A stretch of DNA of 64,000 bases from Rugalucina vietnamica (Eukaryota > Mollusca > Bivalvia > Lucinida > Lucinidae). Location of the stretch: positions 59,323,226 through 59,387,225 of the forward strand of contig OZ024871.1 in NCBI GenBank assembly GCA_964017185.1, in the 5' to 3' direction. The translations under genes were made by a program, and so were the position numbers. Below, piece after piece: positions 1-64,000 of the stretch. Below the pieces are notes generated by a model that saw only the letters and a program-made list of their open reading frames with translations, was not told where the DNA came from and did no database searches. Numbering within the stretch: position 1 is the first letter of the stretch; every line of letters starts with the position of its first letter.

Positions 1-637
1 ATAACATGTGTATCAAAATCTCCGCTACGACAGCGGTTTCTGAAATGCACGAGAAACATCCAAAAAGTTCTGATACCATGGAAACGAGGCCGGTGACTGC
101 CCATTTTTATTTCGATTTTAGTCCAAGGATACAAGTATCTTGAAGCGTGTGAAGTTTCATGAAAATCATATGCGAGAATCAAATAGTAATGTTTCCCTTT
201 AAACATTGGATCAACGCGGACGATCTTTCAACCATTTGATAAGAGCAACCCGTCTCACCGACACAAGTAGCGCATAGGGTTGCGTTTTCGAGGATGACTT
301 GGCTACTGATAATACATACCATTAATTTGGCCGTGATAACTGTTTTTCTTATTTGTAGTCAGAACGAGAAGAATAAGATCTACTCGCTGCATTAGGGTGG
401 ATAGGTAGAATGTGTATATATGGTTCCATACTCTTCATCATATTAATAATTCTGTAACGCGTGTAGATAAGTACAACAAATATGTTAAGCGATATATGTT
501 TATCCAAACTGATATTGAATCTGTCAATTCACAGCAGAAAATGTCTAAAATTGAACATTATTTCCATTCTACGATTTGTGTCGTGCCGATTGGCGTGACC
601 TCTTAAATGGGATTTTATCTAAAAAGATATAAAGAGA
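1..637. other. unassigned AT-rich sequence
   Basis: I see no coding region, tRNA, clear repeat or mobile element end here. The only notable open frame (412-606) is short, lacks any recognisable motif and has the composition of random AT-rich DNA. Confidence 0.5.
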
Positions 638-697
638 ACTAAGTCCTTGTCCAGGGTTTTCCGTTTATTATTTAGAACTTCTTTTCACAAGAACGGT
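638..697. repeat. 60-bp direct repeat, half of a MITE
   Basis: This 60-bp stretch is repeated, apparently identically, at 7701-7760. The second copy continues into a complete hairpin MITE with GTCCAGGGTTTTC inverted arms; this copy stops after one arm plus the loop. The two copies lie outside both ends of element I. I infer either a partial duplication of the flank or a chance second insertion of the same MITE. Confidence 0.75.
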
Positions 698-900
698 AAA
701 ATAAAACATACATTGTACATGCATATGTAATAAAGCATTAAATTCAAATACGAATGCATGCACAACACTCGCTCGAATCGGCGCATGCGCTAAAAATTTG
801 CACCCAAGGAACCGAGCTTCCGGAAACACCCATGCTAACAAAAATCAACATGCGCGGACGAACCCGTGTTGGCAATGCAACATACTGAACAAGTACAAGA
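698..900. other. unassigned spacer before element I
   Basis: I found no gene or repeat in this stretch. It leads directly to the TAT target duplication of element I at 901-903. Confidence 0.4.
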
Positions 901-1044
901 TATTAGGCTATCACATAGTATATGGCAGAGGTGCACCATGCCGGGGATTTTTGTAGACATATATTTTCTGAAAGCCCGTACCCTAAGCTACTAAATGCCG
1001 CTTGTTAGCACTCTGACTGCTGGGGCTTTATCGTGCCAGAGCGT

Positions 1045-1811
1045 GTTACGTACGTTACCGATGTATGATTTTTAAATTCAAGCTGCTAAGGGAATCACCA
1101 AGATTTATGACAAAAAGCAAATATTTGACGAGAACTTTACCTTTAAATATGTAGCAGAGATGTTACCTAACCTAACAGGACCAAATTCAATAACATTTAG
1201 ATTTCATGACTACTGGTACAACAGAAGTAACGTAAATAACCCGTGTAATTTGACATATCCACCGTGTTTCTTTTCTTATAGAATATAGCTTTAATCAAAT
1301 ACCAAAATACAATTTCTATTATAGTTATCTACAGTCCTTGCCCTTTACAATGACATAAAGTAGGGCTCTCTGTGACCTTCCATCACTCCACGGATGCTGA
1401 TTTTCTTCCCCTACCCCCATTTAGATAGTATGCCCATTAATAATCATGTCCCAGCAGAAACAGAACAAAGACTCTTCCTTTCCTGAACAACATCCTAGTT
1501 TTCGAAATAAAACCCCCATAAGTATTAAAAGCACACGAAAAATCAACTACAGACATTGCTTCATGATAATGGTAACATATTTAACGTAATGTCATGGTAA
1601 CGTATGTAACAATTTTGTATTTTCACTATTGAATCATATACTTATGATTAATTGCAGATTATCAGTTTTCTCTCACAGTTATTTTAATTAGGAAATTGAA
1701 TTTATTGAATATCTGTCCTCAAAGGTATTAAAATCACACATAAATCAACTACAGACCATGCTTCATGATAACGGTAACATTTTTACGTAATGGCATGGTA
1801 ACGTATGTTAC
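1045..1811. promoter_or_regulatory. left subterminal motif array of element I
   Basis: Copies of a 14-bp motif close to GTWACGTATGTWAC occur at 1045-1058 (GTTACGTACGTTAC), 1597-1610 and 1798-1811. Counterparts lie near the other end at 6569-6582 and 6735-6748. The same motif recurs in element II. Subterminal arrays of this kind are known transposase-binding sites in CACTA elements; that role is only inferred here. Confidence 0.6.
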
Positions 1812-1923
1812 AATTTTGTATCTTATCTATAGAATCAAATACTTATAATTTATAGCAGATTATCATTCTCCTCCCATAATTATTTCAATTAGTAAATTAA
1901 ATTTACTGAATATCTGTCCTAAA
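1521..1923. repeat. two tandem 203-bp units in element I
   Basis: The segment starting GTATTAAAA at 1522 is repeated from 1725 with substitutions and small indels. Both units end in the same TATCTGTCCT block, and each carries one GTAACGTATGT motif. Element II has a similar duplicated subterminal block, which suggests shared architecture. Confidence 0.75.
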
Positions 1924-2232
1924 AATGAAAGAAATGAGAGCCAAAAGGGCAACAATCACTCAGCTGATGAAAATTAAGTCTGAAAAGGATTAAATCAGTA
2001 ACAGGAATGGAATAAAATTTATCTATTGCGGTTCTATTCTGCTAAAATACAAATTTGCACATTATTGTATAGTTCTATTATGATCGTAGACTCACGTCAC
2101 ATATTTATCGTTATAAAACTGAATGACTCGCCTGTTACGATTGGTCAAATACACTCACTTCCTTCATAATGTTAATGGTAAAGCTGTGACGTCAGTCTAC
2201 TACGATCGGTATAATATATCATACGTATCAAA

Positions 2233-2640
2233 TGGACCATAAAGTGAAGGCTCTAAAGAACATTATATTAGCTGAGTGAGCAGCTATTTCACTAAAGGTG
2301 GCCATACATCTACCTGAACTTAACTACTTCCGTGTGACTTCACTCGGAAATCGACACCAAAACCTAAAACAAATACATATAGGACCACAAAAGAAATACA
2401 ACCTTGTGACGTTTGTGAAGAAATGTAAAATTGTGTATTCATGTGGATTTGCTCATAAAATGCATCCATTCTTTCACAATAAAACTAAAACTACACCACA
2501 GATACAGCCTGTATATGCTTTCTGAGTATTAGTGCCTAATTGTCAATTTAGTTTTTTCCCACCTCGGATTTTGGAGTGTGAATTTCTTTCTGATTGCGCC
2601 TTTTCCTGACCATTGCCTACGTATACCTTTTTAGGATCAT
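2233..2640. repeat. dispersed repeat R2, rearranged copy
   Basis: It contains the R2 blocks GAGCAGCTATTTC and GTGGCCA on the plus strand (about 2277-2305), then the minus-strand block GATTGCGCCTTTTCCTGA with the CACCTCGG segment (about 2540-2640). The same blocks appear at 17951-18110, 43720-44440 and 52300-53440. The opposite orientation of the two blocks matches the snap-back arrangement at 52300-53050. Confidence 0.55.
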
Positions 2641-2659
2641 AGGTAACACAACTGAAACT

Positions 2660-3020
2660 ACTGACTGACTGACCATCTGATTACTGGTTAACCGCTCAGG
2701 TCTGAGCCTGTCCAGGAAAAGTGGTTTCATTCAAGCCATTCATACATATAAGTCTCAATGGTTTAGTTGGGTGGTTATATTTGAAGCAATTTTTGGATGT
2801 CATGACGTACTAATGTTGGGTATAAGTCCAATAAAATGGAGGCAACGTCCCGACATGACCATAGCTGTTGAAGGGGACGCTGAGCATCAATTCAAACAAA
2901 CAAAGAAACTTTGGAACAAAAGAAAACTTCCATATGAACCTCAGTGGACTGAGCAAGACACACGAAAGGTCTGGCCCCAGCCCAGCCTTCTTAAACACTA
3001 TTTCCAGACACGCCAGTAAT
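2660..3020. repeat. dispersed repeat R1
   Basis: It begins with CTGATTACTGGTTAACCGCT and runs through CCATTCATACATATAAG, GGTGGTTATATTTGAAG and CATGACCATAGCTGTTGA. Homologous copies are at 10282-10682, 13280-13640, 16520-17020, 36560-36800 and 50150-50560. It lies within element I. The open frames through it on both strands are incidental and do not resemble a known protein. Confidence 0.7.
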
Positions 3021-3030
3021 GTGAATCCCT

Positions 3031-4415
3031 GACTTATATTACATATGAACATGTACTTCTTGCAGAAGTTTAAATAAGATATTGAAGGTGCTATAGAATG
3101 GCCACACTTACAAATTCACCATTTTACATGTAACGTTTTGTCTTGTTCTCAAGGACAGCTTATGCCCTAGTTCAAAGGAGATGCGATCAAAGATATAACC
3201 GCTAGAGTGACCATAGTACTTTCATCCATTAATATTACACATTGTCATGGAAACTGGAGTTCTGTTCTGATCTGGTTCTTCCTTATGCATTTAAACTGCA
3301 GAACTGTATCCGTCTAAATTAGATACATGTAGCTTGCGGTATCGCAGACAGTAAATGCGCAAAATGACAAATTTTCGTGATAAAAGAGGGCAGCTATTAA
3401 GTGTTTTCTATCCCATAACCACCATTGTTGCTTGCTACAGATTGTTGTAAAGTGATTCTTGCTTGATGTTCGATGGAGTAGATATAATGTATTTCCTTTG
3501 TTGCCTTTTTATGTTTTTGCCCGTATACTTGTAGAAAATTCGCGAAAAAGAAAGTTTCGAACAACCAAATTTCCATACCTGTGCTCGACACTGTACAACA
3601 AGGTCACCACGCTCCCCACTTTGTAGCTCGGTTCAAAATTAAGTAGTGACTCCATTATAGCATTATCATCATTAGCAACCTAATTATGTTGGGTTTTGCA
3701 GATTTCATGCAAGTATCCATCTTTCACTAACCATTCAATGCATGTAAGGTGTATAACCAATCAAAAGGAACACAACCTCAAGGAGTCGCGCTTGTTGTTC
3801 TCAATGGAGAAGAGCGCTCATTTTATAGCACTGCCACTCTCTGTCTTACCACATCGGTTCGGTATAATTACATGTATAATCATTTATAATTTCACTATAT
3901 AGCAAAGTACATTTTGCCAACATTTTTTCAGCAGTCACATTTAAACAAACATATGAAAGTTTCTTTTCTGTGTAATACAAAACACATTATGGTCTAACAT
4001 TACAATATCGTGTGTATTTTCCTGCAGAAAATACCAATTTAGAATGCAATAGTTTTGACATAATAGAAGTAAATAAAGATATCTTGCCAGCCCCACAAAA
4101 ATCCACCATTTTGTCGATCCCTTGAATTATGGCACGACGTTTGAATTAGCTTATAGCACACTCACTCAAAAGCCTTGATGACATCAATGTTGGCGTCAAT
4201 AGACATATCTGCAAGGCTCATTTTTATGTAGCTTCAACAAGATTAGCCCTATAGTGTCTTGTTACACATTGGCTGTAAGGCTATGTCACAAATCCATGGC
4301 TAAAGTTAATCAATCCACCTTCACGTTTTGCTTGCATAAATATGACGAAGGTTGATTGTTCTATTGTAATATCTAGTGAATTGCATGAAAGATGTGTTTT
4401 ATTTTTGTTCAGATT
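3031..4415. other. interior of element I, no gene seen
   Basis: No conserved domain, tRNA or strong repeat was recognised. The short frames at 3397-3591 and 3696-3902 have no motif and are interrupted like random sequence. Confidence 0.4.
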
Positions 4416-4420
4416 CATTA

Positions 4421-5763
4421 CACGGCTAACAAACATTTAAATGCGTAACCGCCGGTTAAGAAAGAAAATCCGATTCACGCCCTTCCGGTTCCGCATATGA
4501 AGACCAAGAAAAGGTAAACAAAACATACACTACTAGGATTGACTGATGATTATATTTTAGTACAGAAATATATCGATTATCTATGAATGCTATTTTGTCA
4601 CTTATTTACTATGGTAACTCAGCACCAAAGTAGCTCGCAAAATAATTTGATGGTCTTTGAGTTATTTATTCCCTTCTTCGAACCTGGTGTTCCAACAAGG
4701 CCAAAGTCGGCGAAATACACCTAAAAATGGGACAATTTGCTGGTAAATATCAAATTTTAGTGATTGTTTCACGACAAATTTACAGATATGTATTAACTAA
4801 ATTGCATCTGATGTCTGTGCCAGTTTTCGTTGTTTTAGGCCCGTCATTATCGATTTGAAGGGAAGGAAAAGATGGGTACGCATTCAATCATTAAAATATG
4901 AAGGATATATTTCAAGATACGTTTGAAAACCTCAACCTGTTCAAGAACCTGTTCAAGTTATGGTATCTATTTCCCTGTAAAGCGTTTTGAAAGACATAAA
5001 ACCAAGAAAAAACAAATTAATGTATACATAATGCTGTTAAATCGTCTTCATGAACGGGAATATCATGCATGTGAACTTTTGTATTACATGTATTTCATAG
5101 ACAGTTTGTATTATTTTATATCAAACATTTTCACTGCAAATATCACAAACACACCAAATTTGAGTAAGCAACTATTAAGAAAGGACGAGAGAATGTGACA
5201 ATAATCTTCAGCGTAAAACAATTAACAAAAACAAAAACTTTAATACATGTGTTCTATAATGACTATATTGCTATCATTCTAATGATTAAATTCGTAACCG
5301 AAATGTTGACACAGCTTTTAACCACATATGCATAGAATACATTGGTCAGAGGCAACGAAACTATCACCAGACTTCACACAATGTTAAAATCATCTGCGCA
5401 CTGTATTGCTTTCCGTTAATATGGACGTAATGAGCGGAAATCTAAAAATATCCCTACGACTGACCCACATTTTCGTCGTGTACAATGCAATCCCAACATG
5501 TGTTTTGGGGTAGGGAATAAAAAGCATGATTTTAAAGAAAAATTTCTGGAAATCCTTTGGGGTCCAAATATAGCAATGTCTAAATAATAAAATAGCATTG
5601 AGAGAATTATAATATTTGTCTTCGAATCGAAATATTTTACTCGGAAACACGAGCTGCAAAAGTTTGTTTACCTTTTGTTGGTTATCTGATGCAAAACCGG
5701 AAGGACATGAATCGGATTTCTTTTCTTACCCGCGGTTACGCATTTAAAGGTTTGTTAGCCGTG
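4421..5763. mobile_element. nested 1343-bp TIR element, 5-bp TSD
   Basis: The left end (CACGGCTAACAAAC, from 4421) and the right end (GTTTGTTAGCCGTG, to 5763) are inverted copies for about 75 bp, including ATTTAAATGCGTAACCG and a CCTTCCGGTT block. CATTA precedes the element (4416-4420) and follows it (5764-5768), a 5-bp target duplication. It sits within element I and is therefore younger. No transposase is visible: the frame at 5390-5659 has no recognisable motif, so it is probably non-autonomous. The superfamily is not identified. Confidence 0.85.
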
Positions 5764-5768
5764 CATTA

Positions 5769-6735
5769 GCGTTTAAGACTATCAGCCCTTTTTGTATCAT
5801 ATGAGTGAAAATGACTTTACGACACGTTACCGTATAACAAGACACTAGTCGACATGCATTAAGGTTGTGCTGTGTTAGTATTAAGCTTGTAACCATTAAA
5901 ACCATGGCTAATTTAAACTAAAAATGCGTCATTGAATTGAGTTGTTCCCCAATTACCTTTCAAGAAAGTTCAAGAAAGTATATTATGTATTTTCAAATAT
6001 GTATATGTCAAAAACATGTATGTAGTCAAGCAAGAACGATGCAAGTTTCACTCAACGGGATAAAGTTGCAAACAAAGTCCAAACACTTTGGACAGCAGAT
6101 TTACTTGCAAACACTAAATTCATTATTTCGAAGCAAATCCTCACAACTTATTTCACCTCAGCCCTCTGTATGCAGGGATTGTTCTTACGATATCTTGCCG
6201 TTATCTACGTTACCAATGACAAACCACTCGGTAACAATCAATAGATGTCATTGATTTATGATAAGTTTACCATTTAGACAATGTCATGTTTAAACTAGAA
6301 TATATAGCTAAATTGTACTATTTCCCAGTCTCCCTTTGAGAATGACTAAGTATGGTTTAGTTTTACACGTAAATATATGTATACTGGCAAGTGGGGACGA
6401 CACAAGTTTCAATATATGACATGCAGCTGCAAAGAAAGTACAAACTTTTGAGTGGACTAATTAGGATAACCGACTTTATTCAAAAATATTTCCACACAAT
6501 CAGTTTGTTTATTTGCGTTAGAAATTTGACGTGCTATTTGTTCATATGGAACTTCCACTGCATATATTGTTACATACGTTACCATACGTGGTGCAATAAT
6601 TTAAGTTCATAGAAAAGCATCTGTGTTAGCATATTTTTCATATTTGCTAATTTTTGTGTTTGTTTTAACACAAAACTTCATAAAAAATATACCAAAAGTT
6701 GATTTTATGGCGATTCTCATGAAATTGGCAACATG
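5769..6735. repeat. degenerate tandem pair in right part of element I
   Basis: The stretch around 5945-6240 and the stretch around 6325-6600 share order and partial sequence: a TTTCCC/TTCCCC start, CAAGTTTCA, GCAAAGAAAGTACAAAC-like and GTTACC-containing ends. The match is weak and was read by eye. It would mirror the tandem pair at the left end. Confidence 0.35.
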
Positions 6736-6901
6736 TCACGTACGTAACGCATTCAAAAGGCCGCTACGTCCAAACGCCCCAACGGTCAGAGTGCTAACAA
6801 GTGTCATTTTGAAGGGAATTGGATGTGCTTTCAGAAAATTATACCCTACAAAAATCCCCGGCATGGTGCACCAGAGTCTATTGGCTCCTCAACGTCTATA
6901 T

Positions 6902-7700
6902 GCACGTTATTATATATTATATAAACTTCATTTTATCAAATTGAATTTAACGCAATGTAAAATCCTATTTACTGTCTACATTTGTAATTCAAAATGCGAT
7001 CTATATTTTCGTTTCAATGACCAAAAGAAACTTGATTCTGCGTAACAGTTGTTCGCTCGCGCGACTTTTTAATATATACAGATTCCATACTTCTACCCAT
7101 TTGTAAATTATTCAAATTGGAACTATGCAATAATAACAATTTTCCTCTTTCCCAAACTGTCCTATTTTAAAATCTTTTTCTGCTAACGTTTACCGACTAA
7201 ATGGCTATTAAAATTTCCTATACTATAGCAAATTAAAGAAGCAATTAAATACGAAAGTTCCGACTTACTATTTTGATATTTAAGTAAAATTGAAGACTGA
7301 ATAACAATTCAAAATGTGTTATAAGCGCATATACTCATCACACGAAATGCGCACGGCAAATTGCAAATAAAAAATAAAACTGAGCAAGTCTGCATAAATT
7401 CCTTAAATAGAAAGATACAATTTTAAAATAGAATTGATAGATTTTTGTCTTATGTGCACTTATGCGCATCAGGGGCATTGCCTCTGTGTTTTTGTGTTTC
7501 TTGCGCAAATCTGTCGGTATGTCGTTCCAAAGTTCAAAGTTAATTTTGATACCAAATATAAATTCGTTTTAACAAGTTTAACACAATAAAAATGACTTGC
7601 AGAATATAAAATACAACCGTCAAACATGCACACTTCATGTTTGCAACATATGTACAAAATCACCAAAGACATAAACTTCACTTACCTAAAAATATATAAT
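6902..7700. other. unassigned AT-rich sequence right of element I
   Basis: No gene, RNA or repeat was recognised. The frame at 7469-7681 is short and without motif. Confidence 0.4.
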
Positions 7701-7797
7701 ACTAAGTCCTTGTCCAGGGTTTTCCGTTTATTATTTAGAACTTCTTTTCACAAGAACGGTCAAACGTTAAGTGACCTGAAAACCCTGGACAGAACTA
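7701..7797. mobile_element. short hairpin MITE
   Basis: GTCCAGGGTTTTC (about 7712-7724) pairs with GAAAACCCTGGAC at 7778-7790, giving a small inverted-repeat element of roughly 95 bp. Its left 60 bp also occur at 638-697. Confidence 0.65.
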
Positions 7798-7939
7798 CTC
7801 GCCCGCGCCAGAGCGTGACGATGCGCCGACCAATGAAATTCGTTCGCGCCATTTTACGGTTCGTGACTAAGCCCCATATAGGCGGTACCAAACAAATGCA
7901 CAACTGCGCATGAGCAACCCCTGATTTGGTCTAGATAGT

Positions 7940-7969
7940 TTTATTTATTTATTTATTTATTTATTTATT
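7940..7969. repeat. (TTTA)n microsatellite
   Basis: A run of seven or so TTTA units. Confidence 0.9.
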
Positions 7970-8024
7970 GCTTTGCATATGTATTTTCCAACTTCCGAAA
8001 ATTTTCTAACGTACTCCGCCGTGC

Positions 8025-8041
8025 TTATTATTATTATTATA

Positions 8042-8086
<45 letters not shown>

Positions 8087-8087
8087 G
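8025..8087. repeat. (ATT)n microsatellite
   Basis: About twenty ATT units with one interruption near 8040. The polyisoleucine frame across it (7973-8155) is an artefact of the repeat. Confidence 0.95.
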
Positions 8088-8889
8088 CTAGGGTTGATGC
8101 TGGCATGGTAGAATACCCAAGATGTATTCTCCACTTTCTGGAAGTTCCAACATAAGCCCAAAATGCTAAGTGCTTTCATTGTCAACTTTCAATCGTAACG
8201 AACTCGTAAATACAATGTACAAACTTTTCTTGTAAAATGAAATGGTTACTTCCACACTTTAAATGAGCATATGGATTCGTAATGCAATATTAATCTCATG
8301 CTTCTTTTTGATGTTTAGAAATGCGCTGTCACAATTTATATGAGTACAGCATAAACACAATGTACGAATCTGTTTCTTTTTGCGCGTTTCTTCTACTAGT
8401 AGATAGATACATGTATGTATGTTTGCATAGAAGTAAAAGCGTTCATTCCTCAAACTTGGTTTGAAAAACAACACACATGAATATGATGAAGTGCAAGATG
8501 ACTAGCTCTTTCCCAGTGAGGTAGCCATACGGCTAGCATCAACTAAAACCAAAAATGACGAGCATTACAGTCTGTATAAAGGGGTTTCAACCTTGATAGA
8601 GTCACTGTAGTATATATACATATCTTCTTGTGTTTTCTTAACTTTGTACTTTTAGCATTACATTTACGAGGCAGCGTTTATAGTTCAGCACTTGAGACGA
8701 AGGACAAGACCTCACGGCTACAGACCATGTACTACTAGACGAAATAAACATTTCGTTTATTCTGTTTCTGACTTTGGCTAGCCCGTAGGTATCGTTTCTA
8801 TAGTTTCCCATATGGCATTAGATTCTCAGTACACCATGCTAGCAATAAGGCATATGCAATCGGTTGGTTACATGTATATCCCCACGATC

Positions 8890-8924
<35 letters not shown>

Positions 8925-9134
8925 CAGAGACAGAGAGTTGCTGTATATGTGGCTAGTGTTTTAGATAAACAGGTTCAGCAAATGAAGATATAGGCAACAC
9001 CATGCATTTCTGAGGTTACAAACGACGCATGTCAAGGCATCAACTGTCATATACATAGAGTCAGTATCGGCACGAAACCTGCACCTGCATTCGGTAACGG
9101 ATTGTTTGATTGTGCAACACACATCTGGTGCCGC
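8088..9134. other. unassigned sequence with a (GA)n tract
   Basis: No coding region or dispersed repeat was recognised. A (GA)n/(GACA) tract lies at 8890-8938. At its right end the sequence enters the segment shared with 34565 onward. Confidence 0.45.
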
Positions 9135-9867
9135 TTTATTTTTATATCTTCAACCCTTCAATGTATTATTCTATAGCTATAACTGTAATGGAAAAGTTCC
9201 ATGTAGATATCCATCCGAGAAAAAAAGAAGTCCGGTTTTAAAAGATTGTTTATTCGTCAATATGATTATTTTAGGATGTAAAGCTGTAGACATACAAAAA
9301 GTATATAGATTGTTTTTTCAACTGGGACACTTAAAAGTTTGAAAGTTACTAACGTTTCAAATTAAAAAGACTGCTTAGAGGCCATGGGTAGTGATTCGGT
9401 CGGCGGTCATCAGTCTGCGGTCTTTGCAAGCCTTAGGCATATTCGTCCCCAATTATTTCGATACAAGTTGTTATTTCGGTTTCTAATCTATAAACGACAT
9501 GCTTAAGACATGATTTCTATCATTGATTATGCCTGTAGTGCCTGTCTTTTCTTCATAATAATAATAGTTCATCGCGGTTTGTATTTAGCGCTACACTGCC
9601 GTGGTCACTTCAATAGTTTTTTTTTTATGATAACCTCTAAGGTACGAATGAAGCCGAGATAGCCTGATTCTCTTTTCTCTTCTAATCAAGGGCGGGAAAA
9701 TGATTCGGTATCAATTAAGCATGGCACTGGTTCCTATTCCGAATATATTTACTTATAACATAAACCTGATAACGGGAAACCAGCCGATAATGGCAACTAT
9801 TTTTAGATTATTATTTATAGACCATAAATATTAATGATAACATGAGTAATGCCGTTAAAAGTCTGTC

Positions 9868-9942
9868 GGCCCCATTAGCTCAGTGTGTTAAGCATCGATC
9901 TTCTAATCAGACTCTTACAGGTTCGAATCTCGCCGAGTATCC
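9868..9942 (+). repeat. tRNA-like sequence (degenerate, SINE head?)
   Basis: An A box (TAGCTCAGTGTG) and a B box (GGTTCGAATCTC) stand at tRNA spacing, with a CTTCTAA anticodon loop that would read TCT (arginine). The anticodon stem is badly mismatched, so this is unlikely to be a working tRNA. A long T-rich tract follows, as in Pol III-transcribed tRNA-derived repeats. An almost identical copy is at 35282-35355. Confidence 0.6.
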
Positions 9943-10109
9943 GCTATCCATAGTTTTTTTTTGTTTGTTTTTTTTTTTGTTTTGTTTTTTTTTATCATAA
10001 GCCTCTTTTCTTTCCTTTTTTATGGAGTCTATTTAGCAGTACGCTGAAAAAAGTTGTTCAGTACTGGCGATAACTGGTAGACACAGACAGATGAATGTTG
10101 CATTATCAA

Positions 10110-10281
10110 ATGAGCCGCGTCACAAGAAAACCGGATTTTTGCCTATGCGAAAACAAAGGCGCAGATCAGCTTCGCAGTAACTGCGAAGCTGATCAGCGCC
10201 TTTGTTTTCGCTACACGGATAGTACACTTTCTCTTCTTATTAAATCCGAAATTTCAAGCTTCTATGCTGCTTCGGGGACTG
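10110..10281. mobile_element. MITE family R3, truncated copy
   Basis: It starts ATGAGCCGCG and contains a near-perfect palindrome (10147-10211) built on GCGAAAACAAAGGCGC and its complement around a CAGTAACTG centre. The right end is lost where it joins repeat R1. The fuller copy in segment B (35540-35816) has both ATGAGCCGCG termini. Confidence 0.75.
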
Positions 10282-10682
10282 GTCATGTCGGGATGTTGCC
10301 TCCATTTTACAGGACTTTTACCCAAAATGAGGATGTCATCACATCCAACAAGTGCTTGAAATATACTGTAGGTCCGGAAATATTCGCGAGAACTTAATTT
10401 TCGCTAATATTCGCGAATTGGTTGCCTCGCGAATTCAAAGTTCTCGCTAATAAAGAGTCACTATAAACTTTATAGAATACACGGACACTCACTCGCGAAT
10501 TTAAGAACTCGCTAATAACTCAGAAATAGAAAGTTCGCGAAATAAAAGTCACGCGAAAATTTCCGAATTTACAGTAACTATCCAACTAAGACACAAAAGG
10601 CTTATACGTATGGATGGTTTGACTTGAAATGTTTCCTCGGCAGGCTCAGACAAGCGCGGTTAACCAGTAATCAGTCAGCAGT
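10282..10682. repeat. dispersed repeat R1, interrupted by a MITE
   Basis: It contains CATGTCGGGATGTTGCC, CCATTTTACAGGACTTTTAC, GTATGGATGGTTTGACTTG and the GCGGTTAACCAGTAATCAG end that define R1. It is split by the 209-bp element at 10366-10574. The copy at 36560-36800 is uninterrupted. Confidence 0.75.
10366..10574. mobile_element. 209-bp TA-flanked MITE (Tc1/mariner-like size class)
   Basis: The ends are CTGTAGGTCCGGAAATATTC and, inverted, CTGTAAATTCGGAAATTTTC. TA is duplicated on both sides (10364-10365, 10575-10576). Segment B has the empty site, a single TA in GAAATATAACTATCC, so insertion postdates the A/B duplication. The interior is rich in TTCGCGAA blocks. TA duplication points to Tc1/mariner-type mobilisation, an inference. 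Confidence 0.9.
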
Positions 10683-10784
10683 GTATTTAGCTTTACCTGA
10701 AGGCACAAGTAGCCTTTATCTTTTTCTTTAGGCCCCAATGGGAGGGGGCCCATAGTCTTTATGGTGAAAATAACAGTCACAAAT

Positions 10785-11075
10785 GATTAGCGTGTGTCTA
10801 AGGTGTGTACAGGTCGTATAATAATCTCAGCATGCTGAAAATTTTGGATTGCATGCCGGACGGTACTTTTGTACAGTTATGTTAAGCACACAATACAGTA
10901 TAGGCGCGTATCAAACGTTTAATGTAACGCGTGTTGAACTTATTCGTATAAGACACATACCCGAGACACGTCGAGCTTTAAGCATGCTGCATGCTTAAAA
11001 TACTTTAACGTACACCAAGCGTACAGAACGCACATGTACGAGGTTTGTGGACACCTTGGCTAGCAGGAAAAGTAA
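10785..11075. repeat. dispersed repeat R8
   Basis: It has the blocks AGCGTGTGTCTAAGGTGTGT, CAGCATGCTGAA and CGTATAAGACACA followed by GAGACACGTC. Related copies are at 36905-37180, 39560-40020 and 42085-42545. Many ACGT-, CATGCTG- and GTGCAC-type short palindromes give it a quasi-repetitive look. Confidence 0.6.
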
Positions 11076-11617
11076 AGTGCTGTTGTTTAAGTTTTTTTGT
11101 TTTTGTATAAATATAAGCAGCAATATCTTATGAGCATATTTGAGGAATTTGTTTCCATTTGAAGTATCAACACGTTAAATATGACATATTTTCTACTTAA
11201 GCGTACGTAGGGCCACACGGACCAGGTGCCAAAACGTCAACAAAATGTGACGATTTTCATATTGTGTTTTTTCCCTGTCAAACGGCACTTAAATATGTTA
11301 TAACATTAAAACATTTCGTCCTAAAACCAAATAACACTGACTTCAGTTTCAGAAAGATTCCGACTTGGCGGCAGTGTTGTTTGATTTATGTGAAAAAAAT
11401 CAGAAGCAGACCGAAAAATCTGTTTGAAATAATGGCGGAATTTGACGTCGGAGAACAGCCGACGCCGATTGTATGTTTCGTTAAGGAAATCACCCACAGA
11501 TACGATGAAAATGTTACAAACAACAGAAACGTCATCGGTCTGTCAGTTACTATTTATAGAGGAGACGGTGGGTAGGGAAATTTTGCGTTTCGCACAACAC
11601 CCTCCACATACTAGGTT

Positions 11618-12320
11618 TGATACTATGGGTGGCTTCTTTGATCAATATAAAGAGCTTCTAGGCACGTTGTCGCCCTGTGATATGGTGCATTTGTCCTCCA
11701 GAAGCCGTTACGCATGTTACCAATTCAAACCAGAAATGTGCTCTAAGTTTGTAAAATACACTATGAATCTCTAATCTGAATTCCAAACCTCAATGTATCA
11801 ATATCATCTGATGAAAGGATGTTACGGGCACATATATTGATATATTTAATCATTTTCATGCATCGATGGTGTTACGTATGTTACATTCTCAAAACAGCCT
11901 GTGTAAATGTTAATTACAGAACAGTAAGCTATTTTAATATACTTTTCTTTGCGAATTTCACTTTTAATACACTACGGGTGGCTTCGTTAATCAATATAAA
12001 GATTTTCTATGCACGTTGTCGCCAAATGGTACGGTGCATTTGCCATGCAGAAGCCGTTACGCACGTCGTATGTTACCCATTCAATGCAGAAATATACTCT
12101 AAGTTTGAAAAATGCACCATGAATCTCTAAAATAAATTCCAAACCTAAATATATTAATGTCATCTGATGAAAGAATGTTACTGGTACATGTTTTGGTACT
12201 TTTAATCACATATATGCATCGATGGTGTTACGTATGTTACATTTTCAAAGCAGACCGTTCAGAATTTAATTACAGAACAGTAAGCTATTTTAATATACTT
12301 TTCTTTGCACATTTATATTT
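11618..12320. repeat. tandem pair (~357 bp) near left end of element II
   Basis: GGGTGGCTTC at 11629 recurs about 350 bp later near 11978, each followed by TCAATATAAAGA, GCACGTTGTCGCC, GGTGCATTTG, GAAGCCGTTACGCA and TGAATCTCTAA. Each unit ends with a GTTACGTATGTTAC motif and TTTTAATATACTTTTC. Divergence between units is clear, so the duplication is old. Confidence 0.85.
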
Positions 12321-12953
12321 AAGATAACTGGTCTAAAAGACACTTATTCCTTTTCTTTTATAAACCTGAAAAAACTAATCATTATGTCATTTATAGTCGA
12401 AAGTTATTGCATATAGTCCACAGTAACTCACTTCAGATTATGAAAGAATAAAGTGTTCAAAGTCAACTATGAACAGACAAGTTTGAAGGAAAGAAGAAAA
12501 AATATACAATCATCGTGTTGTAGATCAATAACATATATGCCTTCTTTAAGTTGAATGCTCACTGCTTTGCCAGAAATGTGTACTTTTGATTGGTAAATAT
12601 AGTAACGTATGTAACACATGATTATTAAATATCAAAAATCAGTTTTAATGATTTTAATGCCGATAAAATACTCTTCGCTGTATGTAATTATGATTTAGCA
12701 CTAATTTAGAAATCATATAAGATATAGCAAATATTCAAGAGTGTAATCCGGTTGCCAGTGAACTTAAAGCGCGCACACCCAAACCACAAAATCCCAAAGC
12801 ATGTTTTACACCATTGTTAGTATCCAGTGTTATGAAATGACATTATCAACACCGTCGGTCACTATTTCTTAAGTTACATTTCACAAAGCTTGCCAATATT
12901 AGTAAGCAAATATCAATGCGGGTGACGGGCGATTTAATAGTAACGTATGTAAC
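11707..12953. promoter_or_regulatory. left subterminal motif array of element II
   Basis: Motifs close to GTWACGTATGTWAC occur at 11707-11720, 11871-11884, 12227-12240, 12602-12615 and 12940-12953. A stretched variant lies at 12056-12076. The half-site GTWAC repeats 9 bp apart, one turn of the helix less a base. This may be a binding array for a transposase supplied in trans; that is inference. Confidence 0.7.
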
Positions 12954-13279
12954 ACATTTTTCACTTAAAATTTTAGGTGTTAAAACCTTAGGAAAACAAA
13001 TGGAAATAAGACATAATAACTGTCACCTTAAACTTGTTTTCCGATTTCCGGATTATGAATTGACTCGCCGGTCATACAAAAGCACAACTCTGCGCATGCT
13101 AGTTCATTTTGTCTGGGTTCGGGGCACATGTGAGATAAGCCAAGTTCTGCTTGCGCGTGTGCCAGATGGTTTTTTTCTCGGGGTTCTCCCGTTTTCGCCC
13201 CACTTACTGGTTGGCCCGTCTCATATGAGCTGAAATAATATTGAAAGGGACGTTAAACGGAAAAAAAAATGTTCAGTCC

Positions 13280-13640
13280 TTGGTCATGAGCACTGCTTCA
13301 ATATAAGTACCATTGATGTTCCAGACATTGCCTGACGCGGTTGTTTTGTTTGATTTTGAGTTGATGCTTAACAGCATAGTCAACAGCTATTGTCATATTG
13401 AGACGTTGACTCCATTTTATGGGACTTTTGCCCGAAAATCGGGTGCCATGACATCCAAACAATACTTTAAATATAACCACCCAAGTAAGCCACTACGGCT
13501 TATACGTATGGATGGTTTGATTTTAAAACACTTTTCCTGGTCAGGCTCAGGCCTGAGCGGTTAACCAGTAATAAGATGGTCAGTAAGTAGCGTATAAGCT
13601 ATGCCTGGGGGCAAAAGAAGCCCATCTATTTCTTAAGGAC
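13280..13640. repeat. dispersed repeat R1 inside element II
   Basis: It contains CATTTTATGGGACTTTTGCC, CATGACATCCAAACAATAC, GGCTTATACGTATGGATGG and GAGCGGTTAACCAGTAAT, the R1 core. The same insertion is present in copy 2 (50150-50560), so it happened before element II was duplicated. Confidence 0.75.
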
Positions 13641-15140
13641 CCGATGAGCGGGGCCCATATTCCCATCCGACCAACTTTCTGAGGGATTCTGCTTAGGCTG
13701 ATACGGTTGAGCGTTTCTGCTAAGGCTGAAAACATGTTTTTGAAGTTTTCACGTTATAAATGTGTCATCAAACGATCATGCTTTGGTGGTACATTTTCAT
13801 TTGTGTAGCGCTAATGGCAACAGAACAAGTGACGGACACTATTTACACTTGAACCAGATTGCTCAGCAGATGAACAGAATCGGCAAATGGTTTTTCGTAC
13901 ACCTTCTTATGTGCTGTGGGGGTCGTTATCGTCTGTTCGCACAAGGTAGTTTGTGATTGATCGCTTTTCTCAGCAACATTCCAAGCATTCCAAGTCTCAC
14001 CTAAACTGCCATATTGTGTAATCATATAACTTCTATTTTCTTGAAGATATGGAATAGTCGAGAGTCTCACCAGGACATCAGTACTTGCTCAAAACGACAG
14101 ACTGCTAGTATCGTGCTTTTTCAGGATTTCCAGCGTGGAACCATAATGTATTGCAATTATTTGGCTACAATAGACAGCAGCATAAAACCAAGACATCTAA
14201 TTCAGATGATTGTACCGTCAGAAGCATCGTGGTTGATATGAAAATTCGCGTATCTGTGTCTTAATCGTCTAAAGTGCAGTTACGTGAACCCTGGCAAGAA
14301 AGCAGTTTCGTTATCTGTAAAAACGCATACACGTTGTTTGCACATCTTGTTCTATGTTCGGATTTCATACCGAGGGCCTTAAGAAATTCACATTTTGTGT
14401 AATTACTGCTTAACATTGGATTTTGCCACTCCCAGGGAACTGGTGTTGCAGGGCTAGTTAATGTCCTTCTTTATCGGGCATCCAATCTAATGGATTTAAA
14501 GTGCAGATTATATTTTTAGTTCGGTCCTTTGAGATCAGTAAAGATATCCAGAGTGTTCAAAACACTCACGTTTAGAAACATACTTCTAAGCAATTTTTCA
14601 ATTATTTGACCCAATTTAGGAATATGTCTTTGATTTAGACTCCTCGTGTAATTCTCGAAATTGCAGCACAATTATAGTCTGACCTTCGTTGCCGGTTTAA
14701 AAAGGGCTACTGAAGAGGGTTCATTACCCGAAATTGCGCAATATAGTCCATAATATCTCCCTTTGAATGTTTTTGCTGCTTCCAATTTATTAACTCTACA
14801 TGTATATATCAAACACTACCTCAAATCAATAGTTTCGAAAGGCGCACACAAGCTGTGAGGAATACCACATATAGAATAAAATAAATGAGTCCAGGAGTTT
14901 GAGGATAATATCCGCACATAGTTGGATGCGACCGTCAGTGTGATATTTGCGATGTCTTTGTCTTCCTAAGTCATTAAGTTCGCACATGTGAAAGATTCAT
15001 CGTGGATCGTGGATCTTGTTCAAGGACACAACATGGCACCGAAGAGGTCGAACAACACAAACTCGCAATCAGGAGCAGACGCTTTTACGATGGGTCACCA
15101 AGTCATAATATATACCTTACAGTGCCCTACATGAAAAATG
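13641..15140. other. interior of element II, no gene recognised
   Basis: The frames at 13762-13956, 13843-14070 and 14014-14241 are intact in both copies of element II, but they are short, overlap on opposite strands and show no domain or signal I recognise. Their preservation is explained by the recency of the copy, not by selection. Confidence 0.45.
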
Positions 15141-15141
15141 T

Positions 15142-16046
15142 GTTACATACGTTACCATGAGCATACTGACAAGTCACCAGTGGGTCAACATATTCCAAAC
15201 ACCTTACTGTGTTCTATGCGAAAACAATTGCAGATAATTATGTGAGACCACTTTCATGTGAGCCGCAGCGCGCGAAATCCCTCTTCCGACAATATTCCTT
15301 CTACACAGTAATACGCTCGTAGAATTTAGACGCTTGAAATTTCGGATTTAAGAAGAAGTTTAAATTATCTGTGTAGAGTAAACAAGTGTGCTGATCAGCT
15401 GTGCAGTAACTGCATCTTTGTTTTCATATAGGAAGAATCTGGTTTTCGCATGAAGCGGCTCACTATATATACATTTATATTCACCAAAATGAAATCTACC
15501 CAATGTTTGAAATTTAAGGTGTTACATACGTTACCATGATCATACTTGCAAGTCACAGGCTGTGTATTTTAGCACACTAAACATGTATTTATCAAAGAAT
15601 AGAACTAAATAATTTACACAAACATATAACAGTTATTCATTTTGGTATTTTTGTTGAAACGCCTACTTTTCAAATGTTACAGCATACGGCGGTACCCTTA
15701 GGAAATGTTAAATTATTTAAAATAAACATATGATTTTGTGAAATAGCCAAGTTGAACTACTGGTCAATAAGAAATGACCTATCGTTTTTGGAATATGAAG
15801 AAAGAAATGCCAAAAACAAAAACGTTTTTGAACCCAAACCCCTATTTTCACGCCATAGATGTAGAAGTAACGTTTGTAACACCGTATACTGTCTAATTTC
15901 AACTTTTAAAGATCATAAAGCATGTCCGTTAAATTGTTCTAGCACCTGATATAATTAGTGTTGTTGCATGATTAAAGTGGATGGAGCATAGTAGGTTTCG
16001 CTATTTTGTTGGTACAAATATATTTTGAACATGTAACTTATGTAAC
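15142..16046. promoter_or_regulatory. right subterminal motif array of element II
   Basis: Motifs lie at 15142-15155 and 15521-15534 (GTTACATACGTTAC, the complement of the left-hand form) and, more weakly, at 15867-15880 and 16033-16046. Spacing is 170-380 bp. The opposite orientation from most left-hand copies fits an inverted terminal architecture. Confidence 0.65.
15258..15463. mobile_element. R3-like MITE inside element II
   Basis: It is bounded by GTGAGCCGC and its complement GCGGCTCAC, with inner arms TGCAGTAACTGCA, CTGATCAGC and TTTGTTTTC resembling family R3. It is present at the matching place in copy 2 (48356-48561). Confidence 0.7.
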
Positions 16047-16205
16047 GAGCTACAGAAATATTGTGCACCACTTGCCGGGGCGACAACGTGCCTAGAACTC
16101 ATCTAGGATGACCAATGGACCAATTGCATACTGCAAACAAAGTATGTGGAGGGTGTTGTGCGATTTCGTTAAATACGGTAGATACAGAATCTAGCGTCTC
16201 GCCTA

Positions 16206-16519
16206 GAGGCTTTGTTCAGCGATCAGTATATCCATCTCCTCCTATTTGGTTTTGTTTGGTCTGGTTTGTTGTATGACCTCCATGTCAACGTTTGACACGA
16301 AGTAGAGAAATTTTTGCAAAGGTTAATGTGCAAACCCCTCCCCACGAAACGCATTTTTATGGCAATCTAGAAGTCTTTTTGATTATCAAAATGGTTGTTC
16401 GCGATTGTCGCTAATACGGCGCGGCAATGCATTGATGGACAGTTCTGAAAAGGGTGACCGCGTGGGAATATGGGCTCCATGAAAAATAAGAGATTTGCTT
16501 GTACATACAGGCAAAGCTT
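16206..16519. other. unassigned flank of element II
   Basis: No feature was recognised. Its first three bases, GAG, match the CTC beside copy 2 (52259-52261) after inversion, suggesting this is one side of the original insertion site of the other copy. Confidence 0.5.
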
Positions 16520-17020
16520 ATCACTACTGACTGATCATCTGATTACTGGTTAACCGCTCATAAGGTCTGAGCCTTTCTAGGAAAAGTGTTTCAAGTCAAG
16601 TCAAACCATCAGTGCATATAAGCCTTAGTCATTTACTTGGATGGTTGTATTGTCGAGCATATTTTGGATATAATGACATCCTTATGTAGGCGTAAAAGAG
16701 CAATCCATCATGAAGAAAAATAATCTGTGAAGCTGAAAGAAAGTGCATAGAGCGCAAAGCCAGAGTAAATGGGTCATCGCCAATTTCTTCAACATTGACT
16801 TGCTGTTATTGAAACCGATAGTTTAGAGCTAAAATAGGCATAGTCAGCCATAAAAAGAATTCATCGACACACATAAACAATCTTACGATCAAGAAATATA
16901 GGTATTTCTCACTAGTGAGAGACGAACAAACATGTTTGGCTTAAGTCCCATGAAAGGAGGAAACTTCCCAACATGACCATAGCTGCTGACTAGGGAGCAA
17001 AGCCACAAATCAAACAGATC
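16520..17020. repeat. dispersed repeat R1, split by a LINE fragment
   Basis: R1 reads from CTGATTACTGGTTAACCGCT through TGATGGATTG-region sequence, is broken at about 16712, and resumes at about 16928 with TTTGGCTTAAGTCCCATGAAA and CATGACCATAGCTGCTGAC. Confidence 0.7.
16712..16927 (+). pseudogene. 5'-truncated LINE 3' end
   Basis: This matches the reverse complement of the last coding part and 3' tail of the LINE at 22845-26151. Shared blocks include AATCTGTGAAGCTGAAAGAA, GAGCGCAAAGCCA, ACATTGACTTGCT, AGTTTAGAGC, TAGTCAGCCAT and the terminal TTTCTCACTAGTGAGAGACG. It is decayed, with indels that break the reading frame. Because it was inserted into R1, its ends show where the LINE 3' end lies (GAGAGACGAAC). 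The 5' truncation is typical of target-primed reverse transcription. Confidence 0.85.
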
Positions 17021-17534
17021 AGTCCTGGAAATTTTCCGCACGGAAGACTGCAAGCCAAAATCAAAAATACGTTATATGCGAAGACACCACGATAACTATG
17101 CCTGTCCACATCTACAGTCACTGATTGCTGCTACAAGATGATATCGGTAGAAAAAATATCTCCATACTGAAGAAAATGTTTCAAATTTTAAAGCTTTCGA
17201 GTACCAGACTGTGAAAACAATTGCTTGATGTACTGATGGATACCAAATTTCAGGGGTACATCCAAGCATTTTTCCACAATACAGTCCTGAACTTCTGGAT
17301 ATTTTTTTTTTTTTTTTTTTGTTTTGTTTTGTTTTTTGTTTTAGCCTTTTTTTTTGTCAACCAATATGTGCAATAATGCTGAGTTCCCCGTTTTGTTTTC
17401 ATTTGAAAGGGATGAAGAATGATGCTTTGACATTTACTCTTGAGTAATGCATAACTGTATCGCCATTTTTGCATTTTGTAGTAGGTATTCCAACTATTCT
17501 GATTCCGCTTATTGCCACAAAGAAACATTTAAGT

Positions 17535-17567
<33 letters not shown>

Positions 17568-17950
17568 TTTTTTGTAAAGTTACGAAAGATAAACGTCCGA
17601 ACTCAATTGTGACGGTGACCACAACCCATTTCTAACCCACCCATTTTTGTACACAGGTACCAGATGATGGAAATCCTACCTTCAACCTCCCACCCAAACC
17701 CTGTTGTACCCCACCTATCTCTAAATGTATCCATAAATAAAGGGGATAAGCATTTTTCCACCTTATATATAGATTTGGTGTCCAACAGAAAATGTCCCAT
17801 CTGATCAGACTGGTGAAACGTCAAATTGACAATACCACACCAGGATGGTCGGTGAATAGAAGCGCATCAATGTCAAAAGCAGAGAATTTTAGAATTTTAA
17901 AAAGAGATCCGTGGACAATTCTAAAATAGAAGCGGAATGTATTATGTAAA
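17021..17950. other. unassigned, with two poly-T tracts
   Basis: Poly-T runs lie at about 17302-17341 and 17537-17564. No coding region was recognised; the lysine-rich frame at 17250-17528 (minus) is the complement of the T tract. Confidence 0.45.
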
Positions 17951-18110
17951 GGTAAACGTAATGAGAAAGTGATTCCCACTCCAAAAACCAAGGTGGTAAA
18001 AAACTAAATTAACAATCAGGTACTTATGAAAACATAACGTAAGCCGAATGAGCAGCTATTTTCCAAAGAGGTGGCCACTCAGTTGCCTAAATTAAAGTGA
18101 ATTGAATTAA
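17951..18110. repeat. dispersed repeat R2 fragment
   Basis: It shares TTCCCACTCCAAAAACC, AAACTAAATTAACAATCAGG, CGTAAGCCGAATGAGCAGCT and GGTGGCCACTCAGTT with 52340-52480. Confidence 0.7.
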
Positions 18111-19207
18111 AAAAATGAAAACGTACATAAGGTGCATACAGCACAAATATTCAACGCCGTGACAGTCATTTTACGTAAAATCGCACTTGTACTGCCTTGC
18201 GGTGTTGAAAAGTGTTGGTTTAGCAGGCAAAAGGACGTGGTTCGAGCGAGCCTCAGTCTGAGCAAAAGATGATAAACCAGTAACACTTCAACATATCACA
18301 CTATCCCAACCCACCCTTCCTTACCCTACCCTAACCTACTCCAGGGCTGTGTGGTAGCCTAGTAGTAGAGCAACAGGTCCTGGATGTAAAACATATCTCA
18401 AATGTTGTCAATGTCGTGTCCTTAAGCAAGACATTTTAAGCTCCTTATATTCCTAATTAATAATTGGAAAATGTTGCCACTATCACAACGTGACTGAAAA
18501 AATGTTGACTTGAACATCAAGCCATGACCAAACCGAACCGAATCTACAACATTTCCACACTATTACCGTTTGCCCTTCCTACTATACCACTATTTAATCC
18601 AACTGCACCGACCTCTACTATAGTATCTACACATACCCAACAGTTTTGAAACGCCACACCATGTGACTGCCTTACCACATGCCATCCATATCTTGCCCTA
18701 TCCTATCCTACCACATCTCACCCTATTCTACCATATGTCTGCCTGCTTACTATATCCATACATTTTAAATCTTCAGGCTTAAAAATGTAGGAAACAGTTA
18801 TATGAATTTCCAGCATCGTGTTTATAGACAATGCTTAAATGCAAATTGATATTGGTCAGTAAATAATGGATGTAAAATTCTAAAATTAAACATAAATTCT
18901 CCTATCCAAATGTAGACGGACATCAACTGTTTACTCAAATACACTAAATGTACCTGGTTTTCGATAGCCATCTAGGATTTTGGCAGCCATTTTGAATTTG
19001 TTTATTTTCTTTTATTGCATATTGGTGAAATGTCTAGGCTTTAAGTATACCTACTTTAAATGTCATCCTATAATACATGTATATGTAAGAATTTCTATCA
19101 AACCCCTTTAAGTCGTCCATCTAGAATTTTGGCGGCCATCTTGAATTTGATGGCCATCTTGAATTGCTCGAGGATTTCATATCAGGATACTCATATGTAG
19201 TTATGTC
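18111..19207. other. low-complexity spacer
   Basis: 18290-18740 is pyrimidine-rich with many CCTACC/CCTATC runs. 18960-19165 has three copies of an ATTTTGGCNGCCAT, CTTGAATT pattern also seen in element IV. No gene was recognised. The last six bases, TATGTC (19202-19207), match those after element V. Confidence 0.45.
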
Positions 19208-20452
19208 TATGGAACGCCTTTACTGCCTCCGGATGTCTGAGTTCCTTATGTTGTAGGGACATATCTTTATGTTGTGTGGACCTATCGTTATGTTGTATTG
19301 AACTTTCTTTACGTTGTGTGGAACTGTCTTAATGTTGTGTGGACCTATCTTTATGTTGTGTGGAACCATCTTTATGTTGTGGGCAACGATCTTTATGTTG
19401 TGGGCAACTGTCTTTATGCTGTGTGGACCTATCCTTAGGCTCTGTAGAACTAGCTTTATATTCCATAGACATGTCTGTTTGTTGTGTGGAACTGTCTTTA
19501 TGATGTGTGGAACTGTCTTTATGATGTGTGGAACTGTCTTTATGATGTGTGAAACTGTCTTTATATTATGTAGAACTATCTTTGTTGTGTGGTGCTATCT
19601 TTATGTTCTATGGACCTGTCTTTATGTTCTATGGACCTGTCTTTATGTTCTGTGGACCTATCTTTATGTTCATGGACCTGTCTTTATGTTCTGTGGACCA
19701 GTCTTTATATTGTGTGGAACCGCTTTTATGTTTTGTAGTATTGTCTTTATGTTGTGTGGAACTGTCTTTATGTTGTGAGAACCTACCATTATACCATGTG
19801 CTTTCATCATTATGATGGATACAGTTAATATTATGTTATGAATATACACCATTACGTCACAGGCAATTCTAACATGTGCTTTATCGATGATGTTATATTA
19901 TGTATAGATACTATTTTATCATTTGTCATTGTGTCCTGTTATATAATCATTATACTGGATGCTATTGCCATTATAGTATGTGGAACTGTCTTTATGTTGT
20001 GTGACACTGTCTTAATGTTGTGTAAAACTGCCTTTATGTTGTGCGGGACTGTCTTTAAGTGGTGTTGAATTGAACTTATGTTGTATAGAGCTGTCTTTTT
20101 GTTGTGTGCAACTGTCTTTAATGTTGAATAGCATTTATGTTGTATAGAACTGTCTTTATGTTGTGTGCAACTGTCTATTTTTGTGTGCAACTGTCTTTTT
20201 GTTGTGTGCAACTGTCTTCATGTTTTGTGCAACTGTCTTTATGTTATGTGCAACTGTCATTATATTGTAAGGACTTATTGATTGTTTTTCGTAGTATCAC
20301 TGTTTACCGGAACGCACCACATTTTATCGGAATCCGGGATGTTTCACCCCAAACCATTTCCTCCCCTAGTTGTTTCGTCCCCAAGACGTTTCCTCCCTAG
20401 TCTTCCCCCTAGTCGTTTCGCCCCACTTGTCGTTTCGCCACCTAGTATATGT
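19208..20452. repeat. left inverted arm, 21-bp minisatellite
   Basis: About 45 degenerate units of a 21-bp repeat (core CTTTATGTTGTGTGGAACTG) fill 19250-20275, interrupted near 19780-19980 by a unit-poor stretch. The inner end (20276-20452) matches the inner end of the right arm. Because 21 is a multiple of three, stop-free frames run through the array; these are not genes. Confidence 0.85.
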
Positions 20453-20829
20453 GAGAGGGGGGATGGGCATATATTGAGATAGGGATGGGCCATGGGGCTT
20501 GTGCATCAGGAAAACATGTCCATGAAATGTATACCCCATTAAACCCCACTTTTATACAGTAAAACTGGGATATGCAGGGGTATACCTATTTTTCTTATTT
20601 TTGCTCCAAAACATAGATTAAGGGTACTCGTTTCGCCCCCAAGACATTTCCCCTAAAACAGACGTGTAGCTGATAATTCAATTACCGTTCTGGTAACCTG
20701 ACAGACGTTTTCACGCCTTTTATTCAGTTAAAGGGAACAATCACAAGATCTAAATATTTACACGATTTCCAATTCACGGTATTATTTCTTTCTTCTTCTC
20801 TCGTTTAATTTACATTTATATCATTCTTA
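20453..20829. other. interior spacer of element V
   Basis: No coding or RNA feature was recognised. The stretch includes another TTTCGCCCCCAAGACATTTC block near 20628, a relic of the arm's inner sequence. Confidence 0.4.
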
Positions 20830-22250
20830 TTTAACCAGAGGACCAATGGTCCTGATATCGCTCACCTGAGATTTTGTCTTTGATGAATGACCTTTGGCTA
20901 AGGCCATGTTGGCCGACGTAAATGTAAACTTTACCTCAAATACTCACATAATTATTAAAACTATAATCCGTCTGTATCTATTAACTTTCAGATCTTTCTG
21001 GCAATATTTGACCTTTCTGTTTAATTTAATAGGTCAAGGTCAACCCAAGGTCATGATTTATATAAACCACGAAGGGCCAGAGCCCCCAATGGTACATTGA
21101 ATCCAGAGAAGTTGATTTTTAAAGGATTTTACCACATATATGGGCATGACGGCCATCTTGGTCATGTGACCTAGACCACTTATATATAAACTTTGGTTCC
21201 CCCTTCCTAAGGATACCACATATAAAATTTGGTTTTGATTGGTGAAGTGTTTCTGAGAAAATTCAGTTTTAAATTTAATATGTAAATGACCTTTGGCCAA
21301 TGTCAAGAGATGACCTTGACCTTGAATACTCATAGGATTTCATTAACTCAATAACTTGTATGTATGTACCAACTTTCAGGTCACAGGCCACAAAACGTCC
21401 TGAAAAATCCAAATGCTTTCCATTTTTTTCCTTTGAGAAGCCTATGTGACCAATGTTGACCTTGCCATTAAGTAGGTCAATGTCAACCCAAGGTCATGAG
21501 TTATACAAACAATGATGGAACAGAGTCCCCGATGATACATACCAAGTTTTATTGAAATCGGTCCAGCAGTTCTAGAGAAGAAGATTGTTTAAGGTTTTTA
21601 CCATATATGGGCATGGCAGCCATCTTGGTCATGTAACCTGGACCATTTATATAAACTTTGATTTCTCCTTCCTAAGGATATCACATATAAAATTTGGCTT
21701 CGATTGGTGAAATTGTTCCTGAGAAAAGTAAGTTTTAAATCTAATATGTAAATGACCTTTGACCAAGGTCAAGAGATGACCTTGACCTTGAATACTCCTA
21801 TGACTTCATGAACTCAATAAGTTGTATGTATGTACCAACTTTCAGGTTACCCGAAAAATCCAATGTTTTCACTTTTTTTCCATTTCAAAGCCTATTTGTA
21901 CAAAGTTTACCTTGCCGTAAAATAGGTCAAGGTCACCCTAAGGTCATGGCTTATACAAACTATGATGGGCCAGAGTCCCCAATGCTACATACCAAGTTTC
22001 AATGAAATCGGTCCACCGGTTCCAGAGAAGTTTTTACCATATATGGGCATGGCGGTCATCTTGGGAATGTGATCTTGACATTTATACAAACTTTAGTTCC
22101 CCCTACCTAAGGATGCTCCACATGAAGTTTGGCATTGAATGGACCAGGGATTTCAGAGGAGAAAATCTTTGAAAAGTGTGAACAACGACGACGACAACAG
22201 CGGACGACGGAGCATGGCCATCCTATAAGCTCACCTTTTGAGATGAGCTA
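20830..22250. repeat. three tandem units of ~445 bp, GGTCAAGGTCA-rich
   Basis: GGTCAAGGTCAACCCAAGGTC near 21032, its counterpart near 21477 and another near 21925 mark units about 445 bp apart. Each unit carries TGGGCATG, GCCATCTTGGTCATGTGA, CCTTCCTAAGGAT, GACCTTGACCTTGAATACTC and TATGTATGTACCAACTTTCAG. The block ends with a GACGACGACAACAGCGGACG run and GAGATGAGCTAAAA. Repeats of this style are common in bivalve genomes, from general knowledge. Confidence 0.75.
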
Positions 22251-22844
22251 AAATATAACAAGAAAGAAAAACGAAATATTTGACGAGATATTTGATATTT
22301 CACTGTGTGCTTGACACTTTGTAACAGAGATAATGCCAGTCAAAAGTTTTGAACAATGCTTCTGTCAGTAACATTTTGTGTAAAACTGAAACCAACACTC
22401 TATGTAGCAAATGCTAACCTGTTATGCCTGTTGAGAAGAGTAAAGAGCTTTAACAATCATCACCATGGTCTTATTACAAAAATAAATAAATAAATAAATA
22501 AATAAAAAAAAAAAAAAAAACAAATAAAAACATCTGCTTGACAGATTATGTTACGCCCGACCCCCTTGATCTCCCAAGCCCTACATGCGAATTTAAATGA
22601 CTAAAATTGTACAATCTGCTTCATATTTGATAAATAATGCGCTTTAATGTTATTCAATACCACTAAGCACCACCTTTACGTCTTTTTTGTGCCGTTGTGC
22701 ACTTTTTTACGCATCTTTACATCACTTTGCGCTACTTTACTGTATTTAGTTGTATCATTGTTTTTGTCTTTACATGCCGTATAATGGTGTAAAATTAAGT
22801 AATTATATTATATGTATATGCATTCTTCCCTTTCATATATGATA
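22251..22844. other. unassigned, with (AATA)n/poly-A
   Basis: An (AAAT)n tract running into poly-A lies at about 22481-22520. Nothing else was recognised before the LINE 3' end. Confidence 0.4.
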
Positions 22845-22875
22845 GTTCGTCTCTCACTAATGAGAAAGACCATCA

Positions 22876-25800
22876 TTATTTCTTGAATAGTGCTGATGTG
22901 TGTTGGTGAGTTCTTTGATGGCTGACTAGGCCAATTCTGGCTCTAAACTGTCGGTTGCAAGTAGAGCAAGTCAATGTCATAGAGTCTGATGGTGGCACTT
23001 TTGTTTTGGCTTTGCGCTCTCTTCGCTTTCTTTCAGCTTCACAGATTCTCTTCTTTTCATAAAGAGCTGCTCCTTTGTTGATGAGACCTCGCCACTTTGA
23101 TCGCTCCTGTGCAGTCTGTTCCCAGGACCCCATTGGTATTTCGAAATCCTTCAGAGAGGCTTTGAGGGTGTCTTTGTAGCGTTTCTTCTGGCCACCTTGA
23201 GAGCGCTTTCCCTCCTGTAGTTCTCCATAGAAAACTTTCTTTGGAAGTCGCGCATCAGGCATTCTTATAACATGGCCAGTCCATCTTAGCTGTGCTAGCT
23301 TTAAGACTGTATGCATGCTTTGCATCCCTGCTTTCGTCAGGACCTCTGTGTCTGGAATCTTGTCCTGCCACTTGATTTTTAACAACTTTCTCAAACAGCT
23401 TAAGTGGAAATGGTTAAGTCTCTTTGCATGGCGTTGGTATACTGTCCAGGTCTCACATGCATACAAGAGGGTTGGCAGTACCACAGCCTTGTAGACTTTC
23501 AGCTTGGTGTCAAGCTTGATTCCATTTCGCTCCCAGACATTTGCACGGAGTCGTCCGAATGCCACACTAGCCTTTGCAATTCTGGCAGTGATCTCATCAT
23601 CAATATGCACTGCTCTGGAGAGAGTGCTTCCCAGGTAGGTGAACTTGTCAACAACTTTCAGTTTTTGCCCATTCACAGTGATGGTTGGTTCATTATATGG
23701 CTTTCCGGGCGCTGGTTGGTGTACAACCTCTGTCTTTTTTGTGCTGATTGTGAGATCATAGTTATCACATGACTGTGAGACTTGATCCATGGCTCTTTGC
23801 ATTTTTGCCTCTGTGCTGGCATTCTTATCCATATCATCTGCATAGAGGAGCTCATCTAGCACATCAGTCTGGACCTTAGTTTTGGCTTGCAACCTTCTGA
23901 GGTTGAATATGTTGCCATCAAAACGGTACCTGATTGGAAAACCAGTGTCACTGTCCTGAAAAGCATCCATAAGCATGGCAGAAAACATCATGCTGAACAG
24001 TGTTGGTGCCAGAACACAGCCTTGTTTGACCCCATTTGTTACTTCAAATGGTTCAGAGAACTCTCCATCATTTTGCACACGTGCCTGCATACCATCATGA
24101 AACTGCCGCACCATTGCTATGAATCTGGATGGACAGCCAAACTTGGCCATGATTTTCCAGAGTCCATCACGACTAACAGTGTCAAAAGCTTTGGTGAGGT
24201 CAACAAACGTCATGTATAGATCTACATTCTGTTCTTGGCATTTCTCCTGAAGCTGTCTTGCTGTGAAGATCATGTCTATTGTCCCTCTGTCTTTTCTGAA
24301 TCCACATTGACTTTCTGGGATAAGTCCCGTCTGATCAAGATGAACATTCAGACGATTCAACAGAATTTTCGCAAGTATCTTCCCAGCAATTGATAGGAGG
24401 GAGATGCCTCTGTGATTGTCACAGACTTGAGGATTTCCTTTCCGCTTGTATAGGTGGATTATGGATGCATCCTTAAATTCTTGTGGGATAGCCTCCTTTC
24501 TCCACATACAGTGAAACAACTCTGTCAGTTTCTCTGCCATGGGTAGCCCCCCAGCCTTGTAAACTTCGGCAGGAATTGCATCTGCACCTGGGGCTTTGCC
24601 AGATGATAGTTGTTGAACTGCTTTTCTTGTTTCCGTAACGGTAGGAAATTCATCTAACAGAACATTGCACTCTATCTGTGGAAGTCTGTCGATTGCATCC
24701 TCATTGATGTTTGATGGTCGATTAAGCACACTATTGAAGTGTTCTGCCCACCTTTCCAAGATAGCTTCTTTATCTGTGAGAAGAGTGTTACCATCTGCAC
24801 TGAGCAATGTGGTGGCTCCAGAACTCTTTGGCCCATAAATGGTTTTCAGTGCATCATGAAATTTCTTCATGTCCTTTCTATCCGCAAAAGACTGAATTTC
24901 TTCTGTTTTCTTCCTCAGCCAGGAATCTTGCATGTCCCTAAGCTTGGTCTGGACTGTCTTACAAATGTTGCTGTAGGCTGCTTTCTTTGATACTGAGCTA
25001 GTATCATCTTGATGTGCCTTGTGCAATCGGTGCTTTTCTTCAAGAAGCCTCTGAATTTCGTCATCATTCTCATCAAACCAGTCTTGATGTTTGCGAGATG
25101 GATGGCCTAAGGTGCTTGCAGCTGAAGAAAGAACTGTTTTATGGAAAACTGTCCAGTTTTCTTCGGGGTCCTCTGAACTGAGATTCATTGCATCCAGTTG
25201 GTTGCAAATGTCTGTTAAGAAATCTTGTCTCATGCTGTCTTTATTCAGCTTTGAGACATCCAGTCTCTTAGGAGCTTTCTTGCCTTGAGGTCGCCTCGCA
25301 GGCCGTATTCTTAGGTTGAGTTTGCTGACAACCAGTCTATGATCTGTCCAGCAGTCTGCACCACACATAGTCTTTGTCACTTTAACATCCTGCCTGTCTG
25401 TTCTCCGCACTATGACATAGTCTATGAGATGCCAGTGTTTGGAACGGGGATGCATCCAGGATGTTTTGTTCCTATTAGGTAGACGGAAGACTGTGTTGGT
25501 GATTAGAAGGTCATGTTCAGCACACTTCCTGAGAAGCAAGAGCCCATTGCTGTTGCACTTTCCAACCCCTTCTGGACCTATAACTCCTTCCCAGGTCTGG
25601 TGGTCTGTACCAACTCTGGCATTAAAGTCGCCAAGAAGGATAAGCTTGTCTGTGCGGGGTGTTGCAGAAATAACATTGTCTAGGTCATCATAGAACTTGT
25701 CCTTGACCTCATCTGGATTGGTCATTGTGGGTGCATAAGCACTGACAATAGTTGCATGTTTATTGCCTGACAGAGGAAGTCTCAATGTCATTAGACGGTC

Positions 25801-26151
25801 ATTAATGCCTTTTGGCAATCCTGACAGCTTACCAACAGGTTCTGTTTTGATGGCAAAGCCAACTCCTGCTTCACGCCTCTCTTCACTTTTGCGTCCACTC
25901 CAGAAGAAGGTGTATCCAGCACCAACTTCTTTGATCTCCCCAACATCTGCGAACCGAGTCTCACTCAATGCAGCTATCTGTATATCATACCTCCCAAGTT
26001 CTCTGCCCACAAGGGCCGTTCTACGCTGTGGTCTATCTGACCCAGCATTGTCCATTAAAGTACGCACATTCCATGCGCCAATCCGTAAGGGGATTACTCT
26101 AGCTTTTTTCTTTGTATTTCGACCGCTTAAGGGGATCCCCGCTGATCGCGG
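22876..26151 (-). CDS. LINE polyprotein: APE endonuclease, reverse transcriptase, C2H2 finger
   Basis: This is a single uninterrupted frame of over 1060 codons. Numbering from the codon at 26067, the AP-endonuclease domain shows LLGDFNARVG (about 141-150) and a C-terminal WTDHRLV (about 238-244). The reverse transcriptase shows FVDLTKAFD (about 620-628), GVKQGCVLAPTLF and the YADD active site at 742-745. A C2H2 finger, CSTCNRQF plus HQRTH, lies near the C terminus (about 1033-1055). The frame stays open upstream to 26151, adding LRIGAWNVRTL, the expected start of the endonuclease fold. No ATG lies between the stop at 26152-26154 and the Met a few codons below 26067 (codon 26067 itself is GTG), so the true start is unsettled. 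The enzyme would nick target DNA and copy its own RNA there. An intact frame suggests recent activity; antisense frames at 23404-26155 are shadows. Confidence 0.95.
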   Translation of the reverse strand, partial: PRSAGIPLSGRNTKKKARVIPLRIGAWNVRTLMDNAGSDRPQRRTALVGRELGRYDIQIAALSETRFADVGEIKEVGAGYTFFWSGRKSEERREAGVGFAIKTEPVGKLSGLPKGINDRLMTLRLPLSGNKHATIVSAYAPTMTNPDEVKDKFYDDLDNVISATPRTDKLILLGDFNARVGTDHQTWEGVIGPEGVGKCNSNGLLLLRKCAEHDLLITNTVFRLPNRNKTSWMHPRSKHWHLIDYVIVRRTDRQDVKVTKTMCGADCWTDHRLVVSKLNLRIRPARRPQGKKAPKRLDVSKLNKDSMRQDFLTDICNQLDAMNLSSEDPEENWTVFHKTVLSSAASTLGHPSRKHQDWFDENDDEIQRLLEEKHRLHKAHQDDTSSVSKKAAYSNICKTVQTKLRDMQDSWLRKKTEEIQSFADRKDMKKFHDALKTIYGPKSSGATTLLSADGNTLLTDKEAILERWAEHFNSVLNRPSNINEDAIDRLPQIECNVLLDEFPTVTETRKAVQQLSSGKAPGADAIPAEVYKAGGLPMAEKLTELFHCMWRKEAIPQEFKDASIIHLYKRKGNPQVCDNHRGISLLSIAGKILAKILLNRLNVHLDQTGLIPESQCGFRKDRGTIDMIFTARQLQEKCQEQNVDLYMTFVDLTKAFDTVSRDGLWKIMAKFGCPSRFIAMVRQFHDGMQARVQNDGEFSEPFEVTNGVKQGCVLAPTLFSMMFSAMLMDAFQDSDTGFPIRYRFDGNIFNLRRLQAKTKVQTDVLDELLYADDMDKNASTEAKMQRAMDQVSQSCDNYDLTISTKKTEVVHQPAPGKPYNEPTITVNGQKLKVVDKFTYLGSTLSRAVHIDDEITARIAKASVAFGRLRANVWERNGIKLDTKLKVYKAVVLPTLLYACETWTVYQRHAKRLNHFHLSCLRKLLKIKWQDKIPDTEVLTKAGMQSMHTVLKLAQLRWTGHVIRMPDARLPKKVFYGELQEGKRSQGGQKKRYKDTLKASLKDFEIPMGSWEQTAQERSKWRGLINKGAALYEKKRICEAERKRRERKAKTKVPPSDSMTLTCSTCNRQFRARIGLVSHQRTHQHTSALFKK

Positions 26152-26529
26152 TTAACCAGCCAGGGGGTTTGAAGCAGGCAATTGTTTAGGGCACCTTTTC
26201 TAGCCCCTTCCCCATGCTACGGGGGTGAGCAGTGCGGTCCTAAATAGGTCTGCTCAGTCGCTCAGCCGACTGCCGAATTCTGCTTACTGCTTCTCCTCAC
26301 AGAAAACGACCATTAGAACTGAGCCGCCTGTGTGCAGGTCTGCAACTACAGCTCCCAGTGTGTCCTACACCTGCTGCTTCGCCACTCGCCCATCGCCACA
26401 GGACTTTGTAGGTATGTGGGTGCAAGTGTGATGAAATTGTTGTGTATGCAAGTGCTTGTGTGTTGAGAAATAAGATGACATGCGCTTTGAAATTGGATTA
26501 TAGTGAGGAAGAGGTGCGCAACGTCAACC

Positions 26530-26712
26530 TCACTCTCTAGTCCTCGCCCAGCTGCGCCCAGAGGCAAGACACAGGTCAAGACGTCTGGAGTTGGGTTTGG
26601 ATGCAGTGGATGACCGTAACATCTTTAGTGCCTTGTCACGCTCTGCATGTTCCACAACATGTTGCTGTATCGCTTTCTGAACCGTTGAATCAGGTGATTT
26701 CTTCCGCTCCAT
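26530..26712 (-). CDS. short ORF upstream of LINE polyprotein
   Basis: A 60-codon frame starting with a true ATG at 26712, charged and lysine/arginine-rich (MERKKSPDSTVQKAIQQ and onwards), ends in RTRE. It lies about 380 bases upstream of the polyprotein frame on the same strand. It could be the remains of a leader or ORF1, or chance. I do not recognise the family. Confidence 0.3.
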   Translation of the reverse strand: MERKKSPDSTVQKAIQQHVVEHAERDKALKMLRSSTASKPNSRRLDLCLASGRSWARTRE

Positions 26713-27017
26713 CTACCGAAACAGTCTTTGCATATCTGGACTAGGCATATCCAGACACACAGGTTTGATTTTGGAGTTTCCTTCTCCTAGATGAATTGCT
26801 GGCCACAGCTGAAGAGCTCCATCTACCCTTTCTTAGGTTTTGTTTAGAGACCTGTAAACTCCTAGGAGGACTGTCAACCAAGACTAATGAGTTCCCCCTG
26901 CCCAGCTAGATTTTTGTGTAGAGAACTAGCTTAACTCCTAGATGAGTTGCCTTCCAAGGCTAACGAGCCCCATCTGCACCGCATGACAACAGGTAGTACT
27001 GATTACATGTTACAGTA

Positions 27018-27058
27018 GCAGTTAAACTGACCTGACCTGAGTTAAACTGACCTGACCT
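27018..27058. repeat. two tandem 22-bp units
   Basis: AGTTAAACTGACCTGACC occurs twice in direct succession between the LINE 5' region and the right arm of element V. Confidence 0.7.
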
Positions 27059-27059
27059 T

Positions 27060-28016
27060 TCATATATACTAGGGGGCGAAACGACAAGTTGGGCGAAGCG
27101 ACTAGTGGGGGAAAAACAACTAGGGGGAAAACGACTAGGGAAGGAAACAGTTTGGGGGCGAAATATCCCGGATTCCGACAAAATGCGGAGCATTCCGGTA
27201 AATAGTGATACTACGAAAAAATCAATAAGTCCTCACAATATAATGACAGTTGCACATAACATAAAAACACCTGCACAAAACATGAAGACAATTGTACGCA
27301 ACATAAAGACAGTTGCACAGAACAAAAAGACAGTTGCACATAACATAAAGACAGCTCTATACAACATAAATTCAATTCAACGCCACTTAAAGACAGTTCC
27401 GCACAACATAAAGACAGTTTCACTCAACATAAAGACAGTGTCACACAACATAAAGACAGTTTCACACAATATAATGACAGTTTCACATACTATAATGGCA
27501 ATAGCATCCAGTATAATGATTATAGAACAGGACACAATGTCAGTTGCCTACGATAAAATAGTATCTATACATAATATAACATCATATTCTACCAGTATAA
27601 TGGTGTATATTCATAACATAATATTAACTGTATCCAACATAATGATGAAAGCACATGGTATAAAGGCAGGTTCTCACAACATAAAGACAGTTCCACACAA
27701 CATAAAGACAGTACTACAAAACATAAAAGCGGTTTCACACAACATAAAGCCATGTCCACAGAACATAAAGACAGTTCTACATAACATAAAAGCGGTTTCA
27801 CACAACATAAAGACATGTCCACAGAACATAAAGTCAGGTCCACAGAACATAAAGATAAGTCCACGCAACATAAAGTCATTTCCACACAACATAAAGACAG
27901 TTCCACACAACATAAAGAAAGTTCGATACAACATAACGATAGGTCCAAACAACATAAAGATAGGTCCCCACAACATAAGGAACTCAGACACCCGGAGGCA
28001 GTATAGGCGTTCCATA
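27060..28016. repeat. right inverted arm, 21-bp minisatellite
   Basis: This is the reverse complement of the left arm with fewer units. The core ACATAAAGACAGTTCCACAC runs from about 27235 to 27975. The 307-codon frame through it spells a heptad, HNIKTVP with variants, purely because the unit is 21 bp. The inner part (27060-27230) carries GGGGGCGAAACGAC-type blocks. Confidence 0.85.
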
Positions 28017-28022
28017 TATGTC

Positions 28023-28289
28023 TGTTGAAATATATTCTGTAGATGATATAACATAGTCATCTAGGCTTCATGTCGAAATCTATTAAAGAAATTCATATTT
28101 TTGCAAATGTGTAATAACGTAAATGGTATATGTAATTTGCAAATGCATGTCTTGAGACTTAACTATCTATTCAATGATGCCTCTTATGTGTTTGTTTTAA
28201 TAAATGGAAAGCAATTTAACCATGAAATGCTGTTAGACCACGATTTTTGAACATTCTAATAAAACATTGACATATTTCACTGAAAAAAT
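28023..28289. other. unassigned spacer
   Basis: Nothing was recognised. The first 15 bases (CTGTTGAAATATATT) also occur at about 44600 next to an element V-like terminus. Confidence 0.4.
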
Positions 28290-28650
28290 CCTAAATTGCA
28301 CTTACTGACCTTTTGACCTCCTGTACTTTGGTTCAGACAAACATGCTTGATTATCTGACATACTCAAACCCTCAATGTACTATCTATTATTGTTAATAAA
28401 CCAAGTTTTAGCATTCAAAACACTTTCTTTTGCTTTGATTTTACTTGTATTTTCAGCCGGGGTAAGTTTTCTTAATTTTTGCACTCGTTGAACTTTGACC
28501 TAGTTTCTGACCTTAAAAAGCAAATCTAGACTTGGCATCTACCCCTATGACTTCAGGGATGCATTAATAAATAAGTATACAACATCAAATTGCTTCTACT
28601 CAATTTTGCCATTTAAAGTGAAAATATGCCTCAAATGTATGAATGGATGG
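28290..28650. repeat. dispersed repeat R9
   Basis: It shares CTTGGCATCTACCCCTAT, TTTGCCATTT and several TGACCTT blocks, in the same order, with 53455-53960. Confidence 0.6.
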
Positions 28651-29713
28651 CTGCCTATCATGATCAGTCTCATGAATCGTCAGGAATTGATGAAATTTTG
28701 ATTCCTGACGTTTCGCGCAGTTTCATAAATTTTCTTGTCTGTCCGTAATTGTTGTACGAATCTGTAATGCACCAGTCATTTATATCTCCGGGGCCCCTAG
28801 GGTTGGGGGTGGGACTAGATAGCGAAAAGAGGCTCTTTTTGCGAAAAGATGCGAAAAGAGGCAAAATGATGGGAAAAGAGGCAGTAGTTAGTATCAAAGT
28901 ATATATCATACAGACTTGACATTTTTGGAAATATTTATAATGTCAATGTTTATTTGAAATATTTTTGAAAAAAAAAAAAAAAAAAAATAAGCAAAATATT
29001 ACCTTTTTTAACAATTTTATATATGGAGCAAATCCAAAAAGGAATTGAGCATCGCGTATTAATCAAAGTGATACTTATTACAATCTTTCATGCCAATGAA
29101 AGATTGTAATAGCTAATGTCATCAGTCGGTTGTAAATTTAATTTATTTAACCTTTTAAAATTTGGACGCGTCACGGGAAATCTATGTATTGTGTATGCGA
29201 GAAAAGAACGCAGCGAAGTTGAGCCGCCGCGTGGGAAGACCAAATATCTGCATAGGCGAAAACAAAGGCGCTTGTCCCCATTTGATATCAACTTTATATA
29301 TCCTGGTCATTGCTTTCTTTTGTACTGAAAATTTTCACTTTTTACAACTTCGAAAAAAATCTGTAGTTTTGCATGGGCATGTATTCGTTATGGTGATAAT
29401 TGTTCATACATTCGCATTCGTATTTAATATAAAAGTTGAAATGATAGGATTGTTTCAAACATGCAAACATGTAGCGTTTTAAACAAATAAAAAGTTAAAA
29501 TTAAATAAAAAATTGAATAAATCAAATAAATTTAATAAATAAATGTTCGCTAAGTTGCATATTTTGATAACTTTTCTAATTTAATGTAAAAGTGGGAAGA
29601 TTTTTCTTCTACTTTTTTTTTTTTTTTTTTTTTTTTTTTGAAAATACATATTGATCTCACGATTGTTATAAATTTCTAAATCTTAGAATATTATAGGTAT
29701 ATTTTAAAAATCA

Positions 29714-29870
29714 GGTAGCTGTTTATGGCCCCTATGGTAGTCGCTTATCGAATAAGATAGCTGTCTATTGCATACATTATTGACGCACTTTTATGGACCC
29801 ATAAACGTGCGTCATTAATGCAAGCAATAGACAGCTACCTAATTCGATAAGCGTGCCATAAACAGCTACC
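29714..29870. repeat. 157-bp hairpin
   Basis: GGTAGCTGTTTATGGC (from 29714) pairs with GCCATAAACAGCTACC (to 29870), and inner arms CGCTTATCGAATAAG, AGCTGTCTATTGCAT and GACGCAC also pair. It is probably a small MITE inside element III. Confidence 0.8.
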
Positions 29871-30687
29871 GTTTGTTGAAAAGCTGGAAAGTAGACACCC
29901 ACAACGTGGTTTTCAACAGGAAAACATTTCCTTGTAATATATACTCCCTTATACATATCTTTTCTTATCTTTCCTCAAAACCATAGATTGTCGGTACTCG
30001 TTAGAACCACCTACAATCTATTCTGTTGAGCAAAAATAAGACAAATATCATTTTAACTTTCCTACTGAAAAATGGCCACCGTGAACATACAAACCGAAAA
30101 ATATTAATCCAAGATACAAATTAGTTTCGGGTTTCATCTTTTATCGGTGAGTCTACAAACTTTTTTATAGACCACTTTTAAACTGTTATACATGCAAACT
30201 ATTCTGAAGCTTATGTTATCAAAATGCTAAAATGCCAACAAGGAAAACGGAGGAGGTACGAATAATTAGTTAGATAAATAAGTGTCATTTAGACCACCAA
30301 GATTCAGTATTAATTAAAAATCAATGTGGTGTGTGTCGCAATACGTGTAGTACTACCTGGCTTGAAACTAATCGATTATTCATCGATTGTCACCTATAAA
30401 AGCGTCTATTACAAGCGATTCGGTATATTTAGTAGGGTTTCAGCAGCAATTTATCTCATGGGCTACTTAATTAGGCTTCTCTAATTTCGTTTTTAGAATG
30501 TAGCTGTAATAACAAAGTGCCCGAGAAGAAAACAGAAACATGCGTTCACACCGCCGTTAAGAAAACAAATACGCGTGTTCACACCTCGAAGATTAACTTA
30601 ATTATTACGTCCATTTTAAATACCGTATAGGCAGAAACTTTTACATGGACTGAAATACGCGCACCCTTAACTTGGAAAAGCACATGC

Positions 30688-31450
30688 ATTTCAAGATCTA
30701 CACCTTCTAGGAAAAAAATACAACAACAGTTTTTATTAGATTTCTGTTCAAGTAGAAGTCAACACAGCCTATGGAGATTGTCGAAAGTTTTGATTTATTG
30801 TCAACGAACGAAAAGAAATTAATAAGACCAGAAGTACTGCGCGATAGCGTATTAAACTCTGTCCATAAGTACACATGTATGAATTGAAAGATCCATACCA
30901 TAAACAACATTCCCAATACTTATAATTCTTATGTATTACAAACCATAATACGTGATCACGAAAATCAGCACATCAGCAAATGCGCTTCAAGTTTCTAAAT
31001 TGTATATTTGCGAATACTGCATTATAAATGTTCAAAAACATAAAAGTATTATTTACAAACTAAGTTAGTTTAAATTGATGAAAGTTACGTATACATGGAT
31101 TTCACGGACTACACCTTCTACGAAAAAAAAAAAAAAGTTTTTGTGAGAATTATGACCAAGGAGAACTCAACTAAGCCTATGAAACCACAGAGACTGGAAA
31201 GCGTTAATTACTTACAAACAAAAGCAAAGAAAATAGTAATGTGATTTGACTGCGCGACAACGTACCGAAAACATAACATTCTGATACTTCTTCTTATGTA
31301 TTCAAAGCATAATACCTGATCACAAAAAATCAGCACATCAGCAAATGAGTTTCAAGTTTCTAATTAAATGGTATGGTCGCGCACTGTCACTGTCGAATAT
31401 ACTGCATTATACATGTTATAAAAACATTAGATCATTATTTACATTTGATA
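30688..31450. repeat. tandem pair (~411 bp) in element III
   Basis: CTACACCTTCTA followed by an A-run recurs 411 bp apart (30699 and 31110). Each unit then carries TTCTTATGTATT, GCATAATACNTGATCAC, AATCAGCACATCAGCAAATG, TTTCAAGTTTCTAA and TACTGCATTATA. It is diverged, as in elements I and II. Confidence 0.8.
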
Positions 31451-32730
31451 AACTAAACTCAAAATTGACCAAGAAAAAAATCAGCAGTTCAGTATTTCAG
31501 TGTTTTAGTATATCTTGCTGATCGTTTGTTTGCTGAATTTAGCAGCGTTTTAGTCTGCCCCAATTTACGCTTGGTCGACATGCCATCTTGTAACAAAATA
31601 ATATTCATAAGGTAGAACCATGTAGCCGCATGTGTAAGTTTCCAGATAAGGAACATATAACAAACTCAATTTTAGTAATGCACATAACAGACCCATGTTG
31701 ATTCTTACAAGTATCGTCGTTTGTCCTAATGAGTGACAGCTTTCAAATGTTTAATAGCGACATTGCTATTATTTCTTGTGATCAGTACAGGTTCATCAGT
31801 TAAATCCATCATCTCGTATTTGTTCATTTTATGAACATACTCGTATGTTACTTAATGAATGAGATAAAACAAATCTCAAAATCAATTACGAAATTTTACA
31901 TAAGATAATCTAAATCAATATCAAGGGCGATATCGATATAAAAACACCCAAAATGACCAAATTAACATACAGAGTCAATACAGAATCTTCTTATTTATTT
32001 TGATATTCCATATTTTCTTCGTCTGTATGTCTTGAATATATCTTTTCCCCCTTTCATTTCACTCTTTTCGCATCATTTTGCCTATTTTCGCATCTTTTCG
32101 CGAAAAGAGCCTCTTTTCGCTATCTAGACCTACCGAGGGTTGGGGATAGCAGGGACATAGCGGGGCTGAAATGCCGAGATTTTACTTCCGACGAGTCCCG
32201 GCAGTGCCTATTCTCACCGCAATGGAATAGGCCGAGTAAAGATTATTCAAATAGCTTAGGTCATTTGTCCCCGGGGGACCGGGGCTTTCAGCAGGAATTT
32301 TACCAAACTTTTCTCCCCGCAGGGCGGAGCTTGTTATGTCCCTCATGATCAGTCTCGTGAATCGTCAGGAATTGAAGAAATTTTGATTCGTGATGTTTCG
32401 TGCAGTTTCATAAATTTTCTTGTCTGTCCGTAATTGTTTTACGAATCTGTAATGCACCAGTCATTTATATCTCCAGGGCCCCTAGGGGTGGTGATGGCTG
32501 AAATTACTTCCGACGAGTCCCGGCAGTGCCTATTCTCACCGCCATGGAATAGACGAGTAAAGATTATTCAAATAGCTTAGGTCATTTGTCCCCGGGGGAC
32601 CGGGGCTTTTAGCAGGAATTTTACCAAACTTTTCTCCCTGCAGGGCGGAGCTTTTACAAGGGCTTTAAAATTTGAAAAGTTAAAAGCCCCGCTATTCCCC
32701 GGCCCAAGGGGTGCCGGGGATACAAATGAC

Positions 32731-33472
32731 TGGTAGAGAAGAGATTCGGCATAATCGGCTGGAATCGCACGAGTACTTGCAAGATTTCATTAAGCTTTCA
32801 TTACGATAACACGATTGAAAAGGGGAAATACGGCACGAAAGTTTGGAGAATAAGATATGAAGAATGTGCCAATAAGTGTAGCTATATACGAATCATGTAC
32901 GTATACGCGTATAAAAGAACATTCTTGGGGATTCTTGATTTTTATTTGTCAGGATAGATACATGACTGTATCTGTGGCGTTTCGCGCCATATGCATGCAT
33001 GAAAAGCCACGTACATGCTTCCCTGCTTGTCAGTGGTTCTAAATTTGCAAAGTCGGGTACGGATACCGTCTCCCCTTTTGCCTGCATCTTTCTTATTACC
33101 CATCTTGTACCAATGAATTACTCAACAATTCATGATGTTTTCCCGCGAAAATACACTAATGACATAAAATTGCATGCAACATTGCTTTGATTTCAAACGC
33201 TGCTGAATCATAAACCATTCGTGGAAGTCTTGGTCGGTTCCATGCCTACAAGCATTATTGGCCTAGTTGGCCCAATATATACATGTGTGGGTCATTTTTA
33301 AAAAATGTATTTGGGGATAGGATTTTTTCAAAAAAGTTGGTATTTACGTTTCATCTTATGTTGCGTTTTTTACGTCAGAAGTGTATATACGAACTCAGAA
33401 AAAGCCGTATGCAAGCTTAATCTCTCTTCTTAAAGTCAAATCTTACCAAAAACTAGGGTTATTTCAAAGAAA
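32731..33472. other. unassigned sequence
   Basis: No gene or repeat was recognised. The three overlapping short frames around 32857-33190 are on both strands and carry no motif. Confidence 0.4.
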
Positions 33473-34432
33473 TGTCAATGTTGTGACCACCAAAAAACAA
33501 ACTTCCATCTAAATGGATTTGTAATCTTATCACGAAACCTGAATAAGTATTTTAGCCATGGTCAAGTTGACTTAATCCAATATTTTCGACCTTAACTCAC
33601 CAGGTTTACTATAAATGTATGTAACACCAATGCCATTGGTAACAACATTGACATTTTGTAACAACATTGATATTAATGATAACAACATTGACATTTCAAA
33701 ACTAAGTATTGTTTGCCTGGTTATTTTACGACACTAACACAACATCATAGTTCTCTTTTCTCATATTCATCTGCAAGAAATAAAAAAAAATCCCACATAA
33801 ACTTTGTTGCTATGCTGGTAAATGTTGTTACTATGCTGGTCAATGTTGATACTATGCTTGTCAATGTTGTTACTTTGTTTTTGTGAGAAAACTTCAAAAC
33901 AATGATAGAACGTTATCTATTAAAATATGCATTGTTAAAATGTGTACATTTGTCACACATTAAGCTACTTTTTCACAATTTTTAACTTTCGTGCTTCCAG
34001 CATGTGAAAGAAAAAGTCATATTTGTCAATGTTATTACCACACAATGAGTAACACCATTGACAGTAACAGCATTGACAAAAATTGACAAATCGTCAAAAC
34101 TAGGGACTCTGGATGGATGTTTAAGCACAATGAAAACTTTAATGTGTGTTTACCCTAAAGTGTAATTAAGCATTGGCCAGTATTTGAACATTCGATAAGT
34201 TAAGAAGTTTTTAATGAGTAACAACATTTGACATAATTACCGATCACATACCCAGCAGCCACATTATAATATTCAAAAACTAAGGCATAGTTGCTTTTGT
34301 GGAAGTCAGCACGTTTTTATCATGGTAATTATATGGAGGTGTTTCAACTAACGTGTAAACAAGCATTAAAACGCCATGGTGTGTAACCATAAGAAACGAT
34401 TTATATAGCAGTAACAACATTGACACGAGCTC
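33473..34432. repeat. cluster of a GTAACAACATTGACA motif on both strands
   Basis: Variants of GTAACAACATTGACA occur on the plus strand near 33640, 33658, 33679, 34048, 34063, 34218 and 34412, and as TGTCAATGTTGTTAC-like complements near 33473, 33821, 33839, 33860 and 34025. Spacing is irregular (18 to about 190 bp) with unrelated sequence between. This is neither a regular tandem array nor a CRISPR. It resembles the subterminal arrays of DNA transposons, but I could not find matching termini. Confidence 0.7.
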
Positions 34433-35281
34433 ATGGGACAAGCACTTAAGCCAAGAAAAAATCATAAAGCAGTTATGGACATGCTTGAAAATAATTGCAG
34501 ACGTCTCTTTATTATCTGTCCATATTAAAAAGTAGCTGAACCTTCAGTAACATAGTGACTTTGTCATATTTTTATAGCCTCAACCCTTCAATGTATTATT
34601 CTATAGCTATAACTGTAATGGAAAAGGCCCATATAGATATCCATCCGAGAAAAAAAGAAGTCCGGTTTTAAAAGATTGTTTATTCGTCAATATGATTATT
34701 TTAGGATGTAAAGCTGTAGACATACAAAAAGTAAATCGGTTGTTTTGTCAACTGGGACACTTAAAAGTTTGAAAGTTACTAACGTTTCAATTTAAAAAGA
34801 ATGCTTAGAGGCCATGGGTAGTGATTCGGTCGGCGGTCATCAGTCTTAGGCATATTCGTCCCCAATTATTTCGATACAAATTGTTATTTCGGTTTCTTAT
34901 CTATAAACGACATGCTTAAGACATGATTTCTATCATTGATTATGCCTGTAGTATCTGTCTGTTCTTCATAATAATAATAGTTCATCGCGGTTTGTATTTA
35001 GCGCTACACTGCCGTGGTCACTTCAATAGTTTTTTTTTATGATAACCTCGAAGGTACGAATGAAGCCGAGATAGCCTGATTCTCTTTCTCTTCTAGTAAT
35101 CAAGGGCGGGAAAATGATTCGGTATCAATTAAGCATGGCACTGGTTCCTATTCCGAATATATTTACATATAACATAAACCTGATAACTGGAAACCAGCCG
35201 ATAATGGCAACTATTTTTAGATTATTATTTATAGACCATAAATATTAATAATAACACGAGTAATGCCGTTAAAAGTCTGTC

Positions 35282-35355
35282 GGCCCCATTAGCTCAGTGT
35301 GTTAAGCATCGGTCTTCTAATCAGACTCTTACAGGTTCGAATCTCGCCGCGTATC
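35282..35355 (+). repeat. tRNA-like sequence (copy in segment B)
   Basis: Nearly identical to 9868-9942, with A box TAGCTCAGTGTG, B box GGTTCGAATCTC and a downstream poly-T tract (35366-35404). The anticodon stem here pairs slightly better (GGT in place of GAT) but still has mismatches. Confidence 0.6.
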
Positions 35356-35539
35356 AGCTTTTCATTTTTTTTTTTCTTTTTTCTTTTTTTTTTTTTTTTT
35401 TTTTGTTATCATAATAAGTTTCTTTTCTTTCTTCATTCGTTTTTATTCCTCCTTTTTTATGGAGTCTATTTAGCAGTACGCTGAAAAAAGTTGTTCAGTA
35501 CTGGCGATAACTGGTAGGCCCAGAATGTTGCATTATCAT

Positions 35540-35816
35540 ATGAGCCGCGTCACAAGAAAACCGGATTTTGCCTATGCGAAAACAAAGGCGCAGATCAGCT
35601 TCGCAGTTACCTATGCGAAAACAAAGGCGCAGATCAGCTTCGCAGTAACTGCGAAGCTGATCAGCGCCTTTGTTTTCGCTACACGGATAGTACACTTTCT
35701 CTTCTTATTAAATCCGAAATTTCAAGCTTCTATGCTGCTTCTGGGACTGTACATGTCGGTTTGTGTCAGACCTGATTGGAAACAACGAAGACCGGTTTTC
35801 TCGCGTCGCGGCTCAT
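35540..35816. mobile_element. MITE family R3, complete copy
   Basis: It has ATGAGCCGCG at the left and CGCGGCTCAT at the right, with inner AAAACCGG and CCGGTTTTC also inverted. One arm of the central palindrome is duplicated (CCTATGCGAAAACAAAGG twice), which lengthens this copy relative to 10110-10281. Confidence 0.85.
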
Positions 35817-35871
35817 TAACATTTAATTTTGAAATGATGTTTAACCATATCTTCAATGGCTAAAAAGATAA

Positions 35872-35977
35872 ATGTATTACATAGGTGTAAATTATGTAAA
35901 GTGTATGTTGAGATATCTGATGATCATGTATTACATAGGTGTAAATTATGTAAAGTGTATGTTGAGATATCTGATGA
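35872..35977. repeat. two tandem 54-bp units
   Basis: ATGTATTACATAGGTG through GAGATATCTGATGAT is repeated exactly once in direct succession. Confidence 0.9.
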
Positions 35978-35984
35978 TTTTCAC

Positions 35985-36322
35985 AAGTGATTGATATCAG
36001 CCGATATTTTAACTGTAAATTTCTGATAACTTCTGACGTTTCCATTCACTTGACGTCATTAAAAAGTGTTTCACGTCAGAAATTCTAACGCCTTTAACTC
36101 AGTTATTTAAGAAATAACATAAAGTATTGGTGTTCATGTTCTTAAATTTTTTATTTGGAACGTAAGGAAGAGTGTACCAAAAATATTTGTGTTTTCAATA
36201 TTTTTTTTTTTTTTTGTTTTGCTTTTTCACCGCCTGCCTCTTCAATGGGAAAATGTACAAATTCAACACACTCGATTAAATATATTTGGTATTCAATTCA
36301 AAAAAGTAAAATATCCTCTAAG
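35985..36322. mobile_element. R4 element, right part only
   Basis: It shares GATATCAGCC, CTTCTGACGTTTCCAT, CACTTGACGTCAT and the terminal AATATCCTCTA with 45860-46318, but one arm of the terminal hairpin is missing. It is present in copy B and absent from copy A. Confidence 0.65.
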
Positions 36323-36559
36323 TATATACCCATACCCATACATACACGTCAATCTTGAAAAGTCAGTCGCACATTAACGTACAAGACAAACGCGACCCTG
36401 GCGTATGAAAAAATCTCAACACGCTGAATAAGAAAATTTGCTTCTTAAACTTTAATTACCTATAGTATAGGACTTACGGCAAATCAGTTACTAGAATCTA
36501 GTATAACCACAACATGGAAGTATGGAGAAATCTCCGATCACTTTTGCAACCTCTTGGTG

Positions 36560-36800
36560 TGATTTGTTTGTTTGAATTGATGCTTTACGTCCCAGTCAAC
36601 AGCTAAGGTCATGTTGGGATGTTGCCTCCATTTTACAGGACTTTTACCCAAAATGAGGATGTTATCACATCCAACAAGTGCTTGAAATATAACTATCCAA
36701 CTAAGACCCAAAAGGCTTATACGTACGTATGGATGGTTTGACTTGAAATGTTGCCTCGGCAGGCTCAGACAAGCGCGGTTAACCAGTAATCAGACGGTCA
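36560..36800. repeat. dispersed repeat R1
   Basis: It contains GGGATGTTGCCTCCATTTTA, CACATCCAACAAGTGCTTG and CGGTTAACCAGTAATCAG. It is the uninterrupted counterpart of 10282-10682. Confidence 0.8.
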
Positions 36801-36904
36801 ATCAGCAGTGTATTTAGCTTTACCTGGAGGCACAAGTAGCCTATATCTATTTCTTTAGGCCCCAATGGGAGGGGGGGCCTCTATGGTAAAATAAGCAGTC
36901 ACAA

Positions 36905-37180
36905 ATAATTAGCGTGTGTCTAAGGTGTGTACAGGTCGTATAATAATCTCAGCATGCTGAAAATTTTGGATTGCATGTACTTTTGTACAGTTATGTTAAG
37001 CACACAATACAGTATAGGCGTGTATCAAACGTTTAATGTAACGCGTGTTGAACTTATTCGTATAAGACACATACCCGAGACACGTCGAGCTTTAAGCATG
37101 CTGCATGCTTAAAATACTTTAACGTACACCAAGGTGAAGCGTATAGAACGCACATGTACGAGGTTTGTGGACACCTTGGC
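36905..37180. repeat. dispersed repeat R8
   Basis: Copy B counterpart of 10785-11075, with AGCGTGTGTCTAAGGTGTGT and CGTATAAGACACA. Confidence 0.65.
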
Positions 37181-38345
37181 TAGCAGGAAAAGTAAAGTGC
37201 TGTTGTTTAAGTTTTTTTTTTGTTTTTGTATAAATATAAGCAGCAATATCTTATGAGCATATCTGAGGAATTTGTTTCAATTTGAAGTATCAACACGTTA
37301 AATATGACATATTTTCTACTTAAGCGTACGTAGGGCCACACGGGACAGGTGCCAAAACGTCAACAAAATGTGACGATTTTCATATTGTGTTTTTTCCCTG
37401 TCTAACGGCACTTAAATATGTTATAACATTAAAATATTTCGTCTTAAAACCATATAACACTGACTTCAGTTTCATAAAGATTCCGACTTGGCGGCAGTGT
37501 TGTTTGATTTATGTGGAAAAAAATCAGAAGCAGACCGAAAAATCTGTTTGAAATAATGGCGTAATTTGACGTCGGAGAACAGCCGACGCCGATTGTATGT
37601 TTCCTTAAGGAAATCACCCACAGATACGATGAAAATGTTACAAACAACAGAAACGTCATCGGTCTGTCAGTTACTATTTAGTTCACAGTAGTTGTGGCAC
37701 AGACGATTTTCAGCTGCTCAGAAGTCCACCTATGATGATAAACGGAAGATCACCTGTCTGGCATGCTCGCCGCAAGAAATTGTTACACATGTTCAACAGG
37801 TGGACGAACAATTTTGAGAGAATTGGTACGGCGTATCTGCATTTGACAGCTGGATACACAGACATAAAAATGTTGATAGCCAAGGATCTTTTGTTTAAAA
37901 AAAAAAAACACACCCTGAAACAAATGTATAACGCGCTTGCGGCTTAAAATGTCAAGTAACGTCATATAGAGACGTTGACCTTTGCCCCAGTGCAGGGAAA
38001 AGGCTGTAGATGACGTGTTTTTGTCAGATTTTAATAAAATGTCTTGTATATTTGCTTATAAAATACTTTTGCAAAAGCAGATATATTCATTTTTTCTGTT
38101 GAAAATATAAATGGTGTACACGAACTTTTCTGACAAACCACGTATGTATTAAACGCATTTGTTACGATCTCCGACGTGCTTCTGATGTTTGTTGAATCAA
38201 GGTATATCTATGTCTATGGAAATACTATGGTTGAATTTGCGGCATATTTTTCCACACGCTCGGTGCGCGGTTTGTCTTATACGTTATTGACTGCGATAGA
38301 AAATTGAGGCTATTGATATGACACTGTGTCATATCTTTTCTTGTT

Positions 38346-38754
38346 ATCACATCTCAACTATAAGGGGTTAGTGCCGGACAGCCCAAAAGTACTAATTATT
38401 GTGTACTCAACAATTATCATAAAGACGATGAACAAAAAGTGGTGTTTCAACATGACCACCATAGTGCCTTAAGACTTACTAAAAGAAATAATCTAAAACA
38501 TCAATTCAAACACACAGAAAATGTATAGCGATTAAGCGTTTTGCGTTCATATGCACAAAATACACCCGGGTGCAAAAGAACCGTGACCCGGGTTCAATTT
38601 CAATTTGCTCCACCTCGAAAGTAGGGGCAAATTTGCAACCGGGTGTATTTTTTTTCACTGGATTTACTTTCTTAGAACACCGTTCTTATAGCATAAAATA
38701 CGTACACCGGATGCAAATTTACACCCGGGGTGCAAAAATACACCAGGTGAAAAT
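38346..38754. other. spacer with CACCCGGGTGCA repeats
   Basis: TACACCCGGGTGCAAAAG at about 38561, AACCGGGTGTATTTTTT at about 38638 and TTACACCCGGGGTGCAAAAA at about 38719 form a group of direct and inverted short repeats. No gene was recognised. Confidence 0.55.
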
Positions 38755-41280
38755 GTTGCTTTAGATTAGTCTAACCAATTTCGTATTTGCTTCGGCATGT
38801 ATTCATGACATTCGTAACGGATTCGTGGTTCATTCGTAGTTGGGTGACAACCTCCGGAATTCCCGAAAGAGTTACGAATACATCCGAATAAAATAAGATC
38901 CAGTTACGATGTCACGGAATGAACTACGACTTCGTTACGAATTAACTGCGACTTTGGGGTCGAAAATTCCTGACCAAAATTTTGAACAGTTTGGCCACGA
39001 ATTTCTGACTGACCAACAAACGGCAAGATCTTACTACGAACTGTAAGAATTAGTTAAGATCTTCACGAATCGATTACTTTTCAGCTACGAATTCAAAAAC
39101 TTTGTAAATTCGTGACTATTCGTGTGTCGTTTTGTCGTAGTCTGATAGGGGGCATTATGAATAAAATTGAAATGTGAAGTCATTTTGTGACATTAGAAAG
39201 TAGTTCGAATGCAGTAATAAGCGCGTCTAGCCCAGCACCCGGGGATACACAGGTTCACCACCGGATTCAACGATTTTTCTGTCACATGAGGGAAACGAGG
39301 AAACTGTCGTGCAATGCGGTAAATGTGAAATGTCACTTTAGATACATTTTATTGTTGTGAAACAAAACTGTGCTAGTTGACTGAAAATCGCTACAGCCGG
39401 TGTAATTTGATAGACGGTGAAAAATGTAAAAGTAACGGCAGCGATAAGGAAGTGGCGCATTCAGAACAAAAATCCCAATCCAAAAACTGAGGTGAAAACA
39501 AAACTAAAAGGGTTTTAGAAATTACTATGTTTCTTAACTCGTTTTAGCAGTCACACATTTAATAGCGTGTGACTGAGGCGTGTGCCGGATGAATAAAAAT
39601 CTCAGTAGGCTGAACATTTTGGTGTTCAGTCGTTTGTGTTACGTCACAGACACGCTACGCATGCGCTATAGGCGTGCACATGCGCTATAGGCGTGCATCA
39701 ACGCATGTCTCATACACGCTTGGGACACGTTACTGAAGCAATATCTTGTAAAATCGGAACGTACATGTACACATGTAGCGTACACTGGCGTGCATAAAAC
39801 GTGCACCAAACATGCTCAAAGCGTATTCAACGCACCTATAACGTGCGTGGAACCTTGTCAAAACGTATAAGACACACGTTCGAGACACGTCAAGCTTCTA
39901 GAAAATATTTGAGCATGCTTACAAATCTTTTGAGCCCAAACGTAACTGTGCTCCTGACGTATGTTGGATTTTACGTTTTTGTCAACACCCCAAAGCGCGT
40001 TTGGCTTATACGCTAATGTATGACTGCTATTTAAAATAATATTCGGTTACTAATGCAAAGAGGACAACTGGTAAGCCGAGCGAGCAACTATTTCCCAATA
40101 TGAAACAAAGCAAAATGTCGTTCCTTAAAAAATGATTAGACCTGAGTTACACCCCTACATCATTTTCCTTACTATTATGCAACGTTACATTGGCAAACGC
40201 TTTGTGATTGTCTATTCACACACACACACACACGCACGCACGCACGCACGCACGCACTGTTTGCATAATTTTTGTATTCTCTCTATAATTGATCATAATC
40301 GTTCCAAACTGTGACCTTTTAATAATCAGGATATGCTTAAAGCAAACATATAGCCGTAAATTCGCCAAGACAATAGTCGTAAATTATCTATCGCGGTCAA
40401 TTTGGTGGCCGTAATGTCACCAAGACATAGTCCACAAGTAACATATACTTGTCCAAAATTTGGGGGCTGCTAAAAAGGAAATATTCTTCCAAAAAATGCC
40501 GATTTTTTTTCTTCAGAAAATGATTACATTCTAGAACAATGTTTCTCACAAATGTTTGTGAATATAATTTTTTTCCAGAATTCCATGAGAAGGCAATTTA
40601 ACATATTTCTATTTAAATAAAGTTCATATTAGATCTACACGAAACATATTTTTCTGAAGTTGCAAACAAAATGCATGATCACTATCTTGCACTATACAAT
40701 TTTTCTGGAATAGATGTCTGGAAAGGCTAGACCAAACACTTTCAGTTCAACCCAGTCCAGCTGCAACCTTCAAATAGCGTAAAGGAACACATACGATTTG
40801 TAAATTATCAATGACTTAGTTCGAAATTCTCCAGGACGTAGCCGTAAAGGCAATGACCGATAGCCGTAAATTATCGCCTCCCATATATACCTTGTTTTAA
40901 CCGGGTGTGATTTTGGCATCATTATAAAGGAGAAATGTAGCCCTTTTAATCAAGGTATAATACAGCAACCTATCATGTTTATTAACAAAGTTATAACAGC
41001 TATGACAGAACTTTCTGACCTACCCTCGTACCCGTTGGACCATGTATTGCCCATGGAAATTGTATTACCTCGACCAGTCCAGGAATAATGAGTTGGACCG
41101 GAAGGCTATTCCTTGGAGTATGAAATAGCACTCAGTCAACACTAACAATAAACAAGAAGACAAGAAGGTACAAGTAGGCAAAGATCAGGAAAAGGCGCAA
41201 TCAGAAAAAAAGATTTCCACTCCAAAAACCGAGATGGGGAAAAAACTAAATTAACAACCATGAAAACATATCGTAAGCAG
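38755..41280. repeat. 2526-bp tandem duplication, first copy
   Basis: It begins GTTGCTTTAGATTAGTC and ends in an R2 fragment (CATATCGTAAGC). The next base pairs repeat the whole segment from 41281. Differences are a few substitutions, a CA/GCAC microsatellite length change and small indels. It includes R8 (39560-40020), an R2 fragment (39440-39520) and a series of GCCGTAAATT-type short repeats (40350-40870). No gene was recognised; frames shared by both copies are explained by recency. Confidence 0.95.
40215..40258. repeat. (CA)n(CGCA)n microsatellite
   Basis: Simple repeat; its counterpart at 42742-42822 is longer and more complex. Confidence 0.95.
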
Positions 41281-42739
41281 GTTGCTTTAGATTAGTCTAA
41301 CCAATTTCGTATTTGCTTCGGCATGTATTCATGACATTCGTAACGGATTCGTGGTTCATTCGTAGTTGGGTGACAACCTCCGGAATTCCCGAAAGAGTTA
41401 CGAATACATCCCAATAAAATAAGATCCAGTTACGATGTCACGGAATGAACTACGACTTCGTTACGAATTAACTGCGACTTTGGGGTCGAAAATTCCTGAC
41501 CAAAATTTTGAACAGTTTGGCCACGAATTTCTGACTGACCAACAAACGGCAAGATCTTACTACGAACTGTAAGAATTAGTTAAGATCTTCACGAATCGAT
41601 TACTTTTCAGCTACGAATTCAAAAATTTTGTAAATTCGTGACTATTCGTGTGTCGTTTTGTCGTAGTCTGATAGGGGGCATTATGAATAAAATTGAAATG
41701 TGAAGTCATTTTGTGACATTAGAAAGTAGTTCGAATGCAGTAATAAGCGCGTCTAGCCCAGCACCCGGGGATACACAGGTTCACCACCGGATTCAACGAT
41801 TTTTCTGTCACATGAGGGAAACGAGGAAAATGTCGTGCAATGCGGTAAATGTGAAATTTCACTTTAGATACATTTTATTGTTGTGAAACAAAACTGTGCT
41901 AGTTGACTGAAAATCGCTACAGCCGGTGTAATTTGATAGACGGTGAAAAATGTAAAAGCAACGGCAGCGATAAGGAAGTGGCGCAATCAGAACAAAAATC
42001 CCAATCCAAAAACTGAGGTGAAAACAAAACTAAAAGGGTTTTAGAAATTACTATGTTTCTTAACTCGTTTTAGCAGTCACACATTTAATAGCGTGTGACT
42101 GAGGCGTGTGCCGGATGAATAAAAATCTCAGTAGGCTGAACATTTTGGTGTTCAGTCGTTTGTGTTACGTCACAGACACGCTACGCATGCGCTATAGGCG
42201 TGCACATGCGCTATAGGCGTGCATCAACGCATGTCTCATACACGCTTGGGACACGTTACTGAAGCAATATCTTGTAAAATCGGAACGTACATGTACACAT
42301 GTAGCGTACACTGGCGTGCATAAAACGTGCACCAAACATGCTCAAAGCGTATTCAACGCACCTATAACGTGCGTGGAACCTTGTCAAAACGTATAAGACA
42401 CACGTTCGAGACACGTCAAGCTTCTAGAAAATATTTGAGCATGCTTACAAATCTTTTGAGCCCAAACGTAACTGTGCTCCTGACGTATGTTGGATTTTAC
42501 GTTTTTGTCAACACCCCAAAGCGCGTTTGGCTTATACGCTAATGTATGACTGCTATTTAAAATAATATTCGGTTACTAATGCAAAGAGGACAACTGGTAA
42601 GCCGAGCAGGCAACTATTTCCCAATATGAAACAAAGCAAAATGTCATTCCTTAAAAAATGATTAGACCTGAGTTACACCCCTACATCATTTTCCTTACTA
42701 TTATGCAACGTTACATTGGCAAACGCTTTGTGATTGTCT

Positions 42740-42775
<36 letters not shown>

Positions 42776-43838
42776 GCACGCACGCACGCACGCGCGCGCG
42801 CGCGCTCGTGCGTGCGTGCGCACTGTTTGCATAATTTTTGTATTCTCTCTATAATTGATCATAATCGTTCCAAACTGTGACCTTTTAATAATCAGGATAT
42901 GCTTAAAACAAACATATAGCCGTAAATTCGCCAAGACAATAGTCGTAAATTATCTATCGCGGTCAATTTGGTGGCCGTAATGTCACCAAGACATAGTCCA
43001 CAAGTAACATATACTTGTCCAAAATTTGGGGGCTGCTAAAAAGGAAATATTCTTCCGAAAAATGCCGATTTTTTTTTCTTCAGAAAATGATTACATTCTA
43101 GAACAATGTTTCTCACAAATGTTTGTGAATATAATTTTTTTCCAGAATTCCATGAGAAGGCAATTTAACATATTTCTATAAAGTTCATATTAGATCTACA
43201 CGAAACATATTTGTCTGAAGTTGCAAACAAAATGCATGATCACTATCTTGCACTATACAATTTTTATGGAATAGATGTCTGGAAAAGCTAGACCAAACAC
43301 TTTCAGTTCAACCCAGTCCAGCTGCAACCTTCAAATAGCGTAAAGGAACACATACGATTTGTAAATTATCAATGACTTAGTTCGAAATTCTCCAGGACGT
43401 AGCCGTAAAGGCAATTGACCGATAGCCGTTAATTATCGCCTCCCATATATACCTTGTTAACCGGGTGTGATTTTGGCATCATTATAAAGGAGAAATGTAG
43501 CCCTTTTAATCAAGGTATAATACAGCAACCTATCATGTTTATTAACAAAGTTATAACAGCTATGACAGAACTTTCTGACCTACCCTCGTACCCGTTGGAC
43601 CATGTATTGCCCATGGAAATTGTATTACCTCGACCAGTCCAGGAATAATGAGCTGGACCGGAAGGCTATTCCTTGGAGTATGAAATAGCACTCAGTCAAC
43701 ACTAACAATAAACAAGAAGACAAGAAGGTACAAGTAGGCAAAGATCAGGAAAAGGCGCAATCAGAAAAAAAGATTTCCACTCCAAAAACCGAGATGGGGA
43801 AAAAACTAAATTAACAACCATGAAAACATATCGTAAGC
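41281..43838. repeat. 2.5-kb tandem duplication, second copy
   Basis: Direct repeat of 38755-41278, ending at the same TCGTAAGC before continuing into the rest of an R2 repeat, so the right breakpoint lies inside R2. Confidence 0.95.
42742..42822. repeat. (CA)n(CGCA)n(CG)n(TGCG)n microsatellite
   Basis: Expanded version of 40215-40258 with an alternating purine-pyrimidine CG core and inverted GCAC/GTGC ends, able in principle to form Z-DNA or a hairpin. Confidence 0.95.
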
Positions 43839-44440
43839 TATTTCCCAATAGGTGGCCACTCAGTTACCTAAACTTAACTGAAAATATGAAAACATACATA
43901 AGGCGCCAACTGCACAAAAATTTTAAACACCAAGACATAAAACGAAAGAACCACCACAGAAGTATCTCCTTGGAACGATCAGTAATAAAATTACTGGCGG
44001 GCTCAAATCGATTTTACAGGTACCTAACCTCACCCCCAGCTTCTGCAGTGGTTCATAACATTTAGTTAGGTCTTCGGTCCTCGTGGTGAATCTCTAACTA
44101 GTCAATGAATCATCAAAAATAAACAGATAAATCATGATAAACATCATGATGAATCAAAAACGAGGACTCACAGATTGAGTAAGCTGCCCGACGATGGAGA
44201 TCCCTTGGCGCCGAATAACTTACTAACTCCGGAGATAAAGAAAAACACCAGTTAGACCCCGGTGGGCCAAGCAACAGACAAGAAGCTCCGGCCCAAACCA
44301 ACTAAAGTGAATAGCTTTAAGTCGGGGCCATCATAGAGTCTGACGCCCACCGGCGTTCAATTAAAGAAGGCAGCATAGTTATCAACCATGATTGGATTAA
44401 AAACTGAGCATGCAGACCATCGCATAACATTCAAGTTATA
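43720..44440. repeat. dispersed repeat R2, longest collinear copy
   Basis: Runs GATCAGGAAAAGGCGCAATC, GGTGGCCACTCAGTTACCTA, ACCACCACAGAAGTATC, CTTCTGCAGTGGTTCATAAC, GTAAGCTGCCCGACGATGG, CCGGTGGGCCAAGCAACAG and GTCTGACGCCC without rearrangement. It serves as the reference order for the rearranged copy at 52300-53440. Frames through it are broken. Confidence 0.75.
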
Positions 44441-44552
44441 ACCTATACGTCTGTAACGTGTAATGATTTTTCTGAACTGAAAAGAAAAATCATACCTTCC
44501 TATAAGTTTCTTAAATTTGTAAACCAAGTCACCATAAAATTCTGGTTCCGAA

Positions 44553-45382
44553 ATATGGAACGCCTTAACTGTCTTATGTTAAGAACTGTCATTATATGCT
44601 GTTGAAATATATTATCATAGTGTTCGTTTGTCATCCCATCTTGTCCGCTAAGCATTCAACATGTTATCATGTCAACTTTACAGCTTGTTAGGTTAGATCA
44701 TCATTTTATTGAGTTAATATATAATGTTGTTATGTCTACTCATTATTTTGTTGGCTTCGGGTCTCGTGTTGTCTTGTCATTTTGTCGTTTTGTTAGCTTC
44801 ATATATTATCTTATTTGGTCAATTTATCATTTACTTCATTTGATATGGCATATTATCTTGTTCATTTCTATGTAGTCTGGTTAATACTGCGTTCTATTGG
44901 CTCCAAAGATCATAAAACTCTTCTTTGTCCCCGTTGAAAATGTTGTCTTTTCATATCATGATTCTGGTGGGTTTATATATTCTGTTGTTATGTCAACTTA
45001 TTGTTCTGATTGGTTGTTTTGCCATATCATTTTGTTCTTGTTTTATTATGATGGTTTAAAGTGTGATTCTGTTTGGTGAAGTTACAACGCACCTGCTTAA
45101 GATGACTTTATGTTCGCTTCGTTGATAATACTCGCAATTCAAATAACCGAGATGTTATCTCTTTTGTCCAATTGCAATTCTGTATGATACATCTTTTGCA
45201 TTGTTTATTCGTTTCATCAGATTATTGTCTTTATTTGATACTTTGTTTTGGCAATTTATCGTTTTGTTGCCTCTATAGGACACGTTGTCCTGTCAACTTT
45301 ATAATAATGTTGTTGTGTAAAGATTACATCATGTTCATTTTACATGTTGTTGAAAATATGTCACCAAAAAACGATAATAAAT
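44553..45382. repeat. decayed T/G-rich repeat beside an element V-like end
   Basis: TATGGAACGCCTTAACTGTC at about 44553 resembles the element V terminus and minisatellite. CTGTTGAAATATATT follows at about 44600, as it does after element V. From about 44640 to 45370 weakly repeated blocks such as TTGTTATGTCAACTTATTGT and TTGTCATTTTGTCGTTTTG follow. It is probably the remains of an old related element. Confidence 0.4.
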
Positions 45383-46318
45383 AGAGGATATTCAAGTTTT
45401 TGGAGTGAATATGAGTTTTATTTCATTGAGTGAAGTGAAAATTTTTTATATTTCATGAGTGCCGAAGGCACGAATGAAATATATAATCTTTCAATTCACG
45501 AGATGAAATAAAAGTCATATTCACGACAAAAACTTGAATTTTCTTTTTATTATATTGCATGTAGTCATTGTAACGTTGCGCGCTAAAGCATATGACGTCA
45601 AAATCTTAAATGACGTCATTACGTCACATCATTACGTCGCTATTGTGTGTGAACGTTCATTGCGTCAACAATACTGATAGCATAGATTATAAAATTTAGT
45701 TATGTATATTAGAAATGAAACGGTGGAATCGTAATTTGCGTATTCCCAATTATTTTATACTTTACAGTGAAACCCAATGCATATCAAAACTTGATAAAAT
45801 TGGTATTTTCATTGATATGAAATTTCACTGATATCAAATCTCACTGATATCAAAAGTCACTAGTGACTGATATCAGCCTATATCGTCACTGTAATGACGT
45901 CAGATTTTTTGGATTACTTCTGACGTTTCCATTTACTTGACGTCATGAAATGTGCCTCACTTCAGAAATTCAAACGCCTATAACTCCGTTATTTATTAAG
46001 GAAAACATAAAGTGTGGGTATTCATTTTCTTAGTTAGAACGTAAGGAACAATGTGGTACCAAAATTATTTGTGTTTTCAAAAATTTTTGGTTTTTGCATT
46101 TATACCGCCTACCTTGTGAATTGGAAAATGCCCGTGTATTGTATAAAATAAAAAGAAAATTTGCTTTTTTTTTCGGTCAATACCAAATATATTTCATCTC
46201 GTGAGTTGAAAACATAATAATTTTCACTCGTGCTGCGCACTCGTGAAAATTCTGATGTTTTCAACTCACTCGATGAAATATATTTGGTATTCACCTCAAA
46301 AAAGCAAATATCCTCTAT
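45383..46318. mobile_element. R4 element with a hairpin at each end
   Basis: The left terminal hairpin (about 45385-45545) folds on GTGCCGAAGGCAC; the right one (about 46150-46312) folds on a GTGC-TGCGCAC tip. Both ends read AGAGGATATT inward. The interior carries several TGACGTCA/TTACGTCA motifs (45594-45645, 45893-45950). Related copies are 58047-58160 plus 61488-61875 (split by element IV), 62515-62955 and 35985-36322. No protein is encoded. The class is not identified. Confidence 0.7.
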
Positions 46319-46445
46319 ATCTTATATTTTCACATGTGAAAATATAACTTTTTTATATTTTCACATGTGAAAATATAACTTTTTCAAATATTGGTTATAT
46401 TTAATACATATTTCTCTATATTTCATCACTTGCCATATAATAAAA
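46319..46445. repeat. paired 26-bp palindromes
   Basis: Two adjacent copies of a perfect 26-bp palindrome centred on TTTTCACATGTGAAAA are followed by AATATTGGTTATATTTAATAC and CATCACTTGCCATATAATA. The same block, inverted, is at 58047-58160 and 62515-62640. Confidence 0.85.
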
Positions 46446-46544
46446 GCCGGTATTTCACTTCGTTCACTTCGGTCTATGACAATTTTTGGAGACGCATGAG
46501 AGAGTATCAGCTTCTTACAGGTGGCAAAATTTAATTTAAGAAAT

Positions 46545-46700
46545 AGATCAGCTCTAGCAGTGAATTGTTGAGTAATAATTCACTGTTTGGAGGTCAGTTG
46601 TAAAGAAGATCAAATCACGACGCGCGAGTGATTTATCTTCTTACAACTGACCGATAAACAGTGAATTATTACTCAACAATTCACGCACTTGAGCTGATCT
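46545..46700. repeat. 156-bp hairpin
   Basis: AGATCAGCTC and GAATTGTTGAGTAATAATTC pair with the complementary arms at about 46655-46700; the inner arms GGTCAGTTGTAA, GAAGAT pair around a GACGCGCGA tip. Probably a MITE of the same general style as R4 and R6. Confidence 0.8.
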
Positions 46701-47613
46701 GTTTCGATTCTAACACACAATAAACGGAATAAATGTTGCTGAAACCGTCGATATCGTTCAGCTTTCCGCCATTGCATTGCATATATCCCGCCAAATATTT
46801 GACTGTAATGCTGGTATTTACACACACTTATTACGTTTGTTGTGCGCTAAACGACGTTTCACCGTCTAACGCTGCTTTGTGGGATAGCTGACGTCACAAA
46901 TGCCGCAAAGTAACGTCACGCTTATTCGCCCAGTGAAATTGTTGCACAATATAACACGTTTTTTACCATTGGCTATATAGGCGAGGTGTGTTAGAATTAA
47001 CAAGAAAAGATATGACACAAGTGTCATATCAATAGCTTCAATTTTCTATCGCAGTCAATAACGTATAAGACAAAGCGCGCACCGAGCGTGTGGAAAAATA
47101 TGCCGCAAATTCAACTAATGTATTTCCATAGACATACATACGTGGTTTGTCAGAAAAGTTCGTGTATACCATTTATATTTTCAACAGAAAAATGAATATA
47201 TCTGCTTTTGCAAAAGTATTTTATAAGCAAATATACAAGAAATTTTATTGAAATCTGACAAAAACACGTCATCTACAGCCTTTTCCCTGCACTTCCGAAC
47301 CGAGTGCGGGGCAAAGGTCAACGTCTCTATATGACGTTACTTGACATTTTAAGCCGCCAGCACGTTATACATTTGTTTCAGGGTGTTTTTTTTTAAACAA
47401 AAGATCCTTGGCTATCAACATTTTTATGTCTGTGTATCCAGCTGTCAAATGCAGATACGCCGTACCAATTCTCGCAAAATTGTTCGTCCACCTGTTGAAC
47501 ATGTGTAACAATTTCTTGCGGCGAGCATGCCAGACAGGTGATCTTCCGTTTATCATCATAGGTGGACTTCTGAGCAGCTGAAAATCGTCTGTGCCACAAC
47601 TACCGAGAACTAA
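46701..47613. other. flank of element II copy 2, paralogous to segment B
   Basis: 46999-47613 is the reverse complement of 37672-38345 at high identity, ending at TAA (47611-47613), the complement of the TTA empty site. Its frame at 47365-47559 matches the frame at 37732-37947 for this reason. 46701-46998 is unassigned. Confidence 0.8.
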
Positions 47614-48355
47614 TAGGCGAGACGCTAGATTCTGTATCTACCGTATTTAACGAAATCGCACAACACCCTCCACATACTTTGTTTGCAGTATGCAATTGGT
47701 CCATTGGTCATCCTAGATGAGTTCTAGGCACGTTGTCGCCCCGGCAAGTGGTGCACAATATTTCTGTAGCTCGTTACATAAGTTACATGTTCAAAATATA
47801 TTTGTACCAACAAAATAGCGAAACCTACTATGCTCCATCCACTTTAATCATGCAACAACACTAATTATATCAGGTGCTAGAACAATTTAACGGACATGCT
47901 TTATGATCTTTAAAAGTTGAAATTAGACATTATACGGTGTTACAAACGTTACTTCTACATCTATGGCGTGAAAATAGGGGTTTGGGTTCAAAAACGTTTT
48001 TGTTTTTGGCATTTCTTTCTTCATATTCCAAAAACGATAGGTCCTTTCTTATTGACCAGTAGTTCAACTTGGCTATTTCACAAAATCATATGTTTATTTT
48101 AAATAATTTAACATTTCCTAAGGGTACCGCCGTATGCTGTAACATTTGAAAAGTAGGCGTTTCAACAAAAATACCAAAATGAATAACTGTTATATGTTTG
48201 TGTAAATTATTTAGTTCTATTCTTTGATAAATACATGTTTAGTGTGCTAAAATACACAGCCTGTGACTTGCAAGTATGATCATGGTAACGTATGTAACAC
48301 CTTAAATTTCAAACATTGGGTAGATTTCATTTTGGTGAATATAAATGTATATATA

Positions 48356-48561
48356 GTGAGCCGCTTCATGCGAAAACCAGATTCTTCCTATATGAAAACA
48401 AAGATGCAGTTACTGCACAGCTGATCAGCACACTTGTTTACTCTACACAGATAATTTAAACTTCTTCTTAAATCCGAAATTTCAAGCGTCTAAATTCTAC
48501 GAGCGTATTACTGTGTAGAAGGAATATTGTCGGAAGAGGGATTTCGCGCGCTGCGGCTCAC
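48356..48561. mobile_element. R3-like MITE in element II copy 2
   Basis: Mirror of 15258-15463, bounded by GTGAGCCGC and GCGGCTCAC. Confidence 0.7.
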
Positions 48562-50149
48562 ATGAAAGTGGTCTCACATAATTATCTGCAATTGTTTTCG
48601 CATAGAACACAGTAAGGTGTTTGGAATATGTTGACCCACTGGTGACTTGTCAGTATGCTCATGGTAACGTATGTAACACATTTTTCCTGTAGGGCACTGT
48701 AAGGTATATATTATGACTTGGTGACCCATCGTAAAAGCGTCTGCTCCTGATTGCGAGTTTGTGTTGTTCGACCTCTTCGGTGCCATGTTGTGTCCTTGAA
48801 CAAGATCCACGATCCACGATGAATCTTTCACATGTGCGAACTTAATGACTTAGGAAGACAAAGACATCGCAAATATCACACTGACGGTCGCATCCAACTA
48901 TGTGCGGATATTATCCTCAAACTCCTGGACTCATTTATTTTATTCTATATGTGGTATTCCTCACAGCTTGTGTGCGCCTTTCGAAACTATTGATTTGAGG
49001 TAGTGTTTGATATATACATGTAGAGTTAATAAATTGGAAGCAGCAAAAACATTCAAAGGGAGATATTATGGACTATATTGCGCAATTTCGGGTAATGAAC
49101 CCTCTTCAGTAGCCCTTTTTAAACCGGCAACGAAGGTCAGACTATAATTGTGCTGCAATTTCGAGAATTACACGAGGAGTCTAAATCAAAGACATATTCC
49201 TAAATTGGGTCAAATAATTGAAAAATTGCTTAGAAGTATGTTTCTAAACGTGAGTGTTTTGAACACTCTGGATATCTTTACTGATCTCAAAGGACCGAAC
49301 TAAAAATATAATCTGCACTTTAAATCCATTAGATTGGATGCCCGATAAAGAAGGACATTAACTAGCCCTGCAACACCAGTTCCCTGGGAGTGGCAAAATC
49401 CAATGTTAAGCAGTAATTACACAAAATGTGAATTTCTTAAGGCCCTCGGTATGAAATCCGAACATAGAACAAGATGTGCAAACAACGTGTATGCGTTTTT
49501 ACAGATAACGAAACTGCTTTCTTGCCAGGGTTCACGTAACTGCACTTTAGACGATTAAGACACAGATACGCGAATTTTCATATCAACCACGATGCTTCTG
49601 ACGGTACAATCATCTGAATTAGATGTCTTGGTTTTATGCTGCTGTCTATTGTAGCCAAATAATTGCAATACATTATGGTTCCACGCTGGAAATCCTGAAA
49701 AAGCACGATACTAGCAGTCTGTCGTTTTGAGCAAGTACTGATGTCCTGGTGAGACTCTCGACTATTCCATATCTTCAAGAAAATAGAAGTTATATGATTA
49801 CACAATATGGCAGTTTAGGTGAGACTTGGAATGCTTGGAATGTTGCTGAGAAAAGCGATCAATCACAAACTACCTTGTGCGAACAGACGATAACGACCCC
49901 CACAGCACATAAGAAGGTGTACGAAAAACCATTTGCCGATTCTGTTCATCTGCTGAGCAATCTGGTTCAAGTGTAAATAGTGTCCGTCACTTGTTCTGTT
50001 GCCATTAGCGCTACACAAATGAAAATGTACCACCAAAGCATGATCGTTTGATGACACATTTATAACGTGAAAACTTCAAAAACATGTTTTCAGCCTTAGC
50101 AGAAACGCTCAACCGTATCAGCCTAAGCAGAATCCCTCAGAAAGTTGGT

Positions 50150-50560
50150 CGGATGGGAATATGGGCCCCGCTCATCGGGTCCTTAAGAAATAGATGGGCT
50201 TCTTTTGCCCCCAGGCATAGCTTATACGCTACTTACTGACCATCTTATTACTGGTTAACCGCTCAGGCCTGAGCCTGACCAGGAAAAGTGTTTTAAAATC
50301 AAACCATCCATACGTATAAGCCGTAGTGGCTTACTTGGGTGGTTATATTTAAAGTATTGTTTGGATGTCATGGCACCCGATTTTCGGGCAAAAGTCCCAT
50401 AAAATGGAGTCAACGTCTCAATATGACAATAGCTGTTGACTATGCTGTTAAGCATCAACTCAAAATCAAACAAAACAACCGCGTCAGGCAATGTCTGGAA
50501 CATCAATGGTACTTGAAGCAGTGCTCATGACCAAGGACTGAACATTTTTTTTTTCCGTTT
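50150..50560. repeat. dispersed repeat R1 in element II copy 2
   Basis: Mirror of 13280-13640, with TTACTGGTTAACCGCTCAGG and CCATCCATACGTATAAGCC. Confidence 0.75.
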
Positions 50561-52299
50561 AACGTCCCTTTCAATATTATTTCAGCTCATATGAGACGGG
50601 CCAACCAGTAAGTGGGGCGAAAACGGGAGAACCCCGAGAAAAAAACCATCTGGCACACGCGCAAGCAGAACTTGGCTTATCTCACATGTGCCCCGAACCC
50701 AGACAAAATGAACTAGCATGCGCAGAGTTGTGCTTTTGTATGACCGGCGAGTCAATTCATAATCCGGAAATCGGAAAACAAGTTTAAGGTGACAGTTATT
50801 ATGTCTTATTTCCATTTGTTTTCCTAAGGTTTTAACACCTAAAATTTTAAGTGAAAAATGTGTTACATACGTTACTATTAAATCGCCCGTCACCCGCATT
50901 GATATTTGCTTACTAATATTGGCAAGCTTTGTGAAATGTAACTTAAGAAATAGTGACCGACGGTGTTGATAATGTCATTTCATAACACTGGATACTAACA
51001 ATGGTGTAAAACATGCTTTGGGATTTTGTGGTTTGGGTGTGCGCGCTTTAAGTTCACTGGCAACCGGATTACACTCTTGAATATTTGCTATATCTTATAT
51101 GATTTCTAAATTAGTGCTAAATCATAATTACATACAGCGAAGAGTATTTTATCGGCATTAAAATCATTAAAACTGATTTTTGATATTTAATAATCATGTG
51201 TTACATACGTTACTATATTTACCAATCAAAGGTACACATTTCTGGCAAAGCAGTGAGCATTCAACTTAAAGAAGGCATATATGTTATTGATCTACAACAC
51301 GATGATTGTATATTTTTTCTTCTTTCCTTCAAACTTGTCTGTTCATAGTTGACTTTGAACACTTTATTCTTTCATAATCTGAAGTGAGTTACTGTGGACT
51401 ATATGCAATAACTTTCGACTATAAATGACATAATGATTAGTTTTTTCAGGTTTATAAAAGAAAAGGAATAAGTGTCTTTTAGACCAGTTATCTTAAATAT
51501 AAATGTGCAAAGAAAAGTATATTAAAATAGCTTACTGTTCTGTAATTAAATTCTGAACGGTCTGCTTTGAAAATGTAACATACGTAACACCATCGATGCA
51601 TATATGTGATTAAAAGTACCAAAACATGTACCAGTAACATTCTTTCATCAGATGACATTAATATATTTAGGTTTGGAATTTATTTTAGAGATTCATGGTG
51701 CATTTTTCAAACTTAGAGTATATTTCTGCATTGAATGGGTAACATACGACGTGCGTAACGGCTTCTGCATGGCAAATGCACCGTACCATTTGGCGACAAC
51801 GTGCATAGAAAATCTTTATATTGATTAACAAAGCCACCCGTAGTGTATTAAAAGTGAAATTCGCAAAGAAAAGTATATTAAAATAGCTTACTGTTCTGTA
51901 ATTAACATTTACACAGGCTGTTTTGAGAATGTAACATACGTAACACCATCGATGCATGAAAATGATTAAATATATCAATATATGTGCCCGTAACATCCTT
52001 TCATCAGATGATATTGATACATTGAGGTTTGGAATTCAGATTAGAGATTCATAGTGTATTTTACAAACTTAGAGCACATTTCTGGTTTGAATTGGTAACA
52101 TGCGTAACGGCTTCTGGAGGACAAATGCACCATATCACAGGGCGACAACGTGCCTAGAAGCTCTTTATATTGATCAAAGAAGCCACCCATAGTATCAAAC
52201 CTAGTATGTGGAGGGTGTTGTGCGAAACGCAAAATTTCCCTACCCACCGTCTCCTCTACTCATGTTATTTTCACTCTGTGACACTCATTTACACAAAAA

Positions 52300-53440
52300 A
52301 GAAAAAAGGACAAGTAGACAAAGGAAAAGGTGCAATCAGAAAGAGGTTCCCACTCCAAAAACCGAGGTGGGAAAAAACTAAATTAACAATCAGGTACTTA
52401 TACCATGAAAACATATCGTAAGCCGAATGAGCAGCTATTTTCCCAATAGGTGGCCACTCAGTTACCTAAACTTAACTAAAAATATGAAAGCATACATAAG
52501 GCGCCAACAGCACAAAAATTTTAAACACCAAGACATAAAACAAAAAGAACCACCACAGAAGTATCGCCTTGGAACGATCAGTAACACAAAATTACTGGCG
52601 GGCTTAAACCGGTTTCTTGATGATTCATTGACTAGCTAGAGATTCACCACGAGGACCGAAGTTATGAACCACTGCAGAAGCTGAGGGTGAGGTTATGGCC
52701 ATGTAAAACCGGTTTAAGCCCGCCAGTAACTTTGTGTTACTGATCGTTCCAAGTCGATACTTCTGTGGTGGTTCTTTTTGTTTTATGTCTTGGTGTTTAA
52801 AAAATTTTTTGTGCTGTTGGCGCCTTATGTATGTTTTCATATTTTTAGTTAAGTTAAGGTAACTGAGTGGCCACCTATTGGGAAAATAGCTGCTCATTCG
52901 GCTTACGATATGTTTCATGGTATAAGTACCTGATTGTTGGTTTGGTTTTTTCCCACCTCGGTTTTTGGAGTGGGAATCTTTTTCTGATTGCGCCTTTTCC
53001 TGATCTTTGCCTGCTTGTACCTTTTTACATGGCCATAACCTCACCCTCAGCTTCTGCAGTGGTTCATAACATTTAGTTAGTTCTTCGGTCTTCGTTGTGA
53101 ATCTCTAACTAGTGAATGAATCATCAAGAACAAACAAATGAATCACGATAAACATTCTGATGAATCAAAAACCAGGACTCTCAGATTGAGTAAGCTGCCC
53201 GACGATGGAGATCCCTGGGCGCCGAATAACCTACTAACTCCGGAGCAAAAGAAAAACACCAGTTGGAACCCGGTGGGCCAAGCAACAGACAAGAGGATCC
53301 AACCCCAACCAACTAAAATAAATAGCTTTAAGTCGGGGCCATAATAGAGTCTGACGCCCGACCCACCGGCGTGCAATTAAAGAAGACAGCGTAGTTATCA
53401 ACCATGATTGGGTTAAAAAATAAGCATGCAGACTGTCGCA
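52300..53440. repeat. dispersed repeat R2, snap-back rearranged copy
   Basis: Relative to 43720-44440 (order F1, X, tail) this copy reads F1 (52300-52620), X inverted (52625-52705), F1 inverted (52706-53030), X (53031-53115), tail (53116-53440). The inner part is the reverse complement of F1-X inserted between F1 and X. GATTCATTGACTAGCTAGAG marks one junction and TTTACATGGCCATAACC the other. Confidence 0.75.
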
Positions 53441-53454
53441 TAACATTCAAGTTT

Positions 53455-53960
53455 TCCCATCCTGTGCACTTAATGACCTTTATATCTTGACCTTGTATGA
53501 CATAAAATATGACATTCCAATACTTCTAAACCATTTATGAGCATATTTTAATGTTTTCACATCATTTGACATCTTTTATATTATAAGAAACTCAGCACTG
53601 ATTTTACTTTCATTTTCTTTAGAAACCTGCACTTACATGACCTTTAACCTTGCAAGGGCATCTGCTAAGTGCTTTGTTCAATTATATTGTAAATGTCACA
53701 TGTATAATAAGTGTATGCTGGGTAGTTTCGGCATCATTTAAAGGAAAATATAGGCAGGTTATTACACTGAAGGGAGTTTTTGTACATTTTGTTGCTATTT
53801 TGCACCTAGTTGACCTTTGGCCATATTCCAAGACCCAGGGTCATGTACAGACTTGGCATCCACCCCTATCTGTTATAGAATCTGTCTAGGAACATATTTA
53901 GCATGGATGCCAGCTTCTACCCCATTTTGCCATTTGAAGATTTTTTTCATGGAATGGATA
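53455..53960. repeat. dispersed repeat R9
   Basis: Shares CTTGGCATCCACCCCTAT, CATTTTGCCATTTGAAG and several TGACCTT blocks with 28290-28650. Confidence 0.6.
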
Positions 53961-55250
53961 GCTGACTATGAGGAACATAACAAAGATAAAACTAAAATAT
54001 TACCTTCCAAGCTCAATTTGTAAATCCTGGAAACTTTCTTCAAAAGTTACACCAGATACCTCTCCCGCTATGCAGTCTGTTTCGCCACAATGTCCGAAAG
54101 GAACATATACAGAAAGTCGAAATGTAACATATACGTAGTACGCAAGTCACCAATACAATTTTACATAGGCCGTAAAGGAACATTGACAAAACAAACAAAC
54201 TGTGACATTTCACTTGCATTGTGAATATAGCATTCGCAATCACTCTTGCCATACACATTTCGACATCATTCAAATTCCAAAGGTTCATCAAAGACATAAA
54301 TAATAAATTTATGAACCTGAAAGTACAAAAATAATGAATTTCAAAGCTTTTAACACCGGACTCCAGAACAGGATCTGCCTTTGAGTCAAACTTCATATAA
54401 ATATTTAGAGTATGCACAAATTTATTTAAGATGCAAATGTTAGAAACAAATTACCTCATTTTTGTACTCTCTCTCTTGCAACCACACACCTTATTCCTAT
54501 TCTTATTATTCTTATTGTGTAAACACCCTGAATGTGACAGTGTATTGTCCGAATGTCTCTAATACCGTGCGTAAATTCTCTACGACTTAGTCCGAAATTA
54601 TCTATGACTTAATCGTAAAGGCAATTGACTGATAGCCGTAAATTAACGCCTCCCATATATACCTTGTTAACCGGGTGTGAAAATAATGGACGACAGAAGT
54701 AAATACTTCGAAATAGATCCTGGGGTAAAACAACTGGCACGTTTTCTTGAATTTGTGAATATTGTGTGCGTTTCATGCATTATATCTTGATAACGTCTCC
54801 AACTTTACACTGGTGAACAATAGTATATTTAGAAAAGGAATGCAGCAAAAATTGCTAATAAAGCGATATATATGACGTCATTAAAATACGTACCCCCATA
54901 GAATTTCCGGCACCGCTGAACCATTATTTTGCTTGCTTTTTCATAAGTTTACTATATTAGAGAGCACACTAGGATGAAACAATAAAATGGTTTAATGCAT
55001 TTTAAGCTTCCTGGTCTACGTGTAGATGCCAATAAACGCTCTTTGAATTTAAATTGTAATTAAATTTCAATATTTCATTTTGCAACATCTCAATTAAATT
55101 CATTTGAATAATTTTGATTTTTGCAGGATAAACATGTATTCATCATAGATGAATTGATTGAAAAACATATTGCATAGATTATATTTTTTCGAAATCGGTA
55201 ATCTGTTATGGCCTTTAGAGAAGCAATTGTAAAATGCTTATTGTGCGTTG
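53961..55250. other. mostly unassigned, one repeat fragment
   Basis: 54555-54682 matches 43365-43475 (GATAGCCGT, CGCCTCCCATATATACCTTG, TAACCGGGTGTGA). The frame at 54040-54417 (minus) has no recognisable motif. No gene is supported. Confidence 0.45.
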
Positions 55251-55254
55251 ATAG

Positions 55255-55599
55255 TCAGGGCCGGATCCAGAGGGTCTGTCAAAGGTGGGGCACCCACCAC
55301 CCAAAATTTTTTTTCTTAAAAGAGCAAGCGAACTATGCGAGCGAGAAAATTTTGTGAAAATGGTGTATTTTTCATGCACCTAGAGCCAAAACTGGCGCAC
55401 TTCATGAAATTTAATAACTTTGGAAAGAGCACAGAGTTATTACTTGGTGGATTGTTCAGTTGAACGAGCGATCCATGGGAGCGAGGGAAATTTTGTGAAA
55501 AATTAAAGTTTCATGCTTTCAGAGGGCATTCTAGAGAGAATTTTACAAAATAAACCCTGTTTTAAGTTCAAAAAACTGGAACATACGACAAACTCATAT
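55255..55599. other. possible MITE end, CAGGGCCGGATCC
   Basis: CAGGGCCGGATCCAGAGGG at about 55257 resembles a common type of hAT-like terminus, from general knowledge. The other terminus was not found. The remainder holds two AGCGANCNATG-GAGCGAG-type blocks (55326, 55460), a weak tandem pair. Confidence 0.35.
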
Positions 55600-56085
55600 T
55601 TTATATTAATTGGACTTTTCTGCTCATAAGCCAAAAGGTGTGCCCCTTGTCGTTGAACAACGACCTTTCTGCTTTTAAGCCTGTGTGTCCCCTTGTCCTT
55701 TAATAACAATAAACCCATTTTTTTATATCAACTTGGGCTTTTCTACTTATAAGCATGTGTGCCCCCTTGTCCTTTAATAACAATAAACCCAATTTTATAT
55801 CGAATTGGACTTTTCTGCTTATAAACCTTGTCCTTTAATAATGATAACCCCAATTTTTGCATCGAATTGGACTTTTCTGCTTATAAACATGTGTGCCCAA
55901 TGTCCTTTGATAATAATAAACTCATATGAATTCCTTTTCTGCTTATAAGCATGTGTGCCCCCTTATCCTTATGATAACCCAATTTTATATGAATTGGACT
56001 TTTCTGTATTGTGCCCAAAATTATTAGTACGCGGCGGTGTAGACAGGATGCTAACATTTTGACCTGCTTAAAATGTGTGCCCCCA
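55600..56085. repeat. minisatellite of ~60-75-bp units
   Basis: TTGGACTTTTCTG, CTTATAAGCATGTGTGCC and CCTTGTCCTTTAATAA recur about six times with variable unit length (for example at 55609, 55732, 55806, 55868 and 55995). Frames on the minus strand (55503-56090) are repeat artefacts. Confidence 0.85.
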
Positions 56086-56482
56086 TCCATTCAGACAGAT
56101 TCATCATGATCACCTAAGAGTCTTTAACTGAATAGGTGTGACTTGAGCAGAGTGAATTAAGTGGAAGCTTGCCAAACTAACCTGATCAAAGGTGTGAATA
56201 TCTGTTTTCTGAATTGTTAGATGTCATTTTGGATTGCTTTGTGTAATATAACGGCTTGTTTTATATGCAAATGAATTGGTTCTTTTCAGAATCAGTTGTT
56301 TCATTTGGGAAACGGTTCATTTGATAGTAAGTTGTCACATTTCGCAAAGTTGATTGTTTTATTTTGAAAGTTATTGTTCTGTTACACATTACAAATTGTT
56401 TCGTGTCATTTTCGCTTATTTTATGTGATATTACGGTAAAATGAATTAGTTCATTTCTACTTTGTCTGTTTCATTTAAGAAT
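56086..56482. other. unassigned, TTGTTTCATTT-rich
   Basis: Several weak repeats of TTGTTTCATTTNNGAA occur between 56285 and 56480. No gene was recognised. Confidence 0.4.
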
Positions 56483-56612
56483 TGAAATTCAGATTTTAGC
56501 TTTTACTGGATGATGAAAAACATTAGCTGTTTTAATGTCTCCGAGAAGCCCATCGGGCTTCAAAGACATTAAAACAGCCCAATGTTTAGTGAAAGCTAAA
56601 ATCTGAATTTCA
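56483..56612. repeat. R6 hairpin, left copy
   Basis: TGAAATTCAGATTTTAGC and GCTGTTTTAATGTCT pair with complements around an AAGCCCATCGGGCTT tip, giving a 130-bp hairpin. A second copy at 62210-62349, and the flanking 56613-56790 matching 62030-62209 inverted, make a larger inverted structure. Confidence 0.85.
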
Positions 56613-56789
56613 ACACATTTTATATTGTCAATCAAGTATCAGATTTTTAATTGCGCATATCACCGCTCATTTTCATGTTATTTGACATTAAATCCGTCTG
56701 AACGTAATTTTGGAACAGCCAAAACGTCAAATTTTCGCGCCTAACGCCATGGCGATACGCGACCAACGTCAAACAAAGAACCTCACTGG

Positions 56790-57890
56790 TTAGTAAGTAA
56801 ATAGTTTATTAACGTGTCACATGTACAAAGCATATAAAACATGATATAAAACAGATTAAGACACACAGCTGGGATTTTCCAGCTTACGAGACACGCAGTG
56901 CAATTAAGACCATTTCAAATATTGCTAAATACATGCAAATTTTATGCATATGTAAAATCTCACAATACTTAAAACCTTAAAAAAACATATTCTTAAAATG
57001 TTTATAATTTTTCTTCTTCGACACATGTCAAATAAAGTGTTTGCAACAAGAGGCTGTATATTTATATTGTAAAATATCTGTAAAATTAAGAGCGTCAAAG
57101 TCCGAATTACATAAATTGGCCTTTTTAAACAACTTTCTACGCAGATCATCATAAAAGGGGCATTCAAGGAGAATGTATCTCATTTTCAACAGCATCTTTG
57201 TACGTTCATTTAGAGGTATTTTTGGTCTAGCATAACGCCCAGTTTCTATGTACAAGGGCAAATTACCACATCGGAACATAGCCAAAACGCGGCGATGATC
57301 CCTGATAAGAAAGTTTTTAACATACGCTTCTGGTTCTAGAGTAGTCTTATATAATATATATTCTGTAAGTTCGTAGTTTATTGCCATTAACATGTCCAGT
57401 ATCATTAAACATGTCAGAATGCCATTTAATTCTGTCAATTTCAATTAATTTAAACTTACACTGTTTAATAACATATTCGGTATTAACAGAAATTCACTAA
57501 ACCAGCATCACCCAGAAACGTTTCTCCCAGCACTTGCCGTGAGATTTCAGCCATTTAAATATTGATTTTATTTAAAGTCTATTGTCTGCAGTATTTGTAA
57601 GCGTTCAATATAAGCGACAGCTCTCTAGCCTCTGTTTGACGAAGCATGTCACCTCGGGTAGCTACATTAGATGCATTTTGACCCACTCCCAGAAAGTATT
57701 TACAAGCTTTATTTTGCACCGTGTCCGTTAACCCCCAGATACCGGCGCAGTAGAAAAGTACAGGTTCTACAAATGACTGATATAGTTTTGTATATACATC
57801 ATATGCCATACCACCTGCACTCTTGAATTTTGCATATAGGGCGGACAGGGCTCGACGATTTGTTATGTTTTTGGTGTCAATGTCCATGAT
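56790..57890 (-). pseudogene. LINE relic (reverse transcriptase C-terminal part)
   Basis: Two minus-strand frames in series, 57887-57579 and 57444-57028, carry SFVEPVLFYCAGIWG, a typical LINE thumb-region motif, then GNLPLYIETGRYARPKIPLN and LLECPFYDDLRRKLF, typical of the conserved C-terminal zinc-knuckle region of bivalve-type LINEs. The cysteines expected before LLECP are missing, and the two frames do not join, so the copy is broken. 56800-56925 could be its 3' UTR. It differs from the intact LINE at 22876-26151. Clade assignment (CR1/L2-like) is only a suggestion. Confidence 0.6.
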
Positions 57891-58046
57891 TAAGAACCCA
57901 TTGAATCTAAATGTTTACTTAATATTGATGATTGCGGACAAAGTGGCGACCATTTTCAAAATTGACGCCACTGAAGACTTGAATGACAGTTTTTCATCTT
58001 ACATTTCACTGTGTAAATGAACATATAGAATATTCACATAGTTTTC
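57891..58046. other. unassigned spacer
   Basis: Nothing recognised between the LINE relic and the R4 copy. Confidence 0.4.
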
Positions 58047-60060
58047 TTTTATTATATGGCAAGTGCTGAAATATAGAGAAATATGTATTAGATATAACCA
58101 ATATTTGAAAAAGTTATATTTTCACATGTGAAAATATAAAAAAATTATATTTTCACATGTAGTCCGGCACGAATATGGCATATTTTCGATGGACATGGAA
58201 GTCGCGTATAAAGTTTTTTTCTTGATAGATTCTTGTAGGTAAGACATTGCAATTTAAGATTCTGGATGATGACAGCCTGTCATCATTGAGCATTTTGAGA
58301 AATTCAAGATGGCGTCCAAGATGTCTAAAATGATGAAAATACATGGTCTGCTATACATTTTGTCCATAAAATGAATGAAAATGTTATGTTGCCTCACAAC
58401 TTTATTTTAGGTATTAACTCAACTGTCTTCAGTTAATGATTTTTGGTTTGAAAACCAAGGATGGCATCCAAGATGGCTGCCAAAATAAGATTTTTTAAAG
58501 ATTTTAATTGTTTACCATATATTTATACGGTATACATATTTGAGCTTCTTCTGGATTAGACACTGACATTATAGAATCAAAATAATGAACTCATGACATC
58601 ATTGAGCCTTGTCAGAAATTCAAGATGGCATCCAAAATGTCTACCAGATACAGATTTAGAACTAAACAGTCAATTACACTGATCTGAAAGTGAAAGTTTG
58701 TTTGAATGTTTGTTTGCATTTTGATCAAATCTTGAAGGGAAGTTATAGGACTGTTGAAGCTTACATATTTTTGCAAGCTGTAAAATTATCATATTTAAGA
58801 TGGCATTCAAAATGGCCACCAGAAAAACAACACCACAGTTTCTTCTCTTCCTGTATATTGTTGCTGTAAAATAGACACGAAAATACCACATGGTTCATCT
58901 AAGCAAATGCTTTGAATATATTTTAAGTAATTAATCGCTTTGAATTATATTTGAAGCTATTAAAAGTGCAGATTTAAAACACTGCATTGCTGTTATTCTA
59001 TTACTGTAATTTCAGTTTATTTTCACACATATTATGAAAAGGATCCATGATAATAAATGGTCACAGTGTAAAACGGTGATGAAAATTGCATTACCATTCA
59101 TTCATAGATTCATCAGCAGCATGATACATGTAAAATCATCAAATTGGTATTTATAAGATTTATAATAGTATAAAAAATATTTGCGCTTGAATTGAATACC
59201 AATATAATCAGATGCATTTCCTCCACACAAATAAAGCTAAGAAACTAGCTTACATATTAAGTGCACAATGGAGACTTTTGTACAGTTTATTTTTCTTATT
59301 TATAAGTCGTATTGGGTATGACTTGTTATATAGTCCAGCTTAGCTACTTTTACTGAAAGTATATTGATTTATATAGCTTCAGAACAGATGGACAGGATTA
59401 AGATCTAGAAGATATATACTGTCAAAAATCAACAGCATTGATGATAAAAACGTCCTTGACGATATTGCAACTGTTGTGGATGAAATAATTACAAAACACA
59501 GTGTAGGCCATGTGTACAAGGGGTGCTTCAGCCGAAGGATGTACAAAGAACCTTTTATATCTAAGGATCTGTATATCTGCAGATATCGGTGTTACAGGAA
59601 ACACACTTAAATGCGAAAATCTATGTAAATTTTAACGAGCTCTAGGTAGCATACTGTATAATATAGATCAATGTCCTGGGGAAATTACTATTTACGGATT
59701 CACACCAAGCTGTCTAACAATGGTGCAGAAATACACACCTTAGTGCAAGCCGTGACATAAATATTGTCAATGTCAACAGAGCATGAAAATCAGATCAAGG
59801 GGAATACCAAGCTATGGTGCATGCTTTAAAAGTATATCAATGACAATTAAAAGACACGATTACACAATCCAAATGTTAGCCTCTACTTGAAATATCAATG
59901 GCCGGGCATGAAATCAAGGGTTCCAAGTGTAAGAGTTTGCTTAAGAATAGTTCAAAGACAGTTACACATTCAGCCAGCTATGACATTAATTTGGCCAGAG
60001 GTCAGAGGGGCATGAAATATATGTCAATGGCATCAGCAGAAGGTATGTGTTTGAAACATA

Positions 60061-60170
60061 CAAGCACGTTCATGTATATAAAGGACAAATACTTAATTAA
60101 TAATAAAAAGATATACAAGCATGTTCATGTATATAAAGGACAAATACTTAATTAATAATAAAAAGATAAG
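60061..60170. repeat. two tandem 55-bp units
   Basis: CAAGCACGTTCATGTATATA and the rest of the unit through AATAATAAAAAGATA are repeated once in direct succession within element IV. Confidence 0.9.
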
Positions 60171-60647
60171 CAAGGTTTCACAATTACAGCTAAGTTACTG
60201 ATAAAAACCCTTTAATGCTAGACTAAGCATACGTTGACAAAGCATTCAACAGTCAAAGTGAATGGAACATACAAAATAGACCAATGATATCTGGTCAATA
60301 TGCATACTTGAAAGCATATTTAGCCAAAGAAAATTATTACAACCGAAAAGTTGAGCTCTTATATCACCCCATGCTGTAAGCAGATGCAATAAAACCATAA
60401 TTATGCAGCTAAAGACGCAGTCTAAAACCCATTTGTCTCACAGTTTTGTGTTCTTTATTTCCTACAAGCCTAAGCCTAACCACAGCACTATGTGGCGCTA
60501 TGACTTTCAGTTTCACTTCCAAAAATGCAATTCAGTTGATTTAAGAAGGCGATTTGGTGGTCAGAGGTACAGTTCAAGTTTCGTCTCATTTGTCAGCCAC
60601 CAAAATGACTCTGGCAACAGATTTAGCAGATCTGATTTTAAAGGCAT

Positions 60648-60747
60648 GATTTTAATGCACCATAAAACACGTTTAATTCTTAAGAATACTAATGAAAAAA
60701 TAACAAGAACTTAATGAATTAAACGTGTTTTATGGTGCATTAAAATC
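60648..60747. repeat. hairpin with 32-bp perfect stem
   Basis: GATTTTAATGCACCATAAAA onward to 60679 pairs with 60716-60747, with a 36-bp loop. Lies inside element IV. Confidence 0.9.
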
Positions 60748-61875
60748 AGAAATATACAAAAGGTTTAACAGTGTACATGTATTAGGAAATTTTTTATAAT
60801 ATTTAAATGTTCTGACAGCCATCTTGGATTCCATATTGTACTCAAGCCTGGAAAAGGTAACTAATGTTAGATATGTATTATATTACAATATGTATTAAAT
60901 GGTGGGATAAAACAGCATTTTTCATTCAGTTAGAGACAAATTTTAAAACAGTGCGTAAAAATTGTTTTTAGATATCATCTTGATCAAATTGTTTAATGCT
61001 GACAGGGTGTCAGAAGTTGGATTCTATATTGACAAGGTCTTCCATGCATGGATTTAAAAAGAAAACAAAACTTAATATGTCATGTTCAGGCCTAATTGAT
61101 CAAAATATGTATGCATAAGAAGCTCAAATATGTATATCCTGTGCAGACATTTGTATTCGTCAAGAAATCTTATTCTGGCGGCCATCTTGGATGTCAATTT
61201 TGATCCTTAAATCAGGCAACAATAACTTATGTCAGATATAATAATACCTGCTAAAATTGTGAGGAAACATAGCATTTTATTCATTTTAACGGGCACATTG
61301 TACAATAATATATGTATTTTCATTATTTTCTGACATCTTGGACGCCATCTTGAATTTCTCAAAATGCTCAATGATGACAGGCTGTCATCATCCAGAATCC
61401 TTAATGATAATGTCTAACCTACAAGAATCTGTAAAGAAAAAAACTTTATACCACAATTCCAGGTCAAATTGATTTTGTGCCGGACTAATGTGAAAATACA
61501 AGATTTGGGAATACGCAAATTACGATTCCACCGTTTCATTTCTAATTTATACATAACTAAACTTTATTATCTATGCTATTGTTGACGCAATGAACGTTCA
61601 CACACAATAGCGACGTAATGACGTGACGTAATGACGTAATTTAAGATTTTGACGTCATATGCTTTAGCGCGCAACGTTACAATGACTACATGCAATATAA
61701 TAAAAAGAAAATTCAAGTTTTTGGAGTGAATATGACTTTTATTTCATCTCGTGAAGTGAAAAATTATATATCTCATTCGTGCCTTCGGCACTCATGAAAT
61801 ATAAAAATTTTTCACTTCACTCAATGAAATAAAACTCATATTCACTCCAAAAACTTGAATATCCTCTATGTATTT

Positions 61876-62029
61876 ATCAATATTTACATTTTTATTGCAA
61901 TCGCCCTAGATGAAAGTATCTTTCTTGATGTTCTTCATTTCCCAATGAAAACATTAAGTCACGTGATCTAGAGGCCACGCCTATGGGCGGGCAGACGTCA
62001 AAACCCATCCAGTGACGTTTTTTGTTTAC
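61876..62029. other. unassigned spacer
   Basis: Nothing recognised; a short GC-richer stretch at 61960-62010 has no feature. Confidence 0.35.
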
Positions 62030-62349
62030 TCTTGTTGTTGTGACGTTGGTCGCGTATCGCCATGACGTTAGGCGCGAAAATTTGACGTTATGGCTGTTCC
62101 AAAATTACGTTAAGTGGGATTTAATGTCAAATAACATGAAAATGAACGATGATATGCGCAATTAAAAATCTGATACTTGATTGATAATATAAAATGTAAA
62201 TATAAGTATTGAAATTCAGATTTTAGCTTTCACTGGATGATGAAAAACATTAGCTGTTTTAATGTCTCCGAGAAGCCCTTCGGGCTTCACAGACATTAAA
62301 ACAGCCTAATGTTTTTCATCATCCAGTGAAAACTAAAATCTGAATTTCA
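62030..62349. repeat. R6 hairpin with inverted flank, right copy
   Basis: 62030-62209 (GACGTTGGTCGCGTATCGCC, GGCGCGAAAATTTGACGT) is the inverted match of 56613-56790. 62210-62349 is the second R6 hairpin, with a GAAGCCCTTCGGGCTTC tip. Arms are close to perfect. Confidence 0.85.
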
Positions 62350-62514
62350 TTCCTTAATTGGTCATGACATACTTGCCAAATATAAAGCAATTACATCAGC
62401 CTTTAGTGTGCAAAATGCACTTTATATGGAGCCGTCTGATGAAAATAATGATTTTAGTTGCATTTATTTTTGTATGAATTTTGTATGAATTTGATATGAA
62501 TATGTCAGGTAATT

Positions 62515-62955
62515 TTATTATATGGCAAGTGATGAAATATAGAGAAATATGTATTAAATATAACCAATATTTGAAAAAGTTATATTTTCACATGTGAAAA
62601 TATAAAAAAGTTATATTTTCACATGTGAAAATATAAGATTTGGGAATACGCAAATTACGATTCCACCGTTTCATTTCTAATTTATACATAACTTAATTTT
62701 ATAATATATGCTATTGTAAACGCAATGAACGTTCACACACAATAGCGACGTAATGACGTGACGTAATGACGTCATTTAAGATTTTGACGTCATATACTTT
62801 AGTGCGCAACGTTACAATGACTACATGCAATATAATAAAAAGAAAATTCAAGTTTTTGTCGTGAATATGAGTTTTATTTCATGAAATATAAAAAATTTTC
62901 ACTTCACTCAATGAAATAAAACTCATATTCACTCAAAAAACTTGAATATCCTCTA
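62515..62955. mobile_element. R4 element, unsplit copy
   Basis: Runs from TATATGGCAAGTGATG through two 26-bp palindromes, the TGACGTCA array (62745-62790) and a shortened terminal hairpin to TTGAATATCCTCTA. It serves as the empty site for element IV. Confidence 0.8.
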
Positions 62956-63752
62956 TATATTTAATGATTATCTCTTTTATTTATTTTTTTTTTTATTTTT
63001 ATTTTTTTTTTGCAATTAACACTATTTAAAATCAAAATGGTGGCCATCTTTTATCCATACAGATACTTTTCCTTATAAATGGGCCACAACGTGAGAAAAT
63101 GTACCTTCGGACAATTTTTTGAGTATAAGAAAAGCAAAGTTACTTTGAATGTATGATGTTTCTAGAGTTTGTTAGTTTTTATTTGACCAGATTATTTCGG
63201 TTATTTTGTGAGTTATGACCAATTTACTATATGAACCCTACAGATGTCATTGTCCTGAAAAATTACGTCAAAGTTGCCTAATGCATTTCTGCATGTTAGT
63301 AGAGCTTACAAAACGCGATGCATTTGCTTAAAACTGTTAAAGCACAGGTCAGAACCTATTGTTCAGATAGAAGTATACCATCCTTACAAGCAATCTGTCG
63401 TAATTATTTTGTCTATTTTTATGATGATGCGGTTGCTATGGTTACCGTTTAACGATAGATATAGGAAAATTATGTGTATTGTGGGCTAAAACAAGGGCAG
63501 ATAACTCCAAATATTGAACAATAATATGTTTTTTAATTCATTCATTTGGTAGCCCAGTGTTCAAAGATTACAAATACAGTGTTATTTCTAAAACATATTT
63601 GACATCATTAAATGGTAATTCACCGTTTTGATCGTAAAATGGGACCGTAGTATAAATGAGATTGTTATTTTTGCGCTTATCTTGTGTAAGGAGAGTGAAA
63701 TCAGTCCTTCTTTTAAAATAAATGCACCATAAATGTCCATGACCCCCTCTGT
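62956..63752. other. unassigned sequence
   Basis: A T-rich tract lies at about 62978-63012. The frame at 63274-63489 shows no motif. No gene is supported. Confidence 0.4.
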
Positions 63753-63754
63753 AA

Positions 63755-64000
63755 TTTACAGTTATTGTATGGATTTATGGTCACTTGAAATGCTGTCTGT
63801 CAGACAGGTGTAAGTATCAGTGCCATTTTTGTGGTAGTTGCGTGCATTGGATACACAATAAATGTAATGGCACCTGATTTCAACTGTCTGATTTCAACTG
63901 TGCTTCATGCTTGGGCTTAGCTAGTCCTATGGATGGAACAGACAAAATGGAAGTGGAGTTTGGTGATGAAAAGAAACAGAGGGAGAACACCCATCAAGAA
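63755..64000 (+). pseudogene. PHD-finger-like coding relic, cut by window edge
   Basis: The frame from 63755 reads CHFCGSCVHWIHNKCNG, in which CGSC-VHWI-H-NK-C has the exact C-x2-C-x4-H-x2-C spacing of the second half of a PHD finger. A stop (TGA, 63875-63877) follows, then the same frame continues with FNCASC, like the last Cys pair, and an acidic stretch (MEVEFGDEKKQ) still open at the edge. A 14-bp direct repeat, CTGATTTCAACTGT twice (about 63874-63901), sits at the break. It could be an ORF1 of a CR1-like LINE or a host gene exon; the break makes a functional gene here doubtful. Confidence 0.35.

Follow-up and report, generated by a model that had tools for sequence, protein, structure and literature searches.

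The closest documented parallel that we found to the rearrangement described here is the Galileo-associated inversion 2z3 of Drosophila buzzatii. In the available part of that account (PMC2775673), two inverted copies of a DNA transposon lie at the breakpoints and have traded target duplications, and the non-inverted sequence has a single target copy with no deletion or duplication; in all of this the present locus is alike. The two cases differ in that Galileo duplications are 7 bp long and those of the transposon studied here, element II, are 3 bp; in that the empty sites of 2z3 were seen in real non-inverted chromosomes, whereas ours are paralogs in one assembly; and in that the Galileo copies were proven chimeric, whereas the element II copies hold too few variants for this and enclose a segment of 31 kb. 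The same part of the source notes that hybrid-element insertion, in its same-site form, gives a result strikingly like that of ectopic recombination and that chimeric copies tell the two apart. Alternative transposition, which takes reversed-ends, hybrid-element and sister-chromatid forms, has been described for maize Ac/Ds, with P elements also cited in the portion available to us (PMC8225341). There, as here, DNA-transposon ends from two copies are associated with inversions flanked by inverted copies, but where the copies end up at separate sites, the inversion is described as coming with deletions or duplications (PMC2775673). One search of the literature, on swapped duplications combined with non-allelic recombination, gave no paper.

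The window, by which we mean the whole stretch of 64,000 nucleotides that was analyzed, corresponds to C3:59323226-59387225 in an assembly of Rugalucina vietnamica that has 1,089,854,562 bases in 47 contigs. A reverse-transcriptase ORF is present in it; a protein search with this ORF gave 1707 matches, and among the 120 listed the one species name is that of a frog, at 65% identity. The features with which this report is concerned are as follows.

9138..11556, + strand: Helentron-like repeat, left part, interrupted by element II
11554..11556, + strand: left TTA of the TTA target duplication
11557..16205, + strand: element II copy 1, a DNA transposon with inverted ends
16206..16208, + strand: first GAG of the GAG target duplication
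16206..47613, no strand: segment of 31,408 bp, inverted in the assembly, from swapped duplications and uninterrupted paralogs
34568..38346, + strand: second copy of the Helentron-like repeat, inside the window, with its TTA site empty
46995..47613, - strand: Helentron-like repeat, right part, apparently moved by the inversion; its outer end is placed to within ~3 bases
47611..47613, - strand: TTA (TAA on the + strand), right half of the TTA duplication, 36 kb off and inverted
47614..52258, - strand: element II copy 2, in inverted orientation, sharing 99.76% identity with copy 1
52259..52261, - strand: GAG (CTC on the + strand), second half of the GAG duplication
52259..53968, + strand: outer arm of the GAG site; C3:77.49 Mb carries a duplicate of it and of 16206-28658 that lacks element II

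A first-pass annotation of this DNA had described copy 1 as flanked by TTA and GAG and copy 2 by TAA and CTC, neither pair being a duplication, and its coordinates and trinucleotides were exact. Read in the direction of the element, copy 1 is TTA / TAGAGGAGACG...CGTCTCGCCTA / GAG and copy 2 is GAG / TAGAGGAGACG...CGTCTCGCCTA / TTA. That the copies are inverted and nearly identical was likewise borne out: they are separated by 5 substitutions and 2 indels (99.76% identity). When the 31,408 bp at 16206-47613 are turned round, TTA/TTA and CTC/CTC result on the + strand, as the annotation had stated for a reversal of 31.4 kb. It had also raised a different true terminus for element II; the same 11-bp termini, with at most one substitution, delimit the other copies seen, and wrong termini are thereby ruled out.

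Element II is a DNA transposon with TAGRSGAGACG inverted ends and a copy length of ~4.65 kb. Ten of its 15 ORFs of at least 60 amino acids were scanned against Pfam; they gave no match above the cut-off, one weak match below its cut-off, and no transposase, so that no coding capacity was seen in these ten. PIF/Harbinger elements make a 3-bp TWA target duplication, and CACTA/EnSpm elements combine a 3-bp target duplication with CACT- termini. The former does not fit the targets, which are TTA or TAA in 13 of the 32 copies with 3-bp duplications and others in 19; the latter does not fit the termini, which are TAGRSGAGACG, although the 3-bp duplication agrees.

As a control for the mismatched flanks, other members of the family were located by a genome search with the left end of element II. 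The best 40 of 1148 candidates were scored. Two of them are the copies in the window and 38 lie elsewhere, and element II may have more members than these 40. All 38 were fetched, and both termini were visible in 33, the remaining five (L017, L028, L034, L035, and L040) having no right end visible within the fetched stretch. Among these best 40 of 1148, the duplications of the both-ended control copies match in 33 of 33 cases, being 3 bp long in 32 and 4 bp long (TGTC) in L020. TTA is a preferred target (10 of the 32 copies with 3-bp duplications), GAG occurs in none of the 32, and its complement, CTC, occurs in one. The window frequency of TTA multiplied by that of GAG is 1.9e-4; a looser estimate, which takes the target preferences of element II as given, puts the chance of two swapped pairs matching at 0.009.

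These controls bear on the notion that the flanks are a coincidence or the product of misplaced termini, i.e., that two unrelated insertions lost or mutated their duplications. The preference for TTA makes a TTA/TTA match weak by itself, but the retention of duplications in every both-ended control among the best 40 of 1148, and the presence of both swapped joins in uninterrupted form elsewhere, leave this reading with almost no probability, and a chance match of trinucleotides is ruled out by the controls and the uninterrupted paralogs together. Because such paralogs exist for both joins, the case for a swapped order is independent of the 3-bp matches. A further candidate, that the flanks of different copies are linked by duplication, was rejected after an all-against-all comparison of 250-bp flanks, in which the matches were at most 160 bp long at 75 to 100% identity and represented dispersed repeats. 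L025 and L040 have left-flank sequence in common (~80% identity), L012 and L014 show short opposite-strand matches on both sides, and no link between the flanks of the two window copies was found in this comparison.

At the TTA breakpoint, the uninterrupted form is present within the window itself. Positions 36690-38149 align to the left flank of copy 1 and continue, with only one TTA at the junction, into 47134-47610 taken as its reverse complement; identity in ungapped columns is 97.3% on one side and 98.3% on the other. Genome-wide, a 400-base TTA-side join containing a single TTA was matched at 40 of 40 scored places, with 39 matches spanning 400 bases and one spanning 398, and with 14 at 100% identity. 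One of the genomic copies, L049, is the whole repeat plus its own extra 775 bp, and the window parts at 9138-11556 and from 47613 to ~46995 (reverse complement) each stop near a terminus of this repeat. Its subterminal inverted repeats in L049 are ATAGCTTCAA / TTGAAGCTAT, with one change at the left end in the window; a 3' hairpin, folded for L049 only, has a z score of -4.40; and no target duplication was seen when the ends of three copies were compared. Subterminal inverted repeats, a 3' hairpin, and the absence of a target duplication are given as features of the Helentron/HINE type in the available part of its description (PMC4067079), and the interrupted repeat is alike in all three. It thus appears to fit the Helentron type, a class assigned here from ends and hairpin. 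The Helentron-like repeat is young, and the two window parts look like one mobile repeat that was split by element II and whose halves now lie ~36 kb apart and inverted.

At the GAG breakpoint, the 400-base join with one GAG is identical at 400 of 400 bases to C3:77490779-77491178, 18 Mb off. The order at C3:77.49 Mb is 53968-52259, 16206-18803, then 18799-19208 and 28017-28658, with one GAG and without element II, and five alignments totalling ~5.4 kb contain 19 mismatches, gaps aside. This paralog lacks the window's 19209-28016 and carries its own 3.8-kb insertion. The duplication probably stops near 28658, since 28659-31000 as a query gave no match near C3:77.48 Mb among the matches listed. 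The C3:77.49 Mb copy may have arisen by segmental duplication or may be a second haplotype that was displaced; both ways it gives the uninterrupted order. On C13, L053 contains 53687-53449 reversed (87.9%), 7 bases, and then 16206-16479 (91.6%), again without element II and also without ~1.2 kb of repeat found at 52262-53448 in the window. L053 is an older paralog of the GAG site with the same order as that at C3:77.49 Mb; it strengthens the GAG side and has no bearing on the choice of mechanism. A genome search with the GAG-side join found the 16206 flank at three places, namely, the window, C3:77.49 Mb, and C13, and at both places outside the window it is preceded by the outer GAG-site arm and not by the Helentron-like repeat. 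Beyond the 3-bp duplications, no bases are lost or gained at the joins.

Since uninterrupted paralogs at both sites give the other order, it can be concluded with confidence, as far as sequence comparison goes, that the assembly carries 16206-47613 inverted relative to the order when the sites were hit. The paralogs, which belong to one assembly and do not represent this locus on a second chromosome, show the flank joins that preceded insertion at both sites, and the assembled order differs from them by exactly this inversion. The first-pass annotation had read the locus as a transposon-mediated chromosomal inversion, and the uninterrupted paralogs for each breakpoint support that reading. It had named an assembly flip as the alternative: the organism would have TTA[II]TTA and CTC[II]CTC, and the 4.65-kb inverted repeat would have been traversed the wrong way. 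Near-identical inverted repeats are where assembly flips occur, and the sequence left by such a flip would be indistinguishable from that left by recombination. However, there is no N in the window and hence no scaffold gap visible at either element II copy, and an assembly of 1.09 Gb in 47 contigs was probably made from long reads, able to span 4.65 kb; we regard a flip as improbable.

Of the readings weighed, the likeliest is that ectopic recombination between the inverted element II copies caused the inversion, to which we assign a probability of roughly 0.58. It is favored because the duplications are traded, nothing is lost or gained, and the uninterrupted sites have single targets. One copy would have inserted at a TTA within the Helentron-like repeat and another, ~31 kb away and in opposite orientation, at a GAG in other sequence. 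Homologous recombination between them would then have flipped the 31,408 bp in between, so that each target duplication traded one of its halves and the Helentron-like repeat was parted in two. Inverted copies of 4.65 kb that are 99.76% identical are a good substrate for recombination. We infer that the flip came after both insertions, that it took place by homologous recombination, and that it is present in the organism beyond the assembly. No uninverted chromosome carrying both insertions was seen, which counts against this reading.

The relationship of the copies bears on their age. A third close copy, L009, lies 307 kb away and has normal TTA/TTA flanks. At 65 sites, copies 1 and 2 and L009 all depart from the base that most of 16 other aligned copies have, and the three have in common a 295-bp insertion that is found in none of those 16. 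Among the 38 other fetched copies, only L009 has the full core of this insertion, with partial matches of 90 bases in L046 and 45 bases in L026. Private substitutions number two in copy 1, three in copy 2 (one of which is also found in L012), and five in L009, and none joins any two of the copies, so that they form a star, as would be expected of separate insertions. The three copies are thus young relatives from one burst. Divergence is ~0.35% for the GAG-site paralog on C3 and ~0.1% between copies 1 and 2; the inversion would be younger than the burst. All five private differences of copy 2 (3 substitutions and 2 indels) lie to the left of the two of copy 1. This split could be explained by a crossover somewhere from position 3576 to position 4219 of the element, but it has a chance of ~0.1 (2 of 21 orderings) and would imply an odd distribution, with zero mutations in one parent and seven in the other; the variants are too few to show chimerism.

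The distribution of the family points to local hopping. Six adjacent pairs lie <350 kb apart among the best 40 of 1148 copies, compared with a random mean of 0.49 and a maximum of 5 in 2,000 random placements, which suggests that element II hops locally and would in this way supply nearby inverted pairs. The same observation, in which nearby targets look usual (six pairs versus a mean of 0.49 among the best 40 of 1148), lends something to hybrid-element insertion, a reading absent from the first-pass annotation, whereby the ends of two sister element II copies would have transposed together into a nearby new site and produced the inversion, the two copies, and the traded duplications at once in a single step. 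Such an insertion takes one event against three and, in the part of the Galileo account available, leaves the same traded duplications (PMC2775673). Set against it, copies 1 and 2 have no variant in common that is absent from L009 and are thus not visibly sisters, a weak objection in that a recent burst looks alike. That the second copy and the inversion both came from one hybrid-element transposition, in a family that is locally hopping and recently active, is in our view unlikely but deserves consideration.

The mechanism favored here, ectopic recombination between inverted copies, is already known; the locus is a fresh example in which it is seen unusually clearly. Traded target duplications are direct evidence of a transposon-made inversion, and here a single assembly suffices to recover the earlier order, since each target site still exists in uninterrupted form as a paralog. 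The approach is to list the copies of a family, find those with mismatched duplications, and then seek uninterrupted versions of the swapped joins, and applied to further assemblies it can count events of this kind or reveal assembly flips. If real, the inversion is young and may still be polymorphic, because the copies are only ~0.1% apart. If the hybrid-element reading is true, element II would keep making small polymorphic inversions throughout this genome wherever it hops nearby in opposite orientation.

The GAG target, the site of one insertion of the DNA transposon element II, lies only a few bases from the end of a dispersed, partly palindromic repeat of ~1.2 kb (52262-53448 of the window), which puts this insertion nearly on the border of another repeat. 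This repeat is not present in the older uninterrupted GAG-site sequence on C13 (C13:12661300-12661900). Elsewhere, one element II copy, L020, has a 4-bp target duplication (TGTC), while the 32 remaining copies that showed both termini have one of 3 bp.

The following features also lie in the window:
19209-28016, 8.8-kb stretch missing in the uninterrupted GAG-site paralog at C3:77.49 Mb
22876-26067 (-), intact endonuclease/reverse-transcriptase ORF of 1063 aa within this stretch
38755-43838, tandem duplication, unit of ~2.5 kb

The 8.8-kb stretch is bounded by inverted ends of ~24 bp, with arrays of 21-bp units close to both, and is perhaps a DNA element carrying a nested LINE. Within the tandem duplication, 38755-40257 and 41281-42783 are 99.2% identical, and 40253-41278 and 42819-43838 are 98.3% identical.

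Among the 40 scored copies of element II (places with its left end, of 1148 candidates), six adjacent pairs are ≤350 kb apart, versus 0.49 expected, with local clusters at C3:59.03-59.38 Mb, C15:32.09-32.23 Mb, C1:44.2-44.5 Mb, and C6:5.74-5.83 Mb. This clustering matches what local hopping would give.
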